64,000 bases of DNA from Siphonodentalium dalli (taxonomy: Eukaryota; Mollusca; Scaphopoda; Gadilida; Siphonodentaliidae), in the NCBI GenBank assembly GCA_032622095.1, contig CP136061.1:173419107-173483106 (forward strand), in the 5' to 3' direction. The translations under genes and the position numbers were made by a program. The notes beneath the pieces were generated by a model. It saw only the letters and a list, made by a program, of their open reading frames with translations, did not search any database and was not told the DNA's origin. This document shows positions 1 to 64,000 of this stretch, piece after piece. Numbering within the stretch: position 1 is the stretch's first letter; each line of letters starts with the position of its first letter.

Positions 1-1078
1 ATGCTAAGGGTATTCACTTCATTGACTTCAATCATACTTTTGTGGTTCTGTAATAATTACACACCAACCAGTGTAAATACATGGAAATGGCCATAAGGCC
101 AAAGAATGTGTGGTTCGGGTTACAGGGCAGAACAAATATGGCACATGACTAACCCACAAAATTATTAAAATAGGGTTGGCATGGACTGCATCACAGGTTT
201 TTAGCCACAATCTTCTCTAAATACAAAAACAATAGTTTAAATTGATAAATTTATTCATAATTTATATAGTATAATTTTGTATCATGAAATTGAATTCATT
301 GTAACATGAAATTTAATTCATGGAAACATTTTATATAAGTTCAATGTATGTACAGCATTTTCAACATTATTTATACCCTGTAAATATTAAACAGAAATCG
401 GTTCTTATTGGTATTTAATGCCCAATTAACTTCCTGCAACTGTGTTCAATTCAATGTTTTTTTAATGTCAGTGGCTTTTGATGGTGAATTGAAAACTAAA
501 GCTATCAACTCGAGACCGATCAGAATACATGTACGTGTCTTAGAGACAAATATTCAACTTGTTTTACGATTACAGATGTGTAATAAAAGCCTAACTGAAA
601 TAGATGCATAATAAATACAGAACATAACATATCTGACTCCAGTATACATTATAGAACTTGTACTTGTAGCGAATGGTGTGGTCACATTACATTCAAGACT
701 AAATAATTCTCTTGAAATAAATGTTTAGTCTTAGCCATTCGGATGAACATGTTCAATAAAATAATATTGTCAGATCTATGTACTAGTATGTTTTATAGTT
801 TTATGTCATTTTACGTCATGTAAATTGAAAGGTTGCCTCAACACACGAAAGATTCCACCTTGTTTTTGACTAGTAATATGTACTACTAGTTGCAAATTAT
901 TTATACATAAATTTGTCAAAAATTAATTCCAACAATCTTTTTTAATTTGATTTCTAATTTTGAGAAGCCATATTTCTGCAAGAACGTCTGACACCTTGAT
1001 GCACACACATATTTAAATTATAAGATGTGCTACGTTGTCCCTCATGTCGGTCACCATTCTTGACAATAGAAGTAATCT
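1..1078. other. No gene seen; AT-rich intron sequence
   Basis: Short open frames here (for example 408-611) show no recognisable domain or repeat. Nothing else supported. Confidence 0.5.
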
Positions 1079-1575
1079 TCAAATCTGTGTTGAATTTGAA
1101 ACATCGTGACATCCATTTTCTTCATAAATAAACTGGTTCAGTTCCGAAACTTGTTCTCGTAGAATTTCGTCATGTTGGAAATCAGAAGGTGTTGGATGTT
1201 TCTTGTAAGTGTTCCAATGTACAATTGAATAAACAGGCACTTCCAGGAATGTTATCTTGCACGTGGGGAATTTCTTCATGAATGCTGAATAATTTTGTAT
1301 AGTAGTTCAAAGTTCGGATCTACGAGAATCACTGGACGCAAGGTAGATGTAGTTCTTTTGGGGATCTCTGGGCTTCACAGTTAAGTCACATGTACCACAC
1401 CAAACAAATCCAAACTGGACCACCCTTACAAAATTTGTTCATGTTGCTTCGTAACAAATGAAGTCCCTGACCAAGCTCATTTCCACCCTCACACTTCCAA
1501 ATAATAGAATCGTCGACGGGGTGATCACGCAAGAGTTTCTTCAGATGTTTGCCTTTACTGTCGCCGATAATTATG
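1079..1575 (-). pseudogene. SGNH-hydrolase-like relic
   Basis: On the minus strand, near 1575, the frame reads IIGDSKGKHLKKLL, which has the GDS nucleophile block of SGNH/GDSL hydrolases. The reading then passes through several stops and frameshifts, with pieces such as WKCEGGNELGQGLHLLRSN. At 1279-1079 it continues as KITFLEVPVYSIVHWNTYKK and QVSELNQFIYEENG. I recall a similar arrangement (GDSK..LK, then LEVPIYSI..WN and LN.FI) in uncharacterised invertebrate SGNH-like proteins linked to mobile elements, but this is memory, not a search. There is no intact frame, so this is a decayed copy of a repeated gene. It is unrelated in sequence to the SGNH frame at 2610 and lies on the opposite strand. 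Confidence 0.45.
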
Positions 1576-1994
1576 GTCTAAATTATATTTGAGGTCTGCC
1601 CTCTGGAGTCTGGTGACGGTAGCTGGAATTTTATCCTATATTTAGAAAGCTTCGATAGAGACATGACTTGTTCTGGTCGAAAAATAAGTTTTATGCACAA
1701 CAATTTCACAGCTAGTTCGACGAAGAAAAATGGTGGCCACGTGGTTCCGGATTTTTTGGGTCGCTTGCAATGTGGAAAAGCATCGAGCAATTATTTGATT
1801 TTACCACAAAATACCACTTGAATTTCAGATCCAACTGATACTTTGTCATCTTCGTAGTGTGTTTGAATATACAATTATCTATTATATTAATTTAATAGGG
1901 TACTTTTATCTCCGCGATAGTGACAGGCAACGAATATCGTAGGTGACGTTTGTTTACGTGCACCTGCAGAATTTGATGCTCCGACATCGGCTAA

Positions 1995-2184
1995 GTTAGC
2001 CCAATCCGAAACCCGGGCAGTGACAACTCCTGGCAAGTCTGCGAACTTGCCGCTCATTTCTCAGATTCAAATAAAATGAATGGGGAAAACTCCGCCTAAA
2101 ACTTGAACCAATGGAATCAGTTGGCACCCAAAGAATGTTTTAAATCTTCGATTTCATTGGTTGTCAATGAAAATATCAACATAG
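1995..2184 (+). repeat. Dispersed repeat, left part (target of the Ngaro insertion)
   Basis: Starts GTTAGCCCAATCCGAAACCC and is a diverged copy of 24377-24560, sharing that start, an AACTCC.CC..AAACTTGA.CCAATG block and TCGATTTCATTG. The match stops at 2184, where the Ngaro element begins. Sequence resembling the continuation of the 24.5-kb copy resumes after 14262, so the retrotransposon seems to have inserted into this repeat. Confidence 0.6.
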
Positions 2185-2455
2185 ATGCAGGCTATGTTTA
2201 ATAGCCGGTTTTATGTGATGGGATAAGTTAGTTTTGACAGCCTTTTCTGATCGTGACTGTAGGGTTACCTGACTTTTGATTGGCTGCTGTACAGTTCTGT
2301 TTTTACCTGTGATGTTTTCGTCGGTCGCTCGATCAAAGAAATACAACAGGTTTGTTTTTATTTTTTGCTCTTAAAAAAAACCCCTATTATGTAGGGCTAA
2401 TTAGTCCTTCTTTATTACACGTAAGTTTCAGCACCAGCTTTTATTCTTTTAAAAC
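2185..2455 (+). repeat. Ngaro split direct repeat A1
   Basis: Begins ATGCAGGCTATGTTTAATAG and ends TTTATTCTTTTAAAAC. Repeated almost exactly at 13662-13931; differences are a few substitutions and the length of an A/C run. It forms the left end of the element and contains its 5' leader. Confidence 0.9.
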
Positions 2456-2609
2456 ATTTTAACTTTATTAGCAGCTTGTTAATTGCGGTAACTTTGTCAT
2501 ATTTATCGTTTCTTTTAGTTAGTAAACTCCCGAGTCGCTGCCTGGCACGCGATAACAATGGCGTATTCTTGCTGTCGCTAATTTGTTTCAAGTCTTTATT
2601 AATGTACGG

Positions 2610-3290
2610 ATGGCTGGTGCTGACTCTGTTCGTGTTTTAATTTGGGGTGATAGCTATGTCCGGCGTTTGGGCATGGAAAATTTTAATCGTGACCCTTGTT
2701 TTGAGTTTAATTACGCCGGTGATTTTGGGTTGTTACAGGTTGCCTCCCCATTAGACATCCGCATTTCGGGTGTGGGCGGAGCTACGGCCCGTCAATTACG
2801 GGATGATCTTTGGTCGCGAGCTGAGAATTTTCGGCCTCAGATTGTAATTCTACAGGTCGGGGGGAATGATTTGGGCGACCCCTCTTTGGATGCCACACAG
2901 GTGGCGGCAGAACTGCTGGTTTTAGCCAGGCGACTGGTGCGGCGTTTGCAGGTCAAATGTGTATATGTGTGTCATTTGTGTCCCAGGACCTCAGTGAAAT
3001 GCAAGGCTCCAGTCCCTGGCTCAAATCGTTTGCGGTTGGTGACTTCTCCTGTGTCTGTTGTTTCGTATAACATGAGGTTTCTGAGGACCCTGCATATGAT
3101 TAGTCGTTTTCTTCAGGTGTTTCAAATCCCAAACAGCAAAATATTTTTGTGGCGGCACATTAATTTGGGAATGTATGCTCTGAATTTTTTGTCTGATGGC
3201 GTACATTTGGGAGCTACGGGGATGAAACATTATTTTAGGAGCATTCGAGGTGTAGTCATGCATGGTGTTGGACAGTTGCAGCAATTTTAA
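2610..3290 (+). CDS. SGNH/GDSL hydrolase of the Ngaro element
   Basis: A 226-residue frame starting at the ATG at 2610 (the open frame extends upstream only to a TTG at 2583). SGNH hydrolases are small esterases. Block I is WGDSYV with the nucleophile Ser15; block II is the glycine in ISGVGG (about residue 57); block III is GGND with Asn86; block V is DGVH with Asp196 and His199. All four catalytic blocks are therefore intact and ordered as in the family. No signal peptide or membrane segment is visible. An SGNH domain is known as an accessory of some Ngaro and LINE elements, with uncertain role. Here it is the first frame, about 150 bp after the A1 repeat and 1.7 kb before gag. It is the only intact frame of the element proper. 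Confidence 0.85.
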   Translation: MAGADSVRVLIWGDSYVRRLGMENFNRDPCFEFNYAGDFGLLQVASPLDIRISGVGGATARQLRDDLWSRAENFRPQIVILQVGGNDLGDPSLDATQVAAELLVLARRLVRRLQVKCVYVCHLCPRTSVKCKAPVPGSNRLRLVTSPVSVVSYNMRFLRTLHMISRFLQVFQIPNSKIFLWRHINLGMYALNFLSDGVHLGATGMKHYFRSIRGVVMHGVGQLQQF

Positions 3291-4964
3291 CAGTGGTAGG
3301 AATTACTTACAGTGGTAGTTTGGGTATCTGCTTTCCATATTAATATTTACTTTATTTGGGTAATAGCTACATGTAGGCCTTGTCTTATATGAGGTAATGT
3401 GCATAAAGTTGCTGACTTTGTGAGTTATGCGATAGTCATGCAGCCCTATTGTTTCCAGGTAGAGTCGAGATTTTCAAGATGCAGTTAATTTTTTCCGGGT
3501 ATAGGCTTATAGTAGGATACATATTCATGGAGCTCGCCAGATTAAGATAAATGTTTTGTTTATCCCGGTATGTCTCAGGTTACAGACAGTGGCAGCTTCT
3601 GTCAATCTTGCATGCATGCCGATTATTCCTACCAATGTTTTACGATAATATATTTCATTATTATGTTATTATGTATATCAACACTTGTTATATAACCTGT
3701 TTATGTTTTATATTGTCTTAAGCATTGGGAGATTTATATTATTGTTTATGATGCGTATGTGTCCTCATGGTCGACATTGCTGCTTCCCCTGTATCCTTGT
3801 TTACAGGGTTGCAGTTTGAGGTGCACGGGTGTCGCCAGTTCTTAGAGGTGTCGGGTATGTTGTTCGACCTCTATTGGGTTTTATACATGTTGTATCCTCA
3901 AATAACTGTATACAGGGCCGTACATGGATCACATTTTTAGGGGGCTGTGGGTTTGGGCCCTAATGGGTTTTCATTGGATATTAAGGGTTGGTAAACAATT
4001 TTAGAAAGTTTATCTGGGCCATACACATGAAAAAATCCAATTACCCTCACATTTGTCTATTTTCTCCCAAATTGTTGTTCAATTGGCCCGAGTAGCTACA
4101 TGTAATCGTCCTTTAATATTAAAGTCTTCATGGTGACCCAATTTTGGACACTCTGAATCATTTGGGAGGTGTTGGGGCTGCAGCCCTCCATGTACTGTAC
4201 GGCTTTGTCTGCAGTTTATCATATTTAAACCAGTAAATTTATGATGGATTGTGGATCTAGCTCGAGATCAGTTCTTTCGCTAGGTCTATTTGGTGATATA
4301 AATAAAACAAAAAACAAACATGTAAATCGATAAAATGAGATATCTTTTAAATCAGTTTTATCAAATATAGTAAATTATTTGGTTACAATAATTTTATATC
4401 ACTTTATTTCTTGTTGTTAGAGTATTTATTTATATCTTGCATCTCTATAGCTATATTTTCTTCTAGCACTGTAGCTAGATTTGCCTCTAGCGCTTTAGCT
4501 GGTTGCTCCACTTTGTCTCATTGTGGTTTCTCTCTCCTGCTAAATAATCCCGATGGCCATTTTCAGCTAACATTAATCATAGTGATGGCATTTTGCGTGT
4601 TGCTTCTTAACCATATAAAAGTGACACCCCACATGGTCTCCATAATTAATAATGGTGGCGTCACTATTTTTTGGTAGAGGAGAGTACAGTATTCAACTGT
4701 GTTTTTTCTAGCACTTTAGCTAGATTTATTCAACTGTGTTTTTTCTAGCACTTTAGCGAGATTTATATATATATATATATACATGTATATATTTTTTTGC
4801 TAGCACTATAGCTAGCTTCTAGCACTATAGCTAGCTTCGAGCACTATAGCTATTTTTTGCTTCTAGCGCTTTAGCTAGTTGTTTCACTGCTATTTATTTA
4901 GCAGTCAGCTATTTTAATTAAGGCAATATTTTAACTTGTTTTTGTTTTCTTTTCATCAGTCATT
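3291..4964 (+). other. Non-coding spacer between SGNH and gag
   Basis: No convincing gene; the open frame at 4411-4677 lies mostly over a short-repeat cluster and lacks any domain. The second half holds the CTAGC palindromic motif cluster and a TA dinucleotide run near 4765-4790. Confidence 0.5.
4461..4880 (+). repeat. Cluster of CTAGCNCTNTAGCTAG palindromic motifs
   Basis: At least seven copies of a 14-16-bp near-palindrome: CTAGCACTGTAGCTAG, CTAGCGCTTTAGCTGG, CTAGCACTTTAGCTAG, CTAGCACTATAGCTAG and variants. The last copies at 4800-4875 are nearly back to back. One 32-bp unit (TTCAACTGTG plus the motif) is itself duplicated at 4695-4760. The cluster lies just upstream of the gag start at 4965. 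Confidence 0.75.
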
Positions 4965-5632
4965 ATGGTGCACAAACGTTCGCAGAAACGCGGATCGGAT
5001 ACTCATGGCGGGGCGAGTCCAATCCCTAAGAAGCGTGGGAGGCCAAAGAAAACAACGATTCCTGCTTCGGTACCGGATGCTCCACTGTTGATACCGTCCA
5101 CTTCGGGGTTCACATTACCCTCTTTTACGGCGAGTGTGGCTCCTCCTTGGTGGTCGCTGCACAACACCACAATACCTGGTAGCACACTGTTGTTCTCTCA
5201 ACCGGGTTGTCAGGGGTCGTCATCAGTGCACATATCAACATCATGTACATTCTCACCGTCATCTGTCTCCACGGCTGTGACTTCGTGCGTTTCTTCTACT
5301 TGGTCAGCGTTGGCTCCGGTGTTGACACCTGCAATTCATACGGGCCGTCCTCGTCCTTCAGTGGGCAGCTTCCTACCTGGGTCTCGGAGTCAGAACATTT
5401 CGTTAATACATCAGATGATTGGACCCTTCAGTGCGGTGCCGACTGGTGTTCCTTCTAGTGGGAACATTCCGGTGTATGTAGGCTTTATGACTCCACCTCA
5501 GTCTATAAACATTCCGGCTTCACATTCCGCCTTGAACATTCCGGCTCCACCTGCTAATACGTTGTTCACGCCTCCTTTATTTACCACGCCTCCTCCATTG
5601 AACACTTTCGGTCCGTCTTCACCTGCTAATTT
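4965..5632 (+). pseudogene. Ngaro gag-like frame, 5' part
   Basis: Starts at the ATG at 4965. The N-terminus is basic with an AT-hook-like core, KKRGRPKK (residues 22-29), suggesting nucleic-acid binding. A long Ser/Pro/Thr-rich, low-complexity stretch follows with repeats around NIPA/NIPV. At 5633 the frame runs into the left end of a hAT transposon and stops at 5723 on transposon sequence. The remainder lies at 9606-10860 in compatible phase once the transposon and one copy of its target duplication are discounted, so the insertion is the only visible break in gag. Confidence 0.75.
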
Positions 5633-5978
5633 CAGGCATGAGATTCTTCCGCTAATTAGCGGAATTCCGCTTTTTGAGAGCCGCTATCCGCCAATTTTGA
5701 AAATGCTTCCGTTATTCCGCTGATCCGCGATATCGTGTTTTCTTGGTCCGTTTTTTGCTACTTTTAATTCCACATTTTGTAAATATCGGCGCTGCCTAAC
5801 CGGCAAATGGTACGCTCACACTGATTGGTCCAACCAGTAAATGCTCTGCTGCTAATCCAATCGCTGTAAGTGTTACAGTTGAAACTTCTTTCGTTAACCA
5901 CGCGGTACTGAATTCATTTCTTTTGTGTGTCAACAATAGCTTTTGAAAACAAAATTGAATCAACAAACTGTGAAAAGA

Positions 5979-6265
5979 ATGGCTTCAGGCTTCGCCGATC
6001 ATCAAAAGGATAACGTTGAGTTAATTGACAAAGGTGTTAAGAATGCATTTAGATGGGACTGGCTAACAACAAAAGTTAACGGGACTCCTTTGATGGATTT
6101 TGTTAGAAAACTTAAGGTTCCAGGGAAAGCGAAATGCGTGTGGTGCGATCAAGAAGTTACCTACGGTGGCCGGGGATGTGCTGCCCTGAAACAACATGCG
6201 GATAGCATAAAACATAAAAAAGATAACAGCTCTTCGGAAAGCCAATTACAGTTTGAGTTTTGTTG
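5979..6265 (+). pseudogene. hAT transposase exon 1, BED-type zinc finger
   Basis: First ATG at 5979 (the open frame extends upstream to a TTG at 5943). It encodes CVWCDQEVTYGG followed by ALKQHADSIKH, a C-x2-C...H-x5-H BED/TTF-type finger that binds transposon ends in this superfamily. A donor TTG|GTGAGT lies at 6265/6266, close to the frame's stop. The obvious acceptor (TTTTCAG at 6942-6948) leads into the main transposase frame, but joining 6265 to 6949 puts a TAA two codons later. Either another splice pair is used or an indel has broken the junction. Confidence 0.65.
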
Positions 6266-6948
6266 GTGAGTTTCCATGATTAATATTGCTATTGGATGTG
6301 GTGACAATTGTTTACAAAATGTAATTGTAAAAAAAAAAATTAATATTAAAAAAAAAAAATTGAATCTCACATGTACTTGTTTGTTTCAATGACAGAAAAT
6401 TATACACCGGTTATGTATAGGTATGTACATTAACATGTGATGCAAGGCAAGTGCTTCATCCATTATGACAATGATCAGATATGGTACTAAGTTAGAACGA
6501 AAAATACCAATGTTTATCTTTATAAGGCATCATGTCACCACATCCAATAGACCTTAACTTTAAGTTTAGTTAGATTAAAATAAAATAAAAAGTACTCTAC
6601 ATGTGGTAGCAAGGAAATTTGTAATTATTTTCATACAATATACATGTATGAGTGTTATTTTTTATTGAATTTATTCAATTGATATTCAAGCTGATTGAGT
6701 GATTCAAGTGTGATTCAAGTGAAATGTATAAACACTAATGATCAGAGCGTGGACTAAATAATGGGAGGAGGATTAGAATTGCAGATAATTTATTCAAGCC
6801 TTGTATCTATTGAATCTTTTGATAGAAAAATTATTTGTTCACGAATATATTAGCAATGGACATTGATATACCAGTAACTGTGCCAATATATATATCTATG
6901 TTTATTACAACGAATAGGATCTCAAATTTTTTTTAATTCTATTTTCAG
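6266..6948 (+). other. Probable hAT transposase intron
   Basis: AT-rich, no open frame of note, bounded by GTGAGT and a pyrimidine-rich TTTTCAG. The phase problem at the junction makes the exact borders uncertain. Confidence 0.5.
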
Positions 6949-9101
6949 GAAATAAATTGATTCAAGACAAAGCTGCTGAATCAAAAACGTATGGGCTCCC
7001 TGATATGTTCAAAAATGCTGTGAGGAAGGAACCAGAGACGAAGCTAGCTATACCAATTCAGCATCGTGTTATAAATTCTGAAGCAATGGTTCTGAGTTTT
7101 CTCGCAGAGAACTCACTGTCATTCACCATGGCACCAAAAATCATTGAGATATCGAAAGAACTGTCTCGTGATAAGTCAGCCTTGGAGAGGCTGTCTATGG
7201 ATCACACTACCGCCTCATACAAAATGCGACTGGGACTGGCTTCATCAGTGAGTAATGACATAATGGCCATTATGAAAACAACTAAATTTTCCCTCAATCT
7301 GGATGAAGCTACCAGCCACAATTACCACAAAGTTCTTGGAATCCTTGTTTCATATTACAGCCCTACCGAAAAATGTATCGTCACCCAACATCTTGATGCC
7401 TTGAGTTTAGTCAAGGTGAATGCTGAGTCAATATACAATGGAGTCGTTCATGTTTTGGAAATCAACTCTATTCCTTGGGAGAACTTGATGTCAATGTTGA
7501 TGGATTCTTGCAACGTGATGCGTGGTGTGAAATCTGGTGTTGAGGCCAGGATAAGAAATAACAAGGCTCCACATTTGCTGAATATAGATGGCGACTCCTG
7601 TCATCATCTTCACAATGCAGCAATGAAGTTTTCGAAATGTTTGGACACAAATGTTGAGAAACTGTGTAATGACTTGCACAACGATTTTAAATGGTCGCCG
7701 GATTTGAGAGAACTTTTCCAGCAGATATGTTTCATGATAGAAATCAAATACACTATGCCTGAAGCATATGTTCCTCATCGCTGGCTGTCTATATACAATA
7801 TAGCTGTTGATAACTTGAGACTGCTTGATCCGTTGTCTCGTTTTTATTATGGATTCATGGACAAAATAGATCGGGACATATACCAAGTTAGAGTTGTAGA
7901 GATTCTACACAGACTGGATCTGAATGAGTCAATTCGGGATAGAATTCGTGAAATCCAGAATACATTAAAAAAGAAAGCATGTACACCTGATGGAGCAGCA
8001 AGGAAAGAACGTATTTTCACTGGCCTTTTTCATTCACGGAGGGAAACACAATTATCTCTGAATACATACATATCTGCCTTCTCCTGCCTAAAGAGATACA
8101 TCATGCTATTTCAGAGCAGCAAACCTCTCATTCACAAGTTACATGATGAGCAGGTCAAACTGTTGAGGGACTTTTTCGCCTGTTTTCTGAAACCAGAGAG
8201 CTTCAATGAGTGTAGAGACTTTGGACTGACAAATGTGAAATTGAGTGAGTCTTTGCTCAAATCTAAGGACATGTTTATTGGGGCCAAAGCAGAGAAACTC
8301 ATTCGGTCTGCTCCAAAGAAAGAGGAAACCATGTGTACAAAATTTCTTGAAAAAGTTGAAGCTGCATATTTGAAGTGTGGAGAGTATCTTCAAACAAAAC
8401 TCCCAATTAAAAATGAATTCTTGAGAAGTGTGTCTGCTATTGACCCTACTGCACGAGGACATCATGTGACACTTAAAGCATTGAAATCACTGGCAAAATT
8501 CTTACCCACTGTGCTTACAGAAGAGGAGGAGGAACTATATTATTCCGAAGTTCACAAGTTCAATTGTGACAAGTCACTGAGAGACATTGAAGATGGGGAA
8601 AGTATCGATGTGTGGTGGACCATGGTAGACTCTCTTGATAAATACCCTGCAATGTGCAAAGTTTCAAAGGCAGTGTTGAGTATTTTCCATGGGCCACAGA
8701 TTGAAAGTTCTTTCAGTATGATGGGTGACATTTTGGACAAACGATCGGCTCGAACATCTGTGGCAACATATTCTTCCATTCAGACTGTGAAGTATAATCT
8801 GAAATCAAAACATAACACTGCAGTGAAGTATTTTCACAGAGAAGACATACAATATGATCCTGTTGATCAATCACTGTATAAGGAAATGTCATCCTCCCGT
8901 AGGAAATATAGTGAGGAACAGGAAAAGAATAAAGCTGAAGAGAAAAAGAGAGGTGAGAAACTGAAGCTGAAACAACTGGAACTTGTTTCAAAGAAGAAGG
9001 CATGTGAGGTTTCTGCACAAGTGACAAAGAAAGCAAGACTTGCTCACAAGAGGCTGATGGTTCATCAAAATAAACCAAAGGCTAAGAAATTGAAACTTTG
9101 A
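6949..9101 (+). CDS. hAT transposase, catalytic and dimerisation domains
   Basis: An uninterrupted frame of about 715 codons. Numbering from the TTG at 6957: first catalytic Asp in FSLNLDEAT (D116), second in LMDSCNV (D183), then the hAT signature GDSCHHLHNAA (C215, H216). The insertion domain follows, and the C-terminal hAT dimerisation block HGPQIESSFSMMGDILDKR starts near residue 578 and includes the expected Glu of IESSFS. The last 70 residues are Lys/Glu-rich and likely a coiled, nuclear-targeting tail. With exon 1 it would make a full-length cut-and-paste transposase. The long intact frame implies recent activity of the family. It interrupts the Ngaro gag and has no link to ACC. Confidence 0.88.
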
Positions 9102-9605
9102 GAGCTTAAAGCTATTTAGAGGAAATGTGTTAATATGTATATAGTATACACTGGACTGTAATTTATAAGGGAGACACATGTACTAGTACATATGTACTCC
9201 TGTGTGTAAATAATACCTAATAATAGACACCCATGTTAAAGAGCACAGACTTACATGGTTAAACAGCACATATTTACAAGGTAACTGATCCTTAATTCCA
9301 TTATACATGAAACATCATTTACAGGTATTATTTGAGCAGTTTTCAATTTGAGCTCTCTTTTTTTTTATCACAAATAAGTATTTCTTTTTGGAAAAATTAT
9401 TATATTCAAATTGTGTGAAAACATTCAAGGAGAGGGCTAGAATCAACCTCAGGCCATCAAAAAAGCCACAGCTTTCGGGGGGCCTGGCGGTCCCCGAACC
9501 CCCGGCTGTTGGCGGGGGCCTTGTGCGGGGGCCTTGTGCGGCCCCCGCACCACCGCGTCGATTTTCAGCTATTTTCAATGTGGCTCTGTCTCATGCCTGT
9601 AATTT

Positions 9606-10860
9606 GACCTTAGCTGCCTCACATTCAGGCGGAAACATTAACGTTTCGCCTCCATTGGCGTCGGTGAACTTTCCACCTCCTCCTCCGCAATTGAGCGTTC
9701 CGTCACCTCTGCAATTGACTGTTCCGTTTCCTTCGGGTATGACTTTGTTGAATCGTCCAGGTATGGCGCTGTATCAGTGTGTGCAGCCACAGCAGAGTGT
9801 GGGCTTTTCAACTCTACCTCCGTTCAACATTCCAGCACAACAAACGTTTGCGAACATTCCACCTCAGACCCAGTTGGTTTCTCAGTGGGTTATCCCACCT
9901 GGAACTGTTCCACATGAAGAGTTGGCAGATGCAGCAATGCCCCCGTCTGAAATTGGTGTTGAAGGTGTGCCTTTGCCTTCTGTTACTACACAAACCCATA
10001 CTGTCCCTTTGGGCAGTCTTATTAATGAGGCCAATCAGTTGATTGCTGGTTCGTCACCATCAGCTCGGCCGGTTCAGCATGCTTTCACATCAGCATCTGT
10101 TCCACTGGAGGACATGGTCACCTTACGGTTAAAGGAAAAGATTTGGTCGGGGGAATATGTTGATTTGGCTGAGCTGTTGGTTTCGAGCCAGCAGACACAG
10201 GGTTTTAATGTTTCAATGGAAGGGTTTGAGGAGGACAACCCTCATTGGGCTTGGTCTCCAAAACCCCCAAAAGCTATTCAGTCTCTGGGGCAATGGTTTC
10301 AGGCTTTTGAGATCTATATGGCCGTCTATATTATGAACAAGGGAGATGCTAATAGTATGGTAGCTTGGGAAATGTTGAAGTACATGGCAAATATTCGTAC
10401 GATAGCTAACGGTAAAGGCAATTGGTTGTGGTATGATCGCGAATTTCGCCGCATGAAACAGGTTTATAACTGGCATTGGAATCATATTCACAATGAGCTC
10501 TGGTTTGAGGCTAGGCTTGATAAATCGTTTAATACAGTAGTCTATGGGGATCAAGCTAGGCGGTCGAAGCCTCGTAAAGTGTCTAGAAATTTTGGAGGGA
10601 CATTCAGAAGTTCAGTCTTCGTGCCTCTGGGTTTTGGTATCCCTTTTCATCAAGGACGGCAATGTGCTGGTAGATGTAATTACAAACACGCTTGTCCGAC
10701 TTGTTCGCAGCAGCATCCGTTGATCAACTGCTCTTTTCGTAAATCCGCAAGCAATACAGGTTCAAAAAACACAGATAATGCGAAGTCAGGGAATTCTCAG
10801 CGTTCCGGACTTGGTCCAGGCCTTGGAGCAAACCCCCGTCCAAACTCTACAACCAAATAA
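9606..10860 (+). pseudogene. Ngaro gag-like frame, 3' part
   Basis: Continues gag after the hAT insertion (the open frame begins at 9388, but its first 70 codons are transposon sequence). Pro-rich at first (FPPPPPQL), then a region with MVTLRLKEKIW and GYAxW-type aromatic stretches (WAWSPKPPKA, WEMLKYMANI), typical of the DIRS/Ngaro gag core. The C-terminus has a zinc-knuckle-like CAGRCNYKHACPTC followed by HPLINC. It ends at the TAA at 10858-10860. The RT frame starts inside it, at 10778, in the +1 frame. Confidence 0.75.
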
Positions 10861-11632
10861 AGCTGAGTTACAGTATTTGCAGCAAGTAATTCCTGTTAAA
10901 CCATGCACTCCAATAATTGTAGAGAATTTAGCTATTCTATTAGATGGATATCCATCTGGTAAAGCACAATATCTTATAGAGGGTTTTACAAACGTTTTCC
11001 GTTTAGGTTTTGTTGGTGCGCAACATCAGCAGTTCGCTCCCAACCTCAAGTCGGCTTATAATTTACCAACTCAGATCGAAGAAACATTGAACAAAGAAAT
11101 TTCAGCAGGTCGTATGGCCGGACCATTTTCGGCACCTCCTTTTCCAAATTTTAGAGTGTCACCAGTGGGTTTGGTTGAAAAGAGGGTTCCAGGGGAATAT
11201 AGGATGATCCATCATTTATCTTATCCTCCTGGGGATTCGGTTAATGATGGTATACCTGCTGTATTTTCGTCTGTTCAATATGCCACTGTTTACGATGCTA
11301 TCCGGTTGGTAAAATCTGCAGGTTCAGGTTGCTTTTTAAGCAAAACTGATATATCAAAGGCATTCAAGTTAATTTGTATACATATTAACGACCAGAATCT
11401 TTTGGGGCTCGGTTGGGCTGATTCTTTTTATTATAATCGTACGCTCCCTTTTGGTTGCGCCAGCTCTTGTCAAATTTTTGAAGCTTTCAGTACTTCATTG
11501 GAGTGGATAGCTCGTAAATTTGAGATAAAGAGGATTACACATGTGATTGATGATTTTTGTATTATCGGGGAATCAAAGGATATCTGTCAGCGGGCACTTG
11601 ATAATTTTCTACAAATTTGTGGGTTTTTTTAG
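10778..11632 (+). pseudogene. Ngaro reverse transcriptase
   Basis: An ATG at 10778 overlaps the end of gag by 83 bp in another frame. Fingers and palm are recognisable: FPNFRVSPVGLVEKR, motif A TDISKAFK (Asp near 11348), motif B LPFGCASS and motif C VIDDFC (11543-11560), with the DIRS-type substitution of Val-Ile for Tyr-x before DD. The frame stops at 11632 just after a T7 run (11624-11630). The thumb continues one base out of frame at 11631, consistent with one extra T. A homopolymer error in assembly would look the same. Confidence 0.85.
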
Positions 11633-11933
11633 GGTACCTATGTCACCAGAAAAGACAGTTCAACCTCATCAGATCATGACGTTCCTTGGTATCGAGCTTG
11701 ATTCGTTATTGATGGAAGCTCGACTACCGGCAGATAAGCTTAAAAATTGTCGTGATAAAATTCAGGCCATGCTTCAGTGTAAAAAAACTAATTTGCGTGA
11801 GCTTCAAAGTATTATAGGTCTCCTAAATTTTTGCTGCTCTGTAATTTTGCCAGGGCGTGTAAAAAGTAACTCAACCGTTTATCTGCATACGCCTTACCAA
11901 ACAAGTCAAAGCGGATTTGAGGCTTTGGCTTAA
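11631..11933 (+). pseudogene. Ngaro RT thumb / connection
   Basis: Continues the RT after the T7 frameshift: MSPEKTVQPHQIMTFLGIEL then LQSIIGLLNF and VILPGRV, the usual RT-RNase H linker in DIRS-order elements. It ends at 11933. The RNase H frame overlaps it in the next frame from about 11890, marking a second frameshift. Confidence 0.75.
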
Positions 11934-12180
11934 ATTCTTAGAGTCGTTTAATGGTAAAACATTTTTCTTGGATGAGCACTGGCTATCCTCACATACCCTG
12001 CAACTATACACTGATGCTGCCCAATCCTTTGGGTTTTCAGCAATTTATGGCAATAAATGGTTTTATGGGCCATTCATTTTGTCCGAAAAGATTAATATAG
12101 CAGTTTTGGAGCTGTATCCGATAGTTCTTTCTTTATCCATTTGGGGAGAACAAATGGCAAATAAGAGCATAATTTTACCA
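11890..12180 (+). pseudogene. Ngaro RNase H, truncated
   Basis: Shows LWLKFLESFNG, then the first catalytic Asp in LYTDAAQ and the Glu in LELYPIV. Soon after NKSIIL (about 12177) the homology breaks off. The third acidic block (CDNEA in the related element at 38.6 kb) and the usual ADSLSR tail are missing, and the sequence passes directly into the recombinase. This is an internal deletion. Confidence 0.75.
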
Positions 12181-12193
12181 CAAAGCACGTTGC

Positions 12194-12853
12194 TTGCCAG
12201 ACCCTACATTGCAATTTTTAGTCAAAAAGGCACTTGAATGTGTGTCTCGGTTACGACCTTCAGTAGACCTCCGATTGCCCATAACACAACATATTCTTTT
12301 GCGTTTAATTGAAGCTTTAGATTCATGCTCCTTGTCGCATTATAGGGACGTTCTTTTCAAAGCTATGTTTTCCCTGGCCTTTTTTGCGTTAGCTCGGGTC
12401 GGGGAATTGTGCCTTACAAATTCTGATAGTCAGTGTAATATTCTACAATACTCTGATATTACCATTGATCATGCTAGGCTCATGGTTACTTTTCGTAATT
12501 TTAAGCATAATATATCAGGTAAGCCACATTACATCGCTATTGCAACTCAACAGCCTTCATTAATTTGCCCTATCCAGCGAGTTGCTCAGTATATTTCTAT
12601 GCGTGGTATTAACTCAGGGCCACTTTTTATTTCTGCTGCAGGACGCCCTATTCAACGACAGGCCTTTGATCAAATAATGAGAACTACCGTTCTTTTTTCT
12701 GGACTCGATCCTGATTTATACAAGGGACATAGTTTTAGGATAGGGGGTGCTTCGGAAGCCAGTGAAAAGGGGTTTTCTGATGCCCAAATAAGGTCTTTGG
12801 GGCGTTGGCAGTCACAAGCTTTTCTCAAATACATATGCTCCAATCCTCTTTAG
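12194..12853 (+). pseudogene. Ngaro tyrosine recombinase, catalytic domain
   Basis: This enzyme integrates the element by phage-integrase chemistry. An open frame of 219 codons (no ATG at its left end) reads RLPITQHILLRLIEAL, then the catalytic set: Arg68 in ALARVGELC, His179 and Arg182 in HSFRIGG, Trp205 in GRW in place of the second His, and Tyr213 in FLKYI. The residues are all present. The N-terminal core-binding domain is absent because of the deletion that also removed the end of RNase H, so the protein would not be a complete recombinase. Confidence 0.85.
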
Positions 12854-13497
12854 GTTGGGATATCAGCCATGGTTATGGCTGCATTTATTACTAATTAAAA
12901 TAATTTACCGTATTGGTCAAGGCAGGTGGCCTGGCCGCTTTATGCAATTGCGATTCGTTTTGGTTCTTGTTGAACCTTTTCATAACGACATATTGCCATG
13001 TACATGTATATCAGCTGATATTTGATCCTATTCCAAGACCGATTTGTTGGTTTTGAGTGCAGTAACTGAATTCATTAGGTCGAGGCAGGTGGTCCGGCCA
13101 AATATATATTGTTTGGTATGGGTACTTGGATGTTTTCAGTGCCTTGTATTTTGTTGATTATCAGAAATTTGCATACTTGTGGTGACAGCAGTGTCATATC
13201 ATTGTCAAGCAATTATATGTATGTTTTTATGTAGGTTGATTTTAGATTTGTTGAGATGAAGCATTTTGCTAACATGTTAATGATATGTTCACTAGCAGGG
13301 GGTGCTAATGAAGGTTTTGCCTTCATGGGTTGGTTGGTTTTCTATTGGTGTTTTTATTTTAACGTTACGTTACAGGTAATAACATAAGTCAGTCCGTTAT
13401 ACTAATTTATAGATATCAGCAATTTTCCCTCTCTTTCCTTGATCCAGGGTTGGTTTTGGGTGGGGCTGCGATCAAACTTTAAGGTTTTGATCCCTGT
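12854..13497 (+). other. Ngaro 3' non-coding region
   Basis: No frame. A short motif, GGTC(A/G)AGGCAGGTGG followed by (C/T)C(T/C)GGCC, occurs at about 12917 and 13079. Confidence 0.6.
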
Positions 13498-13660
13498 GGC
13501 GGTTTTGATACTCCCACCTTCACATTATGTTTATTTTCGGTAGTTTATTTTATGAATAAACAGCCATTTAACTGCACTTTATTTTCCTGTTGTGAATGAG
13601 CAAAACCCTCCCCTGGACCAGGTTTACTGAGGTTTTATTTCGTTACTTTTCCACAGCATA
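13498..13660 (+). repeat. Ngaro split direct repeat B1
   Basis: 163 bp from GGCGGTTTTGATACTCCC to CACAGCATA; repeated at 14100-14262 with about five differences by eye. It abuts A2. Confidence 0.88.
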
Positions 13661-13661
13661 A

Positions 13662-13931
13662 ATGCAGGCTATGTTTAATAGCCGGTTTTATGTGATGGGA
13701 TAAGTTAGTTTTGACAGCCTTTTCTGATCGTGACTGTAGGGTTACCTGACTTTTGATTGGCTGCTGTACACTTCTGTTTTTACCTGTGACGTTTTCGTCG
13801 GTCGCTCGATCAAAGAAATACAACAGGTTTGTTTTTATTTTTTGCTCTTAAAAAAAACCCTATTATGTAGGGCTAATTAGTCCTTCTTTATTACACGTAA
13901 GTTTCAGCACCAGCTTTTATTCTTTTAAAAC
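13662..13931 (+). repeat. Ngaro split direct repeat A2
   Basis: Near-identical copy of A1 (2185-2455), directly following B1. The B1/A2 junction represents the joined ends of the circular intermediate in the accepted Ngaro/DIRS replication model. Confidence 0.9.
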
Positions 13932-14099
13932 CCACCCTCCCTCCCAGATTTTACTGGGTCTGATTTCCATAACGGTACAACTTATTACATTTGACTATAT
14001 CTCCTGTTTTAGCACCTCCGGCTTTGTATCTGACATGTTGCGTGTTATAGTTATATGTTTGGTTCAGATGTGTTAATCTGTGATGTTATGTGATGTGTG

Positions 14100-14262
14100 G
14101 GCGGTTTTGATGCTCCCACCTTCACATTATGTTTATTTCCGGTAGTTTATTTTATGAATAAACAGCCATTTAACTGCACTTTATTTTCCTGTTGTGAACG
14201 AGCAAAACCCTCCCCTGGACCAGGTTTACTGAGGTTTTATTTCCTTACTTTTGCACAGCATA
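14100..14262 (+). repeat. Ngaro split direct repeat B2 (right end)
   Basis: Second B copy and right terminus. Between A2 and B2, 13932-14099 is unique sequence starting with a C-rich CCCACCCTCCCTCCC. Confidence 0.88.
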
Positions 14263-14870
14263 GAAAAGACAAGAGAGACAATTGAACATGTGGTTTTGGC
14301 ATGAAAAATGCAAAAACACCGCGACGTCATTACCAATAATTTGCGTTTTTACCGAAAGTCTTCATGAGACTTTTATCAATCATGGGTTATATCATATGAT
14401 ACATTCAAATAAAATATAACGACATTTGGTGTAATAATTTGTAGTAATTATATATTATAATTTATATTGTTTTTTGCAATTAAAAATCAGGAATATTTTT
14501 TTCAATCACAAGACCGATGGTAAACCAACCAAAATTTGACACAAACAGATTTCGTGGATTTGCATTTTATGTGTTACAATAAAGATAGTTAGTTCGTCGG
14601 CAGATTTATCTTTACATTATTAATTTATTATTAAATAGAAACACCATTATATTTATGACACTTAAATGACAACATGGTTATTGACAATATTGTTGCATAT
14701 CTGAAGATACACCTGTCACCTGGTCAGTTGTGGTACATACATTTGGAAAACACAAATTTCTATCATAATGTTAAATACCTGTTGGCTAACGTAATTAACC
14801 TCACAACTGGCGACGTTGTCTACACGACATTGTCTAACTACATGTTATATTGGGTAAAGGGTTAATGACC
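14263..14870 (+). repeat. Dispersed repeat, copy 1 (ends AAAGGGTTAA)
   Basis: A diverged copy of 31335-31936; both share ATAATTTGC.TTTTT.C.GAAA, GACTTTTATCAA, GTTGCATATCTGA.GATA and an end TATTGGG(T/A)AAAGGGTTAA. The AGGGTTAA end resembles a piggyBac-type terminus. The open frame at 14674-14865 is part of this repeat and has no domain. Confidence 0.6.
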
Positions 14871-14937
14871 TGATTTTCTCTCTCTGAAGCTACCTGACTG
14901 AGGAGTCCTCTGGCAAAATTAATACTGGCAGATATAA

Positions 14938-15372
14938 CAAGAGGTGTGCACTCGAGTGCTAGCATACCCCCACCGTGGCATATTCAACCCGCATTATCTG
15001 TAAACCCAACAAAAAAGATTTTTAACTTTAAAGAAAAATTCGGACTAATAATATCGATATGGTGTCACAAGAAGCTTGTACAGAATTTTTTTTTGAAATC
15101 GGTTCATATTTGTTAAAGTTATTAGAGTCGGACAGAATTTTCTAAGTAAAAATAAGTCGAAAATGAGGTGTAACTTAAAAAAAAAACTCGACCGAACCAC
15201 AATTAGCATCATGCGGAGAGGCAGTCCTAAGGAGATTGCATACAAAAAATTATTGAAATCGGTTCATAGTTGTTCGAGTTATGAGGTCGGACGGACGAAC
15301 GGAGGGAGAAAGCGTGACGGACGGACGCAGTCAATCCAGTATACCCCCCATTTTCTTCGAAAGTTGGGGTAT
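14938..15372 (+). repeat. Short interspersed repeat with internal duplication and terminal hairpin
   Basis: Starts ATAACAAGAGGTGTGCACTC. It contains two related blocks with GAAATCGGTTCATA(T/G)TTGTT (about 15098 and 15256), then GACGGACGAACGG/GACGGACGGACGC. It ends in a self-complementary TATACCCCCCATTTTCTTCG / AAGTTGGGGTATA stem. Non-coding; family not named. Confidence 0.55.
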
Positions 15373-15654
15373 AATAACTGCTTCTGGTGAGAGGTAAGTT
15401 GTGATATGATATGGGGTGGAGGGGTTGGTAGGGGCAGGGTGGGGGCCTGGGTCATGTGGGGTGGGGTGATGGAAAGTCTAAGTAATACTAGATTTAGTAG
15501 ATTATCAACATAAAGAGATATATATAAAGTAACATACATGATGGTTGCTGGCGGCTATGTTTTGCAATGAAATTCCAAAAAATTTGATAGCTTCCATCTA
15601 GTAGATCAATATCAAGATTGATATGAAGTTTGGTGATGATCAGATGAGGGAAGT
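15373..15654. other. No gene seen
   Basis: A G/T-rich stretch at 15405-15475, then AT-rich sequence. The first recognisable array unit follows. Confidence 0.5.
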
Positions 15655-17490
15655 GGACTGTAGAGTATGCCAAAGGATTTAGTCATGCAAAGAGTAAAAT
15701 TCAAGATGGCTGCCAGTGGAGATGTTTTATGACCGAAAGACCCCAAAATGACTTGTTCCCATCTACATGTCAATGTTAACAGCCGCGACAAAATTTCATG
15801 ATGATCCTACCAAAGGTACGACTTGTAGCCCATGCCAAAGGATAGGGTTTAGTCATGCAAAGAGTAAAATACAAGACGGCTGCCGGCAGCCATGTTTTCC
15901 GGTCGAATGACCCCAAAATGAAACGTTCCCATTTGCATGTCAATATTAACATTCACAACAAATTTCATGATGATCAGACGAAAAGAGAGCCTGTGCCAAG
16001 GTGGCTGCTGGCGGCCATGTTTTTTGGGCGAATGACCCCAAAATGACTTGTTCCCATCTACATGTCAATGTGTTAACACATTGACTGCCACTACGAGTTA
16101 ACTCATAGTAAACGGTTGCATGGAGACTGCTACTACGAGTTAACTTGCAGTGGTGTCCATAACACATAAATAACATAAGAAACTGAGAGCAATGTTAGTT
16201 TATGCGTCAATCCATGCCCAACAATCACATTGATTGTATATGTATAATTACAATGGCTTGAGAAACAATGATACCCACATCCCGATCATGGGGTGGGGGT
16301 GCAGTTTGAAATCTTGCGACGACACTCCATTTTACCAGGACCTCTTCTGTACGTCCCTGACCCATGGTAGACACATGCAAATAGACCTTTCCCGGATATT
16401 ATAGAGGGCTTTCGTTGCATAAATCAATAATCAGTTAGCTCTAGATTGTTCAGGTTTCATTTGAAGCTTTTGGCTATATAGTGATAATACACCCCATTGT
16501 TTGAGGGATGGGTGCAAGCCACTGAAAAGTTCACTAAATATCTAAACTTGGCTGTGTAACATACTATGTAAGAGAACAACACATACATGTATGTTGAGAT
16601 TAGTTAGAAATCAGTGCCCTACTTGAGCGCGCTAATGTCTAAATTCTAACAAATCTTATTATCGGCTGTAGTTCTATGTTTATTACACATCCCGTACTTA
16701 TAACTGAATAAATTCTGACAGTAGAAGAATTCGGATATAGTGTCAGAGGCTGCTGGAAACTTGACCTAGCCCTACGTCAATTGTATGCACAAGCAGATAC
16801 ATGTGGCTTGTTTAATCATGCACGCAATTAAGTTCATTTCCCTGGCAATGGGTGTACAAGTGTGTAAATGCATTTATCATGTTTTATAGAACTTTAGTTA
16901 ACCAAAATTGGGTTACATGATGTTGAAATGTTTTATAACGCTACTATGAGATAACTCGTAGTCGGCACCTGGGATGGAATTTACCAGTGGTCATCGCTGC
17001 TGTCAATGTTAACAGCCGCGACAAATTTCATGATGATCCTACCAAAGATACAACCTGTAGCCCATGCCAAAGGATAGGGTTTAGTCATGCAAAGAGTAAA
17101 ATACAAGACGGCTGCCGGCAGCCATGTTTTCCGGTCGAATGACCCCAAAATGAAACATTCCAATTTGCATGTCAATATTAACATTCACAACAAATTTCAT
17201 GATGATCAGACGAAAAGAGAGCCTGTGCCAAATGATTTAGTCACGCAAAGAGTAAAATCCAAGGTGGCTGCTGGCGGCCATGTTTTTTTGCCGAATGACC
17301 CCAAAATTACTTGTTCCCCTCTAGATGTGAATGTCAACAGCCATGACAAATTTCATAATGATCCAACCAAAGGTACGACCTGCAGCCCATGCTAATGGAA
17401 ATTGTTGGCAGACGTCTCCACACACACGCACACGGACGACGGATACCAAGCCATGGCAATAGCTCAAACTATACAAGTAAAGTTGAGCTA
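15655..17490. repeat. Tandem array of ~170-bp units (TAGCTCAACTT element family), first block
   Basis: Units carry CAAAGAGTAAAATCCAAGAT, GGCTGCTGGCGGCCATGTTT, CGAATGACCCCAAAATGA, CTACATGTCAATGTTAACA and ACAAATTTCATGATGATC. Cores lie at about 15707, 15876, 16001, 17108 and 17265. A roughly 220-bp stretch at 15777-15998 recurs almost exactly at 17010-17229. The block ends at 17461-17490 with a terminal hairpin, AGCTCAAACT...AGTTGAGCT. Interrupted by an insertion at about 16073-17013. Confidence 0.75.
16073..17013. mobile_element. piggyBac-like non-autonomous insertion in the array
   Basis: Left end TTAACACATTGACTGCC, right end GCTGCTGTCAATGTTAA; read inwards these match as TTAACA(CA)TTGAC.GC. 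TTAA is the target duplication of piggyBac elements. Inside each end is an inverted TGCC(A/G)ACTACGAGTTA(A/T)CTC motif (about 16088-16113 and 16940-16970). No coding frame. The right border is blurred because the target itself contains TGTCAATGTTAAC. Confidence 0.5.
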
Positions 17491-18031
17491 AAAATGGATA
17501 TAGAACATCATAGCACTGATGTGACGAAATGTGAAATCCAATATGGCTGCTGGCAGGTAATGTTTTAATAAACAATTTGGAAAAATTTGTAAGCTTCCAT
17601 CTAGAGGTCACCCCAAAGACCAATATGAAGTGTGGTGACGGTCGGACGTGATATGACCTGCAGGATGTGCTAAAGATATTTGTTATTATTTATTACAGAC
17701 GCAAGAATGACAGAAAACCAACCCATGGCAATAGCTCAAACAATAGCTATGGGCCATTTTTCAATTTGAACATTGCAAATATTTTCTTTCTGGAGTTATT
17801 CCCCTTGAGTGACATGAAAATTCATTCAGCAAAATATACGTCAGCATCTATATTACTAATCACCCACATACAGTTCTTGATATTTGAAAAGTTATTTCAT
17901 CAGTTGGAAACTATTAATGTTTCATACTTTTCAGCAAAATAATCAGTTTTCCCATCATTATTCTAGTAATTTAAGTGTAAAAAATACAAAATTAGCATGG
18001 CAGCGAAAGAATTAACTATCTTGCCAAATAC
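17491..18031. other. Intron flank with degraded array unit
   Basis: 17530-17660 carries a weak array unit (GGCTGCTGGCAGGTAATG, TGAAGTGTGGTGACGGTC). The rest, to the ACC exon donor, is AT-rich without features. Confidence 0.5.
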
Positions 18032-18145
18032 CTGTCGGGCGCGGAGTGCAACTTTAGAATTCTCAGCATTGTGCAGAGACGTCAGGTCACTGAGAACACT
18101 GGACAGGTCATCAGTTAAACCTGGTTCATTGTGATGCAAATGATC
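18032..18145 (-). CDS. ACC: Acetyl-CoA carboxylase, next central-domain exon
   Basis: A 114-bp, 38-codon exon, bounded by the acceptor TTTTCAG (minus strand, 18152-18146) and the donor GTATTT beginning at 18031. Both ends are phase 0. It encodes DHLHHNEPGLTDDL followed by SVLSDLTSLHNAENSKVALR and ARQ. This corresponds to the animal ACC segment DQLCGRDPTLTDEL...NAKVALRARQ, which directly follows the MLI that ends the exon at 63782. The fit of sequence, order and phase is what identifies both exons. The exon sits between two transposon-derived tandem arrays (ending 17490 and starting 18277), only about 130-540 bp away on each side. No further ACC exon was found on the minus strand between 1 and 18031. 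Confidence 0.9.
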
Positions 18146-18276
18146 CTGAAAAGATAAATATATTGATGTTAACTTTTTATAATAAAGACAACACTTCCAA
18201 CAACAAACATTTCTATGGAACTTGCTTTGAAGAAACGTTTGCATTATAATCACAAATGAAAGTGTCAATGACACTG

Positions 18277-19211
18277 TAGCTCAACTTGGGAAGGAGATAA
18301 TTTTTTGTACTGAGCAATCCCCAAAGATCCATATGAAGTTTGGTGATGATCGGATGAGGGATGTGGTCTGTTGGGTGCGCCAAAGGATTTAGTCATACAA
18401 AGAGTAAATCCCAAGATGGCTGCTGGCAGCCATGTTTTCAATGAATTTGGTCAAAATAGGATGCTCCCATCTAGAGGTCACCACGAAGATCCATATGAAG
18501 TTTGGTGATCATCAGATCAGGAAAGAAATCAATATGAAAGTGTCAATGACACTGTAGCTCAACTTGGAAAGGGAATAATTTCATGTGTTACAGTCAATGG
18601 AGTGATTAGGAATGTGGAAAGTTGAAAGGCCTAGTTATACAAAGAGTAAAATCCAAGATGGCCTCTGGCAGCCATGTTTTTTTGCCGAATGACCTCAAAA
18701 TGACTCGTTCCCATTTGCATGTCATTGTTAACATCCATCACAAATTTCATGATAATCCAACAAAAGATAAGACCTGGAGCCTGTGTCAAAGGATTTAGTC
18801 ATGTAAAGAGTAAAATCCAAGATGGCTGCTGGCGGCCATGATTTTTGGCCAAATGACCCCAAAATTACTCGTTCCCATCTACATGTCAATATTAACATCC
18901 ATGACAAATTTCATGATGATCAGATGAACAGTACGACTTGTAGCCCGTGCTAATGGATTGAATTTTGAAATCCAAGATGGCCACTGGCGGCCATGTTTTT
19001 TTGCCGAATGACCCCAAAATGACTCGTTCCCATCTACATGTCAATGTCAACAGCCGTGACAAATTTCATAATGATCCGACTAAAGGTAGGACATGTAGCC
19101 CGTGCTAAAGGAAATTGTTGACAAATCAAACACGCACACACACAGACACACACGGACGACGGATACCAAGCCATGGCAATAGCTCAAACTTTACAAAGTA
19201 AAGTTGAGCTA
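18277..19211. mobile_element. TAGCTCAACTT terminal-repeat element with internal array
   Basis: Starts TAGCTCAACTT (18277-18287) and ends AAGTTGAGCTA (19201-19211), a matching inverted pair. Internal units have cores near 18416, 18659, 18821 and 18978. A second left end (TAGCTCAACTT at 18555), with the same preceding GTGTCAATGACACTG, shows one copy inside or beside another. The right end carries the ACGGACGACGGATACCAAGC tail and a hairpin. Non-coding, MITE-like. Confidence 0.7.
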
Positions 19212-19487
19212 ATAAAGTAAATATCTCCTGGTTTGATGTCAAGTCAGCCAAATGCGAGCGCTTCTAAATAAAGGCGTGTTTAAGAGTTTGCATTAAAATA
19301 TCAACTTGACAGAGTATCAGGTGATTCTAAAATTCATCTTGCGAAGTGAATATGTGAGTGAATATATAATTACCAAGTATATTCAGGTAATAGGGAACCT
19401 ATATCAATGCAATATCGATAAAACTATGAATATCCCAAGCGTCACAATTGGGTACCTCCTACCGATAATGCCGACGTCTTACGGTTA

Positions 19488-20360
19488 TTAACTCTTTCAT
19501 CCCTGAATATACAGATATAGATGTCCCAGAACCCTGGATTATCAGCTTGCCTACTTAAAATTATATGTCCCTGACGTATTGCTGCAACACTACCTTTGGA
19601 GTGATGTCGGGTATGGCAAACTGCATGTTTTATGATCGTTAACAAGTGACCTTCAATTTGTGTTATATACCAGTTGGGGCATCACATCTAAATGATATAT
19701 CAGGTGTGTGCAGGTGAGAACCGAGAAGGGACATTGAATCCCAATATATGCTATAGTCGCATGTGTCGCCTGTATCTGGGGTATCAACTTCGCATATCAA
19801 TGTTTTCCACAAATACATACATGTATGTGTCATTCTTTGTAAGTGTGGTGTATAAACGTGGTTGTGATGACACCCTGATTTCCGTAATAATTGCGTCAAA
19901 AATAGGAGAAGTTAGACAGATACTACAAATAAAACATTGTTAGAAAGGTCAACATTATCTTCTTTATTTCATAAACGTAATAATAGTAATGTTATCAGTA
20001 TGTGTTTGTGATAAACAATAAACCAAAATCGAAATGTGACTCAAAACACCACACCTGTCGGCAGTATTGCGTCAACGATTTTTAGGAAACTCCAAAATAC
20101 TAATCGTGACGTCATACAGGTGCTGTCCATATTTAGGCCTGGAAATTCTCTTAATGGCATAAATGCCTGGTATTCGTGAGCACAAATAAATTAGTATTGA
20201 TACCAAATATCACCCAAAGGATATAAAAGTCGCTACCAAATAAAATAATTTGTACATCTCTGGAAATATTGTATTATTCCCAAAAATTGAGCTCTGCCCG
20301 CTCAAGCGGGCTGCATGTAAATTACTTTGTGCCGGCTTTTATGGGGGGGTGCGGGGTTGA
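19488..20360 (+). mobile_element. piggyBac-like non-autonomous element, copy 1
   Basis: Begins TTAACTCTTTCATCCCTGAA and matches 56895-58106 over most of its length (TGTCGGGTATGGCAAACTG, GGTGAGAACCGAGAAGGGAC, CCAAAATCGAAATGTGACTC and others). The right end is decayed (GGGTTGAATTCTTTCAA) and has lost the TTAA. Compared with copy 2 it lacks about 300 bp in the middle. The two small frames in it are not coding by any sign. Confidence 0.65.
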
Positions 20361-23219
20361 ATTCTTTCAAAGTGGGCACACCATTTTATTATATACTTGC
20401 CCATGAATTATAAGGTTTTAGCAGTGAGATATAAGTGATATCCCACTAGTGAGTGATATCAGCTTGAAATTTCTGATGTATTGACATTCATTGGGGGCCA
20501 TAGGCAAGTAACTAAAGTATAACAGAATACCCACACTTTTTCAGTGAAAAAGTGTGGATATCCTCTATTTATTTGTGGTATCATTCTGGCTCCTAATTTA
20601 CGAAAAATCACCATGCCCCACAAGGGCCTGACTTTAATAATAATAGCCGCATGTGCATATTATAAACATGACATTGACAATTCATAATCATTTTGGGAAT
20701 CCGATCATGACATTGGCAGTTGTTTGATTTGGTATGTTACTCATAATTCTTCAGCATATACCACAGTGTGTAAAGCCTGTACTCAAGGATTTGCCTTTCT
20801 TCGGAGAAATGCTACTAATTTCTTCGGATATTCAAGTATTTTCACCTTTTTAGACTGCGGTACCTTTGAGCAAACGACGTTTTCGCCCTCTAAATTATAA
20901 TATTTTATTGCAGATCTTCTTTTCCCAATATCTAGATTGATGACTAAAGTTTATATATAACTAACATAATTGGTCATTTGGAATAATGTTTCAAAGATAT
21001 TCCTCATTTAGTTGACAAATTTATCCAACCGGAGGGTAAAATGTGATCGTGGGAAGCCCCTTTAAATTCTTGCTGCACACTGTGAGTACATTCCATTGTG
21101 CGAACAGTAGTCTTGTGTAGAGAAGTCGGTTGGAACACGTAGAAATAAATTGTGGTTCTGATAATCGATGTTTTATGATGAACTTGACTGTACCACATTA
21201 ATAGTCAATCGCATAGAAAAATCTGTAACCTTTTCGTCGATTAACTGTAACCATTAGTCGATATAGAAATTTAATTTTTATCAATATTATAATTCAAATC
21301 GGCAGATAACGCACTATATAAGGCATTGTTGCATGTGGACACGATGCCTGTTGTGTGCCTTTAATAGTATGAAAATGTACAAAAACCTTGCCGGTTACAA
21401 TGCATGGGTGTATTAGTCAATGCTGCGTGTTTCTGTTTATTAGCGTATCCAGGATATCATAAATTGGGATTTTGATACACAATTGCAGTTCTATTGAAAT
21501 TTAGATTGCTAGGATATGTGGATCTCGCCACAATTGATCTTTCCACAGCTGTGAATCAAATCATTATTAGCAGATATTTTCGACCAATCAGTGGCTGAGC
21601 TGCAATGCAAATTATGATGCATCTTTCTTCACCTTAATTTTGCATACTTTCAGTGTTGAAATGCCTATATTCAAAACTGTTTTGTTGTCAAATCATAAGG
21701 CACTGGCAATTTATTCATGGTCATAACAATGTTTTTCACTTTGTGTACCAAACTCACCGGAATTCGGTCAGTGGAAAAAAACATACCAACCCTATATGAA
21801 TGGGGTTGGGGTAAACATTATCAACAGTTGGCAATTTCATGCATGACACAACATTAGTTGGAAAGAAACAGCACATGTAGGTTGAAATTGTTCTCGTTGT
21901 TTAAATTTCTAATCAGTAATTAGTGGGGAAGGGTACCATACATAGTGATTTCACTAGTAGACCGTAACCAGTGCAGTTTAACCAACAAAATATTCCAACG
22001 GATGCACACTCATTGACCAAGTATTAAACATGGTGATTTATTCCAGTGGGTGTAGATTTATAGACTAGGTATAATACTTGGAAAATAATACTTGGAAAAT
22101 AATACATTCATAATAACCGATGGTATGCCTGCAAACTTCAAGGGTGGATGACCAAACCCATGCACATTGGGGAAGACTGTGGTGCCTATATATTGACAAT
22201 TTAGCGAATTGTTACACGACCTAATGCCAATATTAGCCCAAGTAATTATAAATATTATCTGGTATAATCATATTAAATTAATTAATTAATTTGTGTGCGT
22301 GCGTGTGTGTGTGGGTGTGTGTACAGACACGCAACAATTTATATTTAAAACGAAAATAACACCGATGGATGGATGGTATTTGGGACACTCTACCATTTTT
22401 ATTGTTATTTTTTATCAAATCATGTAACTCGAAAGAATAACAAAATCAACATATCTGGTCATAGTCGTGCTCGCGCGGTGGAATAATTGTCGACTATCGA
22501 CAAGCAATGAAGCATAGTGTATCTACTGCCTGTATATCAAACAATTTAGCAATTTCCCCATTGACCGTAGTGCTAAATATAATGCCAGAAAAGACAACGA
22601 ATAAGACGAGTTAGAATAATACAATCGATGTGGTAAACCCATATGTATATAGTGTATATTAGTACAAAAACTTAGAACTGTAGACCGTTGTCCCTTTCGC
22701 ATAATCCAATTTTAAAATATCCAAGTGACTAAGGTAGTACAGTGTCAGTTGGCTTGTCTGCAAACAGAAGTACACTCAGCGACTAAAGTAGTACAGACAG
22801 GATAGCTACTGGTAGACCAATTTTTACTAAGTTCCTGGCGTCAACCCCAACCAAGCTTTAAAAACAATAGAGGAGATATATAACGTTGTACTGAGAATTC
22901 ATTTGTTCCTGGATATAGTTAAGGTACATTGAGTTTGAGTAAAATTTATCGCCAATACGGGCGACAAATTAACACACAATCTGATCAATATGGCGTTTAT
23001 TTGTATACATATGCATTTGAACTAGTTGTTTTGGTTCGAATAACACATTTCGATCATTGGTTAGTCGCTTGGTTAAGTTGACTTATCGACATTTAACCCG
23101 TTTATTAACAGATTTTGTACACATTTTATCAGTATGTTTGGTCAAGCGTGATGCAAATCCGAAGAAAGTAGTAGCATTTCTCCAAAGAAAGGCAAATCCT
23201 CGAGTACAGGCTTACACAC
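20361..23219. other. Intron sequence without genes
   Basis: No exon or coding element seen. 20750-20835 is an inverted relative of 23158-23240 (sharing GGCAAATCC, AGAAATGCTACTA). A TG-rich microsatellite lies at 22292-22322. Confidence 0.5.
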
Positions 23220-24376
23220 TGTGTATACTGACAAGTAAATCCGTGGGTATAAATTTGCTAAATGTGGGAGTATAGGTCTATTTCTGTCAAATAGCGTCTT
23301 TAGGGCATACTAGCTAGGTTAGTACTGATCTGCTCTTGCCTTTGATAATGCAATTATGTTCAATGAACCAATTGGTAAAACATTTGAAACCATGCAGGGT
23401 GTCATCAAAACCACGCTTATACACCACACTTTCAAATAATGACACATACATGTATTTATACCACAATTGCCTGTTCTATTGTGTGTATAACGTCTATTTT
23501 GTAAATTTCATCTTTACACCCTAATGTGGGTATACAGCTTCTTACTGTGGGTATAAATTTCTAATGAGAGTGTAAATTTTCAAACGTAATTTCATGTGCT
23601 AAACGTGTATACCCATAGTAGAACTACATCGTAGTTAGCAAAATAGTTTCTATGTCACATTCATTTGAAATTGGAAGTTGTCATGATATCAATTAGATAT
23701 GAGGAAAATTGCCTGAATTTCAAACAAATGTAGCTTGCTAGTGCTATAATAACTAGGAAACATGAATAATAATTCCAAGTGATTGATCGCTCAGAAATAG
23801 GATGACGTCATGACGTTTATAATGTAAGCATCACTATGCGTGACACACATTCCTTATAGCGACCTGTGTGTGTCTCTGGGTGAGGATACACATTCAAAGT
23901 AAACTGCGGGGTAGTTGAATTCGCGAACAAAATTACAACAATAATAATTATGGCATAAATAAAATACACGCATAGTACCCGAGAGTACAAAATTTTCACC
24001 ACTCGTGGTTTTAACCACTCGCCAAAAGGCCCGTGGTTAAAACCACAATTCCACTCGTGGTGAAAATTTGGTATTCTCGGCTACTATGGGTGTATTCTAT
24101 ATTTATTTGTGGAAAAGTTGATATCCCAGATACGGGTGATACATGCGACTATAGTATATACTGGGGTTCAATTTTCCTTTTCAGTTCTCACCTCCACACA
24201 CCTGAGATATAAATTAGATGTGAAGCCCCTAACTGGTATATAACACAACTTGAAGGTCACTTGTTAACGATCATCAAATATGCAGTTTGCCTTACACGAC
24301 ATTACTCTAAAGGTAGAGTTGCAATCTAATAATCCAGGGTTCAGGGACATCTATATCTGTATATTCAGGGATGAAA
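23220..24376 (-). mobile_element. piggyBac-like element, copy 3, inverted and interrupted
   Basis: Its right part (24105-24376) is the reverse complement of 56900-57215, ending TATATTCAGGGATGAAAG. Its left part (23220-23440) is the reverse complement of 57230-57455. Between them is about 650 bp not found in the other copies, including a self-complementary CCACTCGTGGTTTTAACCAC...GTGGTTAAAACCACAA at about 23998-24063. No TTAA remains at the outer end. Confidence 0.6.
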
Positions 24377-24592
24377 GTTAGCCCAATCCGAAACCCTTTC
24401 GTAGTACGATGTCTGGCCAGTTTGAACAATTCCCGCTAGTTTTCTGTGATCTAATTAGAATTAATGGGAAACTCCACCCCTAAACTTGAGCCAATGAAAT
24501 AAGTTCACACTCAATGAATGGTTCCTATCATCGATTTCATTGTTTGTGAATGAAAACATTTCACAGAATCAACAAAAAGAGACCTTTGAACT

Positions 24593-24626
<34 letters not shown>

Positions 24627-24780
24627 GAACAAAATGGCAGGTATGCCGTTATTTTTAATCTGGCATTTTCGGGGACCCACCACCCCCAAACCTGCAAAAA
24701 AAAAATATTTACTGCCAATTTTTAAATACCCAGCACCAAAATTTCACTAATTTTGGTGCAACACCGCATAAATCCTACTG
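24377..24780 (+). repeat. Dispersed repeat with G30 homopolymer
   Basis: Matches 1995-2184 from GTTAGCCCAATCCG to about 24560, then continues through an uninterrupted run of 30 G (24593-24622). Confidence 0.6.
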
Positions 24781-25380
24781 ATATAATTCATAAGACTGAG
24801 AAATTATCTCCTTTAATTCAAATGACAGTTTAACCTGTTTCAGAAACAATTGTTAATGCAGACAAATGTGAAGATTTTTTTTCAAATACTGGGTGATAAG
24901 CATATGTCTACCACATACATTCATTATATACATTCATTCTATACTGCTAAATGGAAATTCTAATGCATCAATGTAGTGGACAAACAGTAACCCCCAAGAA
25001 GCTGATAGGTGCACATAACACACTAGTATAATTAGGTATATGCATCCAATTTTAAAACGAAAAAGAAACAAATTATACATATACCCTGCATATCCAGTGA
25101 GATATCATTGTTTCCCTGCAAGCTAAATTGCATGAACCAAACATATGTTTTTGGCCATTTGGCTTTAATACATTTTAAGCTGATAACATCTCAGGACTGT
25201 GACTCAATCTTGACTTTTGAGTTTAACTGTTGTCATTTTGTAGACATATATATGACATATCAGTTGTTAAGCTCCAATTCAAGTTCAACTAGAGTTGACA
25301 TATTTTGAAAATAAATACATAGAGAGGATATTTACATGACTTCAATTGGAAATATTATTTTATAAATTGCTCATATCTGC
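24781..25380. other. No gene seen
   Basis: AT-rich intron sequence; the frame at 25108-25308 has no recognisable domain. Confidence 0.45.
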
Positions 25381-25764
25381 AAACCTAGGACGTGGAACGA
25401 CCTGCCAAAGGAGATACACCAAATTCGTGACTTCATTGAGTTCAAAGGCAGACCCCAGACATGCTCATTTTAGGGAATATTATAATATTGAAAGTACACA
25501 ACATTGATTATGCAATTTCTGTCAGCAAGCAGTGTTGTATTTGCACCGCTATATACATATACATATTGATAGACAGGCTATAATACTGTATTCGTGTGAT
25601 TTTACTGAATGCAATTGTTTGTTTTTTTCGTACATATCTCTGTTATATAACTAAGCCGATATATTTGTTGATTCTTGTAAGTTTAGGTTTGTTCATGCAG
25701 CGTTTAAAGCATATTTATATATGAAATTTACACTTTACAAAATAAATTAATAATAATAATAATT
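25381..25764 (+). pseudogene. 5'-truncated LINE relic (3' end of RT frame and tail)
   Basis: 25384-25455 translates to PRTWNDLPKEIHQIRDFIEF, the R.WN.LP..I....F pattern that closes the pol protein of many non-LTR retrotransposons. About 290 bp of non-coding sequence follow and end in AATTAATAATAATAATAATT, a typical LINE 3' microsatellite tail. The rest of the element is absent, as expected from 5' truncation. Confidence 0.6.
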
Positions 25765-26170
25765 GTCTGTCAACCAGCCCATCATCTAGCATACCACTAG
25801 TCTTGAGTCAGTCTACTAGAACTTCTATTACACTATAAAATGACAACCTTGCAGTCACTATAACAAACTTGGATACTTTATGTGTTGTGAGAGTAGTAGA
25901 TAATCTGAGTTAATATAGACATGCAAATAATTCAATGGTCAGCTTGATACACTGACGACTGTTATTTTCTGGCCATTGATAGTCACATTAATGTTAAGAC
26001 AGTTCATTTTCCATGCATACAATGATCTAGGCCAAAAGGTCTTTGTTTCATCGGACAAGTTTATTCATTTCAGTTTCACATTTATCGAAGCTTCTTTCTG
26101 AAGGGTGTCGGGAAAAAAGTTCTTCACCTCACTGTCCCATATGCAACATGCCATAGCTTAATGTCATCTC
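25765..26170. other. No gene seen
   Basis: Unique-looking AT-rich sequence up to the Copia target site ATCTC (26166-26170). Confidence 0.45.
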
Positions 26171-26352
26171 TGTGAGATTGTGATTATTAGATATACAGTA
26201 TAGAAACAGTCTATAGATTGACAAAGGTGAAACAGACTATAGTGTGAGGAAAAGGGGGAGAACAACCAAGATGGCCGTTGAAGGTGAAAGGAAAATAGTG
26301 TTTCCAGGTTGTTCATCCATAAGTAATTGATAACCAATCTACCCAAGTTTCA
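26171..26352 (+). repeat. Copia 5' LTR
   Basis: 182 bp, TGTGAGATTGTG to AAGTTTCA. It matches 30979-31160 except for two T-to-G changes in the first four bases of the right copy and one C/T difference (GGCCGTTG/GGCTGTTG). If the first eight bases were excluded, the LTR would be 174 bp but the target duplication would be lost, so 182 is preferred. Confidence 0.85.
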
Positions 26353-26363
26353 TGGTAGCAGAG
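26353..26363 (+). promoter_or_regulatory. Copia primer-binding site
   Basis: TGGTAGCAGAG directly after the LTR is complementary to the 3' end (CTCTGCTACCA) of initiator tRNA-Met. Confidence 0.75.
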
Positions 26364-26374
26364 CGAGTGGCATT

Positions 26375-27022
26375 ATGGCTACTAACTACAAAGTTCCACC
26401 TGTATTTGATGAAAATAAATCATATGAACAATGGACCAACGAATTAGAAATTTGGAGGCTTGTGACTGAATTAGATTAAAAAAAGCAAGCTTTGGCAGTG
26501 ACACTTTCATTGACTGGTCGTGCGAAGGGAGCAGCCCTCAATATTGCTGCTGCTGACCTTAACAAGGAGACAGGTTTAGCCACCCTTCTAAATACACTGA
26601 ATGATGTATTCAAAAAAGACAAGATTGACTCTGCCTACGATTGCTACAAAAAGTTTGATAGCTATCGTCGGGAAGACAACATTCCTATATCAGAGTTCAT
26701 TGCAGCCTTCGAAGGCCTCTATGTGAAATCAAAGAAGTATGAAATGACACTGCCTGATGCAGTTCTTGCATTTAAACTGTTGGAAAGTGCAAATTTGTCT
26801 CAGCAAGAAAGACAACTGACGTTAACTGCATGTTCTGAACTTACTTTTAAAAGTATGAAGTCTGCTCTGAAAAGAATATTTGGAACTTCGGACAGTGATA
26901 TTTCACATGGAATACACATTAAGGAAGAAGTATTTACAGCAAGCAGTGATCGTAGACCACAATTTCGATACAACAAGTATGCTGGGGGTCAGAAAGTGAA
27001 CACTGCCAGGAAACTCTACTCA
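26375..27022 (+). pseudogene. Copia gag
   Basis: ATG at 26375 (MATNYKVPPVFDENKSYEQW, a usual Copia gag opening). A TAA at 26477-26479 interrupts after 34 codons; the same frame then runs open to 27022 with DVFKKDKIDSAYDCYKKFDS and KLLESANLSQQERQLTL of the gag_pre/UBN2-type core. A frameshift follows, and the zinc knuckle appears in another frame just downstream. Confidence 0.8.
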
Positions 27023-27049
27023 TGACATTCCGGGAACTAATCCACTAGA

Positions 27050-27438
27050 TGCGAGAGGTAGACGCACCCAATGTGGCATCTGTAATTCTATCTTTCACTG
27101 GATAAAAGACTGTCCTCATAGGACAGAATCTGTACATGAAGTACAAAACACTCTGCAAAATGAGGAACCGTCAACTAATGTGTGCAACATAACATTAATC
27201 ACAAAAGAAGAGGAGTTTGATATTTTTCTGACGGAAGGACTTGGCTCAGCTATATTAGACACTGCGTGTACTCGTACTGTTTGCGGTACAGATTGGTTGA
27301 AATACTATGTTTCTAACAAACTAAAAACTGATGAAAAACAAATCAAGAGTTTTCCTAGTCATCATGTGTTTCGGTTTGGAGACGGAAAGAAAGTTTTCTC
27401 ATATAAGAGAGTAATATTCCCAGCTTGTATTACATGTA
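27050..27438 (+). pseudogene. Copia zinc knuckle and protease
   Basis: CGICNSIFHWIKDC at about 27075-27117 is a C-x2-C-x4-H-x4-C nucleocapsid knuckle. The aspartic protease active site follows as AILDTACTRTVCG near 27255-27290 (Asp-Thr-Ala in place of the common Asp-Ser/Thr-Gly). The frame is cut at 27439 by a 332-bp insertion and resumes after 27770. Confidence 0.8.
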
Positions 27439-27770
27439 CTGCCGAAGTAGGAATGAATTATGTGAACTTGTTCGGAGAGCGTGAATGACAGCAGATGCTA
27501 AAGCAAGAAGACAGCACATGTTCCTTATGATACGCACTCGATTTGGCTGCAAGTACCACAATATGGAATAGCTTACTGGGAGACACTAACATGGCATTGG
27601 TAATTGGTATTGATCCTTCAAGTTCATGATGTTAGAACAAGGACCATGGCTAAAGGAGAGCTCCATAATTGGTGTTCCGCTGATGGTGGCGAAGGGGGTG
27701 GTGGTGGGGTAGAAAATTGGTGATGATGTAAATATTAAGCTTTTTGTGTGCGATAGTATAGTGTGAAATA
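27439..27770 (-). mobile_element. 332-bp insertion copied from the tail of the 33-41 kb retroelement
   Basis: The reverse complement matches about 41416-41748, covering the end of direct repeat A2 and all of the following tail, with few differences. It is flanked by ATGTA at 27434-27438 and 27771-27775, a 5-bp duplication. With one ATGTA removed the Copia frame is continuous, which supports these borders. The open frame ending at 27488 and the minus-strand frame 27650-27916 are by-products of this insertion. Confidence 0.8.
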
Positions 27771-27775
27771 ATGTA

Positions 27776-28302
27776 ATGGCACTGAATGCAACATCGATAC
27801 AAAAGTTGTTGACGTGAAATTGCCTCTTCTGTTGAGTAAGACCTCATTGAAACGAGCTGATACCCAACTGGATCTAAAAAATGATGCAGTGACGATGTTT
27901 GGTAAAAGTATTCCACTTGAGTTTACCTCCAGTGGGCATTACTGCATCAACCTCATGGACAAGGTAAATACTTATCATGATAGTTTAACTTCCGAACATG
28001 TGTTAATTAATTTTGCCTTGTTTTCTGATGAGGAAAAGAGAAAGACTTTGACGAAACTTCACAAACAATTTGCACATGCTTCAATTGTTAAATTAACAAG
28101 TTTACTCAGGAAAGCTGATGAATCACTGGATTTATCCCTTATCGAACCAATTCTCAAAGATATAATTTCTCATTGTGAAACTTGCTGCAAGTACAAACAA
28201 ACTCCTCCTCGTCCAGCAGTAAGTTTACCTTTAGCTTCAAGATTCAATGAAACTGTAGCTGTACTAGTAGATTTACATCCTCTGGTATCTACATATTATT
28301 GA
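27776..28302 (+). pseudogene. Copia protease end and integrase zinc domain
   Basis: Reads PLLLSKTSLKRADTQLDL and FTSSGHYCI, then the integrase HHCC finger: LHKQFAHAS (two His) and HCETCCKYK (two Cys). The first catalytic Asp is in LVDLHP near 28268. A frameshift at about 28285 leads to a stop at 28300. Confidence 0.82.
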
Positions 28303-29550
28303 CTTATTCACAAAATTTAGTGCTGCCTGCTTGATGGAATGTAAATCTCTGTCGCTATTTGTTGATAAGTTTATGCAACACTGGATAGCAATTCATGGTG
28401 CTCCGGCTAAACTTTTTAGTGATTTAGGCGGAGAATTCAATAATGCTGTTGTACATGACATGGCTGGGAATTTCAATATTGAAATCAAAACTACTGCAGG
28501 ATTTAGCCCGTTTAGCAATGGAATTTGTGAACGCCATAACAAATATCTTACAGAGTTACTCACCAAAGTGAAATACGACACGAAAAACAAATGGCAAACT
28601 GCTTTGAGCTGGGCACTCATGGCAAAAAATGCCCTTTCAAACATTCAAGGATTCAGCCCATTTCAACTTGTTTATGGAATAAACCCAAATTTACCATCAA
28701 CTCTGATTGACAAACCTCCAGCATTGGAAGGTTCAACTGCAAGTTCTGTGATTGGTGAGCATATTGTGTCTCTTCAAACTGCGCGTCGAAAATATATGCA
28801 AACTGAGTGTTCTGAACAAATTTGGCGTGCCTTAAGAAAACAAACCCGTACATTTAACTATAATGAACATTATGTTACAGGAGACAAAGTCTATTACAAA
28901 CGGCCCAACATCGACGAATGGAAAGGACCTGGTATAGTGATTGGACAGGAAAGTGCAGTTGTTTTTGTCAGACATGGTGGATTACTGGTGAGAGTGCATG
29001 AAAGTAGATTGAAGAAAGAAACTTTTTTAGATAATTCAAACATTTCTTCAAACACAACATGTATAAAGAAACCTGTTGTATCTCCTCTGAATGACAAATT
29101 TGATCAGTTTGATGACTCAGACATTCCTAATTCTCCAATTGATGTCAACGATTCAGAGTTGGAATCACAAACCAGCCAGGTTTCAACAAATTTCTCATCT
29201 GTACATCCTGATTCTGTACATAAACTTAGATCTGGACAAATAGTTTCATACACAAATGTTGATACTGGTGAAAAAGTCGAAGCCAAAATTCTTGGTCATG
29301 CTGGAGAATCTACTGGAAGAAACAAAAATTGGTTCAACATAGAAATTGTTCAACCATCTGCATTGGAATCCTCACAAATATCGATTGACTTAGGGAAAGT
29401 GCATAACCTGTTAGAATCTTCTGGAAATCCTACAGAAAATGATATTAATTCTGTCATTGGTAGTGTGTCTGATGATTATTGCCTCATTACAAGTGACATC
29501 TTTGACGAGGCTAAATCTACAGAGCTAAAAATCTGGATTGAGAACAGTGT
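28303..29550 (+). pseudogene. Copia integrase core and C-terminal domain
   Basis: In frame from about 28305: LFTKFSAACLM, second catalytic Asp in FSDLGGEFNN (about 28417), catalytic Glu in NGICERHN (about 28528), then the C-terminal DNA-binding part VTGDKVYYKRP...VRVHESRLKK. A long Ser/Asp-rich linker precedes RT. Another frameshift at about 29555 separates it from RT. Confidence 0.85.
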
Positions 29551-29554
29551 ATAT

Positions 29555-30347
29555 ATGAACGTGTTCCTGATACCAATCAGAAATGTGTGTCCACCCGATG
29601 GGTATGTACTTTTAAAGAAATTGATGAAAACAACAGAGTTCCTAAAGCAAGGCTTGTCGCTCGAGGATTCGAGGAAATTGATAAGGACTCTCTGATAAAA
29701 GATTCTCCAACATGTTCAAGTGATTCCCTACGTTTAATACTTTCTATTTTTGCACAAAAACATTGGCAACCAGCATCAATAGACATTAAAGCCGCATTCT
29801 TACAAGGATCAGACATCATACGAGATGTTTATATTCGACCACCTTCTGGGCCAGTGAAAAACATGTAGTATGGCGTCTACTCAAATGTGTTTATGGACTG
29901 ACAGATGCATCATATCATTGGTACATTAAAGTAAATGAAGTTCTTACAAGTTGTGGAGCAACACGTTCTGTTATTGATCCAGCTGTTTATTACTTTAGAA
30001 ACAAACAAGGGCTTCAAGGAATTATGGCTTGTCATGTTGATGATTTTTTGTGGGGAGGAACCAAAGAATTTGAATCTCAAGTAATCGACAAAATTCGTGC
30101 AGCATTCAATATCGGACGCGAGTCAAATACTTGTTTCAAATACATAGGACTTAACCTTAAATGTTCACCAACTGCATTGAAATTCTCTCAGAAAGATTAC
30201 ATTAACAATCTTTCTACTATAGAACTACCTAAATCCAGATTTGTAGAACCTGATTCAGCTCTAACTGACAGTGAATTGGATCTTGTGCAGTCAAAAATTG
30301 GTCAAATTCTGTGGGTAGCTAGTCAAACTCGTTTCATTCGAAGCTAA
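29555..30347 (+). pseudogene. Copia reverse transcriptase
   Basis: RWVCTFKEIDENNRVPKARL then VARGFEE and IDIKAAFLQG are classic Copia RT blocks. The frame breaks at 29866 (TAG), is regained by a shift (KCVYGLTDASYHWY), and motif C appears as HVDDFLWGG near 30033-30059. It ends at 30347 with another frameshift. At least three breaks lie within RT. Confidence 0.88.
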
Positions 30348-30359
30348 GTATTCTGGCTA

Positions 30360-30910
30360 GTGAATTCAAGAAATCCACAATTAAAACAGTTTTACACATC
30401 AATAAAATTATAAAGAAAATTAAATCAGAAAATGTCTGTCTAACGTATAAACATCTTGGTTCTGAAGATTCACTACATCTTGGTGTATATAGTGATGCCT
30501 CATTGGGAAATTTGGACGATGGTGGTTCTCAAGGAGGTTATTTCATTGTTTTATCGTGGAAGTCCAAGAGAGTCCGTCGTGTGGTGCGTAGTACACTTGC
30601 TAGTGAAACATTAGCATTGAACGAGGCTATTGATGCTGCAATTTCTCTTAGCGTGTTATATGAAGAACTGTTCTCATACAAATTACTCATAAAATGCTTC
30701 ACGGACAACCAGTCACTTATTGACTCAATTCATTCAGAAAAATCTGTGAATGAAAAGAGACTGCGAATAGAAATAGCGGTCATCAAAGAACTGATTGCAT
30801 CTAATAAGATATCTTCAGTGCATGGATCGAGACCAAGCAACAACCAGCAGATTGTCTCACAAAACATGGTTCTTCTAGCCTGTTCATTCTCAGAGCACTA
30901 GAGGCTAACA
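30360..30910 (+). pseudogene. Copia RNase H
   Basis: Catalytic blocks VYSDASLGN (about 30486-30512), ASETLALNEAID and CFTDNQSL are clear. The C-terminal ADCLTKHG signature lies in a neighbouring frame near 30848, so one more frameshift occurs before the end. Confidence 0.85.
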
Positions 30911-30978
30911 AGATGAATGTATAATATAGTCAACAAATGTGTATATAGTTTGTACAGTATATATCTATGTTAAAAGAA

Positions 30979-31160
30979 GGGGAGATTGTGATTATTAGAT
31001 ATACAGTATAGAAACAGTCTATAGATTGACAAAGGTGAAACAGACTATAGTGTGAGGAAAAGGGGGAGAACAACCAAGATGGCTGTTGAAGGTGAAAGGA
31101 AAATAGTGTTTCCAGGTTGTTCATCCATAAGTAATTGATAACCAATCTACCCAAGTTTCA
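30979..31160 (+). repeat. Copia 3' LTR with preceding polypurine tract
   Basis: 182-bp partner of 26171-26352, starting GGGGAGATTG instead of TGTGAGATTG. It is preceded by the purine tract AAAAGAA (30972-30978). Followed by ATCTC, the target duplication. Confidence 0.82.
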
Positions 31161-31334
31161 ATCTCCACTAAGCCCATATGAGGTCCCAGTAACATAACTA
31201 TGGTGGTTTTGCAGTTATAATATGTTTTTAACTGTTACAAATGTCAAATATGGCCACAAAATTTGCATGCACACATGAGGTTGTAAAAAACATGTTTTTT
31301 GCCTTCCTGCAATTTTTGTATTACCCCCTCCCCT

Positions 31335-31936
31335 GTTTGAAGATGTGGTTTTTGCATTGAAAATTGACAAACTTTCACAAAGCAACATTACGTAATTGCT
31401 AATAATTTGCATTTTTATCGAAAATGTCTGTTTACACGACTTTTATCAAATCATGGTTTATATGATTCATTCAAATCAAATATAAAAAAGACTTTTGGTT
31501 TAATTATTTTATTTATAATATGCTTTTTGTTTTAAAAATCATGAATTATTATCAGGAGTCCATGGGCAAACAAACTTAAAGGATAGACCTACCATATAAC
31601 CGACACAGTGGAATTGCAAGTCATGTTTTGACTCGCATGTGTGATAAAATGAAGATAAACAGTTGTTTATGGGCACATATTTAGTTTGTCAACTGTTTTA
31701 TATTTCCATTATTGTATGCCAACAACTATTCATAGATGACACTTTAATAAGTGAGAGAATGTTTGTTGTTGCATATCTGATGATAGACATGATACATACC
31801 TGTGGTCAGTGTGGAAAACACCCAATTATATTACGTAAAATAGCTGTTGGCTTACGTATTTAAATTACCTTCATACCTGATGACGTTGGCTATATGACGT
31901 GGTGTAACTACAGATGCTATTGGGAAAAGGGTTAAA
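31335..31936 (+). repeat. Dispersed repeat, copy 2 (ends AAAGGGTTAA)
   Basis: Diverged relative of 14263-14870, in the same orientation. The frame at 31663-31863 is part of the repeat. Confidence 0.6.
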
Positions 31937-31969
31937 GCAGCCAAATATTAGCAAAATTTTAAATATATA

Positions 31970-32234
31970 TTAACCCTTTCATGACTGGAGCTTCCTGAAA
32001 TTTTGCGTAAACCCTGAGCCAATGTATACTCGTATATATTCAAGGCTACCACGGGACCCTCGCATATATAAGAGAATACATTGGCCTAACAATATTTACC
32101 TTTCAAGATCATCTGAGCCAGTTATTTTCTTATATATACGAGGCACTCTATGCAAGACTCGAATACATAGAAGAATGCACTGGCACAGTATATTTAATGC
32201 TGCACTAACGTAGCTCCCATTATGAAAGGGTTAA
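31970..32234. mobile_element. piggyBac-like MITE
   Basis: TTAA at 31970-31973 and 32231-32234. The inverted ends read CCCTTTCATGACTGGAGCT and CCCTTTCATAATGGGAGCT from the two sides. 257 bp between the TTAA copies, no coding capacity. Confidence 0.8.
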
Positions 32235-32356
32235 CAGTATATTGAAAGAAAATAATATTTTTTTCAGGATCACAATCCTTTAAGTTATGTTTTTATAATA
32301 AGTGTAGTATTTAGGTATGATCACAGCAAATTTCATGCATGTACTCGAAAGCACTA

Positions 32357-32745
32357 TGTAGGAACTGTTACATCGGAAGTCGTTCTATCGCCGGTATTGT
32401 GATGGTTCTTGCCTGATTTGTTACGGTTCCTTCTGATTAAAAATAATCATTTTTGTGACAAAATCACACATAATTATAGATATCTTGAATATATTATACT
32501 TTCATGAATGAACAGAGGGGTTGATAATTGGGAGCTGTGGCCTCGTAATCAACATGGGTGTGTGTTACGGTTCTATTTCAAACCAATCATGGCTGTGACG
32601 GTTCTGTACATGAGATTTATTTGAACGATTTCTGCACTTTGGTTCGAAAATCGTCTTGTGTATCTTACATTTTAAACCAGATAATAACTGTAGCTTATGC
32701 AATTTGCATAATAGAACAGGTATATTAAGAAATAACACAATCAAT
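32357..32745 (+). repeat. Dispersed repeat starting GAACTGTTACATCGGAA, copy 1
   Basis: Matches 47122-47730 (shared TATTGTGATGGTTCTTG, CATTTTTG.GACAAAATCAC, GGCTGTGACGGTTCT, TTCTGCACTTTGG). A short inverted piece of the same end is at 62262-62312. Confidence 0.65.
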
Positions 32746-32795
32746 ACCTAATATGGGAGATTAAGGCCAAAATAAAAAAGGGTTTTGTTTCACAG

Positions 32796-32832
32796 GCACC
32801 GACGCGTCGACTTTTAACCCCCGCGTCGGTGC
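32796..32832. repeat. GC-rich hairpin
   Basis: GCACCGACGCG (32796-32806) pairs perfectly with CGCGTCGGTGC (32822-32832) across a 15-nt loop, in otherwise AT-rich sequence. Confidence 0.7.
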
Positions 32833-33264
32833 TTTTTATTGGTATTTTGACCCCAGAAAATATAAAATAGACCTAATTCCAAGAAATACCACGAAAATAG
32901 GTAAGGGACCTTGTCAAAACTAAAACGGTAATACCGCTGGTATTACCTCTAGAGGCAGTTTTACCGCTGGTAAAATAATGCCAAAATCGGTAATTTCACC
33001 GGTAATTTTAATTGAATGGAAAATATCACGTTTCCTGTGGTTTAAGGCGCCCCCGTCGTCGCAAATATACCCGTACAGTTGTGCTAATATCCGGCCTTCT
33101 CTCACTCAGTAGACATGTAAGATAAATATTGTTCCAAAAAATATTGCCAGCATATTTTATAAATTATCATCTACAGTTTGTTTATTCACAAAACTTAAGA
33201 AAGAATCAAGTTCTCCTCAATTGTAAACAAATAGCACGTGACCTAGCCACAGGGGACGCTTTCC

Positions 33265-33674
33265 GATGTAAACAGCGAAAGCTCAAAAGTATAATGAATA
33301 TTCATATAAATAGTAGGAATTTTCATGGGGTTTCATCAAATTACCACTACCCCGCAGCTAATCATTCTCCAACGCTGATTGCTTAAAATTACCCAGTCTA
33401 AAATTTTATCCAATTAGATGGCGAGCATCAATTTAGTATTCAGGTTTCGCGGGGATTCCCAAATATACAGCTACCCCGCAGTTAATGAATCCCAATGATT
33501 TGTGTGGCAATAATAGGCATGTGATAATCTCATCCAATCAGATCTTGAGTTAGCTCAATAATTTATGGGGAATGCCCGGATTATCTCAGTTTGTTTACAT
33601 TATGCAAAGAAATTATTTCACACTATACTATCGCACACAAAAAGCTTAATATTTACATCATCGCCAATTTTCTA
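33265..33674 (+). repeat. Direct repeat A1 of second YR retroelement
   Basis: From GATGTAAACA.CGAAAGCTC to CCAATTTTCTA; near-identical to 41077-41477, which lacks about 9 bp. Confidence 0.85.
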
Positions 33675-33721
33675 ACTTCTGCCAAAGGCATCATTGATTT
33701 CTGCTTTGTTTGCTAACAATA

Positions 33722-34907
33722 ATGGGACGACATAAATCCCGTGACATTCGTTCAAATACAGCCATTACAGGTAAATCTCGGTAAAAACAGAACAATACAA
33801 AATCTGCTCGTCGGCCCGGTCGGGCTACCAATAACACCAGTGAAACTGTGCAAACCGAACACAAGAACAATATGCGCCAGTGAAAGTGGCATAAACAATG
33901 TCAACCCCTGGGAACTGACAAATAACCCCAAAAATTGGACAGTGGCTCGTTTGCGATGTGAGTTGAATGATCTGGACATCATTGTTCCAGAGTCAATTAA
34001 AAAAGCAGAGCTGTTAAAACTCCTCCAAGCCAACAAGATGCGATCCATGTCCACTGCAACCAACCAGCAACTGCACATGCATTCTTCACCAATTCCATCT
34101 GTTCCCACTGCAGAAAGTTCCAGTGGCTTCGGTGACATCGAGCCTGCAGATGGCATGTATCAACGACATGTTCAGCACACACTCTCAAGTGGCAATCCCG
34201 AAGTTGTCCCCACATCTGTGGGTTCGGCAATTCCAGCTGCGTCAGAATCCCAAAAGGATTCACACATATCGTCTCTTCTGGCAACAAATCGTGCTTTGGT
34301 TTCACAGATAGAGGCGATGTCCAACCGGACAACAACTCAGCCTGCAGCGCGTCGTGCCTTTGGCAAATATAAAGGCATCATATGCGAGGTGATCCCTCAA
34401 AGGGCACAGGATCTGGAGTCATACTTGGCTGATATAATCTCCATCTCCACTCAGTATGATGATGGATTCTACGCATACCATACTGCTTTTTCAGCAAAAG
34501 CTGCAGCCTGGCTAGCCCGGGGCACTAAATTTGACTGGGGCCTACGTGACCATGCACTTTATTGCTCAATATTCACTAGTCAAAAAACCATTGCTTGCTT
34601 TGTCTGTCAAAATAGGTCTCACACGGCAAAATTTTGCCCCATTAACGCTGGTTCAAAAGGGCTCAATCAGGGTGCAAGCAATCGTCGTTCAAATTTTAGT
34701 TCTCCAAATTCTTCAATGCCCAGTGCAACAATCACACCCTGCTTGCAATTCAATTCTGTCAAGGGTTGCACTTTCGGAACCAATTGCAAATATCAGCATG
34801 TCTGTCTGTCTTGTAAAGGGCCACATTCAAAGCAAGTACCGGTATGTAGCCAGAAAATGGTCCGTTCCAAGACTTTTTATCAGACTCCAAACTCTAATTC
34901 TAAATGA
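33722..34907 (+). pseudogene. Gag-like frame with SAP-like segment and CCCH finger
   Basis: The main open frame is 33741-34907 with no ATG at its start. An ATG at 33722 (MGRHKSRDIRSN) is in another frame, so the N-terminus is probably shifted. Residues 65-97 of the open frame (NWTVARLRCELNDLD, then PESIKKAELLKLL) resemble a SAP DNA-binding helix pair. Near the C-terminus are a CxxC-type knuckle CFVCQNRSHTAKFC and a canonical C-x8-C-x5-C-x3-H finger ending CKYQH, then CLSCKGPH. Both suggest nucleic-acid binding by the gag protein. Confidence 0.7.
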
Positions 34908-34988
34908 CTCCAAAATGATTCTGACAAAGCAAGCTTAATTCCTCGTAGCATTCAAACTCCGGTCAATGTTACCTTTCTGTAGACAGCA

Positions 34989-35723
34989 TTGGGTCGCTAC
35001 CCAGATCGAGACTTTGTAAACTTAAATGGTTTTTCTAATGGTTTTGATACTGGCATTCAGGCTCTGCCGCCCAATCCACTAGCTCTGAGAAACTTGCAGT
35101 CGGCAACTTCAAACCCTGAAGCAGTAGACACATTATTGGACAAAGAATTATCTAAGGGTTTCATTTTCGGTCCTTTTGACGAACCACCATTCGTCAATTT
35201 CAGAATTAACCCAATTGGTATTGCAGAAAGAAACGGCTTATAGTTGATTTATCGGCTCCCCATTCATCAAAAACTGAACAGTCTCTTAATTCGCTGATTG
35301 ACAAAGAGGAATTCTCACTCACATATGTCACAGTGGACCACGCCATAAAAATAATTCAACAATTACCACCAGGGTGCTTACTTTTCCACTGTGATGTACA
35401 ATCAGTGTTCAAACTATGCCTAGTTAAACAGTCGCTCTGGCCATTTTACGGAATACGGTGGCGTGACAAATTTTATTTCTATTCCAAATTATGTTTTGGG
35501 AACCGATCATCTCCGAAAATATTCAATGCTCTATCGATAGCAATTTGTTGGATTGCTACCAACCTCTACGGGGTCCCCAATCTGCTGCACTACTTAGATG
35601 ACTATCTGACAATAATTCCTATTCAGGCTCTTCTTCATGTTTTTCACATAGCCGGAATTACGTTGGCTGAAGAGAAGTCAGTAGGACCGACTGATTGCTT
35701 AGAATTTCTGGGAATTATGCTCG
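34989..35723 (+). pseudogene. Reverse transcriptase of second YR retroelement
   Basis: The first piece (34989-35243) has PPFVNFRINPIGIAER. After a frameshift the palm lies in 35333-35723: motif A HCDVQSVFKL, motif B LCFGNRSSPKIFN, motif C YLDDYLTI (YxDD intact, unlike the element at 11.5 kb), then CLEFLGIML of the thumb. Motif A has Gln-Ser in place of the usual Lys/Ser-Ala. The coding match ends at about 35723, where inserted sequence begins. Confidence 0.82.
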
Positions 35724-38097
35724 AGAAAGGTCTCATATCTTTCTCAGGGTTTATAAACCATCAAGAGTAGCAGCAAAGTCAGCACAAATCACGTTTATTT
35801 AGAGCCCCCCTTTGTTTCTGGACGTGATGGTAACTTCTAGCACAAGTCTCATTACCGTAGTTCAAACTAATAAAGAAACTTTAATCGCCATTAACATATT
35901 TCACCGGCATTATCAAAACCATGCTGGCATGTTATTGTTTACATTCGACAAGTCTCGCAGACCACGTTAATCTCGTCGTAAACGAGAACTCAGTATAAGC
36001 ACACTTAATCATACCAAATTAATTTGAACCTATGCCAACGAGACTAGCTATTTTCTCCGTAGTTTCTCCCGCTTTTTGGCATTCCTTTGATCTTGGAATA
36101 AACCAATGAGAATGTCTGACAATTCCAAGAATATAATTTTGTCCAATAGAAATAATTAGAAATCTACTACCTCGGAAAACTATTGAAGTTCCGGAGTAAA
36201 CATTTCACTTCGATGAAATAGCTTCTCGAAAACAATAGCATTCAACATTATTATTGCAATTCAAACAACTTACGCTAATACAAGCAAATTATTACGCTTT
36301 TAAAATATTTGTATTACCCACCCCCATCCCCTGCGAACCACCATCAGGAAGCACACCATTTATGGGGCTCTCGGCTCTGGTACCTTTGCCCCGTCATCAA
36401 CTCGCACTCCCCCTCTTTTCCTTATCTACCGGTTGATCAGACTCCACCAGGACCTTCTTCGGGGTCGTTAACCTAATTCTCATGCCATGCGTCCTCTCCG
36501 ATAATTGCATTCCGGATTTCAGATACACGTACAGAATCAATTCATTAAGCTTCAGAGGAACTGATGCTGAGGTGAAGCCTCTCGTAGTCCTCTTCAGGCC
36601 CCTCAATGATAAATGCCTTAGGTTCAGCTCATTATCAAACAAAAACAAAAACAAAAAAAGCACGAGGCCGAGGTGTTGCATCCTCCAGGTCCTTTCTCCA
36701 TCTATCATTTATAAGCGCCATAGGACATGAAGCTGAGGTGTTGCATCCTCCTTGTCCTTTCCCCTATTATTGACGTAGGCTCCATAGGACATGAAGCTGA
36801 GGTGTTACATCCTCCTTGTCCTTCCCCTGTTATTGATGTGCATGTAGGCTCCATAGGACATGAAGCTGAGGTGTTGCATCCTCCTTGTCCTTTCCCCTAT
36901 TATTGACATACATGTAGGCTCCATAGGACATGACGCTGAGGTGTTGCATCCTCCTTGTCCTAACCCGCATTTGCAGTGGCATAGTATCTCATATATTTGC
37001 AGCACCTGATTTGTCAGGACATGAAGCTTAGGTTTGGCATCCTCCCTGTCCTAACATACATTGGGAAGTAAGCACAATATCATATAGGCATTAAATGGTA
37101 TGGGTATTCTCGCTTTGCGAGATAGCCCCAAATTCAGGATCTCATTTAGGGCTCAATTAGAAATCATAATGCCTTAATGCTTCTTTGGGGCTTCCTTATT
37201 TCAATCTTCTATCGAATAAATAAGTTCGAAATTAATTAAAGGTAAATGGGTACCAGAACATGAGAGCCTCATATATCCCAAAAAATCAATTTAGCATGTG
37301 TATGCATCGGTCCTAATCAGGCATTCTGATTTTAGGGAAATGCATACTCATTCTAATCAGGTACAGCCTCACGGGCATGTATCACATGAATAATCATTTG
37401 ATCAAAGTAGATCTCAGATTCTATTAATTAGATAGCCAAGATATACCAAAAAATCGTGCCAATAGTGAACTCGGTCAAGAACAATGGGAGTTCTTGATTA
37501 TTATATTTAAAGTGATTCAACCATTCTATTTGTTCAAACCCTTCAATACAGTATTCTTAGACTTTATATATAGGTACAGTACTGGTGTGGGATACCAGAC
37601 ATTACCAGTAGTTAACAATTCTTTTCCCCACAGTGGTCCTTACATTCATGTAGGACACACACTTAATCTAATCTCAATTTGTGAGACGCATCTCCTACTA
37701 GTACATACAACCAGAATTAATAACAACCATCTCTTAAAGCAGATGGTCATCTTTCTGTCAAGTCTAGTTACTTTATTCAAACTCCATCTAGACCTTCTGT
37801 AGAAAAGAATTACTCATCAGATTTAGTAAATAGAATGGTTTGAGGATCACTGAAATTCTTATACTATCTTATATATATTTTCATATATTCACTAATCAAT
37901 ACATATTGATTGATCTAGTCAATGGGCCATATGTATACATGTATAATATTCATGATTGTTTTTGTTTTAACTTTTAATGGCTATCACATGTCTTTGAAAA
38001 ATTACTGTCAAATGTTTTGTTATTCAAATAAATGCATGTCAAGGTTAAAGATTTTCTAGAAGCTAACCATATCCCTCTGATGGTTTATAAATAATAG
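35724..38097. mobile_element. 2.4-kb insertion separating RT from RNase H
   Basis: RT homology stops after LGIML (35723) and resumes with DTEQMQCRLP at 38098. Near the two ends an inverted 14-mer is found, TTTATAAACCATCA (35750-35763) and TGATGGTTTATAAA (38078-38091), but no target duplication is clear. Inside are a 75-bp tandem repeat (36660-36965) and a stretch at 36340-36380 (CCACCATCAGGAAGCACACC, ATGGGGCTCTC) resembling the tail at 41500. The frames at 36254-36730 are not convincing genes. Confidence 0.6.
36660..36965 (+). repeat. Minisatellite, ~75-bp unit, about 4.5 copies
   Basis: Each unit carries GAGGTGTTGCATCCTCCTTG, TCCTTTCCCCTATTATTGA and GGCTCCATAGGACATGAAGC with small length changes. 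A weaker copy follows at 37015-37060. Confidence 0.8.
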
Positions 38098-38882
38098 ATA
38101 CTGAACAGATGCAATGTCGCTTACCTAACAACAAGCTAGCCAGGCTGCAGCAACTTATTAAATCATTTCTCCAAAGAGATACATGTACCAAACAAGAGTT
38201 ATTAAGCCTCCTGGGCCATTTATCATTCACGGCAAAGGTCGTGGTACCTGGGCGTTCCTTCATATCATACCTCATAGGTCTTTCCACTTCTGTCACCAAG
38301 CTCTGGCATCATGTCAATTTATCTGCAGCCTGCCGAATGGGTCTCCAAATGTGGCACAAATTTTTAATCAACTGGAATGGAGTGTCCATGTTTCTAAATC
38401 ACGAGGCTATAAATTCGGATGAGCTCTCCCTGTTCACCGATGCAAGCGCTATACATGGCTTTGCTGGTTATTATAAACCCCATTGGTTTTATGGCAGCTG
38501 GCCTGCAGGAGTGGAAAGTCTACGGGGAAAAGATTGGTCCATGGTTTTTCTTGAATTATACCCTATAGTTTATTCATCTATATTGTGGGGCCACATGTGG
38601 AAAGGCAAAAGAATTATATTTGTTTGTGACAATGAGGCAACTGTACAAATTATTAAGAAAGGCAGATCCAAAGTGCCATCCATAATGTCATTAATGAGGC
38701 AACTCACCTTCTCTGCTATGAATAACAATTTCATGTATTATTCCATGTATATTCCATCTCACAAAAATATTATTGCTGACAGTCTTTCTCGTTGCCGTTT
38801 TCAGGAATTCCGTCGGCTTGCACCAGAAGCAGACGAAATCCCCATGAAATGTCCTTCATTCACAGAGATGATGGCAGTTTGA
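38098..38882 (+). pseudogene. RT connection and RNase H of second YR retroelement
   Basis: Open from 38098: MQCRLPNNKLARLQQLI and LLSLLGHLSF of the connection, then RNase H with all acidic blocks: FTDAS (about 38435), LELYPIV (about 38550), VCDNEAT (about 38626) and NIIADSLSR (about 38770). This is the one frame of the element that is intact over its whole domain. It provides the reference for what is missing in the Ngaro copy at 12.18 kb. Confidence 0.85.
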
Positions 38883-38944
38883 TCGGCAAAGCGGACTGGC
38901 TGTGGTTAAAAATTGGTATCTGATACTGCTCGCGCCAGTACAAA

Positions 38945-39873
38945 GTGGGCCTAAACTGGCTGCTCAAATTTGCAGTCATCAATAACATGATTCTGAGAGG
39001 GCCTCACCGACTGCCTGAATTAACTGAAACGGCACTGCTTCAGTTCGTTGTGTTTTGTAGCACGCACATCAAACTATCATATGCCACAATCAAAGTGTAC
39101 CTCTCAGGAATAAGATTCTTCTATATAGCATATGGTGCGACCAATCCTTTGGAACAATCGAATGGCCAACCTTGGCCAAAATTGTAAGGAGTTTTGCGTA
39201 GTCTCAAAAAGCAGCAAGTGACCACAGCCCGTCCGCGATTGCCCATCACATTTGTTATCTTATCCATGCTGTTTGATAAGTTGAAAGAAGAACCCTTTTC
39301 TCCATTTACTTGTCTAGTTATGAAGACAGCTCTTTCCATCGGATTTTTCGGTTTCCTCAGATGCGGAGAATTTACAGTCCGTAATGCTAAAAGTGCAAAC
39401 ACATTCATCTCCGTGGGTTACGTTCTAATCCATAAAAACGGTAAATCTGCCTCTATTCTTCTCAAACAGTCAAAGACCGACCCTTCAGGAAAGGTGTTCT
39501 CACGAAGTATTTCTGTCTGCCGTCCATATGCCTGGTGGAATATCTTTCAAGGATGTTAGCGAAGCATAGTCAGTCAGCAGATGCACTGTCTGACCCCTTC
39601 CTAATTTCAGATGATGGGCAAGCATTGTCTAGAAGTTATTTCATAACAAAACTAAAACTTTTACTTAATCTATGCGGCATCCCTGCGCATAAATATTCAG
39701 GGCACAGTTTGCGCATAGGCGCCACCACATCTGCATGCGAAGCCAGACTCGAAGATCATCTTATATAAACACTGGGCAGGTGGGAGTCAGACTGTTATAC
39801 GCGTTACATTCATACTTCCGATGCAACATTATATGATGCCCACAGGGCATTAAGTAAATGTTTTCAAGTGTGA
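38945..39873 (+). pseudogene. Tyrosine recombinase of second YR retroelement
   Basis: N-terminal SAM-like part FAVINNMILRG...TIKVYLSGIRFFY, then a TAA at 39185, a frameshift near 39545 and a TAA at 39766. The catalytic set is still readable: Arg in FLRCGEF (about 39355), His and Arg in GHSLRIG (about 39700), Trp in LGRWESD and the Tyr of CYTRYI (about 39800). The reading ends at the TGA at 39871. Confidence 0.85.
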
Positions 39874-41076
39874 AGGGTATTTATGTTAACAATTATACTC
39901 TGTTATGGTGACCTATGATATTTCCCACCTATTGTTGTTTACGATATATCGGTTGTGTTCCCTGGTGGTGGTACCTTCCTTGGGGCTCTCCGCTGGTAGC
40001 ACCAGCTTCGTTTGGTAGGTCGATTCACTCTGACCCCTCGTCAGGATCGCAACTACTTGCGCGACTTGCACAAAGCATAAATTAATTAATTTACTTCAAT
40101 AATTAATGACACAGTTTCTATGAAACGAACAGAAATATTTGATGTTAGAATGAGGACCTATAGCTACCAGGAGAGCCCCATAAACCCAATTCAAGAGCTT
40201 TGTCATGGTTAATTATATAATCATTTATCCATGATAGACTTTGGCTTTCGAATAAGGCCTAGGCTATAAGAACCTAATTGAATAGATTGTATAATCCTGT
40301 TGTGAGTTAAATGTTAGTATAGCAGTATTACTTAATCATCTATGTCTATCATTGCATGAAAATTATTTTGCTATAATCAAATCATACTTGTGTCTTGTGC
40401 GCATAGATACTAGTATACGCAAAGATTCTTCATGAGCGCTATTAAACTCCTATAGAGAGCATTTCAGTCTATTATTTATACAAGTATTGTAATTATAAAT
40501 CATTTCTGGTCATGTAACATTAGTTCTCAAGCAAGAGATTCTAAGTATTTGAAATTGCGTAATATTAAACGATTCCCCAAATCTTGACATTAACAATAAA
40601 TGTCAAAGTTAATTTAACCAAATGCTCCAGCTCAATACAAATACTGACCTAAAAATCTCAATACAGTTTTGTTTTATCATCAAAGATTAAGTCACAAGCT
40701 TTAAAGAATCTCAATACCCAATTTGCTTATTACGATATTTATGTGCAATTATGTTTTATTAAGAATGATTCTTCACTTGGGACCTGTGAGGAGCTATTCA
40801 CCCTACAGCATCTAGTGATTACTATTAAAGGACCTTTCTAACAGCCGGAGAGGTGTTTGTAATTCTATGAAGCATATTTCTAGTTGCTGTGGGATGAATG
40901 GATCGGCACATGCCTTGCGGGGGAGAACCATTAGTTTTCTTATATGTATTTGACCAATATTACATTTCATATCTTTATTATCGCTTTATGTGCCAAAATA
41001 CATATATATCAATGATTTCAGTACGAGTATCTCTGCAACTCTTTTCCATAGGGGGCTCCTTAAATTGAAGGGAAAA
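39874..41076 (+). other. 3' non-coding region of second YR retroelement
   Basis: No frame. 40141-40190 read on the minus strand resembles the tail at 41505-41560 (ATGGGGCTCTCCTGGTAGC, GGTCCTCATTCTAACATCA). An inverted rather than a direct B-type repeat may therefore exist here. Confidence 0.45.
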
Positions 41077-41477
41077 GATGTAAACATCGAAAGCTCAAAA
41101 GTATAATGAATATTCATATAAATAGTAGGAATTTTCGTGGGGTTTCATCAAATTACCACTACCCCGCAGCTAATCATTCTCCAACGCTGATTACCCAGTC
41201 TAAAATTTTATCCAATCAGACGGCGAGCATCAATTTAGTATTCAGGTTTCGCGGGGATTCCCAAATATACAGCTACCCCGCAGTTAATGAATCCCAATGA
41301 TTTGCGTGGCAATAATAGGCATGTGATAATCTCATCCAATCAGATCTTGAGTTAGCTCAATAATTTATGGGGAATGCCCGGATTATCTCAGTTTGTTTAC
41401 ATTATGCTAAGAAATTATTTCACACTATACTATCGCACACAAAAAGCTTTAATATTTACATCATCACCAATTTTCTA
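41077..41477 (+). repeat. Direct repeat A2 of second YR retroelement
   Basis: Copy of 33265-33674. The following 271 bp (41478-41748) are the tail shared with the insertion in Copia. Confidence 0.85.
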
Positions 41478-41748
41478 CCCCACCACCACCCCCTTCGCCA
41501 CCATCAGCGGAACACCAATTATGGAGCTCTCCTTTAGCCATGGTCCTTGTTCTAACATCATGAACTTGAAGGATCAATACCAATTACCAATGCCATGTTA
41601 GTGTCTCCCAGTAAGCTATTCCATATTGTGGTACTTGCAGCCAAATCGAGTGCGTATCATAAGGAACATGTGCTGTCTTCTTGCTTTAGCATCTGCTGTC
41701 ATTCACGCTCTCCGAACAAGTTCACATAATTCATTCCTACTTCGGCAC

Positions 41749-42736
41749 TACAGTCAATTCCAGTTAAATGCATATTTCGGCTATTTGCATAAAATATGCA
41801 TGCATCAAACCATTTTCTCATAAAAAGACTATTTTTTAATCGTTTATTTGCATAAGGGTCGGACTCTATTCCGTTTTTATGCATACGAAAATCGCCAAAA
41901 ATGTTGATGAGAAGGGGTAAAAAGTCCTCATGGTGCCGAAATTATAGCAATTTGTAAAACTATTTACCTTGAAAAACGTATTTTATGGGAAAACTTAATA
42001 CAAAGTTGCTGAAGATGACCATCGCGAGAGTGAAGACGGCAATTTTCAATTTCATAACACACGTGGTTTTCTATCTCTTCTCATTAACAAGCTTCTGTTG
42101 ACACACATTTCCTGTATGTTTCCATATTTATTTGTGAATTGCATGATTTATTTAAATTTGTATATTTATTTGGTTGTTTGTTGAGTTTGTAAACGTTTGT
42201 AAAAAACCTGAAGTTCCAGTTGAAATTCTGAGGATTCAAAGTGAAAGGAAGATTTTCCCGGGAATTCCACCAACAAGGAAGCCAATTACTAAACCGAAAC
42301 CGAAATTAACGTGCTTTTCTATTTCTTCTAACATGCTTCTGTTCAAACATTTCCTGTTTCAAATCATTTCAGCGGTGGTAAGTAAGTATTTGCTATCAGC
42401 TTGTAGACAGCAAAAAAGATTGATGAACTTGAGAAATATAATATTTTATTCAAAACGGAAAATTATACTTCGTAGGCACGTGAGAATATTCAATAAAATG
42501 AAATAAAGTGAATCTTAAAATCTCATTTAGAACCCAATCTCTAACGGCGTATAGCTGAAAACGCATGAGTCGCTTGCGCGTGCAAAGCACGCCTGTCCTG
42601 CTGAACAACCAGACTGTAAAAACATTTTTCGTGTTCAGTGACAACGTCGGTATGTTCCTACATGTGCCAAACAAAAGAACTGGCTTCCTGGTTATGTAAA
42701 CACACAGTGGGTATAATGAAAGTGTCAATGACACTG
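41749..42736. other. Remaining interior of TIR element, no gene seen
   Basis: The small frames here (42174-42506 plus, 42450-42734 minus) have no recognisable domain. Confidence 0.4.
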
Positions 42737-43375
42737 TAGCTCAACTTAGGTAGGGGAATAATTTAATGGTTGACAGTAAATGGAGGAATAGGAAAGGTGC
42801 TAATTGAAATGTCTAACCTGCGCCAAAGGATTTAGTGATGCAAAGAGTAAAATACAAGATGGCTGCTGGTGGCCATGTTTTTTGGCCAATTGACCCCAAA
42901 AGGACTCGTTACCATCTACGCGTCATTGTTAACATCCATGATAAATTTTATGAAGTTCTGACCAAAGCTATGACCTACAAACTTCATGATGATCAGACGA
43001 ACAGTACGACCTGTAGACCGCGCCAATGGATTGAATTTTGAAATCCAAAATGGCCCGCGCGAAAGGATTTAGTCATGCAAAGAGTAAAATCCAAGATGGC
43101 TGCTGGCGGCCATGTTTTTGGACAGAATGACCCAAAACGACTCGTTCCCATCTACATGTCATTGCTATCATCCATGACAAATTTATTGACCATCTGACCA
43201 AAGCTACGACCTGTAGCCCGCACCAAAGGATTTAGTCATGCAAAGAGTAAAATCCAAGATAGCTGCTGGCGGCCATGTTTTTTGGCCGAACGACCCCAAA
43301 ATCACTCGTTCCCATCTACATGTCATTATTAGTATCCATGACAAATTTCATGGTGATCAGACGAACTGCATTTCA
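42737..43375. mobile_element. TAGCTCAACTT element with array, 3'-truncated
   Basis: Left end TAGCTCAACTT at 42737, with GTGTCAATGACACTG before it as at 18262 and 18540. Array cores at about 42858, 43098 and 43261. No right terminal hairpin is found; similarity fades near 43375. Confidence 0.65.
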
Positions 43376-44050
43376 CCATGGTGACATCATATTATTAGGG
43401 ACAGATTTCATAGTAATTTGCTGATTTCGTTTATCCGAAGATCCATTAGTCCCAAAGTAGGCATATATCGTTACCGTTGAAATGTTAGAGGTGACCCGCG
43501 GGTAATTAATTATATGCCCATTTAATACACATGCACAATTGGGGAAGTCAGGAATACTCGAATATATATATATGTTGTAAGTATATGAAAGTCAAACTTG
43601 GGAGCCAAATATCAAACACGGATATATCAAACCTTCGGTTGTAAAATAAACACCCCCATCACCCAATTTAGTCCTCGTTTCGAGCTGTTTTGCAAAACAA
43701 ACAACGTGGCCTCCGATGTTTATATAAACAAAATACGGTAACCTCGCCAGGAATGTAAATGGAATTTATAATTGCAATGTTCGTGCTGTAATTGCTTTGT
43801 AAGTGAACTCCGTAATATAAACAAATGATATGAACAGCGTTTGGTCCGTGATTTGCATGTGAAGTACAAATGTAGGCCTACATGATCACACAATTTCACG
43901 TTCCTACAATGGTCAATGTCTTCGTTGAACAAACATTAACACAAATCAAAATATTGTGTTAATTAAACTCATTTAAGGCCTAAAGTGACATATACAAACA
44001 TGACCGTGACTCCGTACAAATACTGAAAATTTATGGGCACCATAAAACAA
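43376..44050. other. No gene seen
   Basis: AT-rich interior of the TIR element; the minus-strand frame 43720-43932 has no domain. Confidence 0.4.
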
Positions 44051-44052
44051 CA

Positions 44053-44370
44053 TTTCTCCGGTGATTACATCGGTAATTATATAAGTTCTCCAGTAATTCC
44101 CTGGGTAATGATTTCATCAGTAATTTGTTGCCTGACATCGATATTTTACTGGTAAAAGTTTTCGGTAATTTCGATCGCGTTTATCGCTAATTCTATGGGT
44201 AATTTCACCGGTAATTTTACCGGTAATTTCACCGGTAATTTAGAGCCTTCTACTGGTAATTTTAGCGGTAATTTTTCTTAAATCAACCGGTAATTCCACC
44301 GGTAATTTTCCATCGGTAATACCGCCGGTAATACCTCTCAAGCAGGTAATACCGGCGGTATTACCGTTTT
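44053..44370. repeat. Subterminal array of (T)CACCGGTAATT motifs
   Basis: About twenty copies of a GGTAATT core, many as CCGGTAATTTCA/CCGGTAATTTTA, ending in the palindromic GGTAATACCGGCGGTATTACC next to the right TIR. A shorter group lies inside the left end (32926-33016). Confidence 0.8.
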
Positions 44371-44390
44371 AGTTTTGACAAGGTCCCTAA

Positions 44391-45755
44391 CAGCAAATAC
44401 AACTCGCGATTTTATATCAAGTAAGCTTTAATATTCTGTCTTGTTTATTACCTATGTAAAGGTGTCATACAACTGGATTCAGAGTGTAAGTATTCCACAA
44501 ACAAATCCTGGGAAATTGTCAGAAAAGGAGAGTTTATTTATATGCAAAAAAGTATTCAATTGGTTGTTTAAAAAGTTGGAATCAATTTTCTGGATGAAAT
44601 GGTACATGACAAAACACGACATAGCACTACCTGTATGGAACTCTAAAGTAATTCTATATTTGCAAATTTGGTATTGAAAACATCAAATGACTTTAAGTTT
44701 ACAATAAATGTTCCGGTTCCGATTCTCAAAGTTAGTTTTTGTTTTTGTCATCACCACCACCGGAAATGAAAACGAAACTGATTTCGAAACGTTTCCTGGG
44801 GGGTCAGGTGATAATTGGTTATTGGGTTGGCTTTTGAGACAAATATTAAATTGTATTGTGCAACAAAGATGCACTTTTGCACAGAAAATGTATTAAATAG
44901 GAAGAAATAATTTGCTGTGGAACAAACTGCATCTGTGCTGCACAATTTGACAAAGCCAGCAATTCATAAAACCTTTCTTAATTACCCCCAACACTGGCAA
45001 CAGGCAACACTGGCAACAGTCAATAGCTAGCCTGCTTGTTAGTTTTGTAAGTTTTCCAGTATGAGGTATATGGCTTGTGGAAAATAAAAAATAAAAATAA
45101 AACCCTCCCTCCCTCATCGTTTTTGGCCTAAGTGACATTAATTGGCAGAAATAAAATATTGAAAGTCCCGATGAGTATAGTATCATAATCACGCCCGCCT
45201 ATATAAATGACCAATGGTAATATAAATCTACTCTCAGGAGAATATTAGATGTTATAGTCATTTACTTAATCTGGGCATTATTGAAAGATCCAGGTGTGAC
45301 AATATTTCAATGCCAGCGACGTCATATTTCCTCCTCTGAAGTCCGCCTGAGGGACATTTACACATGTTTGTCGCCCAGGCATGAATATAACTTTAATATG
45401 AAATCACGTTCAACTAAATCATTGATAGGTTATGACGTGATTGATGTGGTGGGGGACTTTGGGGAGGGGGTGCTTAATTGGTGTCTATCCCCAAATTTGG
45501 TCAAAATGTTCAACAGTTACAAATTTCTTATCTTACAATCACTGTGTAGCCCTTACCAAAAACTGCTAACCTAAAACCACATTAGATCTAAGCGGATTTC
45601 TAATCTGATTGCCAACGTAGAACTAATGTAGAACTAATGTTGTAATTTAACTGTCAAAAGTGAGATGGGAGGAGCTTAAAAACTAACATATTGCACATGT
45701 GGTCAGGTTAGCGGATATGCACAGTACTTATATGTTGGAAAATTCCCAACCAAAT
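44391..45755. other. No gene seen
   Basis: Mostly AT-rich. GAACTAATGTAGAACTAATG at about 45618-45640 resembles the arms of the following hairpin. Confidence 0.45.
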
Positions 45756-45759
45756 TTCT

Positions 45760-45879
45760 AACGTAGAACTAACGTGTAAATTTACTAACATAAATCATAT
45801 GTGCAATTTTATAGCTCTTAAGAGCTATAAAATTGCACATATGCTTTATGTTAGCAAATTAGCACGTTAGTTCTATGTT
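45760..45879. repeat. Long hairpin / palindromic MITE core
   Basis: A perfect 24-bp arm each side of 45819/45820 (CATATGTGCAATTTTATAGC...). The pairing extends with mismatches through AACGTAGAACTAACGTG and its complement, to about 60 bp per arm. Confidence 0.8.
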
Positions 45880-47121
45880 AGTAAATTCCACATCAGGAAT
45901 GTATAAAAATGCCACATGTGCAGGCAGGTTATCAAATTAACTTTAAGTTTAAAGTAATTATACATACGTCCAGCTGGGTAACAATTTGTAAAAAAAAAAA
46001 AAACTATATAAATACATAAAATATACATCACATACACTGCAATGTTCATGTTAACTGCTCTTCATGGAATATTCCAAATAACTGTAAAAATCACTTCGAT
46101 GAAACAATGAAAACTGCCATAAATTGTTTATTTCCTACAATTCATTCATTTTGTAAATAGATTTTGCACATTTGTTCTGTCTAATTACTAACTAGAATCA
46201 ATAAACAATAGCAGAATTTAGTTTATTTGATGTGATGGTCCATCATTATTTATTCTAGAAATATGATTGATAATATTTGAAAATAAAATTTAAATCAACT
46301 TTAATATACATGTAGTCTATCTGGTTGATAAATTAGATTAGAACCCGCAGTAAAGGCACACAAGAGACCACATGCCCTTAAAACTTGCCATGATGTGCGA
46401 ATGAGATATGAAAACTGACAAAAGATTCTATATATTATACATGAATGAATAACTGAATAATTATAAATTAACCCTTAATTTGAATGTAAAAACCATAATA
46501 CTATCATTATGAGATGTTTAAGGTTCAATTTTGGAAAGGAAATTGACAAAAGTCACTATTTTCTTGTGTCTTAAATTCTTAACTGTCGATATGTTAAATG
46601 CATGCAGTCACTTACCCTGCCATGAAAAAAGCCAACGAGGTTTTAATTCACCAAACAAGAACGAACTTATCCTATCAGTCCCACAGAAAACAAGCAGCTT
46701 TAACTTGGGAATTGTAAACTCCAAGTGAATTTAACAGAATACTAGGTTCCATGGAACCCTTATCAGGGCCATAAAATTCTTTAGCATTGGATTCCTGGTC
46801 TGACCTGGGGATAAAACCCAGATGTGAAAGTCATTAAATGGGGGATTTGTGTCAAGAAAGCATTGGCCGGATAATTAAATCTCTAATCTCTAACTTAGTC
46901 TAAGTTAGATTTTTGGACACACCATGGGCAGACTGGGAGAAATCTATACCCAGTATGAATACTAAGCTATGCTAATGTGAGCAATGAGGTTAGAAATATT
47001 TTGCACACTAGATCTAATATGCTGCTAATGTAGCAGGGATGATTAACATACGAAACTAACATAATTCTAAGCTGTTCTAACCTGTTTCTACCCAAATCAC
47101 ATGTGCAGTTTCTGTACGGGA
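45880..47121. other. No gene seen
   Basis: No domain in any frame. 46980-47110 holds AACTAACAT/AATGTAG motifs like those near the hairpin at 45.8 kb. Confidence 0.45.
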
Positions 47122-47831
47122 GGAACTGTTACATCGGAAGTTGTTCTATCACCGGTATTGTGATGGTTCTTGACTGATTTGTTACGGCTCCTATGATTAA
47201 ATTTATCATTTTTGGGACAAAATCACGCATAATTATATATATATATCTTAAATACGTTTAAACTTTCTTGAACGAACATAGGCTGCATAAGTGCCGTTTT
47301 ACTGAAACCTGAACTTTAGATCACAATTAACTCGGATATGGCGAGTTAACGTGTAATTATCAACATGTAATCACTGAAAATCAAGCCTTGTATTAAAACG
47401 TAATTTCTTTGTTTTCGGTAACATACGGACTGTGAAACACATTCTGAAGAGAACACTGAGTATAAATTGTACCTGTGTTATTCTTCTGTAAAATAGCTGA
47501 GGAAATATCCTGATGTGTGTTGGTAATTTGGAGCATTAGCCGCCTAATCACAACTTTTATGAGTGTTACTGTTCTATTCCAAGGTAAGCACGGCTGTGAC
47601 GGTTCTTTACATGATATTATTCGAACGATATCTGCACTTTGGGATCATTTAGTTTTGTGTAACAAACGTTTTAAACCCGATAATGGTTGCAGCGGATGTT
47701 ACCTTCATAATCCAACAAGTGTATTAAGAGATAAGAGTATAGCTATCTATTATTATAACAGAAGATTAAGTGGCATTACCTTCACTTCGAGTGGCAGATA
47801 CAACATATTGAAAGTCATGTTGGGTATAGGA
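47122..47831 (+). repeat. Dispersed repeat starting GAACTGTTACATCGGAA, copy 2
   Basis: Relative of 32357-32745, longer by an internal segment at about 47285-47520. The open frame 47517-47996 spans this repeat and the hAT MITE and is not a gene. Confidence 0.65.
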
Positions 47832-49244
47832 CAGGGTTTCCGCCAGGCCGGCTGCGGGTCCGTCCCACGGACCCATTCCCCCCTTCGGTCGTTGCACGAA
47901 ATCCCGCTCATGAATACAAAAATAAATGATGTTATTAAAAACTTTTTCAGTCTTGTCTGTGTCGACAGGCTATATATCTACACTTATTTTCATTAATATT
48001 GACAAAATGAAATTGACACAGTCCATCTCCCGACAAAAACAATAATAAAGAGCGTGTCAAATAGCGACATTAGATACAGCGTAATACATGTCGCGGTAAC
48101 ATCAAAGAATGCCGGACTGTTGAGTGCGGATATTTTTGTGCATAGGATTCCATGTATGAAACTATTCACTCTCGAAAATCCCGTGCTATCGTACGATTAC
48201 ATAATTGGATCAAAGAACACCCAATTGCTGAGTCGGGGATATTTTTATGCACAGGATTTTCGTGGATGAAACTACTCAATGTTGATCATTTATCTTATTG
48301 CTGTACTATCATTTGTTTTGAGTTCGATGTACCGGTAAGTGAAGTTCCTGAAAAATACATGTGATTCTCTACGTGTGTTGATTATTATGTGTATATTGCC
48401 ATGCATACTTAACAAAATCCCAAAGTGATTTAGTTCACAATAATACGGAACCTGTCCCAAATCAGTCTTTATATCGGGAATTCATAGTGAGAACACCATT
48501 CATTTGAGCCATATTACATGCATGGAGGATAAACACGAACACATACCCCCCCCCCATATGGAGATAAAGTCAAAGTACGGTCAATAATAGTTTTGTTGTC
48601 CCGCCTGGGTCCCCAAGCACAATAATCAACGACGCACATGTTCACATGTCCTGCCAAAAACTCAAACTCAATTATATTTCGCTACCATTCGTATTTCGCC
48701 GCTATAAATATCTCCTGCAGACAAACCCTGCAGTATGACGTCACCGCGCACAAATAGTTTTACGATTGACAGAATATATAATCCTGTCAGTTTCATTTTC
48801 ACTGACGATACTTGAAATTCTAAGAAATACTTTATTCAAATCTCCTTGCTATGTATTATTGGTCAATGCGTAGATGCTTTTTAGTGTTTAGATTCATTAT
48901 ACCTGTTGGAATCTTATTGTAAGTTATAAATTTGTAAAAACTGTATTAAACTCGTAGCTCGTTCATTTATATATAGTCTTCAATCAGACGGCAGTCTTAC
49001 GTACGTAATTAAATGACTAACTATTTGGATACCATCAACAGAATTAATGCACCCACGGAAATGATCGACTTGCATAATATACGTAGCTTTGGATTGCTTT
49101 GTGGGACACTCAGGTGCAAGGAAGTGGCTTCTTTTCAGTGTCAAATAATTTTTTTTTCGCCCAACAGGACGAACCATGGTTGTCCCGTCGCGTTATGTGT
49201 TTCCCCAATACGGACTCATTAATTCCCCCCTGGCGGAAACCCTG
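47832..49244. mobile_element. hAT non-autonomous element
   Basis: TIRs CAGGGTTTCCGCCAGG (47832-47847) and CCTGGCGGAAACCCTG (49229-49244), flanked by the perfect 8-bp duplication GTATAGGA (47824-47831, 49245-49252). 1413 bp, no transposase. Internally a block (ATATTTTT.TGCA.AGGAT...TGAAACTA.TCA) is duplicated at about 48130-48170 and 48238-48278. Confidence 0.9.
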
Positions 49245-49252
49245 GTATAGGA

Positions 49253-51949
49253 TCATATATAATCATGCACGACCGCATAATTGACCCAATGAAATTAGAC
49301 ATCTACTGTCATGATATTCTGTTAATTTAAATGGACATTGCTCATTCGAGCTTCCAAATTTTGTCTAAGTAATTTCTAAGGATGTATAAGATTGGTTGCA
49401 AATACAAGAAATGTTGATAAGTATATATACCAGCCTCATATGCTCTGAGAAATACATACTGTGGACAGAGCCCTATTCCAGCTGTTTTTTTTTTCGTACA
49501 GAAGTGAAACAAAGGCTCTTTATTTGTACCATATAAAAAATAGACTGACACGGAATGCTCTTTTCTGTTCCATGTCTTGCAAAATTCGGGTTCAAAGTTG
49601 TATTTTTCATGACTCAAATGTGTCTTTCTGTGACATTATTATACTGTTCATTTAAGGTATTTCAAGTGTTTATCGAGCTATTTCTATATCGGGAAAACTT
49701 AACGAGATGCCGATCGTGTGATCGGCAGATGTTTAACCCTCACCTTGGCAATACCGATTAGCTATTATAATAAATGCTTACACCAACCTTTTCATGAGTG
49801 CAAAAGTTTCAACAATTCACACCTTACTATTAAGGTCACAAGTGGAAACAGACTTATTGGGCACCTTGCTCACATAAACACAATAACAACACGGATGTGG
49901 GTCACTCCAACACAGAAATGTCTTATAGAGTGATAAAGCTAATTAAGCTCAATCCATAGTCAGAGAGAAGCACAATAGCAGTTAAAGACAAAATAGTTAA
50001 GACATTAAGTAGATAAACATCATACCAACTCCATTTATTTGCTTATTACATTGGAATGTGAGACAAAACATATGTTTTTTGTTATTATTGTTAATTTTTT
50101 TATTATGTTTTGTGTTAGCTGCATATTAAAAATTCATGGGATCATTTAGATGGGACAAAAGGGTTAATAATTCCCATTCAAAAACCAATCAATACCTAAA
50201 CAACTATACAAGTGAGGGATGTATAGACCTGGATATAAAATGATTGATAATGATTGGATATAAAATGTTTTAATGCAGAATTTTCAGATAGCCAGAGGTA
50301 GGATATGAGATTGGTCAGATTGAAAATATTAGATTCATTACATTGGATAGCATACTGTATGACTATGGAATGGGGTGGGTTAATTTTATTCTAAGCTGAT
50401 CATTGGAAAGATATAATGTATGTAAAACAGTGGAAATATAATTAAAGGTATGGTTAATATTATCAAAACCATTCAATCGATACCAAAATCTATACAGGTG
50501 AAGAATGTGTCATCATTAACATGGATGCAATTATTTATATAGTGATTGTGTGAAAAATATTTAGTTATCACATTGTGTCAACAGGATTGGTGGAGGATGT
50601 TAATATATTTAAGCAAATAAACCAAATGACCCTCACTATTCAGGTTAGGGGTGTGTTATCATAAACTATGCCAAGAACTATAAACATAATCAATGGAAAT
50701 ATTTTAGTTATGAAATCGGATAGAATGTGGTTAATCTTACCCAAACTAATGAACTGATAAACACAAAAAGTCTATAAAAGCATGTCATTGGATTTAGAAA
50801 CCCATAAAATAAGTCAGTCTCTAATTTCATGAACCTGTTTCAACAAAGGGGTTAACTTAATATTGCACAGAACACAGAATGGACCAGAGAGTCATCAATC
50901 ACAGTTTTGACAGATTTTATCAACAGACTCTGTGAGCCATGTTATCTATCTAGTGTCCAGCTAAACATAATCATTGCCAATAATACACTCTCTGTGTAAT
51001 AAGAACTTCTCTTATACCGGTAACTGTTGACATTTAATTTCTCAATGTCATTGTGTCATTGTTGTACTAGGATCACCGGTGGAATTGGGAACAAACTTCG
51101 CCTATTTGCGTAATTATTTGCCGAATTCAGACTCCTACCACCTGTTCAATCTCTTGTGTGTTTAGATCCTTCCTTCTTTTTGCCAAATTGTTGAATTGTT
51201 TTGGCTTTTCTCGCCAACATTTTTGTAAAATGATGTTGTTGTCAACTAAAATGCAGATGGATTTAAATTTGATAGCTTGACCGGAATTTGGTCTGCACAT
51301 GCGCATATAGTCACGTGTTTTAGCGTTTAGCCAATCGTATGCTCAGTTCTAGGTATCACCTGATTTAGACAAGGATTTCCCAAAAAAATTATGACGTCAG
51401 AGGACAATGTTTACGCATAGCGAGAATGACATGTGGTCGGTATTAAGCTAGACGTGTCAGTGGGTCGATAATCACGCATATATAAAGTTAAACTTTGTTA
51501 TTTTTGATAAATTTTGCGTTATATTTAAAACAGATAGCAGGTTAATATACTTCTCCGAGAATGTTAAAAAACAATTTGTAACTGTTCATCGTTAATTTCT
51601 TGATTTTATGCGACAAAATAGTCGAAAAGTCACGAAATTACGCTAACTATCAAAAAATTTCCATAAAAAAAAACCCAATAAAAATAATTCTATTTGGGAA
51701 TTTTACTCTAAATACTCAAGATATATATAGAATAAACATTTGCAGTTAATAAATTGTAGATATACCGGTACATACTCATATATCTTTATTTTAGCACAAA
51801 ACATTCATAATTTTTTTTTATCAGAATTTTAGTAACAGAAAAACGAAATAAATTCAAAATTGAATAAGTTCATATTTAATATACGACGGCATATATAGTA
51901 CAAAACTTGGGAGGCTGTGAGCAGTATTCCTGAACATATCCATATCAAA
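49253..51949. other. Intron sequence without genes
   Basis: No exon or coding element seen. 50180-50800 shows loosely repeated blocks (for example (A/G)ATACC.AAA..ATACA(A/G)GTGA and ATG(T/G)GGTTAAT.TTA), possibly an old tandem repeat. TTAACCCT at 49735 and AGGGTTAA at 50161 could be ends of a decayed piggyBac-like copy. Confidence 0.4.
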
Positions 51950-52330
51950 GTTCGATAAGTGTGATATAAATGTTGACAAATCTTTCCAAAGTTCTATAAG
52001 TGTACCTATAAGTGTGGGCAGTGTTCCCAAACATTTTAAAAGTAAAAGTATCATAAGTGTGTCATAAGTGTTGATAGAACATTTCAAAGTACCATAAGTG
52101 TAGCTGTAAGTGTGGGCAGCATGACCAGCATGCCCAAAGATTTTTAAAGTCTCAAAAGTGTACACTTATTACAACTCTTACACTGCACTTACAAAATAAG
52201 TGTACATTTTGAAAAAGTGAGTGTGGTACAAGTGTACTGAATTAAAAAAACAAAAGCTACAAGTGTACTATAAGTGTATGCCTGAACTACACTTATACTG
52301 AAAGTGTACACTTAGAAAATGTAAGGGCTT
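51950..52330. repeat. AAGTGT/ACACTT-dense stretch
   Basis: More than a dozen AAGTGT hexamers, usually as ATAAGTGT or CATAAGTGT, plus several ACACTT, including the palindromic AAGTGTACACTT twice. Spacing is irregular. Confidence 0.75.
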
Positions 52331-52389
52331 ATACTGAAAAAGTTGTAAAAATTGCAGTTGTCAATCATCAGGATAAAAATAGATCGAAA

Positions 52390-52640
52390 TGTTGTCAATC
52401 ATTAATTATTCATGGTTATTCATTCTTCGAACATTTGCACATGATGTCAATCATAAATTATTCATGGTTATTCATGCTTCAAAATTGTGTTGGTCTCAAT
52501 ACATTGTGGGTCTCTCAAAGTGTTCACACATATTCATGCTTGAGAAGCATGAATAACCATGAACAAACTGAACCATGAATATACACCATGAATAATGAAT
52601 GAATAACCATGAATATCATGCTTATTCATGCTCTACGAAT
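52390..52640. repeat. ATTCATGGTTATTCATGCTT repeat cluster
   Basis: Repeated ATTCATGGTTATTCATGCTT and its complement (AAGCATGAATAACCATGAA). Related to the palindrome at 61.9-62.25 kb. Confidence 0.7.
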
Positions 52641-52783
52641 AACAGGAAACTGGGGTGATTTGTGACGGTTCCTGATGATCCAAATTATACATTTTAAACG
52701 CAATTTTTTAGCCATCAAGGTGATAATTCGATTAGTTTTTCCATTCCCCTCATAATCTATGGTTCCAAACAACGTAAACATAA

Positions 52784-55700
52784 TACTCTAGTAGCTGAGG
52801 GCGTTTTGTATGCACTTTTATGTCCAGAGCAAAACTCTTCACGAATCCACTAATTGAAGGTACACGAACAATATTTGGTTGGTGACACATTTCCCATTGA
52901 GGGCGAAATGGGTCAAATGGCCACGCCCCTTTTTGCGCGAAGTACTACCACCCGCCGTGACTATATCTCCAGAACCGTTGGCCAAAGGGGGTCGTGTGAC
53001 CACTCAAAATGTGCGGAATGGCCACATTATGGGGGGTCAGTAATACATTTTCATATCCAAAAGTCAATGGGTTTTAAGATAATTGCCAAAAACCAAAAAC
53101 CAATCAATTTTAAGGGCCCAATTTTGGGGTTCAGCACTTTTATCTCAAAGCTGAGCCCCCAATTCGAATTTTATTGATCTATATCCATCGGTGCCACATA
53201 TAGGTATAATTTCTGTACCATTATCGGATGGGATTGACCTCCATGGAGCTCTTGACCCTAAAAATCCACATTAGGGGGGGTCAGTAATACATTTTCATAT
53301 CCAAAAGTCAATGGTTTTTAAGATAATTGCCAAAAACCGATTTCAGCATGTTACGCACCACAAGTATACAATACCACCAAGGCCACAGCATATGTATGAC
53401 ACTTTTTAAAGAACTATCCGAATTCTCTGATCGACTTAAGAGCACAATTGACCACACACAATGGGATTAGCTGGAAATTGCTGCTGAGGATGTGTTGATC
53501 CCGACACACAACGTGAGCTCTTCATGACTGAACATGCCTTGGAAACTGGTGTGCTTTACCAAAAATCAGGTAACAATTGTGCTCTAATCAACAGAAATGT
53601 ACAGATTGAACAAAACAGGTTTTCAAAATTTGTTATCAACATTTAACAGCTGATCTGATTTAAGTGACCAAGATATGAAACATGCTAAACACTTTTACTA
53701 AATGGAATGACCAGCTGTTTGCTTCATGCAGCAGCCACATGTTGCGATCCTAAAATAGGTATTGCACCTGGGCATAGTAAAAACATGTTGTAATCAGATG
53801 GGAGATGACCATATATACCAGTATATATTTCAGAAGTAATCAATTCTTACAAAAGGACACCTCATCTCACAAAAAGTTTTAGGAAATGATGGAATGATCA
53901 CTATTCAATCAATAGTAGAATGAGCCTTTGTCAGTCCCACATTAGTTTTGATTGACCATGATAGTTGCATCACTTGCAGGTTGGAGAAGATGAGGGTCTA
54001 TAATTTCACTAACATAATTCTTCATAATAGCTAATAGCCCTCATAACCTACCATTTTAAAGATATTTTCATTTTCAATACCACCTCAGGTTAAGTGGTCC
54101 TGCTAATTTTATATTATGCTGATGGGTACTGCTGGATTGATATGTTTGTAGGTCAAAGCAATTCTGTCAAGTACCATCATTTTACCTAAAGTTGGTTATT
54201 TTTGCATTGTTTGGCTAACCCGAGCAATTTGTGCAAAAGTCAGTGTCTGTATGCAACATTCAAGAACATATATACTTCAAAATTTTATTGTGTATGCTGA
54301 TGTTTGGTAAACAACCGGAATTATGGCCAGTTTGTAAAAACCAGCACCCATTATTAAAATATTTCACAATATACATGTTTTTTAATGTTTTCTACACATT
54401 GTGGCTTATCCTCGATTCGTTCAGATCGCTTTGCTCTACCTGAATATCATACCAAATGTATTAGCATCACCAATAAACTTGGGATGAATACTGCCAAATG
54501 AATATATTGTGATAAGGGCAGTGGAAAAATAATGGTTGAGTCTTTTCTAAATATAATTCTAGTAAAACCTACACAATACCGTCTTGGTCTGATAAGACTC
54601 AGAGTCATGTTTATTTAGGAGTATAGACATGAAGTCCACCAGTTTCATGAAAATTAAATGGGCTCTGTACTAGTAACATCTGGACTCCTGGGACCCATTA
54701 ATATTGACAAATGCAACACAAATGAAAAATACATAGTAACTTTCCTCAAACATAGATTATAACCTGACAATCATTGTGTTTGAATCAGTGTACATATGTA
54801 TATGTAGGCATGGCCATAGCATGTTTTTGAAATACTGCAGAATGCAGACCATAAATTTCAATATAATATACATGTAGTTACTGCATGTACATCACACACA
54901 TAAGGCGACTGACACACATAAACGTACCTGCAGGGTTCACAATATTTGACATGTAAAGTATATATATATCTCCTGTGCCTATAACATCAAACCAAACGGT
55001 TTACAGTACTTTTACTGACATTTTTGGAGTGGCACATATACATACATAAAAAATAAAAGTCAATTTAAAGGGACGAAATGAAAAATAAATTTGTGCAACT
55101 ATAATGGAGATCTATATTGCATTACAACATCCACAAATCTACAAAATCTACGACATCCACAAATCTACAAAATCTACAAAAACATCTGACTATCATAGAC
55201 ATTGGTAATGTGATCATTTTTCCTTGATAAGTTGAAACATGAGGGAGGATTGCATAGCATGGCTACATGCAGAAAGTAGATTTGTATGTATTTATATCTG
55301 CATATCAACTGATGCTTGTATTTTTCTCACTCCAGGTTAGCCATTATTTGTTCTAGAATAATGTACATGTTAGGGAAATTGTAGAACCTTTATACAAAAT
55401 GGTGACGCAGCCAATCAAAATTGATGTGGGACTGATAAAGACACAACCTGCTCGACTACTGAATCATACTGATTTATCAAATTGTAGTAACTCAACATTT
55501 ACTAAACCTACTTGTGGGCTGAGTATAATTCAATTCAACATTAGAATACCATAAAAACACCCTGTTCTCCCATAAGTTTAAAGAAAATAACACATTGAAC
55601 TCATTTACAAGTATATTGCTAATGTGATATATGTCATTCCATTTATAACCATTTTGGCAGCCATCTCACATCAAAGGCCATGAAATCTAGATAACAAAAG

Positions 55701-56346
55701 ATGAACTACATTCAAATTATATCACCAGGTAACCTTTTTGTAGGAGTTTTAGGTTACTGATCAAATGCCGTATAATTGATGATTTCCTCAACATCTTTGT
55801 TATTGGGAAAATGTCTGTTTTTCATTCTACGACCAATATATTCCATCCAAAAACCTTATTTTCAGGGTCAAGAGCTCCTTGGAGGTCAATCTCATCCAAT
55901 AATGGTACAGAAATTATACCTATATGTGGCACCGATGGATATAGATCAATAAAATTTGAATTGGGGGCTCAGCTTTGAGATAAAAGTGCTGAACCCCAAA
56001 ATTGGGCCCTTAAAAATGGATTTTTTTTGGTTTTTGGCAATTATCTTAAAAACCATTGACTTTTGGATATGAAAATGTATTACTGACCCCCCCCCCCCCA
56101 TAATGTGGCTATTCTGCACATTTTGAGTGGTCACACGACCCCCTATGTCCAACGGTTCTGGAGATATAGTCACGGCGGATGGTAGTACTTCGCGCAAAAA
56201 GGGGCGTGGCCATTTGACCCATTTCGCCCTCAATGGGAAATGTGTCACCAACCAAATATTGTTCGTGTACCTTCAATTAGTGGATTCGTGAAGAGTTTTG
56301 CTCTGGACATAAAAGTGCATACAAAACGCCCTCAGCTACTAGAGTA
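52784..56346. mobile_element. Long-TIR (foldback-like) element, non-coding
   Basis: Arms of about 480 bp (52784-53264 and 55860-56346) are inverted copies, sharing TACTCTAGTAGCTGAGGGCG, GGCGAAATGGGTCAAATGGC and TCTGTACCATTAT.GGATG. TAA lies outside both ends (52781-52783, 56347-56349), a possible 3-bp duplication. The 2.6-kb centre has no coding frame. In the left arm an approximately 65-bp block (GGGGGGTCAGTAATACATTT) is repeated at 53031 and 53274. Confidence 0.82.
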
Positions 56347-56894
56347 TAATGAAATTCCTATTGTGCAAGTAATAACAACGACGAAAACTGCGATTGTGAT
56401 ATCTCGATCGGTTCTCTCCCGATCGAGTCGGTTCTATCCCAATTTAATCGGTTCTATCCGGGAAATATGATGACTATTATCTGGAAGTATATGTGAAAAT
56501 AACCAAGTGAGCACAACGAAATGTCAATTATGTTGAATTGACACCACTTATGATCAATTACGATGAGTTAAACTGCCTTCTTATATATAATTATGTGTCA
56601 ACAGTAGTAACAGAATCGTTCACTTTATTGTGACGCAAAGCATGCAATTTGACAGCGAAGACTGATTTTTTTCCCCAACAAACAGCAACAAACCAATGAT
56701 AATGGTCGACTGATTCAAAATGGCCGCCACTTTTTTTCAATATGGCCGCCACTTTTTTTCAAAATGTCGCATTTTTCAGCTTGTATTAAACTTATACGAA
56801 CCACGTGACTTCCATTCCTTATTCGAACATGGCCGCCGCCCATGCAGAGGGGTTCATATAGGTGACCCATGCCATTTCTCGGTTCCTTTATATA
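56347..56894. other. No gene; short local repeats
   Basis: Three TCGGTTCT(A/C)TCC units at 56406-56460 and a tandem ATGGCCGCCACTTTTTTTCA pair at 56721-56762. Confidence 0.55.
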
Positions 56895-58106
56895 TTAACT
56901 CTTTCATTCCTGAATATACAGATATATATGTCCCATAACCCTTGATTATCAGCTTTCCTCAGAAAAATTATGTGTCCCTGATATATTGCTGCAACACTAC
57001 CTTTAGAGTGATGTCGGGTATGGCAAACTGAATGTTTTATGATCGTTAACAGGTGACCTTCAATTTGTGTTATATACCAATTGGGGGCGTCACATCTAAA
57101 TGATATACCAGGTGTGTGCAGGTGAGAACCGAGAAGGGACATTGAATCCCAACATATGCTATTGGGGCATGTATCACCTGTATCTGGGATATCAAATTAG
57201 CATATCAATGTTTTCCACAAATACATACATGTATCTGTCATTCTTTGCAAGTGTGGTGTATACACTTGGCTGTGATGCCACCGTGCATGGTTTCAACTGT
57301 TTTACCAATCGGTTCATTGAACATAATTGCATTATCAAAGGCACGAGCAGACCAGTACTAACCCAGCTAGTATGACAGAAAGACGCTATTTGATCGAAAC
57401 AGACATATACTCCCACATCTACCAATTTTAGACCCAGGGATTTACTTGTCAGTATGCTGAGGAATTATGAGTAAAATTCCAAATAAAACAACTGCCAATG
57501 TCCTGATTCGATTCCCAAAATGATTATGAATGTCGATTCATGTTTATAATATGCACGTGCAGCTATTATTATTAAAGTCGTGCCGTAGTGCAGCACGGTG
57601 ATTTCCGTAACATTGCGTCGAAAATAGGAGACATTAGACGGATACCACAAATAAAACATCGTTAGAAAGGTCAACATTATCTTCTTTATTTCATAAACAT
57701 AATAATAATAATTGTATCGGTAAGTTTTTGTGATAAACAATAAACCAAAATCGAAATGTGACTCAAAACACCATGCACACCTGTCGGTAGTATTGCGTCA
57801 TCGATTTTTAGCTAAACCCAAAATAGTAATCGTGACATCATACAGCTGCTGTGTATATTTATAGGCCCGGAAAGTCTCTTAATTAATCGCGTACATGCTA
57901 GGTATTCGTGCGCACCGATAAATTAGTACTGATGCCGAATATCACCCAAAGGATATGCAAATCGCTAACCAATAAAATCATTTGTATATCTCTGGAAATA
58001 TTGTATTATTCCCGACAATTGCGATCTGCCCGCTAAAGCGGGCTGCCGGGATGAACGTAAATTACGTCGTGCCCGCTTTAGCGGGCTGCCGGGTTGAAAG
58101 AGTTAA
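56895..58106 (+). mobile_element. piggyBac-like non-autonomous element, copy 2
   Basis: TTAA at both ends (56895-56898, 58103-58106), with ends CTCTTTCATTCC and, from the right, CTCTTTCAACCC. About 1.2 kb, non-coding. It matches copies 1 and 3 in blocks. Near the right end are GCCCGCTAAAGCGGGCTGCC and GCCCGCTTTAGCGGGCTGCC palindromes. Confidence 0.78.
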
Positions 58107-58836
58107 GGTCAAACAAAGGGTGCTGTAAGTTCCCCCCCCCAAGACTCCTTAAAGAGTCATCACAAACCCCACCCGATCCAAAATTGACGGTGGTCAACTG
58201 AATTTGGACCAGGGGGGGTTAGTGTTTATGGTGTCTTGTGGTGTCTTGTGGACACATGTTTTAATTTCATTTTGTCCTCTGTTGTCATTTCACCTTGAGG
58301 CAGTATGAACGATAAAGTGAGTGCGAGTCGATTTAGCCAGTCCGTGTACCGTATATAGTTTGTAATTAAGTTCGTTTTAACTCTATTTTTGGGCTTACTT
58401 GTGCAATTTGGGTTATTTATATAAATGCTTCGTATACAAATTAGGACCTAAGCATTTACGAGCGTATTAACATTTTACTCGATAATATTTTGGATGAAAA
58501 CTATATTTAATAAAATTAAATAAACACTATTCCCAATATGTTGGTGCACAACTCCATGACAAAACATCACAAATTAATTAATAAAGATTATGTGCTTATT
58601 GCTTGGTTGTTTTATTTGTTCAGCCGTTCCTTGTTTACGTATTATATAGTTAACCCTTTCTGCTCTTGTTTTTAAATGGAATTCATCCAAGCTGTGTTGA
58701 CTTAAATATTTTCTTCTGATCAGCACCCCGAAATACAGATCAGGTTCAAATTTGAGTTTGATCCGGTATATTTTAACAGAGTTATGGCCATTTAAAATTC
58801 AAGTAACTGATAATGTAATTAACGCCCACTGTGAGC
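58107..58836. other. No gene seen
   Basis: Poly-C at 58132-58140; otherwise unremarkable. TTAACCCTTTCTGC at about 58651 resembles a piggyBac-type end but no partner was found. Confidence 0.45.
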
Positions 58837-58869
58837 TTAGGGAGCATGTCAAAACCTCTTTCGCATATG

Positions 58870-59120
58870 CGAAAAAAGTGCGAAAAATGTGGCGTCATTG
58901 ACGTCGTTTTTTCGACATTATCAGAGTTTTTTCGTCATTATCGCACGCCGTAACGTTGTACGTTTTCGTCAATTTTTCGCTGTCTTGGTTCGATGTTTTC
59001 GCAATTATCGCAGTTTTGTTTCGCAGTTTTGCTCAAATGTTCGCTGTTCTGTTTCGACATATTTTCGCAGTGATTTGTTTTCGTCAAGATCGCAGCATTA
59101 TATCCGTCAATATTGCTGTT
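58870..59120 (+). repeat. Left subterminal TTTTCG(A/T)CATTATCGCA array
   Basis: About fifteen imperfect units of TTTTTTCGACATTATC/AATTATCGCAGTTTTG. The open frame 58889-59158 here reflects absence of stops in the repeat, not coding. Confidence 0.75.
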
Positions 59121-61070
59121 GTGTCGATATGATTGGCAGGACAGTTTGTGTTCAATAAATACTCCATAGTCGCAGTTTTATACTGATGTGTCGCGAACGG
59201 GAAGATGTCGGTGTCCATGCTGAAATTTCTCAGATCGGAGTTTTTATCATAAGAATTCCATTGATTTAATCGGAGTATTCTCCGATATGAAAACATTTCC
59301 GATTTGATCGGAGTTTATAAATGTAGGCCTATTAGTAAATTTCTCCGATCTACTGAAATCTCTGATTTGGTTAATATCGGACAATTCAAACTTCGTTTAA
59401 TAATAAACTATTATTAATAGAAGATTATTTAAAGTCCCAAATAAATTATTCCCAGACCCAATTTATATAATAGGATAGGCCAACACAATCATTTCCTACG
59501 TTTTGATGTCACATGGTGCCCGCAAATCCGTGGGTTTATAGCAGTGATATTGCATCACTGGTTTACAGTAAATATTACAGTACATGTTGAAGTCCCCCTA
59601 AATCTCGAGCAATAATTGCTACACCGTCGCATTAATACTGCAGAGTGCGTAAACAATGCAAATTTTGATTTCGAAAATCGTTTTTGTGTGTGATTATGTA
59701 ACTTGTCTTCACTTTCGGTAAACCGTCACCAAATAATTGTGCGAACTATTATGAATAAAAGAATACAGCCGAGGACGACAATAAATTATTCCACAACCCC
59801 GATTTATAGTATACTTTCTGTATGCCACGTAGAGTTAATTTCTACAGTTTCAATCTGTCTTTCTAGACCAGACACATATTTTAATGTGGACGCAAATCAG
59901 GGTGTTTACGGCATCGTCGGACAGTCGTAAACAATGCTTTAATTTTCGCAATATAAGTATGAAATCATTGTTAGATATCGGAAGCGCAGCGTCATCATGA
60001 TTAATTCGTCGGCGACTTTTATACTTTTATTTCAAATCTACACATTTTATTCAATATATATCAACGATCAGATGCGACAAAGTTAAGTTAATACAAAACA
60101 TATTATATAATAGTTTGGAATTTCCACGAATTGCACAATCATGTTATGTTGTGCTATTTTTAGCACTAATTTCCCAGGCCAATCCTAGTTTCGTTTGTGG
60201 GTAGCATTGACTGACAGAGGAGTTGAGTGTTATGTTTTTCTCGATTCTTTATTGAATGAATGATAAAAATATGGATAACATACCATTATAAAACAAGGAA
60301 CTTAGGGGGTATGGCTCTATATATGTCTGGCGTTGATACAATGTGATGAGGGCTTGTTCTATATCGGGCATATTGCTTCAAATGCTGGATCATGTGGATG
60401 GACGGTTGTCGCTCCCGTTGTGGGTGGGTGCAGCTGGTTTCAAATTTCTGTGTGATTTCATCTTTTTTCTGTTAGATGTGTGATACCTGGGGTTGTGAAA
60501 ACCCTAACTTCTTCGTACTGTCGACCTGTGTAAACTGCTGGTCTAATATTTTCCCAACTGTGTAAATGTCCGCTACCGATAGATCTATTCGATTTCATCA
60601 CTGTTTCTAGCCATGATCGAACTGATATTATGACATCAAGTCGCTTCATTTTGGAATTTTATATATCAGATGTGTTGTTTTTGTCCAACGAGTTAAACCA
60701 TTGTTCACTAATTGAGAAGACATCACGACAACAACAAAACTGTCGCACAGTTTACGCATAGTTGTGAGGGACCGGTATATACGTCATTATATGTCAGTAG
60801 ACCTATATGTTTGTATAGCCTTTTGCTAAATGTCACCCCTTCACACATTTGGAATGGGTTGACTATTGTTTAATTAGGCCTTGTGCGAACTCATAGCTAT
60901 CAAAACAGTCGAACTGTCAAGTCATTGTACTTGTGTGTTAACCGCATAGAGTTGTTTGTATGGCCTTTGGCTGACAGCCAATAAAAATTCAGCTGGCATC
61001 TGATTAGGCAGAAGGCAAAAATAAATGCGCGGATTTATGAAGTGCGACAACATCGTATGGATGTTTTAAC
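59121..61070. other. Interior of second TIR element, no gene seen
   Basis: 59215-59370 has a few TCTCCGAT/ATCGGAG motifs. The frames at 59703-59930 and 60458-60649 have no domain. Confidence 0.5.
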
Positions 61071-61074
61071 TTTT

Positions 61075-61290
61075 CCTCGTTTGTGAATATCGATCAATGT
61101 TTCGACGTCGCGACTTTCGCGTTGTCGAAAGTTTCGACATTTTACGGAAATTTTGGTCTGTTGTGGTTTCGACGTTATTGAACTTTTATGGCCAGTCGCT
61201 TTCGACGTTATCGCATTATTTTTCGTCAATTCCGACATTTCGTTATTGCACATTTACGTCAAAACTTTTTAGACATTATCGACAATATTT
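61075..61290 (+). repeat. Right subterminal TTTCGACGTTATCGCA array
   Basis: Same motif and same orientation as the left array (GTTTCGACGTTATTG, CTTTCGACGTTATCGCATT, TTTCGTCAATTCCGAC), although the TIRs themselves are inverted. Confidence 0.72.
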
Positions 61291-61326
61291 TCGCATATGC
61301 GAAAGAGGTTTTGACATGCTCCCTAA

Positions 61327-61894
61327 GTGGAACTGGAAGTCACACTGGACGTATATAGATTATAACCGATGGAAACGTGCGCTAAATTCAGATACATCTT
61401 ACATTTATTTAAACGTGCTAATTCTCAATCGGAGAGTGATGGTTGTCGTCTGGTCTCGCCAAGAGGACTGAGTGATCACGGATTCAATTTCAATCATCTT
61501 GACTCTTGTCCACATGATTGTGGCAGTTGTGCTACCGGACAAAACTAATTTTAGTGGAGGGATAGACTGGGCACACAGAACACATTCACTCTGACTTGGA
61601 AGGACACTGTATGGATGCCATGTTGTTGTGAAAGAAAACATGTGAATCACCGCGTGAACAGATAGTTGAATAGTTGAATCTGAATCTGATTGGCTACTTT
61701 GAATAAATCGTATGACTCGATCGTAGAAAATCTAAATTATTTGATTCCTTGCAGGGCCGATCATGCGACAATATTAATTATGTTAAATTTGATTTTGAAA
61801 ATGATTTTATTGAATACAAATCACAATGTTCTTTGAAAATCATGCTTAATTTTAGTCCACCTAAGAGTAAGAGGGATTTCTTTTAAGGTCATTT
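61327..61894. other. No gene seen
   Basis: No domain in any frame and no repeat recognised. Confidence 0.45.
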
Positions 61895-62250
61895 AAGTTT
61901 AACCATGAATTATTCATGGTTATTCACGCTATTATCCATGGTTATTCATGCTTTTATTCATGCTTTATTCATTGTTATTCATGGTTGTTAAATGGCACAA
62001 TATTCATGGTCCACGAAAAAGCATGAATATTCAAGGTCCATGAATAAGCATGAATATTAATGGTCCATGAATAACCATGAATATTCATGGTCCATGAATA
62101 TTCATGCTTATTCATGGACCATGAATGTTGTGCCATTTAACAACCATGAATAACAATGAATAAAGCATGAATAATTCATGGTTATTCATGGTTAAATAAA
62201 CATGAATAACACTGAATAATTCATGGATAACCATGAATAATTCATGGTCA
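61895..62250. repeat. Long palindrome built of ATTCATGG/CCATGAAT units
   Basis: Arms 61954-62013 and 62115-62174 are 60-bp inverted copies with one mismatch (TTATTCATGCTTTATTCATT... GTTGTTAAATGGCACAA). The 100-bp centre is itself made of alternating ATTCATGG and CCATGAAT. It lies beside a CAGGAAACTGGGG also found at 52645. Confidence 0.85.
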
Positions 62251-62261
62251 GGAAACTGGGG

Positions 62262-62312
62262 CAGTCAAGAACCATCACAAATCGGCGATAGAACGATTTC
62301 CGATGTAACAGT
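62262..62312 (-). repeat. Fragment of the GAACTGTTACATCGGAA repeat, inverted
   Basis: The reverse complement reads GAACTGTTACATCGGAAATC, GTTCTATCGCCG and GTGATGGTTCTTGACTG, as at 32357 and 47122. Confidence 0.65.
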
Positions 62313-62479
62313 TCGTACACAGTGCTCGAAATTTCATTTGAAAGTGTTTATTTGGGGTTTTTTGGAGGGGCCCTCTGCTCACATATTTAAGCTGTAAGTG
62401 CTGAATTTATGAATTAGGTTTGTTCCGTCAGCCCGGGCTCCCAACAATTCAGACACATCAAACCTTTTGTACTCAATAC

Positions 62480-63655
62480 CAGAGTTGGGGTGATTAGATG
62501 CCAATGTAATCGATTACGATTACAATTACTTTTGATTTACATGATTACGATTACAATTACTGATTACATTTTTGTCAATGTAATCGATTACGATTACAAT
62601 TACTTTAGTAAATGTAATCGATTACTTTTTGATTACATCTGATTACAATTGTTAGTTTCCAACCATTTTGATCGCATAGGAATAAATAATGAAATAATTC
62701 AAATTAACACATCAAATTTGATTGAATAAAAACATCACTGCATAACATGGAAAATAGAAGCGACTGAAACAATAGAAAGAAGCAAGCAATAAACATATAA
62801 ACTTTTTACATTTACATGTATTGGAAATGTTTCAACATGAAGTTATGCACCAACTTATTGGGAATACATTATGTTTTATGTGTATTTATTTATGTAAATA
62901 TATTTTAATATATTTTTAATTTTCTTACATGGATTTAAACTAGCGCATAATATTTATGAAAATATCACCAGAAACATTTATAAATTATTTTCATGTTCTG
63001 TTAGATCCAATACCAACACAATGAAGATAACACTAAGATTTATTTGATGATCATCCGTTGTTAATCCTGATGAGGATTAAATGCGGCTTAACTCAATGAG
63101 TGCAGTAAATGACAAACCAGCTAATTAGATCTACCTGTGTACATCACACCTGCTTTGTTCAGTTAATTAGCCCTATTGTACCAGTGTGACTCTACAGCCA
63201 TTGTCTGCAGCAGTCCCCAATTCAATTTAATCCTAGCCTATTTATTCATATTAGAACATTTCATTGTCTGTATCACAAGTTTATTGCCATTCATGCTGTA
63301 TTCAACATTTGTGTGTTGTTATCTGTGTCCACTGCCAGAATTGTACATACACACTGTACCACTGACATAACAAATGACAAAATTGTACTATCTAATATGT
63401 TGTTTGTATCGTTGCACACTCCACAGTACCAAAGTATGAGACTATGAGTATACAATAGCCATCCATATGGATATTTTGGTAAAAGTAATCAAAAAGTTAT
63501 CAAAATGTAATCATGATTACAGGTACATTTGAAAGTAATCGATTACGATTACTTGTAATCAAGAAATGTCATGATTACTGATTACAGATGATTACTCCAA
63601 ATTTTGTAATCGATTACTTTGATTACGATTACTGATTACGATTACCCCAACCCTG
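62480..63655. mobile_element. hAT non-autonomous element with TAATCGATTAC arrays
   Basis: Ends CAGAGTTGGGGTGAT and, from the right, CAGGGTTGGGGTAAT, flanked by the perfect 8-bp duplication CTCAATAC (62472-62479, 63656-63663). Both subterminal regions (62510-62655, 63490-63645) are dense in TAATCGATTACGATTAC. The 0.8-kb centre is non-coding. It sits only about 130 bp from the ACC exon. Confidence 0.9.
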
Positions 63656-63781
63656 CTCAATACTTCAAATTAAACTTTCTGGGCTCCCAGACTATATTGG
63701 AATTTTGGGGAAAAACATCATATCCTGGAAAAATCATGTCAACTAAAATAATATCGTAAAAAGGAAATAAGAAATACGTAC

Positions 63782-64000
63782 GATAAGCATGATAACAAGT
63801 GCATTCTTCTTCTGGATAGAGGAATGTGAAAATATGTGTCTGGTAACAGTTAGCATATCATCTTTATTCTTTTCACGCAGCTGAGCAACACACTTGTCAT
63901 ATGATCCTTGCTGAAACTGAACCTCTACATGGAAATACTGTTTCAGTAAGTCCTGTATAACAGACTTCATATGACCACGGATTCCAGTTCGGTATCTAAA
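63782..64000 (-). CDS. ACC: Acetyl-CoA carboxylase, central-domain exon (partial at window edge)
   Basis: ACC is the biotin-dependent enzyme that carboxylates acetyl-CoA to malonyl-CoA, the committing step of fatty acid synthesis. Read on the minus strand this exon gives 73 codons including [27 protein letters not shown] and [18 protein letters not shown]. These match the central region of eukaryotic ACC between the biotin carrier and carboxyltransferase domains. The exon ends after the ATC codon of MLI at phase 0, followed by a good donor, GTACGT. Its reading continues exactly into the exon at 18145. The upstream limit is unclear: a TTTAG at 63996-64000 could be the splice acceptor, or the exon may continue past the window. 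Family assignment is from recognised conservation; no search was run. Confidence 0.9.

Follow-up and report, generated by a model that had tools for sequence, protein, structure and literature searches.

Two DNA transposon-like elements in one scaphopod window end in nearly the same bases and carry quite different repeats just inside them. What do such ends have in common, and which part of them would identify the family to its own machinery? We analyzed the whole 64-kb stretch (the window), in which the original prediction had placed two elements bounded by terminal inverted repeats (TIRs), here called E1 and E2.

Tips, flanks, and interiors of E1 and E2

Both elements are present, with ends at exactly the predicted bases (Table 1). 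Their 16-base tips are identical at 14 of 16 positions, including nine consecutive bases and GGGA, and a match of 14 or more has a probability of 1.8e-7 for one random placement. No 16-mer on either strand of the window, the four tips themselves excepted, matches the E1 tip at more than 12 of 16 bases. The inverted repeats extend past the tips, giving a TIR of 44 bp in E1 (43/44 bases) and of 51 bp in E2 (45/51, the arms differing at 6 positions). Beyond the tips, a self-comparison of the window found no similarity between E1 and E2 at an E value of 1e-5.

The expected TAA/TTA target duplication is perfect in E1 (TAA-GGG...CCC-TAA). E2 lies between TTA and TAA, so that its 3-bp duplication is imperfect by one base, and its flanks are exact as a 2-bp TA.

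E1 is long because a nested tyrosine-recombinase retrotransposon fills its inner ~8 kb, and the DNA element proper is therefore ~3 kb. A PDB search with the reverse transcriptase (RT) ORF of this retrotransposon gave no sequence match up to an E value of 1. The prediction that neither element carries a transposase held for the ORFs scanned: no Pfam match to a DDE transposase or Myb-like protein was found among the 10 longest of 22 ORFs (50 aa or more) at E2 or in 10 of 11 ORFs (60 aa or more) in 41477-44387 of E1. This absence is expected for non-autonomous copies and is thus no argument against mobilization in trans. ARAGORN and Rfam (at gathering scores) reported nothing in the window.

TABLE 1 Features of E1 and E2 (window positions)
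Feature	Position	Strand	Detail
E1	32905-44387		TIR element
E1 target-site duplication, left copy	32902-32904	+	TAA
E1 left tip	32905-32920	+	GGGACCTTGTCAAAAC
E1 left palindrome	32927-32947	.	GGTAATACC-N3-GGTATTACC, of array motif; inside TIR, 6 bp past tip
E1 left array	32953-33016	+	2 GGTAAT sites, both on + strand
Nested tyrosine-recombinase retrotransposon	33265-41763	+	outer limits approximate
Nested: direct repeats	33265-33674 / 41077-41477		95.6%
Nested: gag-like ORF	33723-34907
Nested: RT	35210-35770
Nested: RNase H	38091-38882		weak
Nested: recombinase ORFs	38924-39768
Tandem-repeat block inside E1	42715-43366	.	also occurs at 15.5-19.2 kb of window
E1 right array	44040-44339	+	13 GGTAAT sites, all on + strand; commonest spacing 12 bp
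E1 right palindrome	44345-44365	.	design as E1 left
E1 right tip	44372-44387	-	inverted copy of the 16 bases GGGACCTTGTCAAAAC
E1 target-site duplication, right copy	44388-44390	+	TAA
E2	58840-61323		TIR element
E2 left flank	58837-58839	+	TTA; TA duplicated, 3-bp duplication imperfect
E2 left tip	58840-58855	+	GGGAGCATGTCAAAAC
E2 left palindrome	58859-58874	.	TTTCGCATATGCGAAA, of array motif; 3 bp past tip
E2 left array	58891-59100	+	TTTCG sites, 9/9 on + strand
E2 right array	61090-61272	+	TTTCG sites, 7/8 on + strand
E2 right palindrome	61289-61304	.
E2 right tip	61308-61323	-
E2 right flank	61324-61326	+	TAA

Different arrays in a common layout

Each element has its own motif. In E1, 14 of the 15 copies of CGGTAAT in the window fall in the element's ends, and the right end holds 10 of the window's 25 copies of GGTAATT. 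CCGGTAATT occurs in six exact copies (one in the left array, five in the right), and a 25-bp unit of the left array matches the right array at 24 of 25 bases in direct orientation. The 625 bp of the E2 ends contain 22 copies of TTTCG, versus 1.9 per kb outside the arrays. Both motifs are thus far denser in the element ends than elsewhere in the window. TTTCGACGTTATCGCA has a single exact copy (at 61200), and the E2 array consists of degenerate members of a TTTCG family, in which five 17-mers match a reference copy at 82% or more. The six highest CpG ratios of the window (300-bp stretches, 50-bp steps) overlap the E2 ends, a ratio that is partly the motif itself.

The two arrays are unrelated, in agreement with the earlier reading of them as wholly different. 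Between 39 and 246 of 300 shuffles scored as high as the alignments between arrays (75 and 39 for the E1 right array in direct orientation against the E2 left and right arrays), and a common core, CGRTAAT, was dropped at a P value of 0.25 against shuffled columns. Helical phasing was likewise rejected as a shared rule: the E1 right array favors 11.5 bp (P = 0.0015) because of its 12-bp tandem unit, and none of six tests was significant in E2 (P = 0.058 to 0.80). The idea that a single array formerly filled the element and left both arrays behind was unsupported, with no interior site above the matrix threshold.

All four tips are adjoined by a palindrome made from the element's own motif. Outside the TIRs, the arrays run along one strand (E1, 2/2 and 13/13 sites; E2, 9/9 and 7/8), and the two ends of an element share one direction instead of mirroring each other, although the E1 left end is weak, with two partly palindromic sites. 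Besides their tips, then, E1 and E2 have in common a layout that the original prediction did not mention: tip, own-motif palindrome, and same-direction array, the pattern being weak for the E1 left end.

Superfamily and published relatives

PIF/Harbinger elements duplicate TWA at the target and Tc1/mariner elements TA, hAT and Mutator-like elements duplicate 8 or 9 bp (8 bp for Ac/Ds, which are hAT; VANDAL elements are Mutator-like), and CACTA elements end in CACTA or CACTG. Tc1/mariner does not fit the 2-bp flanks of E1 (AA/TA; TA/TA in E2), and the ends GGGAC and GGGAG do not fit CACTA. The 8-bp flanks are not copies (ATAGGTAA / TAACAGCA and TGAGCTTA / TAAGTGGA), against hAT and Mutator-like elements. 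PiggyBac, described with a TTAA duplication and CC[C/T]T ends (PMC2872659), does not fit flanks of TAA/TAA and TTA/TAA or GGGA ends.

E1 and E2 read best as cut-and-paste DNA transposons that are non-autonomous and come from related, probably PIF/Harbinger-like families; each is represented by a single copy, and we do not claim full membership. The TAA duplication of E1 is like that of mPing (3 bp, usually TAA; PMC2836001). Both elements have TIRs near the 25 to 50 bp given for Harbinger (PMC9179366) and start with GG (GGGACC in E1, GGGAGC in E2), as do Medicago PIF/Harbinger ends such as GGGTCCGTTTGGTTC (PMC2213677, Table 3), although the likeness beyond GGG is loose. PIF/Harbinger and Tourist-like MITEs are also described as having non-autonomous copies mobilized in trans and a Myb-like protein with subterminal sites (PMC9710019; PMC9179366; PMC2836001; PMC2213677). 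E1 and E2 differ from them in the same-direction arrays at both ends, in the imperfect duplication of E2, and in that no coding part was found; the autonomous gene pair (DDE transposase and Myb/SANT-like) was not encountered in the ORFs scanned.

Arrays of this general kind have been described. Medicago PIF/Harbinger elements have subterminal tandem arrays and nested retrotransposons (PMC2213677). Among them, MtPH-A6-4 resembles E1 and E2 in having a short motif tandemly repeated in its subterminal regions, reported in 18 of 23 members, and resembles E1 in its nested retrotransposon; it differs in its 60-bp unit, its motif, and the opposite orientation of two-ended repeats (PMC2213677). The VANDAL elements of Arabidopsis have motif arrays of a single direction that are targeted by VANC, an element-encoded protein that binds them and lifts silencing (PMC5735166). 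These arrays are, as in E1 and E2, dense, family specific, non-coding, and different between related families (PMC5735166; PMC10398659). E1 and E2 carry such dense, same-direction, family-specific motifs, the E1 left end with its two partly palindromic sites; the VANDAL arrays differ in lying in introns and upstream regions, not beside a shared tip, and in having a known regulator. Non-autonomous Ac/Ds elements share 11-bp TIRs while size and composition vary greatly, but Ds elements, unlike E1 and E2, also share some subterminal repeats (PMC3260210), and the tips differ. The suggestion that the pair is something undescribed was therefore too strong: PIF/Harbinger subterminal arrays (PMC2213677) and related same-direction arrays (PMC5735166) are in print, as is a Myb-like protein with subterminal sites. 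The parts have precedents, and the whole is not categorically new.

Among the matches listed from published full texts, the tip sequences returned only unrelated titles. The titles and abstract openings listed for subterminal repeats and binding, same-orientation repeats, and bivalve Harbinger arrays contain no description of E1 or E2, which is no proof of absence. The tip pattern matched 107 stretches in viral contigs, which is chance level because a reversed control pattern matched 100, and at least 117 in bacterial and archaeal genome contigs; no stretch among the matches listed from either had two exact tip matches. When up to two mismatches were allowed at each end, the 224 tip loci included seven inverted pairs, and no pair was flanked by TWA at both ends. 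Among the seven, a bacterial contig stretch of 142 bp (L165) with GATA on both sides was taken as unrelated on sequence alone. The E1 palindrome and the E2 tip-plus-palindrome patterns had no match in viral contigs.

A proposed conserved tip and diverged address

We lean, at slightly better than even confidence, toward related PIF/Harbinger-like families in which one transposase cuts the shared tip and diverged partners read palindrome and array. Each end would then comprise three zones: the 16-bp tip, the putative cutting site of a single conserved transposase; the own-motif palindrome; and the one-direction array. Palindrome and array together may serve as the address of a second protein, a DNA-binding partner that evolves fast and is of the Myb/SANT/trihelix/MADF type, as in PIF/Harbinger, which would load the transposase. 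Two diverged Myb/SANT-type partners would read the two arrays, and between families the address would change as a whole, the tip staying unchanged.

Published work is consistent with such a division. In Harbinger3_DR, the subterminal motif that the Myb-like protein recognizes is 9 bp long (PMC9710019). Transposases are described as far less divergent than Myb-like proteins (PMC9179366), and mPing excision became undetectable when the ORF1 Myb-like fold was mutated and fell about 150-fold when the DDE site was (PMC2836001). The arrays had been proposed as transposase-binding sites; the only demonstrated PIF/Harbinger subterminal binder that PMC9710019 names is the Myb-like partner and not the transposase. 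Trihelix factors bind GGTAATT and GGTAAA (PMC8638620), the former matching the E1 motif, although the match is short and the factors come from plants.

Several observations weigh against this reading. Mirrored arrays would be expected if the synapse were symmetric, and those of E1 and E2 point one way; no transposase or Myb-like gene was found in the ORFs scanned; and the E2 duplication is imperfect. Each element is present in one copy, with no other tip-bearing element in the viral, bacterial, and archaeal collections, and array replacement is then indistinguishable from long divergence of two families.

The arrays may instead be passive, the tips alone mattering in diverged families of one superfamily whose subterminal sequence expanded by slippage or unequal exchange. 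We regard this as unlikely. The E1 right array is partly a plain 12-bp tandem repeat, E1 contains other tandem repeats, such arrays arise freely, and the MtPH-A6-4 repeats present in 18 members are absent from 5 (PMC2213677). Slippage does not predict a motif at both ends and in a tip-adjoining palindrome inside the TIR, however, and E2 sites are irregularly spaced with diverged spacers.

Less probable still, the arrays could be addresses for an element-encoded regulator, such as an anti-silencing factor, rather than for transposition, by analogy with VANC and VANDAL. The shared direction at both ends of E1 and E2 and the high CpG ratios at the E2 ends favor this, but those ratios are partly due to the motif, VANDALs are plant Mutator-like elements, and the position of the motif palindrome, within the TIR and directly next to the tip, points to end recognition. 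Convergence of two superfamilies (E1 with 3-bp TAA, E2 with 2-bp TA) on a short GGGA...TGTCAAAAC end would accommodate E1 flanks that fit a 3-bp and not a 2-bp duplication, E2 flanks that fit exactly TA, and the lack of similarity beyond the tips in the self-comparison and the array comparison, but is the most doubtful, as the tip match, at its probability for one placement, is hard to reach and one substitution suffices for the E2 duplication, its TIR arms already differing at 6 of 51 positions.

In a further version, which we think improbable, the cutting tip would be fixed and the address exchangeable, with palindrome and one-direction array changing between families. The array would serve a fast-evolving partner as a loading or anti-silencing platform and not as part of a mirrored synapse, a counterpart of VANC arrays in another superfamily.

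Should the arrays be no more than tandem noise, E1 and E2 are an ordinary pair of non-autonomous elements. If the preferred reading is true, tip-sharing families would be cut by each other's transposase and loaded only by their own partner. Families that keep the tip and change the inner address would then offer a route to understanding how related elements evade one another's machinery.

Tips and interiors of E1 and E2

The original prediction placed two elements with terminal inverted repeats (TIRs), E1 and E2, in the window, and both were found where it had put them (see the table). Their tips, the outermost 16 bp of each end, are exact at the left and right sides of each element and agree between E1 and E2 at 14 of 16 positions, as claimed. 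Outside the four tips, no 16-mer on either strand of the window matches the E1 tip at more than 12 positions, and the chance of at least 14 matches in a single random placement is 1.8e-7. The inverted repeat extends inward past the tip in both elements (43/44 in E1, 45/51 in E2).

E1 owes its length to a nested tyrosine-recombinase retrotransposon with direct repeats of ~400 bp (95.6% identity). The reverse transcriptase (RT) ORF of this element is 33% identical over 127 residues to a second RT ORF in the window (blastp), and its recombinase ORFs, which by themselves give a single weak Pfam match (E 0.021), share 27 and 32% identity with the window's Phage_integrase ORF. Its match to RNase H is weak (E 0.052), and another of its ORFs has weak matches to HeH/LEM (E 7e-05) and to a CCCH finger (E 0.0087), both below the Pfam cut-off. 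E1 further contains a tandem block in common with the window at 15.5-19.2 kb. Without the nested retrotransposon, E1 comes to ~3 kb. E2 is 2.5 kb long, with no ORF above 133 aa. No DNA transposase was seen in either element among the ORFs scanned: the ten longest of 22 ORFs listed for E2 (at least 50 aa) and 10 of 11 listed for 41477-44387 of E1 (at least 60 aa) had no match of any kind above a Pfam cut-off.

Several other repeats share the window, and the impression they give is of an animal host. Parts of what may be another tyrosine-recombinase retrotransposon lie at 2556-12853; we infer that the GDSL-like, RT and recombinase ORFs and the 98% repeats around them form a single element. A third TIR element has tips unrelated to those of E1 and E2, and could be flanked by TAA, provided that its ends are 52784/56346.

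Features of the window, with their positions in it
Feature	Position	Details
E1	32905-44387	flanks TAA (left), TAA (right)
E2	58840-61323	flanks TTA (left), TAA (right)
Second small motif group	59223-59369	TTCTCCGAT / GATCGGAG; directly inside E2 left array
~155-bp tandem repeats	15516-19223; 42715-43366	common to both places, the second inside E1
Repeat pair	2177-2455; 13654-13931	98% identity
GDSL-like ORF	2556-3290	2.3e-08
RT ORF	10724-11632	RVT_1, 7.1e-08
Recombinase ORF	12173-12853	Phage_integrase, 3e-08
Long inverted arms	19486-24377	
Direct copy related to these arms	56893-58098	84-91%
Copia-like retrotransposon pieces	26480-30901	RVT_2 in 29790-30347 (7.3e-11); weak H2C2 finger and rve
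Break in Copia-like region	27424-27781	inverted 97% copy of 41405-41763 of the nested element
Third TIR element	52779-56351	arms ~490 bp (95-98%)
AT-rich palindromic block of TTCATGG repeats	61891-62248	related to 52397-52640 (67%)

Different arrays in a common end layout

Further in from the tips lie arrays of repeated motifs, CGGTAAT / GGTAAT in E1 and a degenerate TTTCG family in E2. The E1 ends hold 14 of the 15 window copies of CGGTAAT. The TTTCG family has 22 copies in the 625 bp of E2 ends versus 1.9 per kb outside arrays, with a maximum elsewhere in the window of 3 within 250 bp on a single strand. The two motifs are unrelated: the similarity of their matrices has p = 0.25, and when the E1 right array was aligned with the E2 left and right arrays, 75 and 39 of 300 shuffles reached the score of the direct alignment, and 246 and 234 that of the inverted one. 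These tests bear out the description of the arrays as wholly different. The E2 motif does differ from that of E1, but its consensus is degenerate, and the 16-mer quoted for it occurs exactly just once.

Beyond what had been predicted, the E1 and E2 ends share a layout. At both ends of E1, 6 bp past the tip, stands a palindrome of the element's own motif, GGTAATACC-N3-GGTATTACC; at both ends of E2, 3 bp past the tip, stands TTTCGCATATGCGAAA, again a palindrome of its own motif. Such palindromes are not rare singly, because the whole window has 17 perfect 16-bp palindromes and 8 of the 9-3-9 kind, and just four of these 25 are E1/E2 ends; their weight lies in their position and motif. Outside the TIRs, motif sites keep to one strand (E1, left 2/2 and right 13/13; E2, left 9/9 and right 7/8). 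In Smith-Waterman comparisons of left with right arrays, the direct score was 23 in E1 (0/300 shuffles) and 29 in E2 (4/300), versus inverted scores of 16 (7/300) and 11 (107/300). One-way direction is firm for E2 and the E1 right end. It is weaker for the E1 left end, where the array consists of two sites only, with a partly palindromic unit (TTNACCGGTAATT); the inverted match of the E1 arrays also beats most shuffles.

Relatives, regulation and the superfamily

In viral contigs the tip pattern occurs at chance level (107 matches versus 100 for the reversed control). Among the matches listed from the viral and prokaryote collections (224 loci) were seven loose inverted pairs, none with TAA or TTA flanks. 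A 142-bp stretch of a bacterial contig (L165, 1881-2022) has inverted tips loosely like those of E1 and E2 and four identical bases at both sides, and is perhaps a small bacterial insertion-type repeat.

PIF/Harbinger is the best superfamily fit for E1 and E2, which are probable members, given the TAA duplication of E1, the GG ends, the TIR length and the two-protein system described for that superfamily. Section 7 of PMC2213677 describes Medicago PIF/Harbinger elements with tandem subterminal arrays and nested retrotransposons; the Medicago arrays are in opposite orientation, unlike the one-way arrays here. VANDAL elements have dense one-way arrays, whose motifs differ from one related family to another and which are the targets of anti-silencing VANC proteins (PMC5735166, PMC10398659). 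Because arrays of like kind have that function, we retain a regulatory role for the E1/E2 arrays as a rival to one in transposition. The six highest CpG ratios among 300-bp stretches of the window overlap the E2 ends, a peak compatible with either reading and partly due to the motif itself.

In PIF/Harbinger, the Myb-like protein is described as recognizing a 9-bp subterminal motif (PMC9710019) and as far more divergent than the transposase (PMC9179366). The partner protein is also termed Myb/SANT/trihelix or MADF (PMC9710019), and the GT elements to which trihelix factors of plants bind include GGTAATT (PMC8638620); the match to the E1 core GGTAATT is suggestive but short. In such a two-protein system the tip would be expected to stay the same and the inner sites to change. 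E1 and E2, at one copy per family, may reflect array replacement on a shared tip.
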